Assembly (NCBI GenBank): GCA_963969365.1
Contig: OZ017754.1
Coordinates: forward strand, 558,001 to 622,000
Direction: 5' to 3'
DNA from: Asterochloris sp. CNOR1
Taxonomy: Eukaryota > Chlorophyta > Trebouxiophyceae > Trebouxiales > Trebouxiaceae
DNA length: 64,000 nt
Positions 1-64,000 of the stretch are shown one piece after another. The notes below the pieces were generated by a model. It was not told where the DNA came from. It ran no database searches and was given only the letters and a program-made list of their open reading frames with translations. The position numbers were made by a program, and so were the translations under genes. Numbering within the stretch: position 1 is the stretch's first letter; each line of letters starts with the position of its first letter.

Positions 1-1293
1 TGGGCTGATATGGCGCAGCAGTTGTTCATGAGCTCATGGGGTCAGGGCCCCCCGCCTCAGTATGGGCAGGCCTTCATGCAGCACTTGCTGAGGGCTGCGT
101 CAGGGACAGACGCCACGCCACAGGGGCAGCAGGTGGGACCTGCAAAATTCTGTCTACCTGCTGCTTGTCCCAGCTTGTCAGGAAGGACCTGCACGGTTGC
201 TGCATTCTCCTGTGTTTGCCACAGGGCCGCAAGCACAGGCTGCACATAAGGTGCTCAAGCAGTCTCCACTTAATGGCAAGCACATAGGCAGGCTGCCTGT
301 TTATGGCTCATGTGCCCTTGGCGGCTCCATCATTGTGCCCTCCATCAATGTGCACTGAGACGACAGCACCAGCCGCCAACTCTGTCATTGGACATGGCTG
401 ACTATGCTGCCTGCAGTTGCATTCACATGGTAGGGCAGCGCAGCCCACACCCTCTCAGCATCCGCCTGAGTCGCAGCGGCAGCATGAGCAGCACCAGCCC
501 CAGCACCAGGAGCACCAGCAGCAGCATGAGGAGGTACCGGGGCATCAGGAGTGCCCTGCCAACTCCCAGCCCCCACACCATGGACACATGCCCCTGCCCA
601 CTTCAGCTGCCGTGGCTGCTGCTTTGATCGGGGTGCTTGGCCCATCTCAGGGCACCGTCCCTGAGGTGCCCTCGCGCCTGCATGGGCAGGCCACCTCTGA
701 GGAGTCGACCCCTGGCACCTCGCCCACACGCACAGGTGAGTGCTGATGCTTGCGGCTGTGACCACTGACTGCCATGAGTGGCCTCACTCATACAGGCACG
801 GGCGTATTTGAGGCTTGCAGTTGCAGCATGTGGCTGCCATGCATAGCCTGTGCATTGCGGACACAGGCACGGGCATGTCTTGCAGCTGTGCTGCATGCTC
901 GAGTGTCCCGCATGGGTTGCCAGCATTCTGCACATACGCCAGTGGTGTTGCGTATTACCACAGGGGGCTGCGCGTCGTGCTGCACACTGGCAGGCTGGCT
1001 TCAGAACACCATTGAGCGCGACGCCAGTTGCGGAGCAGACAGGCTGTTTTTGCTGCAGGAGACTGGGGAGCCAAGTCGCCCACGGAACATTATCAAATGC
1101 CTTCGGATGCTGGGCTGGACCGTACTGTCCCCAACATCCAAACAGATGAGGCTTTGGACGTGCCTCAGGTGTGACTTGTTGTGTCTGTGCTCGCCGAGGT
1201 TTTGTACCCCCTTCTTATGCCTCAAGCTCAGCGTATGACTGACACCCTGGCGTATCTGTGCAGGCTGGTGCTCAGTCTGCTTGTGCCTCCTGA
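1..1293 (+). CDS. 3' end of an unrecognised His/Gln-rich protein (5' truncated)
   Basis: I do not recognise this protein. Exons that join in phase are: an exon running in from the window edge to 138 (ending Gln-Gln before GTGGGA), 417-735, 1059-1168 and a short last exon 1264-1293 ending in TGA. If the intron after 1168 is not removed, a stop at 1172-1174 ends the protein instead. The second exon has a tract dominated by His and Gln (about residues 15-45 of that exon), then Pro/Ser/Thr-rich low-complexity sequence. The last exons encode a short acidic tail. Such composition is common in nuclear regulatory proteins, but no domain is visible, so the role is open. A TGTAA signal follows at 1324. 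The gene is convergent with the P450 gene. Confidence 0.5.
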
Positions 1294-1323
1294 GCCGTCC
1301 TGAGCAACCCCCTCTATCCTGAC

Positions 1324-1328
1324 TGTAA
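1324..1328 (+). terminator. Candidate polyadenylation signal TGTAA
   Basis: TGTAA is the usual green-algal poly(A) signal. This one lies 31 bases after the predicted stop at 1293 of the upstream plus-strand gene and before the convergent P450 gene. The assignment rests on motif and position only. Confidence 0.4.
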
Positions 1329-1518
1329 GGCAGACATTTGCATGTTGCAAACCTCTTGCCTCGGTACCAAGAAATGACATTCTTTGGCCCCATCCTAGCA
1401 ACTGCTCCAACACTAGTTCAAGCAGCCGTTCTGCACATTCATGAAATTGTTGAGAGGCAATGACCATCATGATTGCAAATTTCAGCCTTCCAAAATTGTT
1501 GGGGAAAACTGTTGATCC

Positions 1519-4500
1519 TTATGCTGCAGCACCAACTGGCTGCTGGCTGTCCTGTGGGCTCCTTGCACTTGCGGCTGGCGCTTCTCTCCTGCTTAGTTTC
1601 ACGTGCAGGCCATGGGCTGTGTGGATGGTGGCCCCAGTTGCCATGCCCACAGCCTGGGGACCCTTGACAAACTCAAAATTGAATCTCCTGCACAGCAGCA
1701 GAGATGGGCTGCGATAGCCCCAGCACGATATGTTTGGCAGGAGTTAGCCCCAGCGCGGGGGCTTGCTCACCTGTCCCACCAGCAATGCATGGCCAGTTGC
1801 GCCTTTGGAGCTTGGCATCTAGAAGGGTAACGAGGCTCACCGCAACAGCATGCTGAGAGCCACCGTGGCTTCTAGCATGGCAAACTGGTCCCCCACACAC
1901 TTTCGCGCTCCTCCGCCAAAGGGAATGAACGCAAAATCGCTGGCAACCTCATTTGGGTACAGGCTGCTGCCCTGCGCCTCAGGTCTGTAACCTGCCCACC
2001 GGCCATTGTAGTCTGGGTTGCTGTTGGTTTCAGTGAAGCGCTCTGGTCTGAAACTGTCGGGGTCCTTCCAGAGGTAAGGCGATCTGCAGGAGTCACTGCT
2101 GTCAGGACTCCACAGCCAAATGGTCGCCAGCATTGCTGCCTTGCACAGCCATCCAATCACCCCACACAACATGATGCAGAGCCTGACTTCCCTCTTGGGC
2201 TGGCAGAGCACACCACACTGACGCGGCGTGCTGTGCTGCAGTGACTCTGCACGTCAGAAATTCAGCAAAGTGTGCACCGGTGCCTGCCATGCCCACCTGT
2301 GCAGGTTGTAAACTGAGATGAAGAGGTCTGCCCCCTTTCCGATGGGGTACCCGTCAGGGTCGCCCGTCAAGGGCATGGGCAGCGTGTCCTCTCCCAGTGC
2401 TCGCCGGATGAGGATGGGGGGCTGAGGGTACAGGCGCAGAGACTCAGAAAGGACGCTGCGCACATAGGGCATCTGCTGCATCTCTGCCAGGCCTGCAGAG
2501 GCGCTCACGATCAGCACTTTGAAGGCACCCCGGACTGCATACTGAGGTGGCCTGCAGGGAAACCAGGGCAGGTCACAGCCTGTATTGAGCTGTGTTCAGC
2601 AAGCGTCGCAGTGCAAGGAGAGGTTGCTGCACTGCGTGGGTTGCGGCTGCCGAGTGGGGCGTGTACTTGGGCGTCGCTGAGCTGGGGACGCAGTGCACTG
2701 CAGTAGATTGCTTGAGGGCAGGCAGCTTGGTCACCAGTGGCAGACATCATAGAACACTCTGAGCAGCAATCACAGCAGGCAGCTCAAATTTGTGCAGCCA
2801 GACCACACTTATGACGCACGACAAGCAGTGCCTCCCAGAGGCTGTCAAGCGCAGGCACACCTGGGGTTTCATAGCCAGTGACCTAGCAACTCTCCTGCCT
2901 GCACCTGGCTAATGCTGCGGCACCAGCAGGCCAAGCTCGAGAAGGCAGTGCACAGGCACACCTGGGGCCTTGTCGCCGGTCACAGCGTCAATCTCCTGCC
3001 GGCACTTGGCCACAGCCTGGGGGTTCTGCATCAGCTCGAACAGCGCCCAGGTCAGCACAGCTGCCGTCGTCTCGTGGCCGGCAATCAGCATGGTCATCAA
3101 GTCGTCCCGCAGCTGCTTGTCGTCTATGTCTGCATCCCTCATGTCCACCAGGAAACGCAGCAGGCTGGGGTCCTGGACCTGCAACGGACAGCAAGGACAG
3201 GGACCGGTCAGGCTGCTGCAGCCCATCTTGATGTGCAGGGCGGGCTGCCACCGGCGTCTGCAGCACCACAGGTCCTGCAGCAGAGAGCGAGGACGGGGGT
3301 TGTTCTGGCTGCTGCAGCCCATCTGGAGGTGAAGGGCGGGCTGCCACCGGCGTCTGCCGCACCACGCCAGGAACACAGGGCTCAGGTGCAGTGTAGAGTG
3401 TGAACATGCTGGTGGATCTGGGCAGTCCTCAGGTCCGTTGGAAAGCTCTGCAGCGACAGATTGGTGCAATGGCTGAGCATGACTCCCAGCAAAAGCGTGT
3501 GAACCTAGACTGCCAGGAGGCGCAGCAGGATGGGGGAAAGAGTGCAGCATAGGCAATGGGGCATGCTCCCTGAGATGCCTGGAAGACCTGACCCATATGA
3601 GCTGATGCATATGAGCTGCACTCCTGGAGCCCGTACAACATAGAGCATGCTGGGGCTCTGCATGATGAGAACAGCAGGCTGGGGACCTGAACAGGCACAC
3701 CAGGAGTCAGGACAAGGTGCCCAGCAAAGCCCAATGGGGGTCGCTCGAACTGAGCTCAGAGCTAGAACGGGAGCTGTGTCAGCAGTCAGGAGCCTTCCAC
3801 TGGCTCTGCCAAACCTGCCTTGGAGTAGTCCCTGCTCTGTAGGGCTTCCACATCCTCAGCGTTTCTGGTGGCCTTGGCCTGGGCTATGAGCTTGTTCATG
3901 CAGTTGTTCAGTACCTGCACAACACAGCAACTCAAGGTGGAGAGCCTGGTGGCAGAGGGAGCTAACAGGACAGCAGCACAACCACAGCAGAGACTCAGGG
4001 CAGGTGTCATCGAGCCTGAGCCACCTGTGTGGCAAAGATGTGGCCTCAGCGTGTCTCAGCACATCACATTGCCACCCCAGACAGGTGTTGCCGCACTAGA
4101 GCGCCATGTTGTCCACCCTTGGCACTGCATATGTCAGCCCTCAGTCCAAGGCACCCTGGCTGCTGCATGGGCCCCCAGAACTGCAGCACCAGAGAGCAGT
4201 GCTGCTGCAGCCTGAGTGCCAAGCAGATTGTGAGAGCAATCCTTGCAAGCGCTCCCTGCTTTGAAAACAGTTCCACCCGGCAGGGGAGGCCCCTGTCGGC
4301 ACATGCACAGGTTGCGCTGCACATCGGAGCAGTTGGCAGGAGGCACAACACTGAGATGCGCTTCTGCTCACCCCGAGGTTTTTGGTGAACCTGCGCTGCC
4401 GCGGCACCAGCTGCATGGCCAGGGGAAGGTTCCAGTAGGGGATGTAGAAGGTGGAGCGGTGCTCTGCCTCCTTCAGAACACTGTACACAGCCTGCAGGGT

Positions 4501-7203
4501 CGAAATCTCAGCCACAGCTGCGAAAGCTGCAGATTCTCCTCTGATATGGTGGCCCCCAGGCTTCCATGTGGTGCATGGCTGGGCCTTGGAAGTGCAGCAC
4601 AACCAGTCGTCAGAGGTTGAGTGGCCCTCTGGTGAATGCAATGTGCCATTGGCAGGGCTGTCTGCGCCCCTGAATGGTCTGCGCTTGACGAGCATGCCAT
4701 GCAGGGCTGCATGTCTGGCAGAAGGCTTGCACCTGGGCAGTACCAAGCGCTGGCTCACCTTGATCACAGGCGACTCCTTTGTGAGTGAGCTGAAGTCAAA
4801 GTTGAACACCCCCAAGCCAATGATGTCCAGCCCCAGATTCAGAAACTCATCCTCCATGTTCACAGAGGCTGTCTGCAGGGAGGCAGCTTGAAGTCAAATG
4901 ACAAGCACAAGTCTGAAGCATCCAAGTTGCTGGAGGGGCCCTCCCTTTCTAGAGCTGCTGCTGTCTGCAGGGCAGGCAGCACAGGCTGGTTGCCTAGTCA
5001 TCAGGCAAAACTCCTCCAGTGAGGGGCCGGCAGCGTTTCAAGACTCGCAGTGCTGCCTCAGCCTCTCCTCAAGGTTTGCAGCCTCTGAAGAGGCTTCCCA
5101 AGGCTCACTGTGCTTCCTCAACGTCTTCTGTTTGGTTACAGCCTCTGGAGAAGCTTCCTGGCAGCTGCACCTCTCTCATAAACGCACAGCACAGGTGCTA
5201 GGCTGCAACTCAGCACAACCCATGCACATTAGGAGCCCCAGCCACTACAAGGCCAGCCACAGCACCACTCACTCACTGAATCCTTGCTTGCTCACTGACT
5301 ACTTACTTGCCCGCCCCCCGGCACTTGCAGCACACAGCCCCAACAGCAAGCCACACAGCCAGCCCAGACGCAGCCCCGCCAGCACAGCCAGAGCCAGCTC
5401 AGCCCTAGGAGAGTGGTGCCAGCCAGCAACATCCCACCTGAGCTGCAACTTGAAAAGCCCCAGCCCCTGAGTCTGTCACAAGAATGTGCAGGCATGCACC
5501 CCAGCCCCAAACAATCTTGTCCAGCAAGTCAGTCCCAAACATCTGCGCCAAGACCCCACCATTGCAGCACAGCAGGTGTGCAGATGGGGGCTCATCCGCC
5601 CTGCAGCAGTCGCAGGCACTGGCCAGCACACCGTCTTGATGGGGCACCCCAGCCCGCCTCCTCCAGCAGTGCATCTGGCCACTTCATCGAGCTGTCTCTC
5701 TTGCAGGACCCACACACTGCCACACAGTGCAGCACAGCACTGTCCCAGCCACTGCGCTCCTGCACAGGCACTTGAGTCTGGGCCCCAACCCTGAGGCTGC
5801 ATAGCTCACCACACCCCAGCCGACTCACCCCCTGCCCCTCCAACAGCGCGTCAAACTTGTCCAGCGAGTTTTGGGTGCACCGCCCAAACATCTGCACCAT
5901 GGCCTCCAGGTAGGCCTTGTGGAAGGAGGGCACAACGGCCCGCCGACGGGGCTTCCAGGTCTCCAGGTCAGCCGGGATGAGCCCCTTGCCCATGATGGGC
6001 TCCAGAATCTCTGCCAGCACACCCTTGTCATAATTGAAGGCGTTGTCCTGCACAAAAGCAGACAGCAGTCATCCTGGACCAGTGAAGGTGCTGCTGACAG
6101 GCTGAGTCCAGCGCCCCGCCACATGGCAGCTGGCTCAGGCACAGCTGGGGCAGTCAGGGTTGCAAGACTTGCTGCTCATGAAGCTGAACATGGGACCTGT
6201 CTCCAGATCGAGCTTGCATCTGTCAGCTGTGCCGCCGCAGCAGCAAAGGGCTGTCACCGCACAAGCTGCCCGCCCTGCGGTGCCCTACCGCACCCCTGTC
6301 TAGACGTCGTGCAGGTCACAGGGATGACACCTTTATGCCCCTGCCCTTACCCCTGCCCATCTGCAGGGAGCTGCCTGCTGGGCGTCCACTCCAATCATTC
6401 CCAAAGCTGTGAGCAGCCGCCTGCATGCTCAGAGAGTAAAGCGGCAAGCTTGCGCACTTTCCTCACCTTCAGAATGTGACGCACGACTACTGGGTCGGAC
6501 AGCACTATAAACGCCTTGGGCCCGAAGGCAAGCTTGTACACGCCGCCTTTATCCAGAAACCTGCAGAGGTAATCAGCCATTTTGCCAAGACAAGCTTGCC
6601 GTGCCAGCCCAGGGCAGAGCAGGACCATGGTATGGCTGTTACTCAGCATGATAGGCTAATGAGATGTGGGCTGCCGCAGCTGACTGCCTGCTGCTCAGCA
6701 TTGCCATGCCTGATGCAGCCCCAAGCACTCAGCATGCTGCACCAGCGATGTCTGCCGGCTGCCTGCTGAACATCTTGCTCGGGCCAGCACATCAGTCAAG
6801 CCAGTGCCTCGCAGAGATGCAGCGCCTACCAGCTCAGCATGACCCCCTGGCTTTAGCATGGCTAACCCCAAACAGGTGGCAGAGCAGGTATCAAGCAGAG
6901 TTCCCACCACTGGTACAATGCTTTGAAAAGGGGCTGATCGCCTGCGAGATCTGAGAGGGCTCCCTCCGACACGGGGATGTTGGCGCCCCCCACGTTTGGT
7001 TGGAAGTAGCCAGCAGAGACCTCGTCCAGCAGCTTACTGAGCCCATCTGACAGGTTGCCCCTGCCCTTGTAGTAGGCGTAGGCAAGGCCAGCCAGGCCTG
7101 GGGTGAAGAATAGGCCCACCCCTAGCAAAGTATTGGCGGCTGAGCACCGTGTGCTGCAGCGGTGGCCCCTGCTACCTGCAGGGCAGGGTCTGAATGATAA
7201 CAT
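1519..7203 (-). CDS. CYP97B: Cytochrome P450, CYP97B clade (plastid)
   Basis: Ten exons on the minus strand join in phase into 587 aa: 7203-6908, 6560-6467, 6047-5829, 4872-4759, 4491-4372, 3914-3819, 3178-2962, 2492-2297, 2083-1841 and 1687-1519. The start at 7203 gives an Arg/Ser/Cys-rich N-terminus resembling a plastid transit peptide. Visible P450 landmarks are the I-helix AGHETT, the ExxR motif in ESLRLYP, the PERF motif, and the heme loop [14 protein letters not shown] with its Cys ligand. Exon junctions and segment lengths match plant CYP97B3 closely as I recall it (for example [12 protein letters not shown] and [15 protein letters not shown]), more so than CYP97A or CYP97C. CYP97 enzymes hydroxylate carotenoid rings; the CYP97B role is less settled. 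The intron after 3819 uses a GC donor. Two introns hold duplicated splice junctions. The gene is divergent from the ferredoxin gene. Confidence 0.95.
2851..2985 (-). repeat. Duplicated exon-tail/donor segment in a CYP97B intron
   Basis: The end of the exon at 2962 with its donor is repeated about 101 bases downstream in the transcript direction. The shared core AGGCACACCTGGGG (plus strand) occurs near 2853-2866 and 2954-2967, with partial similarity on either side up to about 2880 and 2985. Confidence 0.7.
3168..3370 (-). repeat. Two-copy ~99-bp repeat spanning an acceptor in CYP97B
   Basis: Two adjacent units of roughly 96-100 bases start near 3170 and 3272. The segments at about 3213-3270 and 3309-3366 are nearly identical (both contain GGGCGGGCTGCCACCGGCGT). 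The first unit overlaps the real 3' splice site and head of the exon ending at 3178; the second has a decayed GGTCCTGCAG version of that junction. Confidence 0.75.
3813..3819 (-). other. GC-AG intron donor (AAG|GCAGGT) in CYP97B
   Basis: Splicing at AAG|GCAGGT restores the reading frame and gives the same residue spacing as plant CYP97B3 between the RDY motif and DPSLLRFL. Reading through gives a stop shortly after. No GT donor nearby gives an in-frame product of the right length. Confidence 0.85.
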
Positions 7204-7737
7204 TGGCCTGCTATCCAGTCTCTCTCGCGGGAGCTTGGCGTGCTGTCATTTTGGTGGACAGCTGCCAATCAACAGGTTCATTGCTCCGCTTTGCAATGCC
7301 CCAAGCTCTGCTGATTCTGACACAGATGCCGAGGTTGCTGCTGTAGCATACTGGCAGCCAGCACCAGCAGCGTGGGGCGGTCAACATGCAGCTGCCATGA
7401 CGTCTGTTGTGCTGCAGCAACAAATCATGGTCTACTTGCACATGACAGAGGACTTGCAAAGTGGAATGCTTGCCTGCGTGGCCTCTGCCCCTCTGTGCAT
7501 TCCGCAAGCTTTGCCAACCCAGATTACTACTCTTTGCGGCTTGGCGCCTGTGTAACAAGCCTGCTTGACCAGGAGGGGATGCTACCTGCTGGTGCTGCAT
7601 TCTGGCTGACCAGGGGCAGTTGACGTGTGACATGCCTCCCGAGATCAGATCACATAGGTTATAATCAGAAAAAGGAGTAAGAGGTGGTCCCCTTCCGGTT
7701 GGATTGGACGGAGGCAGCCCTTTCCGGTTGGACAAGG
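7204..7737. promoter_or_regulatory. Divergent intergenic region between CYP97B and ferredoxin
   Basis: This 534-base interval separates two head-to-head plastid-protein genes and must hold both promoters and 5' leaders. A short direct repeat with core CCTTTCCGGTTGGA-like sequence occurs near 7690-7735 (two copies of TTCCGGTTGGA). I see no convincing TATA box or convincing additional exon. Confidence 0.6.
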
Positions 7738-8640
7738 ATGAAGGGGTGCCTGCACAACCCCGGGAACCTGCACAGAGTGTGCAGCACCAGTGCTGCGGCA
7801 CCACCCCCAAGAAGGGGCAGGGGCCACTGCACCAGGGTGTATGCAGCAGATGCCATGTGCAAGGACATGGTGAACACCCGCACGCAGCGCACAGCCAGTG
7901 AGGGGACGGCCACCATCACCTTCCTGGGGGCAGAGGGCCAGGAGATGTCTGTAAATTGTCCCAAGGTCAGCTTTCTGCTTCCAGATGGGCTGCATTGCAT
8001 TGCCAGGCCGCCACAGACCTACGGGATGTCCAAGACCGCACCGCTCACAGCAAAAGCTGCCTGCAGGACCAGTACATACTTGATGCAGGCCTTGACAGCG
8101 GCCTGGAGCTGCCCTACACCTGCAGGGGCGGCATCTGTGGGTGAGCTCACAGCACTATGCGCTGTGCTGCGGCGTCTGGTGCCGTTTCGCAGGTTCTTGA
8201 TGAGGAGTGATGGCTGGCTGCAGAGCTTGTGTGGGGCGAGTGGTGGAGGGCAAAGTAGATCCCAGTGATGTGAGTGTTGAGCTGCATCCTGCATCTGGCT
8301 GCAGCACATGCCAACTGGACCTGCCTGCTGCAGATTGCTGACCTGGAATTCACATTATCTGAGGACGAAATTGCGCAGGTAAGCCCTGTACTGGCCCCCC
8401 AGGTGTGCCAGACAGGAGCACTCCGCAAAGCACTGCTGAGAGATGTTTCCTTTAGAGCCACTTCCTATCTGATCCTGTTTGCAGGGCATGGCCCTCATCT
8501 GTATGTCCAGACCAGCCAGCGACACTGTCAGGATTGAGACTCAGTCAGATTGGGGCTACAGCCTTGGTGTCGCTGAATGGAAAGGTGCCACAGGCCATAT
8601 TGCTGGCAAGGAAGTCCGCCCTCTCTCAGAGGACTTGTGA
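7738..8640 (+). CDS. Plastid-type [2Fe-2S] ferredoxin with C-terminal extension
   Basis: Five exons (7738-7965, 8067-8140, 8224-8269, 8334-8378, 8485-8640) join in phase into 182 aa. The first about 55 residues are basic, Pro/Ala-rich and lack acids, as expected for a plastid transit peptide. The plant-type cluster signature is complete across introns: CRGGICGAC gives C-x4-C-x2-C, and the fourth Cys lies in ALICMSRP. After the ferredoxin fold there is an extension of about 35 residues beyond classical PetF, reminiscent of the FdC-type or minor algal ferredoxins. It should pass single electrons in the stroma; the partner is unknown. It is divergent from CYP97B, a plastid P450 that could need a ferredoxin-linked supply of electrons. 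The first in-frame ATG is at 7738; the upstream reading frame is closed by TAA at 7678. Confidence 0.9.
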
Positions 8641-9026
8641 GTTGAGCTCTACCTTCCTTCTGCCGTTTTTGAGGTGGGACACATGCATATTGTGAGCCAC
8701 ACACAGCAGGAACACATGCAGCTAATTTACACAGGGATAGGATCAGATGACTGAATATTTAGAGCAATCAGATGACTGCATGCGGCGCAGACAGGGCCTG
8801 AAGTTGTTCAAAAAGGCACAACAATATTGCTCAGCAGCTGAGACCAAAGTTGTTGACAAGGTGGGACATGGGTGTACAGGGCGGGACAGGCAAACCCCAT
8901 GAGGCCTGTGGTCAAGAGACATTCCAAAATGGCAATGATAGAGCTCTACAAATTAGCTGGCGGTGTAGATGGCCAGGAGTGGGTGGGAGCAATGGCCTGC
9001 CCAGCTTTGCCGGGTGGACTAGCCAT
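8641..9026. other. Convergent 3' flanks of ferredoxin and HNH genes
   Basis: No coding exon is supported here. A minus-strand TGTAA (plus-strand TTACA at 8727-8731) could be the poly(A) signal of the HNH gene. The rest is locally AT-richer sequence typical of 3' UTRs. Confidence 0.45.
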
Positions 9027-10797
9027 TTAGATGATCACAGGTTCTGGTATAGTTGGCTCATCTGTCTTGTAGACAGCTGGCAGCCAGTTTTGCCACTCTG
9101 GTGGTGTGGACTTGACCTCGCAGTTGTCCAAGCCCACCAGCACCCCTACTTGCCAAGGTGTGGGCTCCTGCAGGAATCAGGCGCAGCGCTCAGCGGATGC
9201 CACTTCGGCAGAAGCAGGGGGGAGCAGGCCAATGCAGGTACCCTGTTGAGCATGCAACAGAGCCTTGCACTGCGGCACCCAATGTGCTGGGCTGTGAGGG
9301 GCAGCCTGAACATTGTCCTCCTGGTATGCTGCAACGCTGCTAGTGCACACCCTGGCTCACCTTCGGGATCTGCTTCAGCTTCCACCCCATCTGCTTCAGG
9401 CTGCTGTTGCCCTTCTGGCTGTTGCACGTCTCGCAGGCAGTGACGAGGTTGTCCCTGCAGCAATGGAAGGGCTTGTGACTCTCTGGCAGGCAGATGAGCG
9501 GCCATGCCGGGGGTTGCGCTTAGAGCAGTCACTCACCAGGCCCATGCGCCGCCCTTAGAGGCAGGAACAACATGGTCTATCGTCAGGTCGTGTTTGCGGT
9601 TGCAGTACCTGCAGTACGGGGCAAGCTGTCAGGCATGCCGGCAGCAGAGCACAACTGTCGCTGGTGCTGTGCATGTCAAAATGCAGTGGTGGGACATGGA
9701 TGGCCGTCAGGGATTGCAGCAAGGATGGGTAGCAGTCTGCTTCCTGGGTGAGCAAAAGGCAAACTTGCACTGGATTGAGCAGCTCTGGTTCAGCTCACTG
9801 GCACGCCAGGCCGTCTCGCAGCATGATGTTGCGGCGACTGAGCGCGATTCTGCCGTGGTGGTCCCGCTGCACATACATCCGTACGCGCAGCACGGCTGGC
9901 AGCATGAACTGGGCGTGGGCAGAGTGGGCAAAGACGTCGTAGTACTCCAGCACATCCACCTGCAACAAGTGGGGCTGTGAGGTGCAAATTGAAGTGAATT
10001 CTGGATGTTGCATCCACGCCACGACTGTGTGCTCCCGTGAGCATCAAGCAGCATGTCAGGTCCATGCTGGACGTGGGCAGCAATGTGGGCACAAGCAGCG
10101 CAGAAGGGGAAGGGCCAAAGGTGAATAGAGTACTGTGCCACGGATGATGCTGCAGCTGACACAGCTGGGGCCAGGCTCATACCAAAGGCCCTGCTGCTGC
10201 CGCCAAGATGAATAGGCTCTGCTAGCCCTCAAGGCCTGCAAGTTCCAGATGCTGGCATTGCCACACCGCAGAACCACTGCCCTGCAAATTAATGCCGTTG
10301 AAGAGCTGGCCGGCGCTCACCTTGTCGAAGATGTCTAGGCAGATGGCTCGCTGCCAGTTGATGATGTCGATGGGTCTGTAGCTGGTATCCAGGACCAGGG
10401 CTCTGTACTTATTAAAGGTGGGAAGTGACGGGGCAGGGCTGATGTTGTTCTGAAGGGTTGCTGGCTCACCCTGTGAGGACAAAGGCCTCTCAGCAGATGG
10501 GGGACGAGAAGTCTGCCTCTAGCACGCTGCACTCTGGAGATGCCATCCACATGGCCAGCCTCTGTCCAGCTCTTGCTCAAGCAGAAGAGCGCAGAGGCAA
10601 ACCAGCACAGCACAACGGGCAGCCCCAACAGCTGTGCGCAGGGACACAGAGCAAGTGTTGACCAGAGCCAGCAGCAAAAGGGTGCCCACCTGTGCTGTGC
10701 CCTTCCTGTGGTGTCCTGGCCTCCCTGCGGGCCTCTTGTTCGTCTTGGTCACATAGCGCTTCTGCTGCTGCTGTTGAGTGGCCGCTACATGCACCAT
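9027..10797 (-). CDS. HNH-endonuclease-domain protein, cyanobacterial/plastid type
   Basis: Six exons (10797-10690, 10470-10321, 9959-9799, 9608-9537, 9454-9361, 9167-9027) join in phase to 241 aa. The conserved part starts with RALVLDTSYRPIDIINWQ and continues through DVLEYYDVF, a basic strand region with LSRRNIMLRDGLACQYC, the HNH core LTIDHVVP, and DNLVTACETCNSQKG. This is the pattern of the HNH family shared by cyanobacteria and plant plastids, with the catalytic His pair and the C-x2-C zinc-type knuckles present. The molecular role in plants and algae is not well defined. The Gln-rich basic N-terminus beginning at 10797 may be only part of the transit peptide. Further 5' exons could exist up to an ATG at about 11153 that precedes a possible GC donor. 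Confidence 0.88.
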
Positions 10798-11753
10798 GCA
10801 GCGGTGCCCTCCTGACTGCAGGTAGAACCTGCAACACACAGAAATCAGGCATGCCTGCTTCACTGTGCAGGGGCACACACCAGTGCTGGAGAGGCTTTGA
10901 ACGTTTCATGTAATTGAATGCGTGTGTACCATGCTGGCGCACTGCAGGCGGACGCTTGCAGTAGACACGCAGGACCTTGAAGTCACACTCCAACGGCATC
11001 TGATTTGGCACACAGGCCTTTGCAGAGCCAGTGGCACGAACTGCAAAGCCTACTCTGATCTGATGCAAAGCAGAACATGCAGTTTAGCCATGTGCCAAGT
11101 GGAAGCAGAAAACTTGCCTGCACAGGGACGAGCCTGACACCACGCGCCATGGTGCTGGCGTTGCCACCACGGACACCTTTGCACCTAGCCAAGCTGGCGT
11201 GCGACCCAGCAGCATTGGACCAATAGGCTTTTAGACTATGCAAGATTTGATGGTGTTTGCCACGGAGCACCCTGCCTCAGCTGGCTTCACAGGACAGCCG
11301 TGCCGCTGGCGCGCCAGTCAACATCACAGCCCAATCTGACTAAGGCTGACCATGTAGCCAGGCACCCACCCTTTAGACAACGCCTAGACAACAAAACCCC
11401 TAGACAACGCAGTGACTGGCGAGCTGCCCCACCATGTGCCTCATGTCTTGTCGCTATTGCAGTGACGACGTCAGCCAGGCCATCAACAGCCTCAAGAATA
11501 AGAAGGTGGCCCAGGGCTGCCAGCACAAAGAGCCTCCTTAACATGGCCTGCAAGTATGGCGCCAGGGGGCATGCTGCCTGCTCTCAATGAGAATGCCGTG
11601 GTGCAATTGCCTGGAGAGGCCAACAGCGGCACCAGCAGCCTGCACAGATACCTGACGCTACAGCGCATCATTAGCAAAACTGCTCGCGCTGCTGTTGCAC
11701 AACAGGTTGCGTGCCTGGGCTGATGTGCAGGTATTGGAAGTGCAATGCAGATG
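10798..11753. other. Unresolved 5' flank of the HNH gene
   Basis: This stretch may hold one or two 5' exons of the HNH gene on the minus strand: an open segment at about 10810-11060 with acceptor-like ends, and an ATG at about 11153 followed by CAG|GCAAGT. From 11280 onward I see only low-complexity sequence with three short TAGACAAC copies near 11370-11410, then the retrotransposon fossil. Confidence 0.35.
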
Positions 11754-12790
11754 CACCTTGCAGAGGACAAGCAGCAGCTGGTGTGGCGAGCCTTCTTGGA
11801 CCTCAGCAAAGCCGCCGATACTGTCTGCAGGCCGCTGCTGCGGCAGATGCTGCGCAGCTGACGCCTGTTGCTCAGGTTGAATGTTGTGCTGCAAACTCTG
11901 CACAATGGGCAATCTGCCCATGTTTGATGCGAAGCGGTGCTGCTGCGAGCCTTCAACTCAAAGCTGGTGTCAAGCAGGGACATGTTCATGCTCCCCTGCT
12001 GTTCAACCTGCTACTGCACTGTGTGGCAAGGCCAGAGGTGCAGCAGCATGGCACCCGCCTGGCCCACAAGATGAATGGGTAGGCAGCTACAGCCAACCTG
12101 ACGCACGATCTGAGGCTCTGGCTGGTCCAGTATGCTAACTACCTCAGGCAGGGTCCCCAGAGGTGCTGGCTGTAGCCATCTTGGCCACAGACAGGGTGTT
12201 TGGTGCCTGGAACTTGCACCTCACTGATGGGGTGACCAAGGTCATGGCAGCAGGCCGAGACACTGCTGCTGCAGCTGGCGCTGCTCACGGCCTGCGGCGT
12301 GCTGGACCTCACTGTTAGCAGTGTAGACGGGGCCCGGCACCACCTGGCCGGGGCTGGCTCCTGGCCACTCCCAGACATCAGCAAGGCGCTGAAGGCCACA
12401 GTGTACAGAACTTTATGCGCAGCCACCTGCTGCACGGCGCTGAGACTTGGCCTGTGCTGATGGGTTGCATGCAAAGCGCTCTGCTTGCTGGAGTGATCCA
12501 GATGTGCTGCGGTAAATGCACATGCGGCCTGATGCAATGGAAGCATGTGCCCAACAGGCACGGCAGGCACCTCACTGAATGTTCCCAGCATCAGCAGGTG
12601 CCTCAAGAGCAAGCGCACGCGCCAGCTAGGCCATGTTCAGCGGAATGCAGATGACCGCCTTGTCAAACAGATGCTGCATTCCAATGCTCTTGGCTGTCAT
12701 AGCTTGGGAGCCCTCAGCTGTCTGGCGCACACTGGCTGCAAGGAACCAGAGCGCCACCACCGACCCTTTTGCCTGCTCAAGCCCTAACAT
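11754..12790 (+). mobile_element. Decayed non-LTR (LINE-type) retrotransposon fragment
   Basis: Pieces of a reverse transcriptase ORF appear in order but in shifting frames. They are FLDLSKAADTV at about 11791-11823 (the usual FLD..KAFD motif), GVKQGHVHAPLLFNLLL near 11965-12018 (the usual GVKQGC.LSPLLFNL), LLHGAETW near 12427-12450, and a C-terminal LGHVQRNADDRLVKQML near 12626-12678 (the usual GHV.RM.DDRLPK.). The catalytic YADD box is not readable. Multiple stops and frameshifts show it is dead. The ends, target-site duplications and 5' part cannot be defined by eye. This is the only recognisable transposon remnant in the window. Confidence 0.75.
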
Positions 12791-13157
12791 TTAGCAACGT
12801 CTGCTAAAACTACAGACTACAACCTGAGTGCTGCCAGCCCTGTGACGCCAGATGGCAAGCTCACAACTGGTTCCAGATGCATTACAATCATGTGGTGAAA
12901 TGTCAGACTTTCTGAACTGAATCAGATGTTCAGCAAACGCAGATGCAGATAATTGTACGCAGTACATTGAGCTGCCAGTCAGCGGCAAGCCTCGAATCTG
13001 GCAGCAAGCAGTCCTGGAGGCATATGGCGCAGGCAGAGACGGGGGCCTAGGGGCTATGTATATGCGACTTGATACGATGTACTGTTCATTCAAAATTGTC
13101 AAGCTGTCCTGGAACAGACTGGGGGTGCATCTGCACGAGCGCTAGGGCGTGGGTTCG
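12791..13157. other. Intergenic stretch with no gene seen
   Basis: No exon with splice signals is apparent. Plus-strand TTACA at 12882-12886 reads TGTAA on the minus strand and could end the transcript of the minus-strand gene that stops at 13158. Confidence 0.4.
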
Positions 13158-14165
13158 TCAGCGAACGGTCTCAAATGGCAATTTTGATTTGTCCAGAGGC
13201 CGTGGCCGGAAGGCATCCCACTGCTGCCCACGGGCCATCTTGATTTTACTGGGTGTGATTGTGCTGCCCTTGGCTTCTGCAGCCTGAGCCCCAGCCTCGC
13301 CAGAGAAGTAATGCCCCAGTGCATTCTTCGCTGGGCTGCTGCTAGCCTGATTCTTCCTGTGCGCAGCCTGGGCCCCACCCCGCAGCATGTCTGCTGCTGT
13401 GCTGCCAGAGGAGTCGGCCTGCGCCTGCTCAGCTGCGTCCCGGCGGAAGTAGAAGCCCAGCGGCTTGTCGCTCTGCTTGGCCTCGCTCCCCTCACCAAGG
13501 CCCTGCAGCAGGCTGCCGCTTTGCTTCGCCACATCGTTCTGCAGAAAACCCTTGCTGGGGTCCCCCAGAGCGCCTGCAGCCAGAACGGGGAAGTGTTGCT
13601 GCCGTTCTGGGGCTGCCGCTGCCAGCAAACTGCACGCATGAGCAGGCCTGATGCTGCACAGCTTCCGAAAAAGAGCCTTCTCAGCAGCTACACCGTCTGG
13701 GATAATATCTGAGGTGACGCCCACCTGCTGCCTCTGCCAGCTGAGGCGCTTGCACAGCACTGTCGCTGAAGATCCTGCCATTGTTCTCTAAAGACGCGTC
13801 CTCCAGCTTGCTCTCCCGCAGATTTCTGTCGCCGTGGAGAAACTCCACACGCTTCTCTGCAGGGAAACAGTGGATCTGAGGACCTCTGTGGGCTGCATGG
13901 GCAGCTGCCAACATCTTGAGGCAGCTTGCAGCCAAAATGCTCTCAGATGCAACATCCACACTCGCATGCTCACCTGAGTTGAGAATGCCCTCTTCTTGCA
14001 CAAAGGCGCCTCTGGAGCTGCCTGGAACAGCAGGGGCAGGGGGTTGGCTGAAGGTGGCCGAGTCTTGAGCAAGAGCGGCAAGGGGGACTCACTGGCTTCG
14101 AATCCGCTTGTTACCCAGAGTAAGGTCGCCACAAATAATGTGAAAGACAAGGCCATCACGACCAT
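13158..14165 (-). CDS. Unknown secreted or endomembrane protein with signal peptide
   Basis: Four exons (14165-14093, 14021-13974, 13856-13725, 13573-13158) join in phase to 222 aa. The N-terminus MVVMALSFTLFVATLLW is a clear signal peptide or anchor, followed by SGFEAS. The mature part is hydrophilic and rich in Ala, Gln, Ser and Lys. It contains two similar short motifs, PLGFYFRR and ALGHYFSG, about 50 residues apart, which may mark an internal repeat. The C-terminus is basic. No Cys pattern, catalytic motif or known domain is visible, so I do not assign a function. The start was chosen because it is the first ATG of the hydrophobic leader and all three introns have GT-AG ends. Confidence 0.68.
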
Positions 14166-16352
14166 GATGGAAGGAACGAGCGCCAGCTCTGCTAAGCTCC
14201 ACAGCCGCTGAATTCACGGAAGATCATGCTGCTGAAGTCTTGCATGTCACGGCAGCCTTTCCTCCAAGGGGCATCAGAACTGCACAAAGTCCCCTTGAGT
14301 GATTCAGATTCAGATTCCGTAGGCCTCAAACGACGACCGGGCATGGACTGTATGCAGATTGAATAGATCAGTGGACTGTGCTGGCGAGTCGAACTGAAAC
14401 TCATACAAGTCAGAAAGCTTTGATGTTAGACCGGCAGGTCAGAAACGGTTGGTGGACCAGGGCATTCCCATGCATGGCCATATGGCACATCGAGAGGGCC
14501 ATACGAAAGTGTCTGCCTCTCATCCAGGCCCAGGTGCATCCCTGGTGCTGCCCAGCACATTGGCCTGCTGGAGCAGTGTTGCCCTGACAAAGGTGGCAAT
14601 CTGGCTAGGAGGTTGCTGAAAGAACCCCAGCGATGACTGCTGCGGCTGAGCAAAGAGGTGGCTGTGGCAGATCGAAGGTCTGCAAAGTCTGGGCACTGTT
14701 ACACTAAAGCTATATGTTGCTCATCCTCCGCAGCACTGGCTGACTTGGAGGTACACAGGTTGTGTCCTCCGTTTGAAGGTGGGGCTCGTGGTGGCGGCCA
14801 GTCCGCTGGTTTGACTTTTCATCTGATGCTGGCGAGGGATTGAGGCAGCCGAAAGCCTCTGATCTTGGACAAGTGTGGCTGCATGTGCTGGGGACCCCGC
14901 ATTCATGTAGGTGGTCACTCCTTGGCATGAAAAATTCTAAGGAAAACTATAATCATTAAAGCGCATTTCGCCAGTGTGCCTGGAAGGCCAGCCCGCTGCC
15001 ACTTGATCACAATGGACAGCTTTTGACCTACGTCATTGGTCACTTCGTCTAAGCCGGCCTCTGGCCATACTCAAGGAGGCGGTTGCTGCTCACTACATCT
15101 ATCTGCAGCAGTCGGCAGCAGTGAGGTGAGCCTATTCGTGCCAAATCTGAGGCTGAGGAGCTCTATGTGCCCCAACATTTTTGTCCTGCTTGCACCATGG
15201 TGAAGGGCTGTTTCTTGTCCTGGCTTGCAGCTCTGCAGCCTGATCACTTTGCCTGTCTGTAAACTCTCATGGTCTCCCGTGCTGCATGCGTGTACAGGCT
15301 CAGGCGGTGTCTTGGGAGGCTGGCCCCAAGGCAAGACATGCATGGCCGTCACCCCTAGCACCTGAGCCCTCAGCGCAGCTGTTGGCCTGCTGAAATTCTG
15401 ATCAGGTGGCTGACTTGAGACAGGGTTGTGGAGCTAAGGTCACCAGGTCAGCCCTTGTCGCTGGCTGGCTGCTCCCTGTCTCTTGCTTGGAGAAACCTTG
15501 CAGTGCCTGTTTGGGCAAACTGTTCGGGGAAACAGGCCTCCCGCACACTTGGTCTGAAGTGCTGCAATGCCACCACACTCCTGGCACGGTAACTGTGCGG
15601 GCAGAAAGGCCGCGCCTAGGCCGGCCACCCAATGCGATGGGGCTTGATGGTCTCCCTTGCTGCAGGTTGCGCAGGGACCAGAGCTGGGACAGCAGGGCAC
15701 ACTCCAATGGCTGCAGCTGCCACACGGAGCAGTGCGGCCGCTGCAGCGGTTCAGGACACGCATCAGTGAGTGCACAGCTGCCTCCCAAACGGTGTGACTG
15801 ACTGAGCTGCTGGCCTGTGCAGTTCCATTCATCTGGCCCATAGTGTACAGGCTTACTCCACCATTAGCTTACTGTATGCCATGTGCCCCATACATTGCTG
15901 CTCACATAAGCCAGCCCAGCTGGACCAACAAAGTGCAAGCAACGGTGGCAGCATATTCTGCAAAGGAGGTTCAAGTGATGCCAGGTCTGGCAGCCCAAGG
16001 CATGGGCCGCCACGCAATACTTTGTGAAATTAGTCAGAGGCATGTGGCGTCCTGGGCACAGTCAAGCCATCATGCCCTGCCTCATGCAGGCAAGGCAGCC
16101 CTTCTTGCGCGCAATGGGGCAGCCATGCAAGCAGTCCAATGCCCGCAAGCAGGCACCTGTAAGCAACTGCACAGTCAAGCACAGTGCGTGCCTACCTGCA
16201 GCAGGTACAGGGTGGTGTCCTCTGGAAGCCTCAGCGCATATCCCACCCACAAGGGTGACAGGGGCAGCCAAGCAGACATGCAGGCTGGCCTGCATCAGGT
16301 GTGCACATGCGGCGCTGCCCTGATGTCAAGCCCTGCACTCACCTGCCTGCAG
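14166..16352. other. Poorly resolved region upstream of the response regulator
   Basis: An A/T-rich patch at 14930-14960 stands out from the GC-rich surroundings and could be a promoter. Two plus-strand segments look coding and end at good donors: about 15020-15125 (contains LAILKEAVAAHYIYLQQS, before GTGAGC) and 15666-15765 (CTGCAG acceptor, GTGAGT donor). They can be joined in one phase, but I cannot link them to the response regulator or to a family. The first coding exon of the response regulator must lie somewhere here. Confidence 0.35.
15020..15765 (+). CDS. Candidate orphan exons, family unknown
   Basis: Exon-like segments at about 15020-15125 and 15666-15765 have clean splice borders. 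In one joint phase the second is Cys-rich (CSCHTEQCGRC), while in another it reads as a plain helical segment. They may be 5' exons of the downstream response regulator, a separate small gene, or chance. Evidence is limited to open frame plus splice signals. Confidence 0.25.
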
Positions 16353-16400
16353 CGGGTACAAGCTAACGTCGGGAAGCCTTGGCATCCCTCCGACATGGAC
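16196..16400 (+). repeat. Duplicated acceptor/exon head before the receiver exon
   Basis: CTGCAG followed by a CAGGTACA...GGAAGCCT pattern at about 16196-16260 resembles the real acceptor and exon head at 16347-16400, about 151 bases downstream. The copies are diverged. Confidence 0.55.
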
Positions 16401-19400
16401 ACCAGGCAGCAGCGAGAAGCTGAAAGTTCTTGTGGTGGATGACGACATCCTCTGCCTCAAGCTGGTGGCAGAGATGCTGCGGCGATGTATGATATACGAA
16501 GGTGAGGCTGCAGAGGCTGTCTGAGGTGGCGTGCTGGAAACTGCAGGCTACTGCCCGCCTGGGCTGACAGTCTGTGCTTCAGGCTGTGGCAGAGATGCAA
16601 CCGTGAGTTGCTCTGAAGGTGAGGAAGGGCAGCCAGCTATTGCGAAGGGGCCTGCTGGAGGCTGTGGGCTACTGCCTGCCTGATACTGCCAGTCTGTTCC
16701 CAAGGGTTGCCCCAGAGATGCTGCTACAGTGTTGCTGTGAAGGTGGGGGAGAGGGGGCAGCTGGCAGGCTGTCTTGGGTGGCTTGCTGAAATTTGTAGGC
16801 TACCTGCTTGGCCTGCCCGCAGGGTAGTGCTAATCTGTGCCTCAGGCTGGTGGGGGATATGTTGCAACGGAGGTGGGGCAGCACAACAGCAGGTTGCTGA
16901 TACCTGCAGAGCCTAGGTTGCACTGCCAGCTGGAGCTGGCACTTTGTATTTCTAAGCAGGTGGTGGCACGGTGCCTACGCAGGCCACATGGGCTGCCTGG
17001 CCCTCTTCGCAGGGGTGCGAGCTGTGATGGTAAGGGATATATAGTCTGTGTGCTGGTCTGGGAGGTGCTGCCCCGCGGTCCTGCAGGGTTCTTTCCTCGT
17101 AGGTCTGCTTTGCGGCCGGCTTGTCCACATGGTGTTTTGCCTCTCATAGCTGCAACAAGCTGGTTTTGACTCTCGTGGAGCTGCTTATCCTGATCTTTGC
17201 ATGTAAGCAACGGCTGTGACTAGTCACCGGTGACCGTTCTCCGCCGGTACAGAATGAGCGAGCGATCTTGGTGAAGCGTACTGCAGGAGCCAGGAGGCTC
17301 ATGCAACAGCACCCCTAGGCATGCTGCCCTGTACTGTCGCTCCCACCCGTGCCATGACTGCAGATCACCCTGTGCTGCAAAGCTGACCTGCTTGCTGATG
17401 GCCTGCTGCCCTGTGCAACAGTGTGCCACACTTCTGTGGACCGCATGCCAGTTTGCCCTGCAGTGACAACCTGCCCGAATGCCATGACCGCGCTGGATCG
17501 GCTGCGGGACCGCCGGCAACATTTTGACCTCGTTCTGTCTGACGTCTACATGCCAGGCAAGCCTGGCCCTGTGTAGCCCGCCCTGGAGCTGTGCTTGGGT
17601 GCTGGGCTGCAGCTTGCCATGTGCGCCCCCCTACGTGTCTTGCTAACTTCCTGCAGTGAAGATTTCATGCTCATTGTTCTCGTTGACAAGACCAGGCCTG
17701 CAGAAATGTGGTATGCCTTGCTCGGCCTTTGGGTCTCAACTTCTGCCTTCGCTGCAGACATGGACGGCTTCAAGCTTTTAGAGCACATTGGCCTGGAGCT
17801 GGACCTGCCAGTTATCAGTGAGTACACCACTGCTTAGACATTTTGATGCCTTGACCAGAGCTCAAACTCGCGCTGCCTGAGAGCATCTGCTTGTCTTGAC
17901 TTGATGACCCAGTCATCCTGCTGCACAGTCCACCACAGGTGTCAGCAGCATGGGTCACAGCACTGACTGCTACCTCACATCAGAGCCACTGACTGCTACC
18001 TCACATCAGAGCCAACACTGCAGTCTCTGCATAGCGTGTTGCCAGTCTGGGCAACAGCAGAGACAGCGATGCCTCAAGGGGTCTCCCCAAGAGTGGCTGC
18101 ACATGTTCATGTTGCAAGGCCTGTCCCAGGGAACAGCACTGCAGCACTGCAAAGTTTGATGCCTGGCTGTGCCCTGCAGTGATGTCCTCCAATGGCGAGA
18201 CAAATGTTGTGCTCCAAGGGGTCACTCACGGCGCTGTTGACTTCCTGATCAAGCCAGTGCGCATCGAGGAGCTGCGCAATGTGTGGCAGCATGTTGTTCG
18301 CAGGAAACGTGGGCAGGTGCACTCCTTGTTGTGTGCGTGACTCATATGCTCAGCATGCACAAGCGTATGCTCTGTGAATGTGCGGGAGGTGCCAAACTTG
18401 ACGGGCAAGCTGGGGATCTGGGTATCTTTGAGTGCTTGGCTGCCCTGCCCAGTGCTGTGCAGCACAGCGGCGCTCACTGCAAGTGGGTCAAGGCAGCATG
18501 ACAGAGCTTGTTGAAGATGCCTTGTGATGTGCAGTGTACTGCCAGCTTGCAGCAACATACCTAGCATGGCACTGCCAGAGACCTGTACATTTAGTCCCAT
18601 GCCCAGCACTCAATAATCAGACCTGCTGCAGTCCAAAGCACAGAGAAGCTGTGCTCATGAGTACCTCCTGCCTGCCTTTGCAGAGAGCGAGTGGCGAAAG
18701 CAGGGAGGGTGAGGGGCGGGAGGGCTCTGTGGATGAGGAGGAGGCAGAGGCAGGAGACGAGCACTCTCGTGTAGTGCGTGGCAGCGCAGAGAAGAAACGC
18801 AAAGAGGTGCGGCACGCTGTGCGCCGCAAACCCATGCCAGCAGCAGCCCATGGACGCTTGATATGTCCTGAGCTAGCGGCACAATGAGGGCTTGCAGTGA
18901 GGTGCTGCTGGTGCACACTTCCTGCTCCCATCAGTGCTTTGCACAACCTGTTTGCTAGCAACTTGCACCTCCTGCATGGTCTGGCACGCACAACTCATTG
19001 CTGTTTTTGAGGCATGCGCTGTGGCATGCTGTGCACTCGTACTGGCCTGGACTGAGTGCCACTTGCAGCGCTACAAAGGTGCAAGTTGCCAGCGCTGGTC
19101 ATCTCATCTCACAGCAGCTCTACAAATGTGGCACTGAGGCTTGTGTACTGTGCAGATGTCCTCCAGTGTGCCAGACTTTCTCGGGAGTAACGAGCTGGAT
19201 CGAGACTCAGCCGCAAGAAAGGTGTGCTGGGTCTGAAGTGCTCTAGGTGGTCATCGCCAGGGCCGGTCTGTCCAATGTGTGGCAGGATGCAGGCTCAGGA
19301 TTTGCTAGTGCTGCAATGTCAGGCCAGGCAGGCCTGCTGTGTATTTAGACCTGCAGGTTAGGGGCTGCCCTGTGACAGGTGTTGCACACTGCTGCTGCCT

Positions 19401-22400
19401 GTTGCCTGGAGCCCAGCCACATGTGATCAGGCTCCTGCACAGTGCTGTGATGGACACTGCTAGGACGCTGCTGCCTGCTGCCTGCAGCGGCGAGACAGCG
19501 ACGACGCAGAGCCATCGCTGAAGAAGCCTCGCGTCGTCTGGTCGGTGGAGATGCATCAGCAGTTTGTGAACGCGGTCAATCAGCTTGGCATTGACAGTGA
19601 GTCACCCACTGTATTCGACTCTTGCTGCCTGGGCTGATCACTGTTCCACATAGTTCGTAAGTGCCTGACTGAGCTCTGCCCTGGCTGGGATTCCACTGCT
19701 TGCTCCAAGGGTTGGAAATGTGTGCTGCTGCTCTGCCGGCGGTGCCATGCCTGCAAGACCCTGCCTGCTGCTGCCAAGAGCCGTCAGCAGTGTTGGCCTA
19801 GCTTGCCCCCACATGGTCTCCTCATTGCTTGCACTTGTGGCAGATAGCTGTCTGACTGGCAACAACGGTGACCAGAGCCTGCCTGCTGCCGCAGAAGCTG
19901 TGCCCAAGCGCATTTTGGATCTCATGAATGTGGAGGGTTTGACGCGTGAGAATGTCGCAAGCCACCTTCAGGTCAGCTGTAGTATCTGCTTGCTGGCTAT
20001 GTGGAAGTTTTCCACCCTGCTTTGTGTCTATGTCTGCTAGGGGCAGCAGGTTCCAGCATTGCTCACTCCGTGTCCCATAGCTGCCTCCATGCATGTGAAG
20101 GAGCCTGAAGCCTGACCTGTCTTCCATGCGATGTAGCCTTGCCAAGGGACTGAAGCCCTGCACAATAGAAATGCTGCACTGTGCTCAGGCTGATGTGTCT
20201 GCCTCTCCCTGCAGAAATACCGCCTGTACCTCAAACGTGTGTCAGGGGTGCAGCTAGGGAAGGATCCCATGAAGGGCATCAAGGGAGGCATCGACTTTGG
20301 GGCGTTGATGAGCAACTCTGTCATGGGCATGGGCATGAGGCCGCAGCAGGCCATGCCCGGCATACAGCCAGTGAGTCACTATGCAAACAAAAAAGCAACC
20401 TTACTACTGAACGGCTGATACATGTTACAAGGTGCATCTGCGTACCTGTTATAGAGCTGTACGGGTGAACACATGGAGCAAAGCAAGTGCGAAGCAAGTG
20501 CACAGGCGTCCAGGGGGCCATTGCGGCTCAGGCGCCCGGCCTCCCTGTAAGGCTGACGCTGAAACGGGTGCTGCACTCCACTGGCAGCTGGTGGGCTGCT
20601 ATGCACAGGTGCCACCCTGCAAGCTGAAGGGGAAGCATGCACCTGCTGCCCAGCTGGGTGCTGCAGCCTTTGCAAAGTGCTACACTTGCCCTGCCAAGCC
20701 TCTTGGAGCCGCTGCTTTGCCCTGCCATGCAAGAGCTCCCCCGCGATGCCGCATCACTCTCAGAACCCATGCAGGGTCTTGGGATGCCCTTGGCAGGGAT
20801 GCCCGGAGCTCAAGACAACTCGGCGCGGCACCTGATGCAGATGCAGATGCAGGGCATGAACCTGCAGCAGATGCAGGGCATGGGCATTACCGGTGCGTCT
20901 TGCTCTATTTTGCATGGTGTGCTCACCTTCCACTGTTTTCAGGAGCCATATTTGCCTGCAACTTCTGTGCGTCATGCGCTGGAGAGCTCTCTTGCTTGCA
21001 TCTGTGTGCCTCTTCCTGCTGTGCTCTGCCCACCAAGGTGTTAGCTTGCTCTCAAGCTTGGCCAGTGTGGCGGTGCTCATCTGGGACTTGACTGCGTCCC
21101 AGCTGTTGGGGCCCAGATGCGCTACTGGTAACCTCAAGCACTACCACAGATGCGGGTGCTACCTGTAGGTGGCCTGCCCGACCCTGGAGCCCTTGGGGTG
21201 ACGGCAAACCCTTTGCTGGGCATGGGGTTAGCAGCCGGGGCAGCTGCAGGGCTGCCTAGCCACCAGCATCTCATGACGGGCATGCAGCAGCCTGCGGGCA
21301 TGCAGCAGCCTGCAGGCGTGCTGGCCATGGGGGGCTTTGCTGCGCAGCAGCCACAGGGTGAGACCAGGCATGACTGCCGCTTTCTTTGGGTGCATTGTTG
21401 TGTTCCCAGATAGCAGTACTGCACTTGGCTGGGCCTTGTTCTTGCTGGCACTGCAGACTTGCCTGTTGGTGGCAGGCCTCAGGTCTTGCCGAACCACACT
21501 GTCTGGCTGTGTTCTGCTAACTCTGCCTCTGTGGTGTCCAAACGCCTCTTGGCTTATCCTCACTGCTGACCTCTGCCACCCTGCAGCCCCCCCCAGCGAC
21601 TCTGGCTTGTCTGGCGAGACAGGGTCCGACGCCGCCATGATGAGCAGCATGCTTAACAGCGCGTTGTACCAGCCCAGCTCCGCTGCCCTGCCTGCCTCCC
21701 TGGACCAAGTGGCCGTTGCAGTGGATGGGCGGCGCTCAGGGAGCTTGGGCAGGGTCGAGTCCAACGCCTTGCGCAGCAGGCTGGGAGCGGGCATGCAGCC
21801 CGCAGACCACATGGCCGCTGCCATGGCGCAGCAAATGGGCATGCGCGCACCCATGGGGCTGGCACAGGGCCTGCCCCAGCAGGTGCGTCTTAGGAGCCAC
21901 AATAGATATGTGCTTGGATTGGCTGGCAGCCTGCAGGTAGTGCGCCTGACGGCAGGACTACCGGCCCAAAACGCTGTTCTGGTGTGCATTGTGCAAGTTT
22001 GAGTTGGGGATGATGCTGTTCGCCCTGTGAGTAACATCCTCAAGCATCCTGCTCAAATGCAGCAGCTCTTCACGGACTTCCATTGTTGCATTGTGCCATC
22101 TGAGTGCAGGCAATGGTTAACCACCCCATGCAGCAGCAGGCTGTGCTGCAGCCGGGCATGCTGGGACAGCCTCTGGGGGAGGATCAGCTGGGAGGGCAGC
22201 AGCTGGCAGCCAAGGCTGAGCCTCAAGCTAACATGGAGGAGCACATGGATGACATGTGGAATTTCTTCCTCAAGGTGGGCCTGTTAATTTTCTCTGCATA
22301 TAAGCCTGGCTGTTGCATGTTGCGAGTCTCATGACTGGCATGGGCATATCGAGCATGTTTGGACTGGGATCTGCTGGAGGGCTGAGGCTGCAAGCTGCTT

Positions 22401-22738
22401 TGTGGGCTGGCTCTCGGGCAGACTGCTGGCATGGGCAGGTCTCAATCTGGCCAAACACAATTTGCAATTTGGGTCTGCACCTGTGCTTGAGCAGGCTTGC
22501 TTCGGTGCACTGACCTGCCAGCTGCCTTGCATGTGGGTTGCCCACCAGGCAAGGGGGTTTTGCCTTCCGCAATGGGCCAAGGGTAGTGCTCCTGGCTTTC
22601 GATGGGGCTCTCGCGGCGCTCGACTGCTGATCTGACATCCTTTCAGAGAGTCGGCTGGCCTTATTTGACGCTGGCCGCTGCTGCTCAGCCAGACTGTGCT
22701 CAGCAGCTTCCATTTGTGTGGCTGCAGGATGAGGCATG
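16353..22738 (+). CDS. Type-B response regulator (receiver + GARP Myb-like DNA-binding)
   Basis: Fourteen exons join in phase to about 618 aa, 5' end missing: 16353-16501, 17464-17556, 17758-17817, 18180-18316, 18684-18806, 19156-19221, 19488-19596, 19895-19971, 20215-20370, 20667-20892, 21169-21357, 21587-21882, 22110-22274 and 22727-22738. The receiver domain has the acidic pocket in LVVDDD, the phospho-accepting Asp in LSDVYMP and the Lys in IKPVR. An acidic and basic linker follows. Next comes the GARP motif: [47 protein letters not shown]. The C-terminal half is Met/Gln/Gly-rich and probably activating, ending WNFFLKDEA. Type-B regulators are nuclear outputs of His-Asp phosphorelays, cytokinin-linked in plants. 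The intron after 17556 has a GC donor. There is no in-frame ATG in the first exon listed, so another exon lies upstream. Confidence 0.92.
16451..16890 (+). repeat. Four-copy tandem repeat of the receiver exon tail and donor
   Basis: The coding tail that starts TCTGCCTCAAGCTGGTGG at 16451 and ends at the donor at 16501 recurs in decayed form starting near 16571, 16693 and 16833. Each copy keeps the order TCTG..., AGATGCTG-like, GAAGGTGAGG-like. Spacing is about 120, 122 and 140 bases. A weaker fifth copy may start near 17044. All extra copies are inside the intron and carry frame changes. Confidence 0.8.
17557..17562 (+). other. GC-AG intron donor (CAG|GCAAGC) in the response regulator
   Basis: The exon ends TACATGCCAG and is followed by GCAAGC. 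Joining to the CTGCAG acceptor at 17757 restores the receiver sequence DVYMPDMDGF exactly, so the donor choice is well supported. Confidence 0.9.
17961..18012 (+). repeat. Perfect 26-bp tandem duplication in an intron
   Basis: The unit beginning CACTGACTGCTACCTCACAT and ending CAGAGC occurs twice back to back with no mismatch. It is intronic and probably recent. Confidence 0.9.
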
Positions 22739-23246
22739 AAGGATATCACCATCACCAACTGTGCACAGGCAGCGCAGTAGCAGCAGCAGACACAGTGACT
22801 GTTGAGGCTCTTGAGAGCATGCCATGATGTGGTCACAAACACATGATACACTTGGTGCACAGCGTGGCCCTGTGCACCATAATTTTTGTCCAATCAGTGG
22901 TTGCCGCACACGCTTCAGGTTTGTTGACACTTGTGAGCGAGTTACAATGCAATTCTCTGGTCCAACACTTCAAGTGATGCTTGTACACTGGCTTCTCTGG
23001 ACCCCCCTGCACATTTGCAGCGTTTGTCGTCAATTCTAATCAGTGTGGCCTGATGCTCAAAGTGGGGACGGCTGCTCAACTTATAATAGGAACATTCGGT
23101 TTGAAGCGGGCTAAGAGATACAGCAAGGGCAGGGGTACAAGCCTCAGTCATTCACATGCAAAAATCGTGTGACAGTGCCTACTGAGTGCAAATGAGCGGC
23201 GGGAGCTTCCGGCAGTCACAGTAGTAGTATTGTACGGGCCTGGCAC
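22739..23246. other. Convergent 3' flanks; no gene seen
   Basis: The interval lies between the stop of the response regulator and the stop of the minus-strand gene. It is less GC-rich than the coding regions, consistent with 3' UTRs. No supported exon or RNA gene was found. Confidence 0.45.
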
Positions 23247-24114
23247 TCAGCGGAGCATATGCCATTCCTTCCAGGCCTTCTCCACAAATCCGCCACCATG
23301 CAAGATGGCTGCCTTCAGTGGTTCGTGCTGGGGCGGGATGCCCCATAACAAGGGAATCGCCACCGACAGCCGAAGCTGGTTGTGCAGCCCTTTTAGTTGC
23401 TGCTCTCGGAGTGTAACGGCGCCCCCATGCTGGAGGACTGTGCTCTCAACAACCTCACTGAGGCTGTCAATGCAGCGGCAGAAGCCTAAGAGATTCAGTC
23501 GTCTGGCTGGGTCGTTCCCATTTGTCGCGGCCACCCTGCAACCATGTGGGTGGCTGTGTGAGACCTGCTGCAGTCTGCAGCACAAACACCAAAAAGTAGC
23601 TCAGGTGAGGCCTGCTGCAACTCAGCACAGCTGCAAAGAGTAAGGCACAATTTATATTGAAATGCTCAAGCTGTTGATTGCCCAGAGCAGTGATCAGTAG
23701 AGCGTCACGCCTGCCGTGGGCACATTTCAGTGGAGGTGTGATCACCAGGAACAGCCAAACTTGCAGTCATACTGCATGCAAACAGCCTTGGAAGGCTCCT
23801 TCTCACCAAAAGGTGGCGCCCATGCACAGCCCCTGTTCCTGCAGCGTGGGCAACGGTGGCCTCCCATGCAGAGGTTCGTCCAGCTGCAGCCTTCCTCCAG
23901 TGCGGGAGGGGAATGTGATAACCCTGTCTGCTGTGAACAGCGTCACAACGGGCTCGACCTGAAGCGCAGCAGGAAGCAATCAGCCTGCCTCGAGAACAGC
24001 CCATGTGCCTTGAAGCTCTTGTGAAGCTGATGTGACACTGGCGCCCACCTTCTTGTGACGCTCTCTATTGTCAGGCTGCCACTGTGCATGTGTCACTGTC
24101 TGCACGCAGCTCAT
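23247..24114 (-). CDS. Unrecognised gene, exon structure partly resolved
   Basis: I do not recognise the family. The exons 24114-24049 and 23958-23807 join in phase, starting MSCVQTVTHAQW and giving the strand-rich stretch VEPVVTLFTADRVITF. A third exon probably starts near 23785. The last exon begins somewhere in 23570-23520 and ends with TGA at 23247. It encodes a helical region (RRLNLLGFCRCIDSLSEVVE, then LREQQLKGLHNQL) and the C-terminus EKAWKEWHML. Composition and periodicity argue for a real protein. No signal peptide or membrane span is seen. It starts 310 bases from the divergent plus-strand gene. The middle splicing is unsure, so the exact protein cannot be given. Confidence 0.5.
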
Positions 24115-24423
24115 GCCGGATGCCGCAATGTTGGGCACCTGAGCTTGTGTGTTAGCCGGGGCACCACACGCACCTCATGCATCTGCCTCTGCTTGTGTCC
24201 CCTGGATGGTCCACAGTGGAGCAAATACTGGTGCCATGCTGGTTGCATAGGCTTGCAGTGATGACCAGGGACCTGAAGGCCGAGGATCATGCAGAATCCT
24301 CCCGGCTTTTAAGAGCACAGCGTCAATATGATCAGTGGGTACTGTGCATAGTTAGGAGCAGAGCGGAATGTGCAGCACAGGAAAAGTCAATGAAAAGGGT
24401 TGCTGAAATTGCAGGCCATCAGT
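24115..24423. promoter_or_regulatory. Divergent intergenic region
   Basis: About 309 bases lie between two head-to-head predicted start codons and must serve as promoter and leaders for both. No specific element is evident, and part of it may be 5' exon sequence. Confidence 0.35.
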
Positions 24424-27400
24424 ATGAACAGATGTGGCATATGCTTTTGTGTCCTCGAGGGCAGCCTGGCACCCTGGGGAGTCAGAGGTGCCCCAACATT
24501 GCACCCTCAAGTGCACCCATGGCGCGTGCACACAAGAGGCAACAGCGACAGCCTGCTATGCAATACACAGCATCACAGGAAAGTAATTTCACGTGCTGTC
24601 AGGGCCAGTTCAGCTGTGACTGATCAAGAGCAGACAGAGCGCCAGCGTGACATTCAGCTGCAGATGCAGCGATGCCATAGCATGGATGAACTACAGAGAC
24701 TGATCAGAGCAGGACTTCAGGACTTTGACGCCAGGCTGGCCAGCACTGCGGTGCGTCCTGGCACCGTCAAGTCTGCAGTCCTGTTGCAGCAAAGGCCACC
24801 TCATGAGCCTCTGCCATGCTCCACCCTGAGCAGCCCGTCAGAGTGTCATGTCCAAAGGAGCTTGACACATGGACCACGTCCAGATGTGACCGTCAGATCG
24901 CAGTCTCACTGAGCACCACACGCTCATGCTGCCTGCCTGCTGGTGCAATTGCCAGTGTTTGTTGTTTCTCTGCAAGGGGCAGGGCCACACAGATCACGAC
25001 GTCCCTGCCTGCAGCTCATTCGCATGCTGCCTACCTGCAATACAGACGCTGAAGGCGCTGCCGAGGCTGGGGACTTCAGCAGCACATAGGCCGGCCATCC
25101 TCAGTGAACCACATTCATTCACGCCTCTGATTGCAGCCTGCCTTCAGGTGCAGGCCACTGCGGCGCTGCCGAGGCAAAGCGCGCACTGAGTGCAGAAGTC
25201 AGCAGCCGTCTGACTGCAAGGCTTCTCTTGCAGCTCTGAACGCTGCCTGCCTGTAGGGCGCAGCTGGTGGCGTTTCTGAGGCAGAGCAGGCCATGAGCTT
25301 GAAAGTCTGTAGCCTTCACCCTGACACGCACAACACTCACGAGCATTGGTGCTGCCTGTCTCCACCTTTGTCACTGGCAGCGCTGCTGAGGCAAGCAAGG
25401 CTGTGATTGCAGAAGGCGGTCGCCTTCAAATTGACTCATGTCTCACACAGCCATATATGCCGCCTGATGGCAGGGCGTAGCTGGCAGAGCCATCGTGGCA
25501 AAGCAGGCTATGAGTTGCACAGGGCAGCAACCCTTCCACTTGAACCTCCCTCTCACAGGCATAAATGCTGCCTGCTTACAGGTTCAGAAGCTGGCCCTGC
25601 TGCTGGAGGTGGACATGCAGCAGGATCGGGTGATGGAGCTGGTGCCTCCGATTGCCATCGCCGCCCGGCGGAACCTGTTGCAGCTGAAGGACATGCCTGC
25701 CCTGCTGTGGGGCTTTGCAGGTGCCACACGCCTGCCCTGCACAGCCCCCCCCTGCTGAGCTGGCGTGCAGGTGCCACACCCTCTGCTTTTCTTGCAGCCT
25801 GTGGTGCCTCACCTGCTGAATGCTGGGCTTTAGGCTGCTTGCATGTGCAGAGCTGCGTGTCCTGGCGCCTGCAACAGGGCTGCCTGCATCTGAAGAGTCG
25901 CGCTTCCAAAGCATGGGAACTGTCAGTGACAGCACTGCATGCAGTGCTGCAGAGCTGGGAGTGCAGTGCCCCGAGACAGATGATCTTATCCTCCTGTTTG
26001 CCAGCAGCGCAATGGCAGACTCACAGCCGCAGCACTTGGAGAGCCTGCAGCAGCGGCAGGGTCTGGCCCCAGCTGAAGTCACTGGCAGCAACGTCGTGTG
26101 GGCCAGAGAGGAGCGGGAAGACAAGGCCTGCAAAGACATGGTGAGTGCCTTTTGGACCCACCAGACACAGGAGCTGGTGTTCATGTGTCATGAGGTGGAG
26201 TGTTGTGAGGCGGTCACTGCATTAGCAGTGAGCAGCTGCAGTTGCGGTGGCGCTGGGCCAGCAGCAGCTCTGCATGTCACCTCACACGTGCCTGGGCGCT
26301 GCAGCGTGGCCAAGACACCTGGGCTAAGCAGACGGTTGCTCTTGCCACTTATGAGACCGCAATGCAGCTGTGTGCCTCACAGGGGCCACTCTTCAGATCA
26401 AGACTGGCTTGCAGAAAGTACTCTGTCCTGGATGTTCCGTGCTGCGTCTGTGTGGTCCTGTAGGGGTGCCTGGAGGGTGAGGGAGAGGCACACGGAAATA
26501 CATGCACCCTGTAAGACATGTGAATCTGTGCGGTCGGCCCCTGCAGGTGACAATGCTGTGGAGCTATGGGCGTATGGTAAGGCGCCGCCAGCCAGCTGTG
26601 CAGGCCCATATAGATACTCTGGCTGCCGCTTTGACTCAGCACCTGGGCGCCCCCTCAGAGGATGGGTGGGTCACATTGGCGCAGTCTGTTGCATGAGCTG
26701 CCGGAACTCTGCCTGAGGTGCGATTGAATCTGCCTGAGCTTCTGCGGAGTGCCAGAAATGGCTGCAGTGCAGACTGCGCTGCACCAGCAGCTGCAGGCTT
26801 GCTGTTGCACAAAGCCCGGCCCCAGAGGTTCCCCAAGAAGGGACCCCTGAGAGCGCACGGGTGTGGTGCAGGTTGGAAATTCTGACGCCAGACGACTTGG
26901 TTGACGTCGTCCACTCTATCGTGCAGCTGAGCACAGACCCTGCACACACGGCGACGCAGCCTCCAGCGCCGGCTGGGTCGCCCTCAAGGTGAGAGCACAA
27001 GCAGTCTGCCTCTGCATTGGTGCAGATATCTGCGTATGAGTCTGCCCTTTGAGGGTCATCTCTTCTGGCTCTCAAGGCTGCTCAGGCTGCCTGCAGTCCT
27101 CTAAATGCATCCAGGGCCTGCTGCTGGACCCAACTGGCTGGAGACACAGGGCTGAAGGCAGCTTCTCATGCCGCCCCATACTTGGCAGCAAGCGGTCTTG
27201 TGGCAGTGTTCTGGGCCTGTATTGCTGCATAGGGTATGTGATATTACCTTGCTCCAGCATTGCTCTGGGAAAGATTGCATGTAGAGCCCACCTGCCTGCT
27301 GTGGCTACCAAGTGCTGCCGTCCCACCCAGAGTCTGCTGTTCCATGCAAGTTGCCTGCGTCCATGGCCAAGAGTGGCTCTCCTCAAAGCATGCCTCAGCT

Positions 27401-29401
27401 CGTTTCTCACCTCCAGTGGCGCAGCATGTTGTGTCTGTACCCACACCATCCATGTCCCGACAGCTGAAAGTCACATGATACCTGTGCGGGCCTCTTGAGC
27501 ATCCTGGTATGCGCCACTGATGGCAGTGTGCGGCGCTGTGCAGCCTGCTTGTTGCAGACCTGCCCCCCATGTTGAGGCTGGCCCCTGCGGGCAGGCAGCA
27601 CACCGATGAGTGACGTCGCTGGCACCTTCGCTTGATAGACTGCCTGCCTGGCGCTGCGCCACTCTGAGCATCCTTCGTCCAGCTGCCTGCAGGCCCCTCA
27701 GCGCTCTGATGGATGGCGTTGCCGGCAGTGTGCGGCGCCAGCTGGCCAACAAGCACAGCATGCTGGCCTCCTTCCTGCCCACGCACGTCACTGCAATCCC
27801 ACAGGCTTATGCCCAGCTGCAGCACCACACCAGCCACAGCTCAGCCATGCTAGATGCAAGTGAGTAGCCTGCCCAGCCTGGTGCCTGTTTTACATCTGCA
27901 CTGTGCACGCCGCGACTGCAGCTTGGGCGAGTTTCCCTGCCCAAAGGGTGCTGTTGCAAACAGCATCTGGTGGGGCATACCACCGCCTAGCCACTTGCTT
28001 GTTGGTTCTAGCCTCTCGTTGCATTCAGGGAACTCCTCTGCATGCAGTTGCTGGCTACGTGGTTCGTCGAGTGAAAACGGGCCACCTGCACGCCCTGTCT
28101 CGGCCGGCGGGCGTCGTTGCTCTTCTTGAGGCTTTCAGCCAGATGGGGCACAGCACAGTGGTGGTGCCAGAGTTGCTAGCCACGCTGGCAGGCCAGGTGA
28201 GGGGCTGGCCAGGTGCTTGCTTGAGCGAGGCATCCTGTGGCAGAGCACAGCAGTGGTGGAAGAGCTGCAGGCAATTGCTGCCAGCCAAGCAAGGGCAAGC
28301 CCTCCCAAGGCAGCGAAGTTGGTTTGGATCAGGCATCACAGCTCCATGGTCGACTGTGTGGGGCACCAAGCAGTGTGGTGCTAGAGCTGGCTAGACACAT
28401 TGGTGGGTCTGGTGAGGATGGCTGTGTGGTGGCGACTGGGGCTGGAGGCTGTGCACACGGGGCAGGCGAGCGCCTAGTTGAGGCTCAGTGGCCTGCAGGC
28501 TGGTCGTTGTGCAGCCTCTGTGCCAGAGCTGCAAAGCATGCTGGCAGGCCAGATGAGGGGCAAGCAGGCCCTGGACATGAGGAGCGTAGCCATTGCGCCA
28601 TATCTGCTTTGCACTGACACGAGACTGGTGCAGGCAGTGAGACACATATTGTTACGCTACCCTGATGTTTAGGCAGCAGCAAACGCTGCAGTGCGCCCTT
28701 GCTCACAGCCTGAGTGCACAGATTCACCCTGGCTGGCTGCTTCTGCTGCGCTGCAAGATGCAGCAGTAGCAATCAGCCCTGGAGCATGACATGGCCTTTG
28801 GCAACATGGCAGTGACTTCAGCTGAGCCTGCCTTGCCTTGCAGATGCAGCAGCAGTTGGTGCTGGAACATGAACAAAGTGCTCAGCAGGTCGAGAGCAGC
28901 TCCCCTGACGCTTTCAGGCAGGCATCTGAGTACCCCCCACACCTCATAGCAGCCCTGCTGGACGTCTTCTGCCGCCTGGGCTTCCACCCCGGGGACATGT
29001 TACTGCGCCTGCTGCTGCTGCAGCTGCAGCGCAGCGAGCCAGGGGACATCCCTGTAGCCACTGCCTTGCAGCTGCTGCAGTCATTGGCTGTGCTGCAGCA
29101 CGATGAAGGTACGTCACACTGTCCCTTCGCAGGTGCACTGCAATAATTGGTGTCCTGGTTTTGCTGGCAGTTGTGCTGCCTGCTGCATGGCTTCAGATAT
29201 GGCAGCTCTCCAGCATCGGTAAGCTGGCATGCTGCTGCTTAGGGTTGCAGGCCTGCCGATTGTGCAGTATCACGTGTGCTTGCAGGTGACCCAGCAGCGG
29301 CCATGCTGCGTGCTGTCATAGAGACCTCTAAATCCATGCCCCAGCAGGAGTTGCAGGCGACCATGGAGTGCTTGCAGACCCTTCGCGAGCAGCAGGCCTG
29401 A
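24424..29401 (+). CDS. Plastid-targeted helical-repeat-like protein (FAST/OPR/RAP-like)
   Basis: Nine exons (24424-24750, 25582-25720, 25953-26140, 26547-26665, 26872-26988, 27693-27859, 28012-28196, 28844-29108, 29286-29401) join in phase to 540 aa. The first about 60 residues are basic and Ser-rich and end SRAVRASSAV, a good transit-peptide cleavage context. The rest is a chain of amphipathic helices such as MDELQRLIRAGLQDFDARLA, then LLEVD, ALLWGFAELG, TMLWSYGRM, and DDLVDVVHSIVQL. Several helices pair in the manner of algal FAST-kinase/OPR/RAP proteins that bind organelle RNA. That assignment is inference from pattern only, and no C-terminal RAP domain is obvious. Two of its introns hold tandem repeats of neighbouring splice junctions. 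It is followed 189 bases later by the VAMP gene on the same strand. Confidence 0.78.
24940..25600 (+). repeat. ~107-bp tandem array of acceptor/exon-head units
   Basis: Unit heads resembling GCGCTGCCGAGGCAAAGC start at about 25055, 25163, 25270, 25380 and 25487, a spacing of 108, 107, 110 and 107. Each is preceded by a GCTGCCTGCCTG...AG acceptor-like tract, as is the real exon at 25582. A sixth tract lies near 24928. Divergence is substantial but the period is regular. Confidence 0.85.
28140..28570 (+). repeat. Tandem copies of an exon tail and donor
   Basis: The exon tail GAGTTGCTAGCCACGCTGGC followed by AGGCCAG|GTGAGGGG at 28170-28204 recurs in decayed form near 28245-28300, 28370-28430 and 28505-28563. 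The last copy again reads CATGCTGGCAGGCCAGATGA before GGGG. All are within the intron that ends at 28843. Confidence 0.75.
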
Positions 29402-29589
29402 CTTCCTAATACCAAAAAGTCACCGCTGGTTGCAATCTTCTACTGCCCATGCAAAGTTCAGCAGCATGTAATCTTCAGCAGCACTTTTGATTGTATCAAA
29501 GTGGCGATGATGCCTTGTTTTGTGGAGATGCGTTGACTTGTTGAAGTGTTTGGCAGCTACAACCCTGCACAAGAGCGGTTGGAGAGGCG

Positions 29590-31801
29590 ATGCCAGAGCA
29601 GCTATTGTATGCAGTCGTAGGGAGGGGTTCAACGGTGTTAGCGGAGTTCAGGTGACACAGTGCCCTACTTGCAGCTGCTAATATGAGGCTCAATCGACTC
29701 ATGTTTGGGGTGCTGTGCAGTCTGGTGAGAGGGAATGCCAACTTGATAGCTCTGCAGATCTTAGACAAGCAGGACCCCAAACAGAACACGTGAGGCTCCC
29801 ATGTTGAACCAGAAGGCCCTGACACTCATGCTGCTTCCTGGACACCCCACGGTGCCTGTATAGTGCTGCATCAGCAGGCCTGCCCCTAAAGCTACCCTAA
29901 GGGGCTTGCGAGGCTCAATGTCTGTACCTGCAGAAAGGTGGCATTTGCCCAAGAGCATCACCTGTTCCATGTCCTGGTGGAGGATGGCCTCACATTCCTG
30001 TGCATGGCAGAGGAGGTGAGCAACATACTGCACCCAGGTGACAGAAAAGCAGCTGTTGCAAAGGCACCTGCAGCAGTCCAGTTGCTGCTTGCTTGCAGCA
30101 AACACTGTGCGGATGCAGCTGTCTGCTGCCTAGCAGACTGCATACTTGACAGACTTGGCTGTCAGCCCACATCCAGCTTCTGCAGGATGCAGGGTGATTG
30201 GCACGCCAGCTCTCTTTACACCTTTAGTCACTCAGCTCCTGCGTAACACCGATCGCGCTGACCGCGCCGAACAGCACGTCTCCTCACACCTACAGCAGAG
30301 TAACTTGGGACTGATACTGCAGGCAGCGGGGAGGCGGATCCCCTTTGCTTTTCTGGAGGACGTGAAGGGCCGCTTTGTGAGCCGCTATGGCTCTGCATCG
30401 CAGGCTGCAGTTGCCTACGAGTACAACACAGAGTTCAGCAAGGTGAGAAGCGCCAGCGGCAGCAGCTTCAGAGCCCCCAACACCCTCGTCCTCACGGGCT
30501 TCCCCTGCCTGAACTTCATCTGAGGCGCCGTGAGGCTTCCTGCAACCAGTTGCTGCTGCATGTAGGCGCCCTGCTTTGCCACTGCGCAAGCGCTGCTGCC
30601 TGCCTGCCTTGCATGCGTCACCACCTCTTTACATGACGTCAGAGGCAGATGCCTGGTGCGCAAAACAGCACAGACCCCACAGCTGATGGAGACAAGTCAA
30701 ACATTTGAACTCTGTCATTGGTGCAGAGCGCTGCACCAACACATCGCCTAAGTGTCTGCCTTCTGCAGCAGCTGCAGCTGAGCTCAGAATTTGCTGGTGT
30801 AGAGTACAAGCAGGGCTCTCTCTGGGCTGCTCACATCGCCGCAGCAGCCAAGCAACAGCCCAAAGCTGGCTGCCTTTGCACAGTGCTGCAGCAGTTTCTG
30901 CACAGCCCTCCATCTGCAGTACCCTCATGGCTCCTCACATTACTGCCTGCCTGCAGGTGTTGGAGGAGCGCCTCAAGTTCTTTGCCACCAATCCCGAGGC
31001 TGACACCATAAGCAGGCTTCGGGGCAACGTCAATGAGGTCAAGCACATCATGCAGGAGAACATCGAAAAGGTAAGTGTTTTTTGGCGTGTGTGCCTCAAT
31101 TGCACCACAGCTTAGGGGGCATGCAAGCCTTCTTGCATGGTCTGGGCGGCAGAGCCCGCACTGCAGCTGACAGAGGCCAAAACAGTTGTGAGCTCTCTGC
31201 CTGCCTGCCTGAGCTCAAGCGGCAGCCTTATTGAAATCAATGCCTTGTGACATTGCCTGCCTGGCTGGGCTGACACTGCAGCCATTTAAAAGGGCAGCCT
31301 TGTGGGGCCACCAGACTCAGGTTGATGCCTGCGCTTGTTGAGCCGAATTGGAGGGCATCCCAATTACAGGTCTAGCAAGGGATGGACAACCTCTGTAGTG
31401 ATCAGAAGCTGTTGTTCAAGTGAAAAGGCGGCCTTGTGCAGGCGCTTCTGCGCTTGCAGATGAGACAGACATGCAACCCTTGTTGCTGTGCCGCAGGTGC
31501 TGGACAGAGGGGAGAGGTTGGAGCTGTTGGTGAGCGACGATGTGTGCTTATTTTGCTGCTATTCGATACAACCCTTAGCTGACACGTATACTTGGCTGAA
31601 GCCATTCCCCCCTTTGTGCAGGTCGACAAGACGGACCACCTGCAGAGCGAGTCCTTTGCCTTTCGGCGGAATGCCAGGGCCCTTAAGCGTCACATGTGGT
31701 GGCAGAATTGGCGCATGCTGGCAGCCATTACTGGCCTCTGTGTCTTCCTTCTGTATGTGCTTGTCAGTCTGTTCTGTGGTGTCAAGCTGCAGTGCAAGTG
31801 A
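29590..31801 (+). CDS. VAMP72-like: R-SNARE, VAMP7/VAMP72 family (longin)
   Basis: Seven exons (29590-29651, 29721-29789, 29934-30015, 30323-30442, 30957-31070, 31497-31529, 31622-31801) join in phase to 219 aa, close to the about 220 aa of plant VAMP72 proteins. The N-terminal longin domain starts MPEQLLYAVVGRGSTVLAEF and includes HVLVEDGLTFLCMAEE and IPFAFLEDVKGRFVSRYG. The SNARE motif runs from about residue 125, with the central Arg layer expected in LDRGERLELLVDKTDHLQSE. A basic juxtamembrane segment and a C-terminal anchor of about 21 residues (LAAITGLCVFLLYVLVSLFC) follow. It should act in fusion of secretory or endosomal vesicles at the plasma membrane. One exon is only 33 bases. The start ATG is the only one that gives the conserved longin N-terminus. 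Confidence 0.95.
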
Positions 31802-32281
31802 GCCTGTGCTTTGTCACACAGCTGGACCACCAGTGCGACCTCACAACAACGCCTGACTTCCCCATGTATGCTTGAAGAGCACGAAAACTGCTGCACTCTT
31901 GCCTTGCACTTGCTGGCCATCAAGACAGACACAACATTACACTGAGGTAGCATGCACGTCATATTAAGCCGTGAAAAGGGTCACCCCTAAGGGACGAAGA
32001 CACTGTCTCCCTGTGTGGTGCAGCAAGCTCAAGGCAAGATCTGCGCTGGTGCAAGGACGAGGTTGCGTGCATGTATGCAAAGCGGGTGCTGTACAGTTTC
32101 AAATGCCGTTCGTTATAGACATTTCCCAAGAGAAGCCGCAGACCCATGAAGCAGAGCAGTAGTCTTCTGGCTTGCAGCAGGGCTGTATGTCCTGAACTGG
32201 TGGAGCCAGAGGGGCTCAAGGGACACTGCAACAGCTGCTCAGCCGGCTGATGCACTGCAATGCTCCACAGCCGAGGCTGGA
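31802..32281. other. Convergent 3' flanks of VAMP and JmjC genes
   Basis: The interval lies between two stop codons on opposite strands. It holds no supported exon. Composition is mixed, with AT-richer parts around 31920-31960. Confidence 0.45.
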
Positions 32282-35200
32282 TCATGTCATCTTCATCTTC
32301 TTGAGGACCCGCTCCTGAGAGCTCGGACCCTCGAGGGAGTTGGCCCCGGCCCGCCCGCTGCTGCCCCCGCCACGGCCGCCTCTATTGGCCTTGCGCTTGC
32401 CTGCAGGCAGGCAGGAGGGAACCCCTGAGGGCAGTGTGCGCAGGAGGCGAAACGGCATGCATCAAGTGCAACCAAAGCATCCTGCCCTGCCTGAGACCCC
32501 CTGCTCCTGCAGAGTGGCTCACAGTGCACTGACTTTTCATGTGGCGGTGCAGCCTGGCCACTCGCCCAGGCACCTCCTCTTCACAACTCACAACAAGCAC
32601 GCAGCCAAGGGACATCACTGGTACCCATCGGGCTTAAAGGTGTGTCACACGGCAGCACAAAGTCATGACCCAGCACAGTTCATAAGTGGGGTCACAACAT
32701 CGGGATCAGTGGGGTGCATGCAAGCATGAGTGGGGTCACATTGCCGGGGCAACCGCTGCGGCGCCTGCACCCTCGCTGTCTGCTGTGGTTTCTTGTGACT
32801 ACACATCAGCCACAACAAAACAGCCAGGCAGCCTCCTGAGGGCTGCCTGCCTCAGAGGCACACCAGCAACACAAAGATGTTGCCTCACCCCCGCGCTCCT
32901 CCTCGTCGCTGTCGTCTCCTGAGACGGAGAAGTCGGACTCCTCCCCCTCTTCCTCCGAGTCGCTCTCGCGATCCTCGTCAAAGGAGCCCTCGTCGTCATC
33001 CTCCTCCAACATCTGGTGCGCGTAGCGCTCTGCAAGCGCAATGGGATTCCAGCTCTTATGCTGCACACCATTGCTACAGGAGCACTTTGCCAGGGCATGC
33101 AGACATCAGTGCTTCACAGTGAGGCATGCAGCATGACACCAGACCATAGGCTTCAGTGCTCTGCAGCCAGCCTCGCACAAGGCACCCTGAGCCCTTTGAA
33201 TCACCAACAGATAAAGGCTGTGGTCGATGGCAGGCACTCACCGGTGTGCACGGGCGCGGAGGACACAAGTAGCTGCCGCATGAGGCGCTCGTCATGCACC
33301 TGCTTGAACTTGCGAGTGGGCGCACGGGGGGTGATCAGATCCTTGCCCGTCTCCTTGAACAGCTCCCCCAGGCCACAGGCCTCCACGCAGATGCGCAGCT
33401 GGTCCAGCAGGCCCTGCAACACAAGGGCAGCAATGAGATCGCATGTGTGCTGCCATTCCTGCATGCACAGCTGCTCCAGCAGGCCCTGCAGCAGCACTCA
33501 GGAGCTCCGCACTGGGCAGAGAGGCAGCAGTGCCCTTGCGCTTGTCAGCAGGCCACTGCTTCAGCAGGTCCTCTGCAGCTGCAGGGAAGTCGGACTGGCA
33601 CATCAGCATTTCCTGTCCTCATTATGGCATGCTCCCCCACAGAAGCGCAGCTATGCCTCAAAGAGGCCCTGCAGATGCATGATGTAACCTGCTGACGCAA
33701 GGTTTGCAGGGCATCTCCACGGCCAAGTGCAGCCAAGTCCAGCATGCCTGCAGTGTCCTGGACTCCAGGCATGCCTCTCACAAGGTGTGCCTGGCCAGGC
33801 GCCTGCCCCACGATGCATGAGCTGGAGGACTCCAGGCGCATTTCCAGCCCTGGAGACAGTTGTGGGGTGCGTGCAGATGCAGCACCAGGCAGATGCACAT
33901 CCCCAGCGTATTCTTTTCTGCCAGCCCTGGCTCTGGACACATCTATTAAAAAGGGCAAGCCAGCTCACCTTCCCCTGCAATGCAAAAGATGGTTTCGGAA
34001 ATGCTCGTGTTGAGCACATGAGGTGCAGCATCAAGCAGAAGCACCCAGCCCCTAGCCGCGATGTGTTCCCCTACCTAGCTTGTGCATAGACAGATTGGGC
34101 CAGATCACGTGTGAAAAATGGATGGGTTGTGGAGTTGGTGAGTTGCGGCGCATGCAGGTGCAGCCCCAAGCAGATGCACACAGCCCAGTGGCCGCCATGG
34201 CTGTTGCTGCCTAGCTCATGCACAGAAAGGAGGAGCTGATTCACCCCAAAAGACTGGACCGGTTGCAGGACTCGAGCAACAGAGTGACATTGTGCCTCTC
34301 CACACACACAAGCACCCAGGTGTCGTGCCTGCTGCTGCCCCTGCCCAGGTTAGGCCCATGTCCAGACACAAGCTGCCCCCCTGGCTCACCTTGGCCTGTG
34401 ACACGATGGACGGGTTGGGGGACTCGGGAGCCTTGTCCCCCGGGGGGGGCGCGTTGAGCGCGACCAGGTGGGTCAGCAGAGCCACCAGGTCCCGCTGCTC
34501 CACTTCTGACAGCTCAAAGATGGGGACTGCTGGCGGCAGCGGGGGCAGGGGTATCGCCTGGGGCACGGGCGGCTGGTAGTGGCCCATCATGCCTGCAGGG
34601 GGGCGCCAGACGTGTGGAGCATCACTGTGGCGTGCATGTGCAAGGCTGGTAGCTGTGGCAGGGCCCACAGTGGCCTGACATGTGTGCGCGACAGTTTGCA
34701 GCAGAGGGCTTGCCTGATGACAGGCACGCAGGTGGCCGGTGCAGCTGCATTTGCAACATGCACACCTACACCCCCACACCTCCATACCATGCAAACGATC
34801 AGTACACACCACAGCAGGTGGGTGACACAGGCGCCGAGGATGGGGCTTCCCTCACCATGCATGCCGCCTGAGCCCATGGGCCCCGAGACCATCTGTCCCT
34901 GCGCCATGGGTGCAGCCGGGGCGCCCTCCCCCTGCATGTGGTGCGCGGGAGCAGCCCCCGGCACCGCTGGCAGCGGGGGCAGGGGCGCCCCTGCACCGGC
35001 CTGGGGGGCTGCCGGGCGGGGCACGGGGGCACCTGGCTGGCCTGCCTGGCCTGGAGCACCCTGCAGCGCAGCAGAGGCGGGGATTCGCTGGCAGGTGTAG
35101 GGGCAGGGGCGTAGCAGGGTCTTCCAATGAGAGCAGCCGTCGGGCTTTGTGGAGAGGGGACAAGAGACGCATGAGGCAAGCAGGGTGGGCATGACACCAA

Positions 35201-38200
35201 GAACGCACAACTGCTGTGTGTGGCTTGCGACACCATGAGTGATGTCAGGCAGGGTCCTCTTCAGGCACGTGCACAACAGGAGGGCAGCCTGCCCTCTGCA
35301 GCTGCGCTCTTGCGCGTTTGCATCAGTCAGGGGTACTGTTGATGCGGAACCAGCAGTCTGCGCTGGTACAGGGCTTGCGCCAGCAGGGTCCCTGCTTGGA
35401 GGCGGGGTCTGCTGTCTGCTCACCTGGGGCGGCACCGGGGCAGCAGCTGACGCGGGGGCTGCAGCAGAGGTGGCAGGTAGCGCCGGCGCGGCTGAGGGTG
35501 CTGGCGGCCCTGGAGCCGGAGGTGCTGCAGAGGCAGGCGGCACTGGCGCTGCAGCAGCCTGCCCATGCGCAGCCTGGGCGGCCGCGTGGGCCTGAGCATG
35601 GGCATGGGCATGAGCCTGCAGTGCAGCGACGCGCCGGGTGTCTTTTTGGTCTCATGCAGCTGTCAAGCCCTGCAAGTTTCTGTCAGAATGGCATGCATGT
35701 CTCCAGACTAGGTTGCGAGAGTGCAGGGCTCCCGCAGTTGACCTGATGCGTCTCCTCAGGTCAGCCAGGGTGCAGGACTCCTCCTTGAGGGGTGTGGGGC
35801 TGCGTGGACGTCATGCATGACGACACAAGGAGCACCCAAGGTGTGCACAGTTTACAAAGGAAGCAGCCAAGCCGCTGCAAGGCAGCTTGCATGTGAAGCT
35901 GTGCAAACACGAGGCATGGACGGCACCACAAGGACTTGCGGTACAACCTGGGCAGCGCGGCCAGCACTCTGCAGCCCCCAACGCCATGACACCCCATCTG
36001 CTGCTGTGCAACATCAGTGGCTGGGTCAAATACCATGTTCAGCAGAGGCTGGGTGTCTGACATGGCTTGACAAAGCCACAGGCCTGCCTACCCCAGCATA
36101 CCCTGACCTGCGCTGCAGGCTTGCGTGGTGCCTGTCACAGCGTCAGACACCCTGTGGCTCACACTTGCGCTTCGCCTCAGCCTTGAGCACTGCTGCAACT
36201 CCCCACCTGCTGCTGTGCAAAGTAGTGCGCCTGGTTGGCCACCACATTCTGCAGGCTGCCCTGCCCCTGCGCCATGCTCTGGGGGGGCATCACCATGCCC
36301 CCTGCCATCCCCTGTTGCATCATCTGCGGCTGGTAGCCCTGCACAGATAAAGCCACCAGGTGTCTGACAGGTCAGCATGAGCATGCATGCGGTCCCCCGC
36401 ACAATGCAGCACTGCGGGCAGTCGCACTACTGCTGGCCAGGCCACATGAGCTTGACCGGACCACATGCTGCCTGGCAATGTTCTACGGGCAGCCTTAAGT
36501 AGTCTTGCCCACAATTCCCTGCAAAGTATAGGAGATCAAATGCCTGCAGGTTGAAGCAGGCCAGTGCCCCTGTCCTGCCCTGTACAGCACAGTATGGAGG
36601 TGTGCAGAGCCGCCTCACACCAGCAGGCAGAGCATGCTCCATGCGGCCAGCTGCAGCAACCTCCAACTCACCACCTGCTGCATCTGCCTAAAGGGCTTGC
36701 TGCTGCGCAGCTTTGAAAGCCGCCAGCATCAGGAATGAGACTGCAGTAAACCTCTGCAAGCAATCCCATCAAGCTGCCCACCCACTTCAGCCAGATGATG
36801 CAGGTTTGCTCCAAACAGCGCTGGGATGCACTGCCACCCCATCATGATTGACTGCACCGGCATGTCCCACCAGCTCCATTTGCCGGACAGAGCACCGGTG
36901 AGCATCCATCTGCCGGATAAAGCACCGGTGAGCAACCATCTGCGCAGCCAGCTCAAGCAGCAGCGCAGATGCAAGCCCTGCCTCAGACAGCTTTGCTGAG
37001 CACCAGTGCAGACGCTCACAAGCAACAGCCTTGTGCCTAAATTCCTGCAGCCTAGCTCTGCGCATCATTGTCAAGCTCGGCCGCTGCTGGCCTACGAGCA
37101 AGCCAGCGCTGCAAGCCGAGCAAGCGCCCCGCTCCCACCTGCTGCATCTGCTGGATGGCTCGCTGCTGGGCAGCAATCTGCGCTGCCCGGATCTGCGCCT
37201 GATGCTGCTGCATCTGCTTGGCGTGGGCCACCTCCCGGTCCGACTTCACCTTGGCCTGCATCTGCTCCATGCCCATCCCTGCCTTGCGCTGCAGCTCCGC
37301 TATGTAGTTCTTCGCCCCCTGCAGTGTAGCACCGCAGAGCACTGCTCAGGACTGCACTTGGTGCCAAGGCTGATGCTGGTTGAGACTAGTTGCAGCAGAA
37401 CAGTCAGCCTTCAGGGCCTGGCCAGCACAAGAATTTACATTTATTATTTGTTACCTAAATGCCAGTCCCCACCTGGATCATGCGGTCCTGGAACATGGCC
37501 TCCTGCTGGGCGGGCTTGGGCTTGCCAACCTTGAGCCCCAGGGAGTGCATGGCCAGCTGAGGCTCCAGGTTCTTCGTGCACGTCCACTGCCCAGTCAGCA
37601 CAGTCGCCGCCTCCAGAGTCCCAACCGCGTATGCCCACCCCACTGCAGTCAATTGGCTTCATCAGCATGGAGAGTCTAGAAAGGTGCATGTCCCAGCAGC
37701 ATGCCGCCTCTAGACGGTGCCCAGCCATTGCAGCAATGTGCCTCAGCAAGCGACAGAGGGCGATCCTTGAGGACTGATCAGTTGCCACAACAGAGCTATG
37801 TGCTAGGCTCTGAAAGCAGGCAACCCCGCTGTGCAGCTGCATGCTCCATCATGACCGGCAGAGTGCCACTCTCATTGCTGCCTTGCATGCTGTAGTCTTA
37901 CATTGAAGTGCAAGGCCTGACAGCAATGCGTGTGCAACTACTCAGCCAGGGGGTGACCTAGGAGCAGCAGTGTCTCGCCCAGCCCCATGGTGAGCATTGC
38001 TGTCAGCAGCAATGGCGACTTGCAGCATATCGTCGAGAGCTGCCACAACAGGTGCCAGGCCAGGTGCTGACCTGGGATCAGCAGCGTCTCGCCCGGCCTC
38101 ATAATGACCTGCTGGGCAGAGGCGCCCTTGCAGTTGGCCGCCAGAAAGGCCATTTCAGACTTAGACTTGGGCAGCCAGGCCGCATAGCAAGACAGGTTGC

Positions 38201-41200
38201 TGGGCGTGGGGGGGATCATCGCCACAATCTGCATTGGGCACACCAGTGAACTGCTACTTGCTGGGGAATGCCCTGCTTTTAGCAGACACAGCAGCTGGGC
38301 TACCGTGAGCTGCAGCAGCGGCAGCAATGCAATCCCAGTCACTCAGATGCAGCACTGATTGGACATGGCATGTTGTTAGCAGAAAAGAACAGGTCCTGCA
38401 GCGCGAAGCCCAATGCAGGCTAGCATGATGCTTGAGCAGCCACGAGCAGGCCCACCTGCTGCTCCTCCATGCCAGGCTACTCCAAGCCTCCAACGCAGCA
38501 ACCCAACCACTCAGCACTCACCTGCTGCCCCTCCACACAGTACCACCACACTGCCTCCCCATCCAGCGGCATCTGAAAGTCCACGTAGCACCCCGCGGGG
38601 CTGCACACAGCCTTCACTGCGTGGCCATAGCTGCTGGGCAGGCTGCTCAGCGCCTTCACTGGATGTGGCAGGGAGTGGGAGCCCGCCTGCAGAGCAGCAC
38701 TGATGGTGGACTCCACAGCATGCACTTCTCATGGAAGACCGAGCATACTCTTTCCACTCAATGTTGCAGCCATTGTATACAACTGTGGGCTCAGTGCTCT
38801 GGTTGCCTGACAGATTCCTGCTAGGCAGCTCACAAGCTCCAGTGCTGCTCCTCCCACCTCTGTTCAGGGGTTGCACTAGAAACTCAAGCCGCTGCCTGTG
38901 CATGTGCACACCCCTCCCTGATTCTGTGAGACGGCAGGCAAAGCAAAATATAACAGAATGCCTGGAGCGGCATGCATAACATGCCAAGTCAAGTTGCATG
39001 CGCACATGCAGCACAGCAAGGACAGAGTGGGTGCGCACCTGCAGCCCAGTCCCTTGCAGACTGTGGGGCAGCAAGCTGAGCAGGTCATCCACATACTCCG
39101 AGGTCACGCCGCCATAGTTGTGGTGGGGCACGTGCAGGCGCACGTACTTCTGGGCCTCGTTCAGGGCAGCGTTGTCGGTGTTGCCGCGGTGCAGCCTAGC
39201 AGCAAAGTATTGCTGCCAGGCCTGGGGCGACATGCTAGGCCCAGGCTCCTGCTTGGGGATCTTCACTGTGTGCACCTGCAGAGGCAGCAGCTTCCTCAGA
39301 AACATGTTCTGTTCTGCAACAATGAGCTTCGAGAACGGCAGCACTGCCTGCAGGAAGCCAGGCTACACTTGAGTCAACCTGTGAAGTTGAGTGGCAGGGC
39401 TGACACAATCAGTGTCAGCGCCAGCACAGCTTTGCAGTTCACTGTGCTGAAGCCAGCAAGGCACTGCCCGCAAGAGGTAAGCCCACTGAGGCTAGCACGG
39501 CTTCAGGCAACGAGTGGGGCCAGCAGCTGCTTTGGCCAACGGTAAGCTTGGTGAACTCGTGCGGCACTGCAGAACCCCGCCAGTGCACCAGCGCTGCCTC
39601 AAGGCCTGTCAAGGACTTGCCCTCAGATGCAGGTGAGCTGACTGCGGCCCAGCGTACGGAGCATTCGCCCTGCTGCATCAGGCCGTGCAAAGCGGCTGCC
39701 GTGAACGTTGCTGAGGGGTTTACAGATGCCCGAGCTCAGCCTCGTCCAGCTGATTGCGATCCCAAGCAGATGGCTCAATGCCAGCAGTACCACAACTTGG
39801 CTGCCTCCTCGCTCCTTGCCGTGCTGCGTGTTGTGGCTCGAGAAGCAGGCTCAATGCAGCTGAGCGGGCAGTGCAAACCCTCTGGGCTCACCTCCTTGCC
39901 CTGCTGCATCAGGCTGCGCAGCACGTCAGCCGCGGTGAGCAGTGCTGAGGGGTGCATATGCCCATGCTCGGCCTCGTCCTGCTGAACCAGGAGCGGCTCG
40001 TTGAGCTCAATCTGGGGTGAGGGCATGCACTTGTCGGGGGTGATGCCTGAGACTGGGCGCGCGTCAAAGCCCTTCTTGGTGGCCAGGGTGTGCAGCTGGA
40101 CGCGGAAGTCGTAGCTGGGGGCTGCAGGGCAGCGAGCAGGGGTGTCAGGCAGGCGCATCCAGACATTGAGCTCTTCACATTGAGGGTTGTGCTATGGGCA
40201 GGGTGCAAAATATGTGCAATCTTCTGGAAAGCTGCCAGGCCAGGCCTGGGGACCACAGCCTGCTGGGAAGGGCAGTTTATTGACTGCCTGCAGGCACCAA
40301 CTGTTGATCTTTCGGGCATAGAAGGGGTGCTTCCTGCAGATTTGAGATGCCTGTGGTTTGGAGGGATGCCTGAGTTGAGCAAGTCACAGGTGGGGGCTGC
40401 AGGAAGGAGTGGCACTTCTGGCAGCAGGGTCCAAGGACTAAATTGAGGCACTACATGTACCACGGAACCATCAGCCAGATGCGGGTTGAAGGTCTGCCTG
40501 CAGTGGGACGCAAAAGCTTCAGCTGGAGGCTGCAGGACAGATATCTGAGAGCGGGGGCCTCTGCATCAAGTGACTCAATGTATCTGTGGGCAGTTGATAG
40601 TTGAGAGGTGTGTGGGAAGGGGTGAGACAGCTTTGCATTTAGCATGGAGGGATGCCTGCAGCTGAATTGATAGTTTGCGGAGGGGTTCTGCAGGCATGCA
40701 GGGGTAGGAGCAATGGTCAGGTGCAGCTCACAGTGGAGCCTGCAGCTGGAAGGGGCGCACTCACAGCTGGGGGCTGCAGGGCAGGGAGCGGCAGGAGCAT
40801 CAGCAGACAAGGCTGGACACAGAGTGACTAAGAGGCTGGAGGCTGCAGGCAGAGCCTGACAGAATGCAACAGGGTCTGCTCTAGGTTGGGCCTCCATCAG
40901 GCACGGAGTTGTGGAGCTGCAGGGGCAGGTGTGCCAGCCAAGTGCAGCAAGGCAATGCATGCACAGTCTATGAGCAGCTGCACAGGGCCAAACTGGGGCC
41001 GCAGCGCAGGCAGACATAAGTAATTAGCTGAGTGTATAAGCCTGCAGACATGGAAAGGCGGCCATGCCAGAGTAGAGAAAGTTCCCACGCCTCCACAGCA
41101 GGCCAAAATGTATGCCTGCCAGGTGGATACATACTGCTGCCTGGAGCTGCTGTCAGGGCCAGGCACGATGACAATACAGTGACAGCTTGCTGGGCAGTGC

Positions 41201-41712
41201 AGTGGTGGTCGCTTTGTAAGTTGTGTCCATGCTGCAGTCAGCCTTGTATACGAGCTGGCGTACAGGACAAAGCTTGAGTGTTGACCAGCATTCGCAGCTC
41301 TACTGAAGCAGCCTTCATTGTTTACTGCATCAAGAGATGGCAGCAGGGCAGCTATGTGCCTAATCTGTCAGGCAGCAGGCATGTGGCAGTACACAAAACA
41401 TTCAGATCTGGTACAAAGGTTTGGCAAACCTGAAAGCAGGTGCAGAGCCCACATAGCCATTGCCCTCTCACCTTTCAGAATGCAGCAATGTACCCCTCAT
41501 GCTGTGCCAGTGCCAGTTGCCTCAGTCCACAGCGCAGGCAGGCCCCCTTGACATTTGCTCAGCACATGCCGCACCAGATACCATGCAGCAGCCTAGAGAC
41601 ACTCACGCTCAGCCTCGACAGGCACCTCCTCCTCCCCATCGTCCCCAGCTCCCTCTGCCTCGCCAGCTAGTTTGGAATAGTTGACTTTGGCCCTCACACG
41701 CCGGCTCCTCAT
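32282..41712 (-). CDS. KDM2-like JmjC-domain protein, probably catalytically dead, with long low-complexity tail
   Basis: Reading 5' to 3' on the minus strand, the start at 41712 gives MRSRRVRAKVNYSKLAGEAE (exon 41712-41607). A next exon near 40132-39889 is followed by one at about 39352-39040. Exons 38686-38522, 38228-38072 and 37642-37473 join in phase and align with the JmjC core of KDM2/KDM7 demethylases: AGCYVDFQMPLDGEAVWWY, then VAMIPPTPSNLSCYAAW, then RPGETLLIPVGWAYAV. In active enzymes the first and last carry the iron ligands H-x-D and H; here the positions are Gln, Pro and Tyr. The tail has a Gln/Met coiled segment (near 37137-37320), His/Ala/Pro-rich exons (34850-35630), a folded-looking piece ELFKETGKDLITP near 33340, an acidic stretch (33030-32888) and a basic end GKRKANRGGRGG. 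The protein is probably nuclear. Minor exon borders are approximate. Confidence 0.8.
36870..36945 (-). repeat. 30-bp tandem repeat in a JmjC-gene intron
   Basis: Two and a half units with core CATCTGCCGGATAAAGCACC plus GGTGAGCA occur back to back. Each unit has a GGTGAGCA string on the plus strand, but the gene runs on the minus strand, so a splice role is unlikely. Confidence 0.75.
37951..38110 (-). repeat. Duplicated exon tail and donor inside the JmjC gene
   Basis: Plus-strand 38066-38105 (GACCTGGGATCAGCAGCGTC and following, the coding tail and donor at 38072) is repeated with about 80% identity at 37957-37994 (GACCTAGGAGCAGCAGTGTC and following), about 110 bases further along the transcript. 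Confidence 0.8.
40108..40845 (-). repeat. Scattered copies of an acceptor/exon head upstream of a JmjC-gene exon
   Basis: The real 3' splice site and exon head (plus-strand AGCTGGGGGCTGCAGGG near 40114-40130) is echoed by AGGTGGGGGCTGCAGG near 40386, AGCTGGAGGCTGCAGG near 40519, AGCTGGGGGCTGCAGGG near 40765 and AGGCTGGAGGCTGCAGG near 40829. All lie in the intron upstream in the transcript direction. Confidence 0.7.
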
Positions 41713-42749
41713 GCTGCCCGGTCACGCCCCCCTGCAAGGGGACCCATGTCATGTCAGAATCCTGGGCGCAGGTTTCTGCATGGGGTCTGGGGGTGTCTAT
41801 GGCGGTCAGGCGCAAAAGGCACCATGCATGACAGGTCAGGGTATGGGGTGACGCAGCCTGCGGATGCCACCCCTGCAGGCCGCATGGGCTCCATGGGTGT
41901 GCTCCATGTGGCTTTCTGGGGGCTGCAGGGAGCAGGAGCTGGGCAGGGTGGGCCAGGGGTGCATGAGCTGGAAATAAGCAAGATGGCCAAAGTCAACCAG
42001 CTCTTGCACAGTCAACATGGCCACCCGCGGCTCGAGAGAGCCTCTGGGGACCTGTGCAGGGCCACCAGCTTCCCCACGCCCACCTGCAAGATTGTTCACA
42101 ATGGGCCCGGGAAGGCTTTTTTTGCTGGCCCCGTCTGGACGCCCTTCAGCAAGTCCTCTGGGCACCTCTGCGGGTGCTAGGCCTTGCGGGAGCAGCTGAA
42201 GCTCAGCGATGGCCGAGTGCCGAACGAAAAGACGTGATTCAGAATCCCAAGCACTTTGATGGGGTAAGCTGCTGTGAGCTGTACTGTGTCTTCTGGAGGT
42301 AATGACAGCTCAGATGCAGCACGCTGGCTAATGGGGAGTTTGCGCAGCGGTTGTCCACCTTGAGCGGCTTTCTCTTGTTTAACGGATCCAGTGTGCCTGG
42401 GAGCCTCCTCTGCCGCCAGCAGATGAGGCAAAGAGCACTTGGCCCTCAGCTTGTGTGCCAAGGTGACCCAGAGGCTCATTAAATGGCTGCACAGGAGCAT
42501 ACTTGCTGCCAACTGCTGCACAGTTGCTAGAGTTGGGGTCTGCTCCTCTGTCTGATGCTTTGGGAGAATCTTTGAGGACCAGCCTGAACATCATGAGCCC
42601 TCCAAACTTCATGCTGTGCTGCCATCTCAAAACCTTCGCCATGTGCACCTGCTCCAAGGAGTCATAGGCTTACAAGCGCATCAGCTGGTGCTTGCAGGCA
42701 CCCGCTTCGTGGAGCACACCCCCAGCCAGCAGCGATTCCCACAGCTGCA
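41713..42749. promoter_or_regulatory. Divergent region between JmjC and SPX-RING genes
   Basis: The interval lies between two head-to-head start codons. It must contain both promoters, and a CTTGCAG just before the JmjC start (about 41735) suggests an intron in its 5' leader. Minus-strand open frames inside it are treated separately as a weak gene candidate. Confidence 0.4.
41836..42642 (-). CDS. Weak candidate gene or 5' exons on the minus strand
   Basis: Three minus-strand open segments look more protein-like than chance: one starting MAKVLRWQHSMKFGGLMMF at 42642, one near 42190-42310 containing DTVQLTAAYPIKVLGILN, and one near 41950-42020 containing MLTVQELVDFGHLAYFQL. I cannot join them convincingly or name a family. 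They could be a small gene divergent from the SPX-RING gene by only 107 bases, 5' exons of the JmjC gene, or shadows. Confidence 0.22.
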
Positions 42750-45700
42750 ATGAAGTTTGGGGACTACCTCAAGTCCATAGAGCGCGAAGCCCCTGATGAG
42801 TATCGTGGGCGCTGGCTCAAATACAAGCAGCTCAAGAAGAACATTAAGCAGTGCAAGAGGGGCCGGGCAGAGACGTCCTGGTCCGACCTCAGCTCGGCTG
42901 AGAAGGAGTTCTTCCAAGAGTTGCAGAGGGAAGTGAGGGAGGTCAACAGGTGGGCAGCTTCATGATTGCAGCGTGACACTTTTGCAAAAGGTAAGGGTCT
43001 GTGGGGCTTAATCTTGTTTCGCGCAGCTCAAGTGCAATAGGCGGCAGGCGATCGACTACAACACAGCTGCCCCAGTCAACAGGTGGGCAGGCAACCCCTG
43101 CGCACGCTGTTGCTTGCGTTGCTGTTGGGCAAGATGCTGAGGGTTGCATGCGCAAGGCCAGGCCCAGGCAGTGAGGTCGGCCCTTCTCAGGGTCTCAGGC
43201 ACCAAGGCATATGCATGGTCAGCGAAGTTGGCTTCTCAAATGTAAGAGACTGTGCAGGGCAGCTCAAGGGCCGCAGCAGCTACCGTGCTGGCCTTGCATC
43301 TGGAGCAGATGTGCTGCAAGGTACAGGCTCCCATTCGGCCTGCCCTTTGTGGGGTACCGGGAACGGGCGCTTCCGTTCAGGCTGCCCTTTATGAGGTGTT
43401 GGGATGGGTCTGAGGCCCAGCAGGGCTGCCATTGGCACACGCTGGGGAGCCCGACTTTGTGGGCTTGCCTGGGCCTTTTGCAGTGCACTGGCCTGGGTCC
43501 AGTTGCTGCGTGCCCGCAGGCTGGGCCGCACTCCTTGCCTGACCTGGCCATTTGTTTCCTGCAGGCAGTTTGAGTCTCTGGCTCGCAAGCTGATTGCAGC
43601 CCGCACCAAAGGGGGACACCATGGCGGCCTGTTGAGCCGGGGCCCCTTCCGATGCTTCTCAGCCATGAGCAAGCACCTTCCTGACCCCAAGCAGGTGCGC
43701 CAGCTGGCTGTCTCAGGAGTTGCTTGCAGGGACAGGCCATGCTCAGCCATGAGCAAGCACCTGACTGACCCTAAGCAGGTGAGGATGTGCCGCTTTTGGT
43801 TGCTGGAATTGCTTCGTGTTCCAAAGCATACATCTGTCTGACCCCAAGCAGGTGAGGCTGTCAGTATCGAAAGCACCGCAATGAGGGGTCAGGGCGCCTC
43901 ACAAGCCTGGCGCTTTGCCCGTGCGTCATCTTTGACATTTTCCAATCTGCTTGCGCTTCTACACAGCTTGGTGCACTGCTGGGCTCCCCCCTCAAACTGT
44001 AGCAGCTCCCCTACACCTGCCAAAACTTACCACGTAAAGACAGGCAGTCAGACGATGACATCGCTGAGACTGACTCGCAGCTGCGCACCACTGGCTCGTG
44101 AGCATGCGCTGCTCCTTTGCGCTCACGCTGCTGTTCACGTGGGCCAAGTGGTGCCTTGAGCGTCTGCTGCTGATTGCCATGCAGCCCATGGGTTTGCAGT
44201 CCCAGTCCAACATGGGTCCTGTGCAGGCGCACTGGTCATTAGTATTGCGTCAGGTCAATGGTCCTTCCATGCAAGTGCACAGGTGCCACGAGCACCAGCT
44301 GGATGCCTTAGGCTGCTGCTGATGGAGCACACCCTGTCGTCTGCTGTGCTCATTGCACTTCTGCGTCAAGCAGGCCTGCGGTGCTGCAGTTGGGGCCAGC
44401 TGCCGTGCAGCACTGTCGTCCAATCACTTGGTGCCACCTGGTGTGCAGGCGCACCGGCTGGCTGAACAGGCGCACTGGTGCCGGGAATATGCCAAAGTCA
44501 ACGCGATTGGGCTGCGCAAGATCCTGAAGAAGCACGACAAGAAACTGGGCAACAGCGCGGGGCAGCAATTCCTCAAGGCAAGCGCCCTGCCAGAGCCTCC
44601 ATGACCATGCTCCCTGCCAGTCAGCAGCTGCCCAGCACAGGCTCGTTGCTGCTTGCTGCAGCGTGCCTCTGGCTTGTACATATACTGACATTGCAATGTT
44701 GCCACCCCCGCGCCGAACCCAAGCATTGCCTTGGTCTCTGCTGTGCTCTTTGCTTTGAGAGCTGCAACTGGGTCTGCATGGCCTCCACTACGTCGGACTG
44801 CTGGTCTTGCCCCTATGGGCACAATTCGGTGCCGTCCCGCTCCGGGATACACAAGCCTAAATGCACACCCCTGCAGGACCGCCTGCGGGGCCCTCCTCTG
44901 CCGTCACCTCCATATGCAGGCACTCACTGGGGTTGTGACCCCCTTTTCCCTACAGGAGTGCTGGATGCGCACCATCGTACATCCAGCACTAGTTTGTGCA
45001 CTCCTGCATTGCCCCCTGGCTGGCGCCTGCCCTGCCGTCTCTGTGCAGTGGCTGAGCCTGGCCACCCTTTGCTGCAGGGCTTTGCTTGAGCAGTGTGCCA
45101 GGGCATCGGTGCTTTCCTGCATTGTCTCCCTGCTGGCTGCCGCACTGCTCATTTGTGTGCTTGCTCTGACGGGAAAGGTCACCGAGTGTAGGAGTGCTGG
45201 ACATTCAGTGAGCCCGGCCACGGCACCTTCCTGCACTCCCCCTTGCTGGATGAGCTCAAGGCTCTGGAGAAGATTCTGGACGAGAAGCAGGGGCAGACCG
45301 GGGATGACGAGTACTTCACCTCTGACACCGAGCCTGCCTCCAGCCGCAGCGCTGCACCAGAGACGCTGCGAGCTGACAGGTGAAGCGGCTGGTCTGTTCT
45401 GTGCTGCGGCCTTTGAGCGCAGCAGTGTTTTGCTGTCCTGTGAATGGACAGGTAGAAGGCTGTCCATCCTGCGCAGCATGTGCTCAATCAGTTGCAGACA
45501 TCGTTGCCGGACACAGGTGTCTTTGTGCGCTGTCTCAGCCCCTTTTATTTGCTGTGGTGGCTTCTCGGCTGCATGGCGTCCCTGCTGTGCAGCGCAAGCC
45601 TCCGGCTGCATGCCAGCTGGGGCACTTGGCGCAGCAAGACCACTACATCTGCCTTGTAGCTTAGAGTACACAGGCAGCCTCAGATTGCTGAGTTGTGCCT

Positions 45701-48700
45701 GCAGGCTGGCGGCGCTAGCGAGCCTAGAGGCTGTGCAGGAGAGCCTTCATGGCAGCATGGTCCCTCCCACTGTGGCACCTTCCATGAACGTGTCTGCTCA
45801 TGGCGTTCAGGTAATCACCCTGCCCAGCACTGCTGTCTGCCCCACAGATCACAGACTCCTCTGGCCAGGCGTGCAGAGCACTGCTGGCAACTGCACTGCT
45901 CGCCTGCCCTGCTGGTGGTGTCACCGTCACTCGCAACTCTGAGGATGACACGCCCTTGTCCCGGAGGTGCGACCGGCCACTGTGGTGTGGTCTGGCGCTG
46001 CCTGCATCATCCGGCGTGCACACCCTGCTGCCAGCCCCCAACACAGCCACCCTCCGCCTCCTGCATGCCAGGGAGCGCCTGCGCCTGCATCAAACAGCAT
46101 ACTGCTGGCTGCTGATTCCAGATGCACCCCCAACCTCTGCCTCGTGCAGGCCATGGCCAGCCTTGCATCACCCTGTGTCCGGCCTGCTGCTGACTGTCAC
46201 CCCTCCCACCTTCTGCCACCTGCAGGACATGGACCGCCTGCATCATCTGGGCCCACCTCGCTGCCAGCCTGACAGACCCACACAAAGTGCCTGCACAACC
46301 CAGCATCCCCCCTACTGTGGCCCAAATCACACCTACCCTCTGCCTCCTGCAGGACATGGAGGCAGACAGCGAGGAGAGGGCGCCTGCAGGCCTTGTGCCC
46401 GCTGCTGCCATGGGCGGCGTGGGGGATGCAGCTGTGAACCCATCGCTTGCAGCAGCTGCCGCCTCAGGCGCTGCTGGGCAGGCTGCAGGCGAGGCCGGCG
46501 GGGGCGAGGAGGCCGTTGTGCGGCACAAGCCCCATGGGCGTGGGGTCGAGATCGTGCAGCACTGGCTGGCTGGCATTGATGATGCCGACACCAGCGGCCT
46601 GCTGTCAGGTGGGAGCGCAGTGCGCTTGCAGTGGTGGCTGCGGCTGCTGTGAGGAGTGCCACTCTCGCCAGCTGTAGGCATATGCTTGCACTGGCTGCCA
46701 GCGAGGACACAACACACCAACACCAGGGCCTGCGAGCAGGTGGGAGGGCGGATGTTCATGCTGCAGATGAAAAATTTCTGACGTTACAGACAACCCATCC
46801 AGCCTATCTGCTGTTGGCCAACAGGTGCACATGCAGACACCCTGCAGCAGGAGCGATCGTATGGTCTGGTTGCAAGGCCACCTCCCGTTGTACCCGCTCC
46901 TACCGTCTGACTGACCAGCCGCATCTACCTGCCCAGAGCCTGACGGTACGCTGGACAGAGAGGCTCACCAACATCCAGAGCCAGCACCAGCGCTGGTGCC
47001 TGACAACCTGTTGTGTCTGCCTGTGCAGATCCTGACATGGGTATGGACGCAGAGGCTCAGCGCCACGCAGAGTCCGTCCACCCCAGCACCCTCCACAAGG
47101 CGCCATCCATTGGCAGCGATGATGACAACGACTGGACCTGCTCCATATGCCTGGTGCGGCCATGCAGCTGCAGGCGGCACTTTTCAACTGTGCAAAAGAC
47201 ACAAAGCAGCGCAGACAATCCCGACTGGACCTGCTTCACCTGCCTGGGGTCCCATGCAACTGCCTGCGGCACTGTCTTGTGTGGCCATGCAGGGGCAGGT
47301 TGGTGCCTGCTGGCATGCTCCTGCTTGTCTGCCTGCTCCAGCCTGAGCTGTTTGCCTCTCTTGAGACAGCTTGAACAGTGCAGCATCGTTCAAGCAGTGC
47401 AGGGTCTGCATGGCATTCGCCAGCTGTCTATCTCGATTCAGCAGGGTTGCTTGCTCGGTTTTTGCTGAGCATCAACCCAGTGCGGGCTGCTGGTGGCTGC
47501 TGCAGGTCACTCCGTGGACCCACTGATCCATGACCTGGTCCTGCACCTGCTCATCTATGTGGTGCCATTGCAGGGCATCCCGGCTGCAGACCTCCTGCAG
47601 ACTGCCGCTGCTCCTGCAGTGCTGCTTGGCCCCTGCTGCTGGTGCCTGCTTACGAAGTCCCCAAACACCATTGCTGCTGCTGCAGGGCATTCCTGCCAGA
47701 TGCAGACCTCCTGCAGACTGCTGCCGCCCCTGCTGTGCTGCTTGGCCCCTGCTGCTGGTGCCTACCCATGGCTTGATGTTGCTCCTGCAGGGCATTTTGT
47801 ACAAGCCCATTGGCCTCTCCTGCGGGCACAAGTTCTGCCGCCCCTGCGCCCTGCGGGCCGCCGGCATGAGCAAGGTGCTGGGCAAGGTCAAGGCCATCCT
47901 GGACAACATCCCTGCTGAGACCAAGTGCCCCGAGTGCCGCCAGATGTGGGTGTACTCAGGTGCCATCCAGCTCAAATCGGTGGATGAGTTTGTGCGCTCC
48001 AGGTGAGGCAGCCCTGTGCCTGGTGATGCAGACCTGGCTGCATCAATGATGTTGGCTGAAAGCTGTGCAGTGGCATGTGCTGCCAGCATGGCCTGTCTGT
48101 GCCAGATCTGTCACCTCACTGCTTGAGCTTATCAGCCGATCACGCCCTCAGCATCGTCTCTGGCCTGCAACATGCTCCCTCCATCAACCGATGGTTGGAT
48201 GTCTTGGGTGAAAGGGGTGGCGACCACTTGATATGATGACATGCTGTCTGATTGCGGCTGAAAAGCATGCATCTGGGTCTCAGGACATTTCTCAAGCCTA
48301 CAGCATCAAGCTTGCTCCTACAGGACTGCTGAAGAGAAGCAGCACTCTTTGGGCAATGCTTGTGCTGGCTGATTAAGTCACACCCAGTGGGCTCCCCCTG
48401 ACACCTTTGTTGAGGCCTGCAGGGGAAAATTTCGAGGGGACAGCAGCTCGTCAAAGCCTGTACTGCCTGGTGAACTTGGCACCCATGTGCTGCAACTGCA
48501 GCTATGCAGGGGCCACTGCAGCTAGACCTACATGCTGACTGCTGACCCCAACCCCTACTGTGGCGGCCTCGCAGGCTTGCTGGGCCTACTGTAAATATAA
48601 CAAAGGTGGCTGAGGTGATGCAGCGCATGGAATGGTTCTTGCTTGCAACTGGGCTCAGTGTTCTGTGTACGATGCCCCTGTAGGTCTGCGGAGGCCTACA

Positions 48701-49162
48701 TGGGGAAGGAGGCTGGCAAGAAGCAGCACTTGGAAGCCTGTGAGATCTGTCAGTAGGCTCAGCACCTGCGGTTTGCTCCTGCAGGTTTGCTGAGGCCTAC
48801 CAGGAGAAGGAAGCTGAGGAGAAGAAGCGCATCCAGGACCTCAAGGCAGAGATCAAGCGTCATGACCAGGAGGTCCAGGATTTCTCGTATGGCCTCTATG
48901 TAAGTCGCCACGGGCGTGCTGGCCGTCCTGCCGAGGCTTAATCTCTTACACCCTCACACCTTGCGAGCAGCATGTGCTGACTCTTGGAATACAGAGGAGC
49001 CGAGACCTGCAACTCTCTCGCCATTGCCTGGCGTCTTTCATGCTCAAGAGCAATGTTCGTGCTGCTTTTGCTTGGCCCAGACACCTGGTGCCGCACCTAC
49101 ATCTGCACGCTGGTGACTAGCATCCCCCAATCGACAGTGTGTCTCGCTGCCTGCAGTTCTGA
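42750..49162 (+). CDS. NLA-like: SPX-RING E3 ubiquitin ligase (NLA/BAH1-like)
   Basis: The start at 42750 gives the canonical SPX opening MKFGDYLKSIE, with KYKQLKKNIKQC. Exons 42750-42949, 43565-43694, 44449-44577, 45192-45379, 45705-45810 and 45848-45966 join in phase. SPX landmarks continue with REYAKVNAIGLRKILKKHDK (the Lys cluster that binds inositol pyrophosphate) and GTFLHSPLLDEL. Later exons include an acidic/Ala-rich linker near 46354-46608, then about 47031-47150 ending DWTCSICL, 47791-48002 and 48785-48899. The last three form a C3HC4 RING (CSICL, LSCGHKFCRPC, CPEC) and a charged coiled tail. A last exon TTC-TGA at 49157 is likely. In plants NLA ubiquitylates phosphate and nitrate transporters. 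The linker joins between 45966 and 47031 are not all resolved. The intron after 44577 has a GC donor. Confidence 0.92.
42935..43092 (+). repeat. Copy of the first SPX exon donor
   Basis: The exon end and donor GTCAACAGGTGGGCAG at 42942-42957 recurs identically at about 43076-43091 in the same intron, 134 bases downstream. Confidence 0.65.
43660..43860 (+). repeat. Three-copy exon tail/donor repeat in the SPX-RING gene
   Basis: The exon tail CAGCCATGAGCAAGCACCTT plus CCTGACCCCAAGCAG|GTGCGC ends at 43694. Copies end at 43778 (CTGACTGACCCTAAGCAG|GTGAGG) and 43851 (CTGTCTGACCCCAAGCAG|GTGAGG). Spacing is 84 and 73 bases, and each copy has an intact donor. Confidence 0.9.
44578..44583 (+). other. 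GC-AG intron donor (AAG|GCAAGC) in the SPX-RING gene
   Basis: The exon ends CAATTCCTCAAG and is followed by GCAAGC. Joining to the acceptor at 45191 gives FLKECWTFSEPGHGTFLHSP, the expected SPX sequence. Confidence 0.88.
44936..45206 (+). repeat. Duplicated acceptor/exon head GAGTGCTGGA
   Basis: CTACAGGAGTGCTGGATGCG at about 44950-44969 mirrors the true junction TGTAGGAGTGCTGGACATTC at 45187-45206. The upstream copy is followed by unrelated sequence. Confidence 0.6.
46220..46365 (+). repeat. Duplicated acceptor/exon head GACATGGA
   Basis: CTGCAGGACATGGACCGC near 46220 resembles the real exon head CTGCAGGACATGGAGGCA near 46348, about 128 bases later, with similar upstream CCTCTGCC/CTTCTGCC tracts. 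Confidence 0.6.
47113..47275 (+). repeat. Duplicated RING exon tail and following intron
   Basis: CGACTGGACCTGCTCCATAT plus GCCTG|GTGCGG at 47120-47159 is repeated as CGACTGGACCTGCTTCACCT plus GCCTGGGGTCC at about 47220-47255. The following CCATGCA..CTGC.GGCAC is also shared. The offset is about 101 bases. Confidence 0.85.
47560..47800 (+). repeat. Tandem acceptor/exon-head units before the RING exon
   Basis: CAGGGCAT occurs at 47571, 47683 and 47788 (the true junction), spacing 112 and 105. The first two are followed by near-identical blocks that share GCAGACCTCCTGCAGACTGC and CTTGGCCCCTGCTGCTGGTG. Confidence 0.9.
48676..48835 (+). repeat. Decayed duplicate of the penultimate SPX-RING exon
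   Basis: TGTAGGTCTGCGGAGGCCTA and following at 48680-48730 parallels the real TGCAGGTTTGCTGAGGCCTA at 48781-48835. In the same phase the copy reads SAEAYMGKEAGKKQHLEACE before a TAG, against FAEAYQEKEAEEKKRIQDLK in the true exon. Offset is about 102 bases. Confidence 0.92.
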
Positions 49163-49587
49163 CTTGTTTGGTACGGAGCTCAAAGAATAGCTTTTTGCTT
49201 CAAAAACTTGCCCAGGATGGTCTGTCAATCTCTCGACTCAGTCTGCAGTGCTCACCCTTCGACCTCATTGTCAATGGCCCCCTCCTCAAACTTCAGCTTG
49301 AATCTATACATACATAGAGCGGTGAGATCCCACACATGAGCCTTAGAAGTATTTATATGACACAATTTTAGCATTGTGACAGCGAACAGCCTGCAAGAAC
49401 TCCAAGCACTGCTGACGTTACTTGATAGAGGTATAAACTGTGGTGGTCAGCACCCTGCTTGAAGGCTGCAGGCGGGGCAAGCTATGCCCAACATTCATGG
49501 GAATGGAACGAGAGAGACATTGTCAAAATTTTCTGCACATTGGGACAGCTTCAATGCCATTGCAACAGCCAAGCCTAAAGTGCACTC
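49163..49587. other. Convergent 3' flanks of SPX-RING and GH1 genes
   Basis: The interval lies between two stop codons on opposite strands. It holds an AT-rich patch around 49300-49380 and no supported exon. Confidence 0.45.
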
Positions 49588-52500
49588 TCAGGAGGCTTTG
49601 TCCCCTTTGTCCTCTGTCAAGGTTTCACCCCCGTTGTCCTTTCTCAATGCTTCGTCAACTACTTCAGCTGCAGGCTGCTCCTCAGTTTCGCCAGCAGCAC
49701 CTGCACTGGCGCCATCAGCCAGCAGCAGTGGTTGCTGCGGATCGCCACGTGCCCTGGCAATCCTGCTGGGCATCTCCTTGAACAGCTCTGCTACCCTATC
49801 TGTGCCCTTGCGCATTATGCGCCTCTGAGTCCCGTCATCGTACCACTCAAACAGCCCAAATCTGATATCGTAGCCGTGCGCCCACTCAAAACTGCACCAA
49901 GCAAGCGTCAATGCCCTTGGCACTGTCAGCAGCAGTCGTGTGACCATGCGGCTGTGCTGAAAGCACACCTGGCGCCAGCTGAGCCATGCACAAGGCTGCA
50001 GCCACGACGACAGAGGCAACAGCGTCACCACACAGCACCAATGCCGACATCAGCAGCGTCATGCCTATCCCTCCGTCTCTTACCCCTAGGGCATCACAAT
50101 GCACCCTTCGTGAGGGACTCCTGTAAGGCAAAGGGTCCATGTACATGGCCCACATGGGGCACACTCCTCAAGGGCTGGTGTGATGAGTGCTGTGCCTCAC
50201 TTGTCAACTAGGGTCCAGTACATGAGGCCTCTGACATCCATCCCATCCTTGACAGCCCGCTCCACCTGCAGGGAGACAGGTTTAAGCTCGCTGCACCCAA
50301 TCGCTGTCACAACATGAGGGTCAAGTCCATGCTGGGGCATCTGCTGAGCCCTGCGCCCACTCAGCTGCCCAACAGTTCCCCCTGTGCCCAGCTAAAAATT
50401 GCGTGGGCTTCTGCTGGTCGGGCAAGCATGCCTAACTCCACGTGCTTCCTGACCATGGCATGCAGAGCTGGTTCCTTCCCCAAGGGGGCAACAGTGACCA
50501 AGTGACAGAACTGCGCTTTGTTGTACAGCGGCGCTCCCAGTGTGGTCTCATCAAAGAGCTGAACAGTGCCGCAGTGAAGCCATGCATCCCATCATAGCTG
50601 GCTTCAGCACAGGCTTGACTACACATGCAGCCGACCTGTGCCTCTGTCGAGGACCTTATAGGAAACCCTCAGCCTGCAGCTGCCCATCCATCAAGCCAAG
50701 GCGCTGACTGTCGGGGTTTATTGACCTCAAGTAGCCAAGCATCTGCTTGGGGAACAGCCACATGTTAATCTTGCAACAGCAACATGCTTGTGATCCCTTA
50801 CCAAGCTATGACAACGGCACAGGCCATGCCTCCACATACAGCTGCCCAGGGCTCAGTCCAAGCACCAAGCTCATCGCAGCACTGCCCCATTTCTGGTGCA
50901 GCATGTAGAGCTGCCCAGTACCTCAGCAGACGCAATTGCCCTGTGTGGTTCCAGGCCCTGGTGGTGCAGCCCAAGCAGCATGCTGCCTGATCCCTCAGCC
51001 AGACGCCAACCTCGTCAAAGTAGGCTTTGGTGGTGGAGACTCGCCGCTCCCCCTCCTTGTCTGCGCATCCTGTCTCTGTGACGTACATGGGCACGCACAG
51101 CTCGCTGAGGGATTTGAGGCCCTGCATGTGCCGCACTACTTGCCTCAAAATAAGCCAGCAGCCTCAGTGGAGCAGGGCTGATGCAGACCCCTTGCACTGA
51201 AGGGGGGTGGCCACCCCGCAATGCTAACCTAGGAGAAGACAGCAGCGTGGGGGGAAAGGAAGCAGCGCTCACACAGAGCCCTCCACAGGAAAGAAGGTGG
51301 TGACCCTAGCTGCTGTGTGCAGCTTCAGCTGCAGTGCAATTGCCGCAGAGCGTGTGCATGCTGGAAGCAGCAGCAGTGATGCAGTGCTCGCAAAGCCTTG
51401 GGAGACGAGTGCCCCCTCCGGCAGCTGCTGCAGGGCTCACGGCGCAGGGCAGCCATGGCAGAGGGCCAGGCTGGCTGTGCATTTTTTAGGGGCACCTACG
51501 TCGTACAGGTCTGGGGCATAGGAGGCAAAGGGCATGTCTGTCATGACCTCGCCCTCCTTGCAGGTGGGCACGAACTTCCAGTCAATGCGGACCCTGCAGC
51601 CAAACACATGCCTTTCACTGCCTGCCAGGTTGCGCTTCAGCTGGCGAGGCTTGCTGGTGGAGCAGGGTGGCCATGCCAGTCTGGCTCCAGGGCTGCCTGG
51701 GAGCAAGGGCACCAGGCTTTTGCTGCTGCTGCCCATCAGGTGCAGGCCAGGCTTTGCTCACATGCGGGTCTTGAATGTTGGCGTGGCTGCAGCATCAGCT
51801 GGAGTCATCAGCTGACAGAGCCATAGCCACTCACCCAGGCGCTCAATGCAGTACTCCCCAACCAGCTCCCTGGACACTGGCTGTTTAATGTAAATTCAGG
51901 TTGTCAAACAGGGTGACGACTGCGGCTACCGACTGTGGCTGACAGACCTGCAGCAGCGGCAGCGCACCTGCCATAGTAATTGAGTCCGATGAAGTCCAGG
52001 CCTGGCTTGTGTCCCTCCTGGTGCTTGATTGCGCTGCCCAAGGGCGCCTGCCACGCGTATGTGCCAGTCCTGCAGGGCGGCTAGGGGTGTGTGGCACAGG
52101 CCCGGCCCAGCCTGGCCAGCTCCCATCTCAGCTGACCAGAGTAAGCTGAGTCCGGCCACTGAAGGGAGAGAGCCACACATGACAAGGGCAGCAGCAGCGC
52201 ACAGTGCTGACTGTGGTGCACATCATGATGCAGTGGCAGGCAACAGGCAGCCATGCAGTGGTTGAAAGGTCTCTTAGCAGTCAAGGCATCAGCAGGGCAG
52301 TGTATGCTGCAGCAAATGCAATCGCCAACTGCCCAGGCATGCGCTCCCAATAAAGCTGCAAGCTGCGAAATTTCCTGCAGCGCAGGCACCTGCACACCTC
52401 CTGTGCTGATCTAAAGATAGTTGCAACAGCTTGACGATCCCTCAGCCTCACTTGAAATACTCCAACAGCACTTTGGTGCCCCAGACATAGTTCAGGATGC

Positions 52501-55500
52501 TGCATATGTACACCAGGTAGGACCTGTTGGCCCAGTTAGGATTGAGGGGCTCGTACACCATGTGGTTGTGCACGATGCCTATCTGAGCATCCTCGCCGCC
52601 TGCAGGCGCACGAAGGTATGACCAGGCCGCTTGTGTAACCATGAGAGTGTGGAAACCGCCCATCTGAGCGATCCACTGCTTGCAGGCATAGAGAGCTCAA
52701 GCTTTTCAAATGGCTGACAGCAAGGACGCTGCGCACTGCCCATCTGAGCAGGCTCGGCACCTGCAGCCAGGCACAGGCAGCGGGCTGTGACACAGCGCAT
52801 TTGGTGAGGCAGGTGTGAAGAGTTAGCACAAAACCAGATGAGGGCATCTGCACCTTATCATTGCCACATCCTGATTCCACTGGCCATGCGGGGCATGTTG
52901 CGCGACAATCTTGACATCATCTGGGCCCAAGTACCAGAAAGCATGGCAAGGCTCTGGGCTGCGCAGCACACAGCATGCAGCTGCCCAGCAGCTCACGGCA
53001 CTTGACAGTAAGGTGGGGAAGCATGCATTGATGTGTGCTGATCATCCCAGAGAAGCAGGAGCCTGCATGAGGAGGCAGATGTCAGGGGTCCAGGGCAGTG
53101 CCTGGCCTCAACGTCTAGAGCTGTAGGCTCCTGGCCACCACAGTTACGCCTGATGGCCAACAGAATGCATCATGCGCTCTGAAAGCTTGAGCATGAGTCC
53201 CCCTGCAGTTGTGAAGTGCTGACCCCTGGAGGCGCAATCAGGGTTCATCACGCATGCGCGCGATGGCCTCACGGACTGCAGCATGAGCCAAGCCAGAAGT
53301 TTGCACAGAAGCTACCTCACAGCTGGCAATGGCTGCCCCTGGCAGGGACTCACCTGGCATGCGTTTTATGGCGCGATAAACGGCGTCGTGCGCTCTGAAC
53401 AGGTGGCACATGTGCTTCCCCGCAGCCGTGAAGTTCCAGGTCTTGGCCGGCGGGAAGCTGCCATGCACAAAGCCGCAGAAGCCCATCACATTGGGCTCGT
53501 TGAAGGTCACCCAGAGCTTGCACTTGCTGCTGAACTCCCTGCAGGAGACACATCAGATGTGTACCAAGTGGTCCAGCGGGATCTGTAAGCTTAACAGACT
53601 GCTGCGCAGCCTTTGCAGCAGGTGCAGAACAAGTGGGGAGGGTTCACCAAGGGGTCGGCCTTGCTGCTGCTGGATTCCCTGCAGTATGTTGAGGGCAAAG
53701 TCTGACATTGCAACATGGGTTACTAAAGCAGGTCAGGCTATGAGGACTGTCAAGGGCCGTCAGCACAGGACAGCCGGCCTGCCAGATGCCGCAGCTCATG
53801 GATTCAAATGTTCCTGACTGCATAATCTCTGCAGCTGCATAGGGTGAGGGGTGCCACTGTGCTTCATTCAACGAAAGATCAGCCTCAGCACAGGCGGACA
53901 TGCAGCGCCGGGCAGCACAGCTAGAAGTAGCTGCCAGCAAACAATGCCACCTTAGGAAATGACACTTGACCACTGCAGTTACAAGCATCAACATCATGGA
54001 GCAGCAAGCAGTCAAGCTGTGCTGGCAGCATGTTGCAGCATCTGAGCAACTGACATGCCTAGCAGGCCCCCCCACCTGAAGGCCACCTGGCAAAAGGACA
54101 CAAAGTGCTTGACGTTGTCCATGGTGGTGAAGGCGCCCAGGTCCTCAAACCACTGGGGGTGCACAAAGTGGTGCAGCGTGATCATGGGAGTCATGCCATG
54201 CCTGCAGGGAAGCTGCGTGGCTGTCAAGGCAGGCTGCAGGACTGATATCTGAGAGGTATTGACATAGCTCAGCATGAGACCTCCGATGCTGTCCCTGGGC
54301 TTGGGGTGAGAGCTGCAGTTGATGTTCGGTCCAAGGGCAGCACAGGTGTCATAGTGGGGGTCAGGAAGAGGCCTTGGTTTTCTAAACTTTTAGCTATGAT
54401 GGGGCCACAGCACTTGTGGGACTGCAGACAGTGGCTCGCACCCGCTGCGGCCCTGCCAGCCACTTGAGCGACATGGTGTGTCCCAGAGCCACAGTCAGGG
54501 CTGGGGTCATCGCTGCTCGCTCACCCCTGCAGGTAGTCCAGAGCCGCTTGGGAACCGCGCCGCGCTGTCATCCCTGCACCAGCCCAATGCACCCCACCTG
54601 TGCAGGCAGCCCAGCCTGGCAGCGCCCTCACTACAGCCCCTGGCTGCACCACTGGCAGCCATCTACCACGCAGTCAGGCAGCCCAGTTTGGCATGGAATA
54701 AGACTGCTTTCACCAAGCCCTAAAGCCGTTCGAGATGCTGCAGGTGACCGCCCACCTATGCAAGCAGTCCAGGATCGCGTGGTAGCGCACCACGCACTCC
54801 GCATCGATCTGCCCCTTTACCGGCTCGATGTGGCCCCACTCCACCGAGAGCCTGAAGGCGTTGCAGCCCAGGTCTGCAGCCCGCTGAATGTCCTCCTCGA
54901 ACAGGTTCCAGAAGTCTGAGCCGTTGCCCACCTTCACACCACCCTGAACAAGACAAACGTGACAGGTCAGAAGAGTCCATGCGGCACAGAGCCCTTGTCG
55001 CTCTGAAGCCGCCCTGCACGAAGATAGACACTGCACTCCTCCACGCCACCATGCATGGCAGAATTGTGCTGGTGTTAATCATCACATGCTCGTGGCGACC
55101 ATGCCATGGCAATGCTGTCACGAATCCAGAAGCCTGAGCCTGCATTCACACCACCTTGGCAGGGAAGAAGCACATGACCGAGCCGCTCTCGCAAGCGTGC
55201 GGAGGCATGCTAGCTGAGAGTACTGCCCTCCCTGACCACACGTCTTCACGAAACGCTTGTTCAAAGCTCAATCAACCTCAGACAAACTGGGCATGCCTCC
55301 TAAGCCAAGCTCCTGGTTGCAGTGCTGCCGCGCTGTCTGAAGAGCAGTTGCATGTCCAGAAACGCAAGGCCTGTTGGGCATGCCTGGCCTGCTGCGTGGT
55401 TCACTACCTGCCTTGCTGGCCGATGCACACACCTTGCACGAGGCCATCCCGGCATGTACACCTCTGTGCTCTCGCTGCTTTCCATGTATGATCAGGGTGC

Positions 55501-55756
55501 CTTCAATGTGCTGCTTGCCTGGATGGTGGTCTTGCCCTTGCCCCGCTCCTTTTGCTCAAAGGTGCCCCAATTGGTGCCTTGACAGCCACTGTTCTGGTAC
55601 ACTGCAGCAGTGTTGGAACTGCACTGTCACGTGGCGACCGCTTTGAATGTCATGGGCTGTGAGAGAGGCCTCACCTGAAATAGCTGTGCCTATCAGGAAG
55701 GGTTCAGTTGCTCTTGCTGCTGGATGATGTGAAGGCGCTTCCGAAGAGTCGTTCAT
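49588..55756 (-). CDS. Glycoside hydrolase family 1 (beta-glucosidase-like)
   Basis: The start at 55756 gives MNDSSEAPSHHP and then EPFLIGTAISV. Exons 55756-55675, 55601-55519 and one ending at about 54944 join in phase to EEDIQRAADLGCNAFRLSVE. Later exons give ITLHHFVHPQWFEDLG (near 54140), the acid/base motif WVTFNEPNVMGF (near 53500), IGIVHNHMVYEPLNPNW (near 52570), LDFIGLNYYG (near 51985), the nucleophile region MYVTETGCADKEGERR (near 51065), GLMYWTLVD (near 50220), and EWAHGYDIRFGLFEWYDDGT (near 49860). Both catalytic Glu residues are present; the nucleophile motif is TETG instead of the commoner TENG. The C-terminus has an acidic, Ala-rich extension of about 60 residues. No signal peptide is visible. 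The substrate cannot be told. The intron after 55519 has a GC donor, and several introns hold junction copies. Confidence 0.92.
52570..52775 (-). repeat. Three acceptor/exon-head copies in the GH1 gene
   Basis: The true junction (acceptor 52605-52600, coding GEDAQIGI) is echoed twice in the upstream intron, with acceptor-like ends near 52680 and 52763. Plus-strand cores are TATCTGAGCATCC, CATCTGAGCGATCC and CATCTGAGCAGGC, spacing about 78 and 82 bases. Confidence 0.8.
53232..53425 (-). repeat. Duplicated exon tail after the TFNEP exon of GH1
   Basis: The exon tail that encodes RAHDAVYRAIKRMPG (near 53400-53355) is echoed by a copy near 53290-53240 encoding LAHAAVREAIARMRDE. The copy is intronic and about 120 bases further along the transcript. 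Confidence 0.75.
55513..55518 (-). other. GC-AG intron donor (CAG|GCAAGC) in the GH1 gene
   Basis: The exon ends ACCACCATCCAG, followed by GCAAGC. Joining to the exon that starts GGTGGTGTGAAGG keeps the frame and gives the expected GH1 N-terminal layout. No GT donor fits. Confidence 0.75.
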
Positions 55757-56109
55757 TCGAGCTCTTCTTGGGCGTCTGCAGGAGCAACAGCAACAACAGG
55801 TGCGGCCCCTGCCCCCTATTGTTGGTGCATGAGCGAGCCGGTCTGCCAGGTGCTGGAGGCACTTGAGATCTGACTTCTACAAGCAACTGATTGGGGCTAC
55901 TCCCACAACAGCAATTGGTGTGGTTGGTCAACAAAGCTTAGGGTTGACTTCTTCTGATCTGGGCCGCACTCTTCGGACCCAACTGGCGTGGCTCAAGCCA
56001 TTCCACGGATATCATCTGTCAGTAACAAGCCCCTGCCGCCGGTTTGTTGAATTCAGCACAGCGCCAGCGTGGCGGAAGCATCTAACAGCTATGAGCTATA
56101 GGAGTCTCA
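55757..56109. promoter_or_regulatory. Divergent region between GH1 and thermospermine synthase
   Basis: About 350 bases separate the predicted start codons. The stretch must contain both promoters. An open plus-strand frame at 55863-56226 overlaps it but lacks supporting features. Confidence 0.4.
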
Positions 56110-59187
<3,078 letters not shown>

Positions 59188-59390
59188 GCCCATTCCCTCC
59201 CTTCGCGCAGCAGGCCCCAGTCAATGGTCACCCACGCATGAAGAGTGTCCTCCTCCAAATTACAGTGCCCTGTGATGCTGCTCCCAGCACCTCAACCCAT
59301 GCAACTTGTGGCATAGGCAGCACAACCTTTTTCATGAACGAAACCAGAGTCCTTGATCGTTACTCAGGTCCAAGTTGAGTTCAACAGCTC

Positions 59391-62300
59391 ATGGCGACCT
59401 CCCCCACTGCCATGGGCATGGATCAGCAGGCCATTGCGGACCTGACAGGCATTGGGCAGAAGCTGGGCATGTCCTCGTTGGCCGTGGAGCAGGCCAGGGA
59501 TTTGCTAAGCGCCAGCCTCTGCGAGGAGCAAACGGAGCAGCCCAAGGACAGGGAGTGGCTGGCCTGCATGGCTTTCATCGGGGAGTGCCTCGCTCAGACT
59601 CCCGCGCACCAGCAGAAGCCGGGCCGGCTCAGCGAGATCCTGGGGACCTGTGGAGTGGGGTGAGGCCCTGCATGAGCATGCAGCTTTACCAAATCAGGCG
59701 CCGGGCAAATCGGCGCCAACCATGGGAGGGCCGGTGAGCCAGCTCCATCGGTGCCCCCCTTCGAGCCCCTGCTGGTGCCTGTTGCAGGCTGGAGGACTTC
59801 CTGAAGGAGCTGCCGGTGGCTGTGAAGCGGGCTGAGCCCATGCTGGCCCGGAAGGGGTTGTCTGGCCAGCCTCTGGAGAGGAGGCTCAGGCTTAGGGAGC
59901 TCCAGACCAGCTTTGTATACTCCACGGTGCTGGCAAAAAAGTGCAAGGCAAGCAGCAGAAAGAGCCCACGGCAACATTGCAAACTTGTCCTTGGGGGATG
60001 CACAAATGCGCAACCCATTGCTTCCACGGCTCTGAAGTAGCCCTGCATGACTTCACGGCCGTTCAACATGCAGCAGGCACCATTCTGCTGGGCAGCACAG
60101 CGGCCTGCCCTTGCACTCAAAGGGCAGGGGCCATTGCCTATGAGGCAGGGCATGCATGGCACCCACTACGTTCCTTCCCGCCAGCAGTACTGTCCCGAAT
60201 TTGCAGCAGGTTACTACGGCCCCGGCTGATGTCATAATCTCCTGCCGCTGCCCTGCAGGACCTCGTGCACAGCTATTTTGCCGTGTCAGTGAGCGCTCAG
60301 GCGGCGCAGGACCCCAGCAGCGCCTTCCATGCGGCCTGGCTGCTGTTTGTGACAGCCAAGGCCTGCCTGCTGCAGCCGTACCCAGACCTGGTGACCAGCT
60401 TCAATCTGCTGATCTGTGTGGTCAATGAGATGCTGGCTCACATGCCAGCGGCGGAGCGCAGCGTCCAGCTGACAGAGGCTGCCTTCTTCCCCATCCGGAC
60501 AGAGACCAATGCTGTCGACACACTGCAGTCCCTATGTCTGACCAATAAGGGAAACCTCCATGCGGTGCGGGCTGTGAACGCCAGCCTGGATCTGCTGCTG
60601 GGGCAGGCAGTCGTGGCAGCTGGGGACGATGGGAAGGCGCCCTTGCAGCCGCACGAAGAGCACCCCACAGGGGGAGCCCTCACCAGCTGCAGCTACTACC
60701 CTGGGTGGCTCTCCAGCCCCCAGGCGACGGCGGCCATCAGCCAGCAGCTGGCCGCTCAGTATGAACGGACATATGCGGCGGGCGGGCAGGTGGACGAGCG
60801 CCCGTTCCTGGAGAGGGCGGCCCAGCAGCAGCTGATGGCTGCCCAGGCGCAGGGGCCGCCCAGCATGACCAAGTGCACTGTGGGGACGCCCAGGATGTGA
60901 GTACATTGCAGGGCACAATGCGTATGGGGCAGTTTAAGCTTGGCTTCATGATGCAGCAGAGGGGAAACTCTGGAAAGGGCGCTTAGGGCAGAAAGCATGC
61001 GTGCTGTGCACTGCTGAAGTCCGGTCCTGGGTGCCAGGTGAACGGTGGGATGCTGAGAATGTGAGAGCTTTGCTCGGCGGTTTTAGTAATATGTGTCGTG
61101 TGGCCTGCAATGGCAGTGCGCAGGAGAGAAGCTGTACAAGGGCCTTGTGTTGAATGCAACAACCCAGCTTGCTGCATTCAGGTGCTGAACTGGAGGATTT
61201 GCATTGGCAGTACTCATGGGAGGCAAGGGGGCCACAAGCGGCATACCTGAGCACCACTGATGCCACACTTTTCACACTCAGAAAATCAGAGGTTTTTGGA
61301 CTGATGAGTTGCATGAGCTGATTCGTTGTGCAGTGCGCTGCAGAAGCCCAGCTACTCCCTTGTCCTGGGACAGCATCCGCGGTCAGCAAGCCATGGTACT
61401 GAATCACGGCATGGTGTGCTGTAGGATGCATGGGCAGAGGGCATTCCCCTCGCCCATGGGCAGGCCAGCCATCAGCAAGCCCATGCGCACGCCCTCGCCC
61501 AAGCAGCGCCACCCCAGCGGCATGTTTGGGTTGGCCCAGACGCCGGTGCACGCCAGCCTTGCGCAGGGGATCCCGTCGACGCCCATCTCAGGCGCCATGT
61601 CTGCAGCAGCCTGGCTGCAGGACGTGGCCACCCGTGGGCCAGCACAGGTGCAGTTGACCTCTTTGACTGTGCTGAGGCCAGATGTCACATGTCAGCTCAT
61701 GCTGGGACAGTGAGGTGTGGCTTGTCCGGCAGCAATGTGGAGCGCAGGACTTGGCGCTATGCAAGCTGCCTGGAGGTTCAAGTATCAGCCTATAGCATAT
61801 TACCTAGCATTCTTGCAGTGGGTCTGTGGGATGCACTGACCATGGCCATGTGGAGCTCCACCCAAAGCCCTTGTGCAGTTGTTGCGCGCAGATTGCGCTA
61901 GAGGTAGGCCATGGGCACATTCTGCACAGCTTCAGGAACCAAGTAGGTGGGGTACACCACCTGAAGCCCATGCTGCTGCCCCTGAATGGCCCTCTGCTGT
62001 TGCTGTCTGCAGCCCTCGCATCAGCTGCTGCGCTACTTCAGCAGCTGCGACAGAGACCTGACGCTGGACATTGCTGCGCGGGTACATCAGCTTGCAGATG
62101 CCGTCTTTCCCATCAGCAAGCGGCCAGCCACCCACATACATGTCAATCTGTCTCATGTTGAGATTGAGCGCCGTGAGCAGGTGTGCAGCTCTTGATTTGT
62201 CCAGGCATGTGCTGCTGCTGGTATGTTTGAGGGCCTGAGTGTCCTGCTGTCGGAAGGAGGGGCCAGTTGGCTGCAGCACAGCAACTTCAAAATGGCAGGT

Positions 62301-64000
62301 GGACGTCAGCTGAGAGTGTCACTGCAACCTTGCCTGAGCAGGTATGGAAGCTGCAGGACGTCAAGCTGTGCGTCTAGGCATTTGGGTGCTGTCGCTGTTG
62401 AGGTTGCATGACAATCATGTCAATTGCAATCAGCAAATTGCACAGCTGCACTCTGCTGCTAAAAGTGCTGCTGTTGGTTGCAGGGCATCAAGCTGTATTG
62501 CTCAGGTACTGGAGAGCTCAACATGTGTCAGCTGCCATTTAGCTTGAGGAGTGCATTGGTGCCTTTGCAGGGCGTTGCCCTGAGTCGGCTGCCACCCACA
62601 GCCAACGCCCTTAGTGCTGCTGTTGCAGAGCCTCAAGCTGTGTTGCAGGGTGTGAGAGTACAATTAATCTTGTCTCAGCTTGGGCCATTGCCCAACCGAG
62701 CTTCTGCTGCAGGTGAACAAGCTGTGTCAGCTGCCGCCAAGCTTATACTGCATCCTGCTGCTTCAGGGCATCAAACTGTACTATCGAGTGCTGGAGAGCA
62801 TGTTGAAGGTGGAGGAGCAGCGCACAGGCATCTCCAACTTCACCAGCCTGCTGGGCAGGAATTCTTTCCACAAGTGCCTGCTGGCCTGCGCATTTGAGAC
62901 GGTGGCTTCCTGTTACAAGATAGTGAGCGCCTCTTTGCTGACCTTCCGCATCTGGCAGTTGAACATGATGCTGCCTGCTGCACCACGTCTTCAGTCACAG
63001 GTTTGCATCGGTAGTCTCATCGACTTGTCACGTGTAAGGCCAGTTGCGCCACCTTGATGAAGTGCACCTGTCCTGGACCTGGTGGGTCTGCTCCACATTC
63101 CTGTCACTCCCACTGGGATTCCTACGGTGCCCTCACCTGCCGTGCAGCCGACAGTGGTATTCCCAGCCATCCTGGACTTGCTGGAGCTGCACGCCTTTGA
63201 CCTGTGCAAGATCATCGACCCCTTTGTACGTTACGAGCCCACCATGCCGCGCGACATCCGGCGGCACCTTTTCTCCATCGAGGAGAAGATCTTGGAGTCC
63301 ATGGCCTGGGCTCAGGGTTCCACTCTGTATCCTCTGCTCATCATGGCCTGCGGGGGCAGCACGCCTGCCACCAGCAGGGTGGACGGCGTGCAGGGGAGGG
63401 ACAGCGCAGGTGAGCAGCATGTCATTGCGCAGCAGCATGTCCTGAGCAATGGGGAGCATGCTCTAGCACATGCTGGTCATGGCATGTGGGGACAACACAC
63501 CAGCAACCAGCAAGGTAGGTGCGGGCAAGGGAGGGGCGGCGCCAGTGAGCAGCAGGACCTTCCTTTATCTACAATTCCTAGGCATAAGGGCTCGCTCTAG
63601 CCCGTGCTCATCATGGCCTGCAGTGGTAGCACGCCAGCCATCAGCAAGGTTGAGGGCATGCAGCGGAAAGACAGTGGCAGTGAGCACCATGTCATCTTGC
63701 ATCTACATGTGCTGTGCACAGCAGTGCATGTCCTTCGGGGCAGCCTGGCGGGATTGAGGCCTGCAGGGGAGGGTGTTTGCAGGACTGCGCAGTCTGTTTG
63801 ACTGCATGTCCCTGTGCATCTGCATAGCTAGCAAATACTGTTGTCTGACAGGCTGGTCTGAAGAGTACCTGGGCCCAACACGCTTTGATTTTGCCGCTAT
63901 TATTGGATCCTCATGGCTTCTCCTTGAAAGACTCAGCTTCCTCCGGCAAGGCATAGCATTTGCGGCTTTCCTTTGGCAGCCTAGCTTCTCTGGCTTGCTG
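59391..64000 (+). CDS. RBR: Retinoblastoma-related protein (RBR/MAT3), 3' end beyond window
   Basis: Exons 59391-59659, 59788-59947, 60259-60896, 61425-61647, 62013-62180, 62767-62922 and 63148-63409 join in phase, and a further exon probably starts at 63852. The N-terminal cyclin-like part has [19 protein letters not shown] and [16 protein letters not shown]. The pocket A box includes [71 protein letters not shown] and [16 protein letters not shown] Thr-Pro/Ser-Pro-rich linker ([20 protein letters not shown]) before the pocket holds likely cyclin-dependent kinase sites. The pocket B box lies beyond the window. RBR holds E2F/DP in check and in green algae sets the size threshold for division. 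The intron after 59947 has a GC donor. Two introns carry splice-junction copies. Confidence 0.95.
59948..59953 (+). other. GC-AG intron donor (AAG|GCAAGC) in RBR
   Basis: The exon ends AAAAAGTGCAAG, followed by GCAAGC. Joining to the acceptor at 60258 gives [15 protein letters not shown] in frame, in the position of the conserved RBR helix. No GT donor gives an open frame. Confidence 0.82.
62345..62800 (+). repeat. Array of acceptor/exon-head copies before an RBR pocket exon
   Basis: The true junction TTCAGGGCATCAAACTGTAC at 62762 has upstream echoes near 62349 (GCAGGACGTCAAGCTGTG), 62480 (GCAGGGCATCAAGCTGTA), 62625 (GCAGAGCCTCAAGCTGTG) and 62711 (GCAGGTGAACAAGCTGTG). All lie in the intron that starts at 62181. 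Confidence 0.85.
63333..63705 (+). repeat. Three-copy exon tail/donor repeat in RBR
   Basis: The exon tail starting CTCATCATGGCCTG at 63337 and ending at the donor at 63410 recurs from about 63473 and 63607, spacing about 136 and 134. Copies keep AGCACGCC/AACACACC, the CAGCAAGGT part and the post-donor GTGAGCA.CATGTCAT segment. Confidence 0.9.

Follow-up and report, generated by a model that had tools for sequence, protein, structure and literature searches.

Decayed direct copies of exon edges within introns of Asterochloris sp. CNOR1

Introns of Asterochloris sp. CNOR1 contain decayed copies of the edges of their own exons. Such copies were confirmed in the window, the full 64,000-nucleotide (nt) stretch, and beyond it. 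Other loci of the same genome were added to give a 314-kb sample; since these loci show the same copies, the window is not special. In about 1 of every 7 introns, a worn remnant of the intron's own exon boundary persists from short direct duplications. Across the sampled genome, introns thus appear to have grown longer through local duplication of DNA. The best explanation, to which we assign a probability of about 0.7, is that short tandem duplications straddling splice junctions were tolerated and then decayed.

Own-edge matches and their arrangement

The 314-kb sample comprised 56 gene models and 701 introns. All models were predicted ab initio, and some are fused. Each exon edge, taken from -15 to +45 around the junction, was scored against its own intron and ranked against edges of other genes. 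At a rank of 0.005 or less, 47/521 acceptor edges and 48/521 donor edges matched their own intron, against 2.6 expected in each case. A different edge from the same gene, used as a control, gave no excess (4/515 and 2/518 at 0.01 or less; about 5 expected). The exonic 60 nt alone also matched, in 32/523 heads and 31/523 tails at a rank of about 0.01, with 5.2 expected for each. The initial annotation had proposed comparing own-edge matches with those to unrelated edges; the comparison was run two ways, and own edges were clearly in excess both times. Its claim that the copies match the adjacent exon and not each other across genes was borne out as well, as edges from other genes and the same-gene control failed to match and introns of different genes share almost no similarity. 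Among introns of at least 100 nt, to which the per-intron count was restricted, 87/580 contain an own-edge copy, and 36 of the 56 gene models have at least one. Introns with a copy have a median length of 443 nt, against 299 nt for those without (66 and 339 introns, compared with equal search targets).

Near repeats gave a concordant picture. When the window was compared with itself, 39 direct pairs of at least 28 bits were found at the near lag of 30 to 500, and 0 and 0 at lags of 1000 to 1470 and 5000 to 5470. At a score of at least 34, the 314 kb yielded 131 direct pairs at the near lag, compared with 0 and 2 at lags of 1000 to 1470 and 1500 to 1970. Only 4 near repeats at this score were inverted. 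The spacing near 100 to 120 originally proposed holds for the median lag (114), but the distribution is broad rather than tight, with 10th and 90th percentiles of 69 and 212. Copied acceptors lie upstream of the exon in 34 cases and downstream in 4; copied donors lie downstream in 31 and upstream in 3. This is the direction described from the first inspection, and it follows in part from the requirement that the copy be intronic. In 55 of the 131 pairs, one copy crosses a junction and its partner lies inside an intron; intron was thus copied along with exon, a point against an mRNA template. Sixteen of the 131 pairs align over at least 80% of the lag, with units of 62 to 184, and all others are shorter. 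Minisatellite arrays were rejected: Tandem Repeats Finder reported eight arrays in the window, with units of at most 30 nt and at most 3.6 copies. A perfect 26-nt duplication is present at 17961-18014. A contig scan for algal DNA contaminating prokaryote genome contigs found none.

Copies in the genes of the window

Within the window, 22/185 edges passed the own-edge test, against 0.9 expected. They belong to the CYP97B-like gene (2), an HNH gene (1), the JmjC-like gene (4), the SPX-RING gene (7), a fused response-regulator/helical-repeat/SNARE model (3), GH1 (2), ACL5 (1), and RBR (2). Ranks below are given out of 401. In the CYP97B-like P450 gene (minus strand), an exon tail and donor at 2950-3010 have a decayed copy downstream at 2849-2909 (lag 101, 74% identity, score 42, rank 1/401). 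A full-length tandem duplication with a unit of 96 covers a predicted donor, intron, and acceptor of the same gene at 3175-3365 (minus strand; 84% over 95 nt, lag 96). The small predicted exon at 3252-3274 is doubtful. In the JmjC-like gene (minus strand), an acceptor and exon head have an intronic copy upstream at lag 72 (33391-33493; 90% over 31 nt), and an exon tail and donor have a copy downstream at lag 114 (37945-38102; 84% over 44 nt), both at rank 1/401.

The SPX-RING gene (plus strand) is the richest in passing edges. One exon tail is present in three copies, at 43658, 43742, and 43825 (43658-43861; 92.5%, 83%, and 84% identity), and the first two form the least diverged long pair in the sample. 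The acceptor at 46353 is preceded by three decayed copies of acceptor and exon head spaced by 83, 76, and 127 (46034-46361), identified from repeat family D2, pairs, and sequence inspection. Two exon tails with their donors are also copied, one at lag 132 (46585-46749; 82% identity, rank 1/401) and one at lag 93, where the copy has lost its GT (47129-47273; 81% over 53 nt). The acceptor and exon head at 48785 have an upstream copy at lag 101 (48673-48828; 78% over 55 nt, rank 1/401).

In RBR (plus strand), acceptor/exon-head-like copies occur at 62477, 62622, and 62760 (62464-62799; families D9 and D18, pairs at lags 149 and 284). An exon tail and donor at 63409 are followed by two decayed copies, forming a three-unit array with a unit of about 135 (63335-63718; 69 to 78% identity, rank 1/401). 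The helical-repeat gene, as the initial annotation named it, has an exon tail and donor at 28196, followed downstream by two decayed copies at lags 215 and 356 (28144-28561, plus strand; 75% and 86% identity, rank 1/401).

For the remaining genes the picture is more mixed. The response-regulator part has a tandem exon-intron unit at lag 122 and an extra acceptor copy at lag 252 (16444-16803, plus strand; 69% and 82% identity), yet it contributes no edge to the 22. In GH1 (minus strand), the acceptor edges at 53525-53544 and 54907-54946 are copied at lags of 140 and 212 (53525-55158), each at own-edge rank 1/401; these edges form no exon-edge/intron pair at a score of at least 34, and the sole GH1 pair involves a doubtful predicted exon of 24 nt. 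ACL5 (plus strand) has intron-intron direct copies only at 56552-57031 (lags 136, 149, and 316; 72 to 82% identity) and, separately, one weak donor-edge copy at 58669-58736 (score 23, rank 2/401). The claim of decayed edge copies in at least eight genes stands overall, with these caveats for the response-regulator part, GH1, and ACL5. To describe the introns as built from junction copies was an overstatement; this fits a few (45811-46352 and 63410-63766) and not most.

Origin and fate of the copies

We propose that direct, tandem duplications of roughly 60 to 180 bp have struck genes genome-wide. Where the duplicated segment straddles a splice junction, splicing would keep to a single site, either the acceptor farther downstream or the donor farther upstream. 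Because the mRNA would then be unchanged, the duplication could be fixed. The unused copy and the exon fragment it carries would become intronic and decay as noncoding DNA, and the intron would gain one unit in length while retaining a fading splice site. We infer that duplication took place at the DNA level, through slippage or through break repair in which staggered ends are filled in, and that it left splicing undisturbed. Simple duplication would predict longer exon parts and more young pairs than were observed: only one pair has an identity of at least 92% over at least 30 nt at a lag of 500 or less. One pair of recent P450 paralogs was compared, and the sole intron indel of at least 50 nt (70 nt) was not a tandem copy. 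Gapped flank similarity outside the alignments was only slightly raised, with 9.6% of flanks above the 95% point of the control. On the intron side, the region past the presumed unit was just as similar (z=0.94), and the ends of the units are therefore not demonstrated; flank homology restricted to the intron side, suggested by a first flank test, was dropped because the control beyond the unit gave an equal value.

An unlikely alternative to this scheme is that the process, or its survival, favors junctions beyond what random duplication would give, producing junction-centered copies of about 45 nt set about 100 nt away. Copy coverage is highest in the 40 nt to either side of the junction, falling from 4.5% of edge positions at 0 to 20 nt of exon to 0.4 to 0.9% at 60 to 80 nt, and ungapped identity outside the alignments equals background. 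The ratio of exon-edge to intron-only pairs (1.8 to 2.3) also exceeds that from placement alone (0.65 to 1.17), being 2.26 against 1.04 to 1.17, or 1.8 to 2.1 against 0.65 to 1.01 when small predicted exons are left out.

Uniformly placed tandem duplications were simulated under five settings, none of which fits all observations; constant-rate settings do not fit. One setting, with ages of 0.1 to 0.35 substitutions per site, nevertheless reproduces with decay both the ratio (1.99; observed, 2.04) and the junction-crossing share (0.73; observed, 0.75). Exon parts longer than 60 nt were found in 4/51 cases, against 31 to 41% in simulations without an intron minimum. When at least 45 nt of intron is required at acceptors, the simulated share is still 20 to 32%. 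Alignment length relative to lag was 0.40, compared with 0.53 to 0.94 in four of the five settings; the fifth gave 0.44 but a ratio of 8.7. In these models, decay can explain the excess of the ratio over placement but not the short exon parts. Alignments could, however, be shortened by intron indels and by the requirement that the branch-point region stay intact, and full-length units do exist. Much of the junction enrichment over intron interiors can be traced to the places where a duplication is able to survive and to slower decay of exon-anchored pairs, so targeting of junctions need not be assumed, although it keeps some probability.

It is improbable that the copies are selected alternative exons or splice sites, such as tandem or mutually exclusive exons or decoy sites. 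Of the copied sites, 19/32 acceptors and 13/27 donors still exceed the 10th percentile of scores for sites in use. AG is kept in 25/32 copied acceptors and GT in 16/27 copied donors, 10/32 copied acceptors outscore the acceptor in use, and the acceptor motif shows slightly higher identity. Dinucleotide retention nevertheless scatters around 0.66, the value obtained by squaring the overall identity (about 0.81), and a copied donor beats the donor in use in only 1/27 cases, with 2 ties. Stops make up 17/457 changed codons in intronic copies (3.7%, against 3.2% at random), and 57/69 alignment gaps have lengths not divisible by three; on these grounds, tandem or mutually exclusive exons under coding constraint were rejected. 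The synonymous share of changes (26.9%; random, 23.8%) resembles that of exon-exon pairs (75/268, 28.0%) and, being no lower, does not discriminate. Mismatch by codon position is likewise undiscriminating, being flat in exon-intron pairs (19.0, 17.5, and 22.9%) and exon-exon pairs (52/298, 56/299, and 61/296) alike.

That duplication of an AG|GT segment created many of these introns is very improbable. Similarity between donor and acceptor at a lag equal to intron length was scored in 664 introns. It was in excess at scores of at least 20 (8 introns against 3.2 expected), 22 (3 against 0.6), and 24 (2 against 0.0), but the first excess amounts to about 5 introns of 664, and mean in-register identity is level with the control (0.256 against 0.255). 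A few individual introns may represent gains; the most convincing by eye is a 106-nt intron at locus L015 (score 21, fourth by score). Of the proposal that duplication both lengthens and makes introns, the first part is thus upheld and the second barely backed. Chance similarity from the splice motif (TGCAG|G, CAG|GTGAG) and GC-rich composition, or gene-model artifacts, is scarcely credible: the models are ab initio and the motif gives several matches to every edge, yet other-gene edges and other edges of the same gene carry the same motif without matching, exonic sequence alone also matches, and far lags are nearly empty.

Possibly, though this is doubtful, junction-straddling microduplication was in this lineage a major, junction-biased, and perhaps episodic source of intron DNA, such that introns grew mainly by recopying their own junctions and were left with series of fossil splice sites able to seed alternative splicing.

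Relation to known systems

Transposon-free intron lengthening is, to our knowledge, poorly documented. Related studies include those of Rogers in 1989, Gao and Lynch in 2009, Hellsten in 2011, and Schiml in 2016. In a literature search of papers open without subscription, none of the matches listed described decayed own-junction copies occurring genome-wide. This compact genome preserves the evidence, as every copy points back to one particular exon edge, its own. Duplication-driven intron growth thereby becomes measurable intron by intron, the conserved exon at a copied edge could serve as a reference for dating, and the copies predict locations of latent alternative splice sites.

In PMC3443670 and PMC2891723, introns are gained by tandem genomic duplication of an exon segment containing AGGT, and a potato case is reported in PMC4974935. 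The likeness lies in a local direct duplication that includes splice-site sequence and in the exonic sequence of one copy turning intronic. Here, in contrast, most duplicated segments span a junction that was already present and add length to its intron, and hardly any introns show the gain signature, a lag matching the length of the intron. Intron sliding (PMC2891723) is comparable in that splice-site copies beside an existing intron could permit boundary shifts; the copies here hold tens of exon nucleotides, and no shift is shown. Introners (PMC9860276) also affect introns genome-wide, but no intron family is common to the genes here. An introner family was rejected, in agreement with the original reading, since the 701 introns gave one intergene match at an E value of 1e-6 or less. 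End joining of staggered breaks yields small tandem duplications, which in the human genome are the commonest short (<100 bp) insertions, according to PMC8355091, which also cites the rice study of patch-mediated repair by Vaughn and Bennetzen (2014). The copies described here share with those duplications a direct orientation, short units, and the lack of a sequence family; they differ in being old and eroded, with lags mostly of 70 to 210, and the mechanistic link is putative.

Gene models in the sampled genome

The window (C9:558001-622000) belongs to a genome of 56.4 Mb in 21 contigs (G+C, ~58%), which, judging by gene content and splice signals, is probably that of a green alga. The sample consisted of the window, 20 single 10-kb loci, and one 50-kb stretch (314 kb in total), and genes were modeled with an ab initio gene finder written for this analysis and trained on the same 314 kb. 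At convergence, it returned 56 models with 701 introns (median intron, 229 nt; median exon, 122 nt), an internal stop in 1 of 56 predicted proteins, and, across the 701 introns, splice consensus sequences of CAG|GTGAGC (donor) and TGCAG|G (acceptor). GC stood in place of GT at ~6% of these predicted donors; if genuine, that would be a high share, and GC donors may be over-called by the gene finder. Pfam matches were obtained for cytochrome P450, GH1, SPX, spermine synthase, RB_A, response regulator, synaptobrevin, HNH, and ferredoxin. The JmjC domain matched weakly (E = 0.033, under the curated cutoff), RING matched under its cutoff, and the Pfam search of predicted proteins reported no helical-repeat family; CYP97B, ACL5, RBR, and helical repeat are labels from the initial annotation. 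Two window models were fused, one combining the response regulator, a SNARE gene, and the intervening stretch and the other combining ACL5 and RBR, and part of the predicted "introns" is therefore intergenic DNA.

Matches between introns and their own exon edges

The initial annotation had claimed that introns carry decayed copies of their own splice junctions and had named a comparison with unrelated edges as the refutation test. Each exon edge (-15 to +45) was scored against the adjoining intron, with edges from other genes as controls. Own edges ranked at ≤0.005 for 47 of 521 acceptors and 48 of 521 donors, where 2.6 were expected for each, which bears out the claim. A different edge from the same gene gave no excess (4/515 and 2/518 at ≤0.01), and exonic sequence alone was still in excess (32/523 and 31/523, versus 5.2 expected for each). 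With 400 controls for each edge, and with the test limited to exons of at least 45 nt and introns of at least 100 nt, an own-edge copy was found in 87 of 580 introns (~5 edges by chance), and 4 of these 87 had copies at both ends. At least one copy was present in 36 of 56 models, and 22 of 185 window edges passed. As the annotation had described, copies lay upstream for acceptors and downstream for donors. Their lags were 69, 114, and 212 nt (10th, 50th, and 90th percentiles).

Exact 12-mer matches were far richer at lags below ~160 than at lags above 500, both in the window and in 20 other loci. Local alignments scoring at least 34 numbered 131 at lags of 30 to 500, whereas the two lag ranges used as controls yielded 0 and 2. 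The 131 grouped into 90 clusters (23 in the window), and 16 of the 20 single loci held at least one near match of at least 32 bits. Near pairs were direct (131) rather than inverted (4). With gene models setting which copy counts as exon, the 131 pairs were 55 junction-crossing/intronic, 25 exon-intron, 27 intron-intron, 11 exon-exon, 12 of other exon types, and 1 at a gene edge. Near-palindromes of ~154 and ~161 nt (~80% identity) were seen in one sampled locus, L024, near 8247-8400 and 8935-9095 and are possible hairpin elements. An imperfect palindrome of ~106 nt (74%) lies within the GH1 gene (window 52952-53057).

The proposal that copying lengthens introns was likewise supported. Among introns of at least 200 nt, searched over an equal 165-nt span beside the edge, those with a copy were longer (median, 443 nt [n = 66] versus 299 nt [n = 339]; P = 1.7e-7), with the caveat that missed exons or fused genes may add long "introns"; such artifacts alone would not be expected to match the adjoining edge. 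In one pair of recent P450 paralogs, the single intron indel of at least 50 nt was not a tandem copy, and intron length here therefore also changes by routes other than duplication. These paralogs (loci L034 and L008) are neighbors on contig C9 at ~1.97 Mb and share a near-identical block of some hundreds of bases, covering exons and introns and adjoining ~80% identical stretches, that looks from its sequence like recent gene conversion.

Decay of the copies and their concentration at junctions

Exon pieces inside introns had stops at 17 of 457 changed codons (3.7%; random, 3.2%), and 57 of their 69 gaps were not a multiple of three in length. The synonymous share was no lower in intronic copies (123/457, 26.9%; random, 23.8%) than in exon-exon pairs (75/268, 28.0%) and is therefore uninformative either way. 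Exon-exon pairs contained 1 stop; gene models, however, disallow stops. Of 32 copied acceptors, 25 retained the AG, and 16 of 27 copied donors retained the GT. Donor copies were far weaker than the donors in use (median, 3.6 versus 10.3 bits; 1 of 27 stronger, 2 ties); the deficit was smaller for acceptor copies (median, 8.8 versus 11.9), with 10 of 32 stronger than the used site. Since 19 of 32 acceptor and 13 of 27 donor copies still scored within the range of used sites, these could, judging by motif score, serve as cryptic splice sites. Donors in use with a decayed copy downstream had a median of 10.3 bits (n = 27) versus 8.2 for all donors, as if competition from copies had selected strong sites, a contrast that detection bias favoring good motifs could also produce.

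The ratio of one-junction to intron-only pairs was 2.26, versus ~1.04 from random placement at the observed lags (1.17 including whole exons); without small predicted exons, it was 1.8 to 2.1 versus 0.65 to 1.01. A pair anchored in an exon decays mostly on one side and is detectable for longer. In forward simulations, one of five settings (intermediate ages) gave a ratio of 1.99 versus 2.04 observed and a junction-crossing share of 0.73 versus 0.75. The same setting misfit in exon parts of >60 nt (39% versus 4 of 51 observed) and in alignment length/lag (0.72 versus 0.40 observed); older ages brought alignment length closer to that observed, but with a ratio of >8. Outside the alignments, ungapped identity was at background, and gapped similarity was slightly raised without unit specificity. 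Young pairs were nearly missing, with one near pair in 314 kb at ≥92% identity over at least 30 nt. These observations may reflect a slowing of the process, loss of young copies or their collapse during assembly, or copying that is shorter and more junction centered than plain tandem duplication. The sole young pair lies in SPX-RING (window 43658-43861), where the predicted exon spans two copies of one exon-tail stretch; a tandem insertion in the protein or inclusion of an abandoned copy in the gene model would account for this.

Intron creation and known duplication mechanisms

An intron derived from a duplicated AG|GT segment should show similarity between its donor and acceptor regions when the two are offset by the length of the intron. 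The suggestion that introns are also created in this way fared less well: mean identity was 0.256 versus 0.255 in the control, and what stood was a small high-score tail (8 of 664 introns at ≥20 versus 3.2 expected, 3 versus 0.6 at ≥22, and 2 versus 0.0 at ≥24). The best-looking candidate by eye, a 106-nt intron in locus L015, was fourth in score.

A search of a limited literature collection found no account of introns bearing decayed copies of their own junctions genome-wide. A review presents seven proposed mechanisms of intron gain and describes one of them, tandem genomic duplication, as the sole one demonstrated in vivo (PMC3443670). Other reports attribute certain novel intron positions in Drosophila to tandem duplication or sliding (PMC2891723) and trace small tandem duplications to fill-in at staggered breaks (PMC8355091). 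Tandem duplication itself is already known; what is new relative to this collection is that intron lengthening has left a clear trace specific to each intron's own exon edges.
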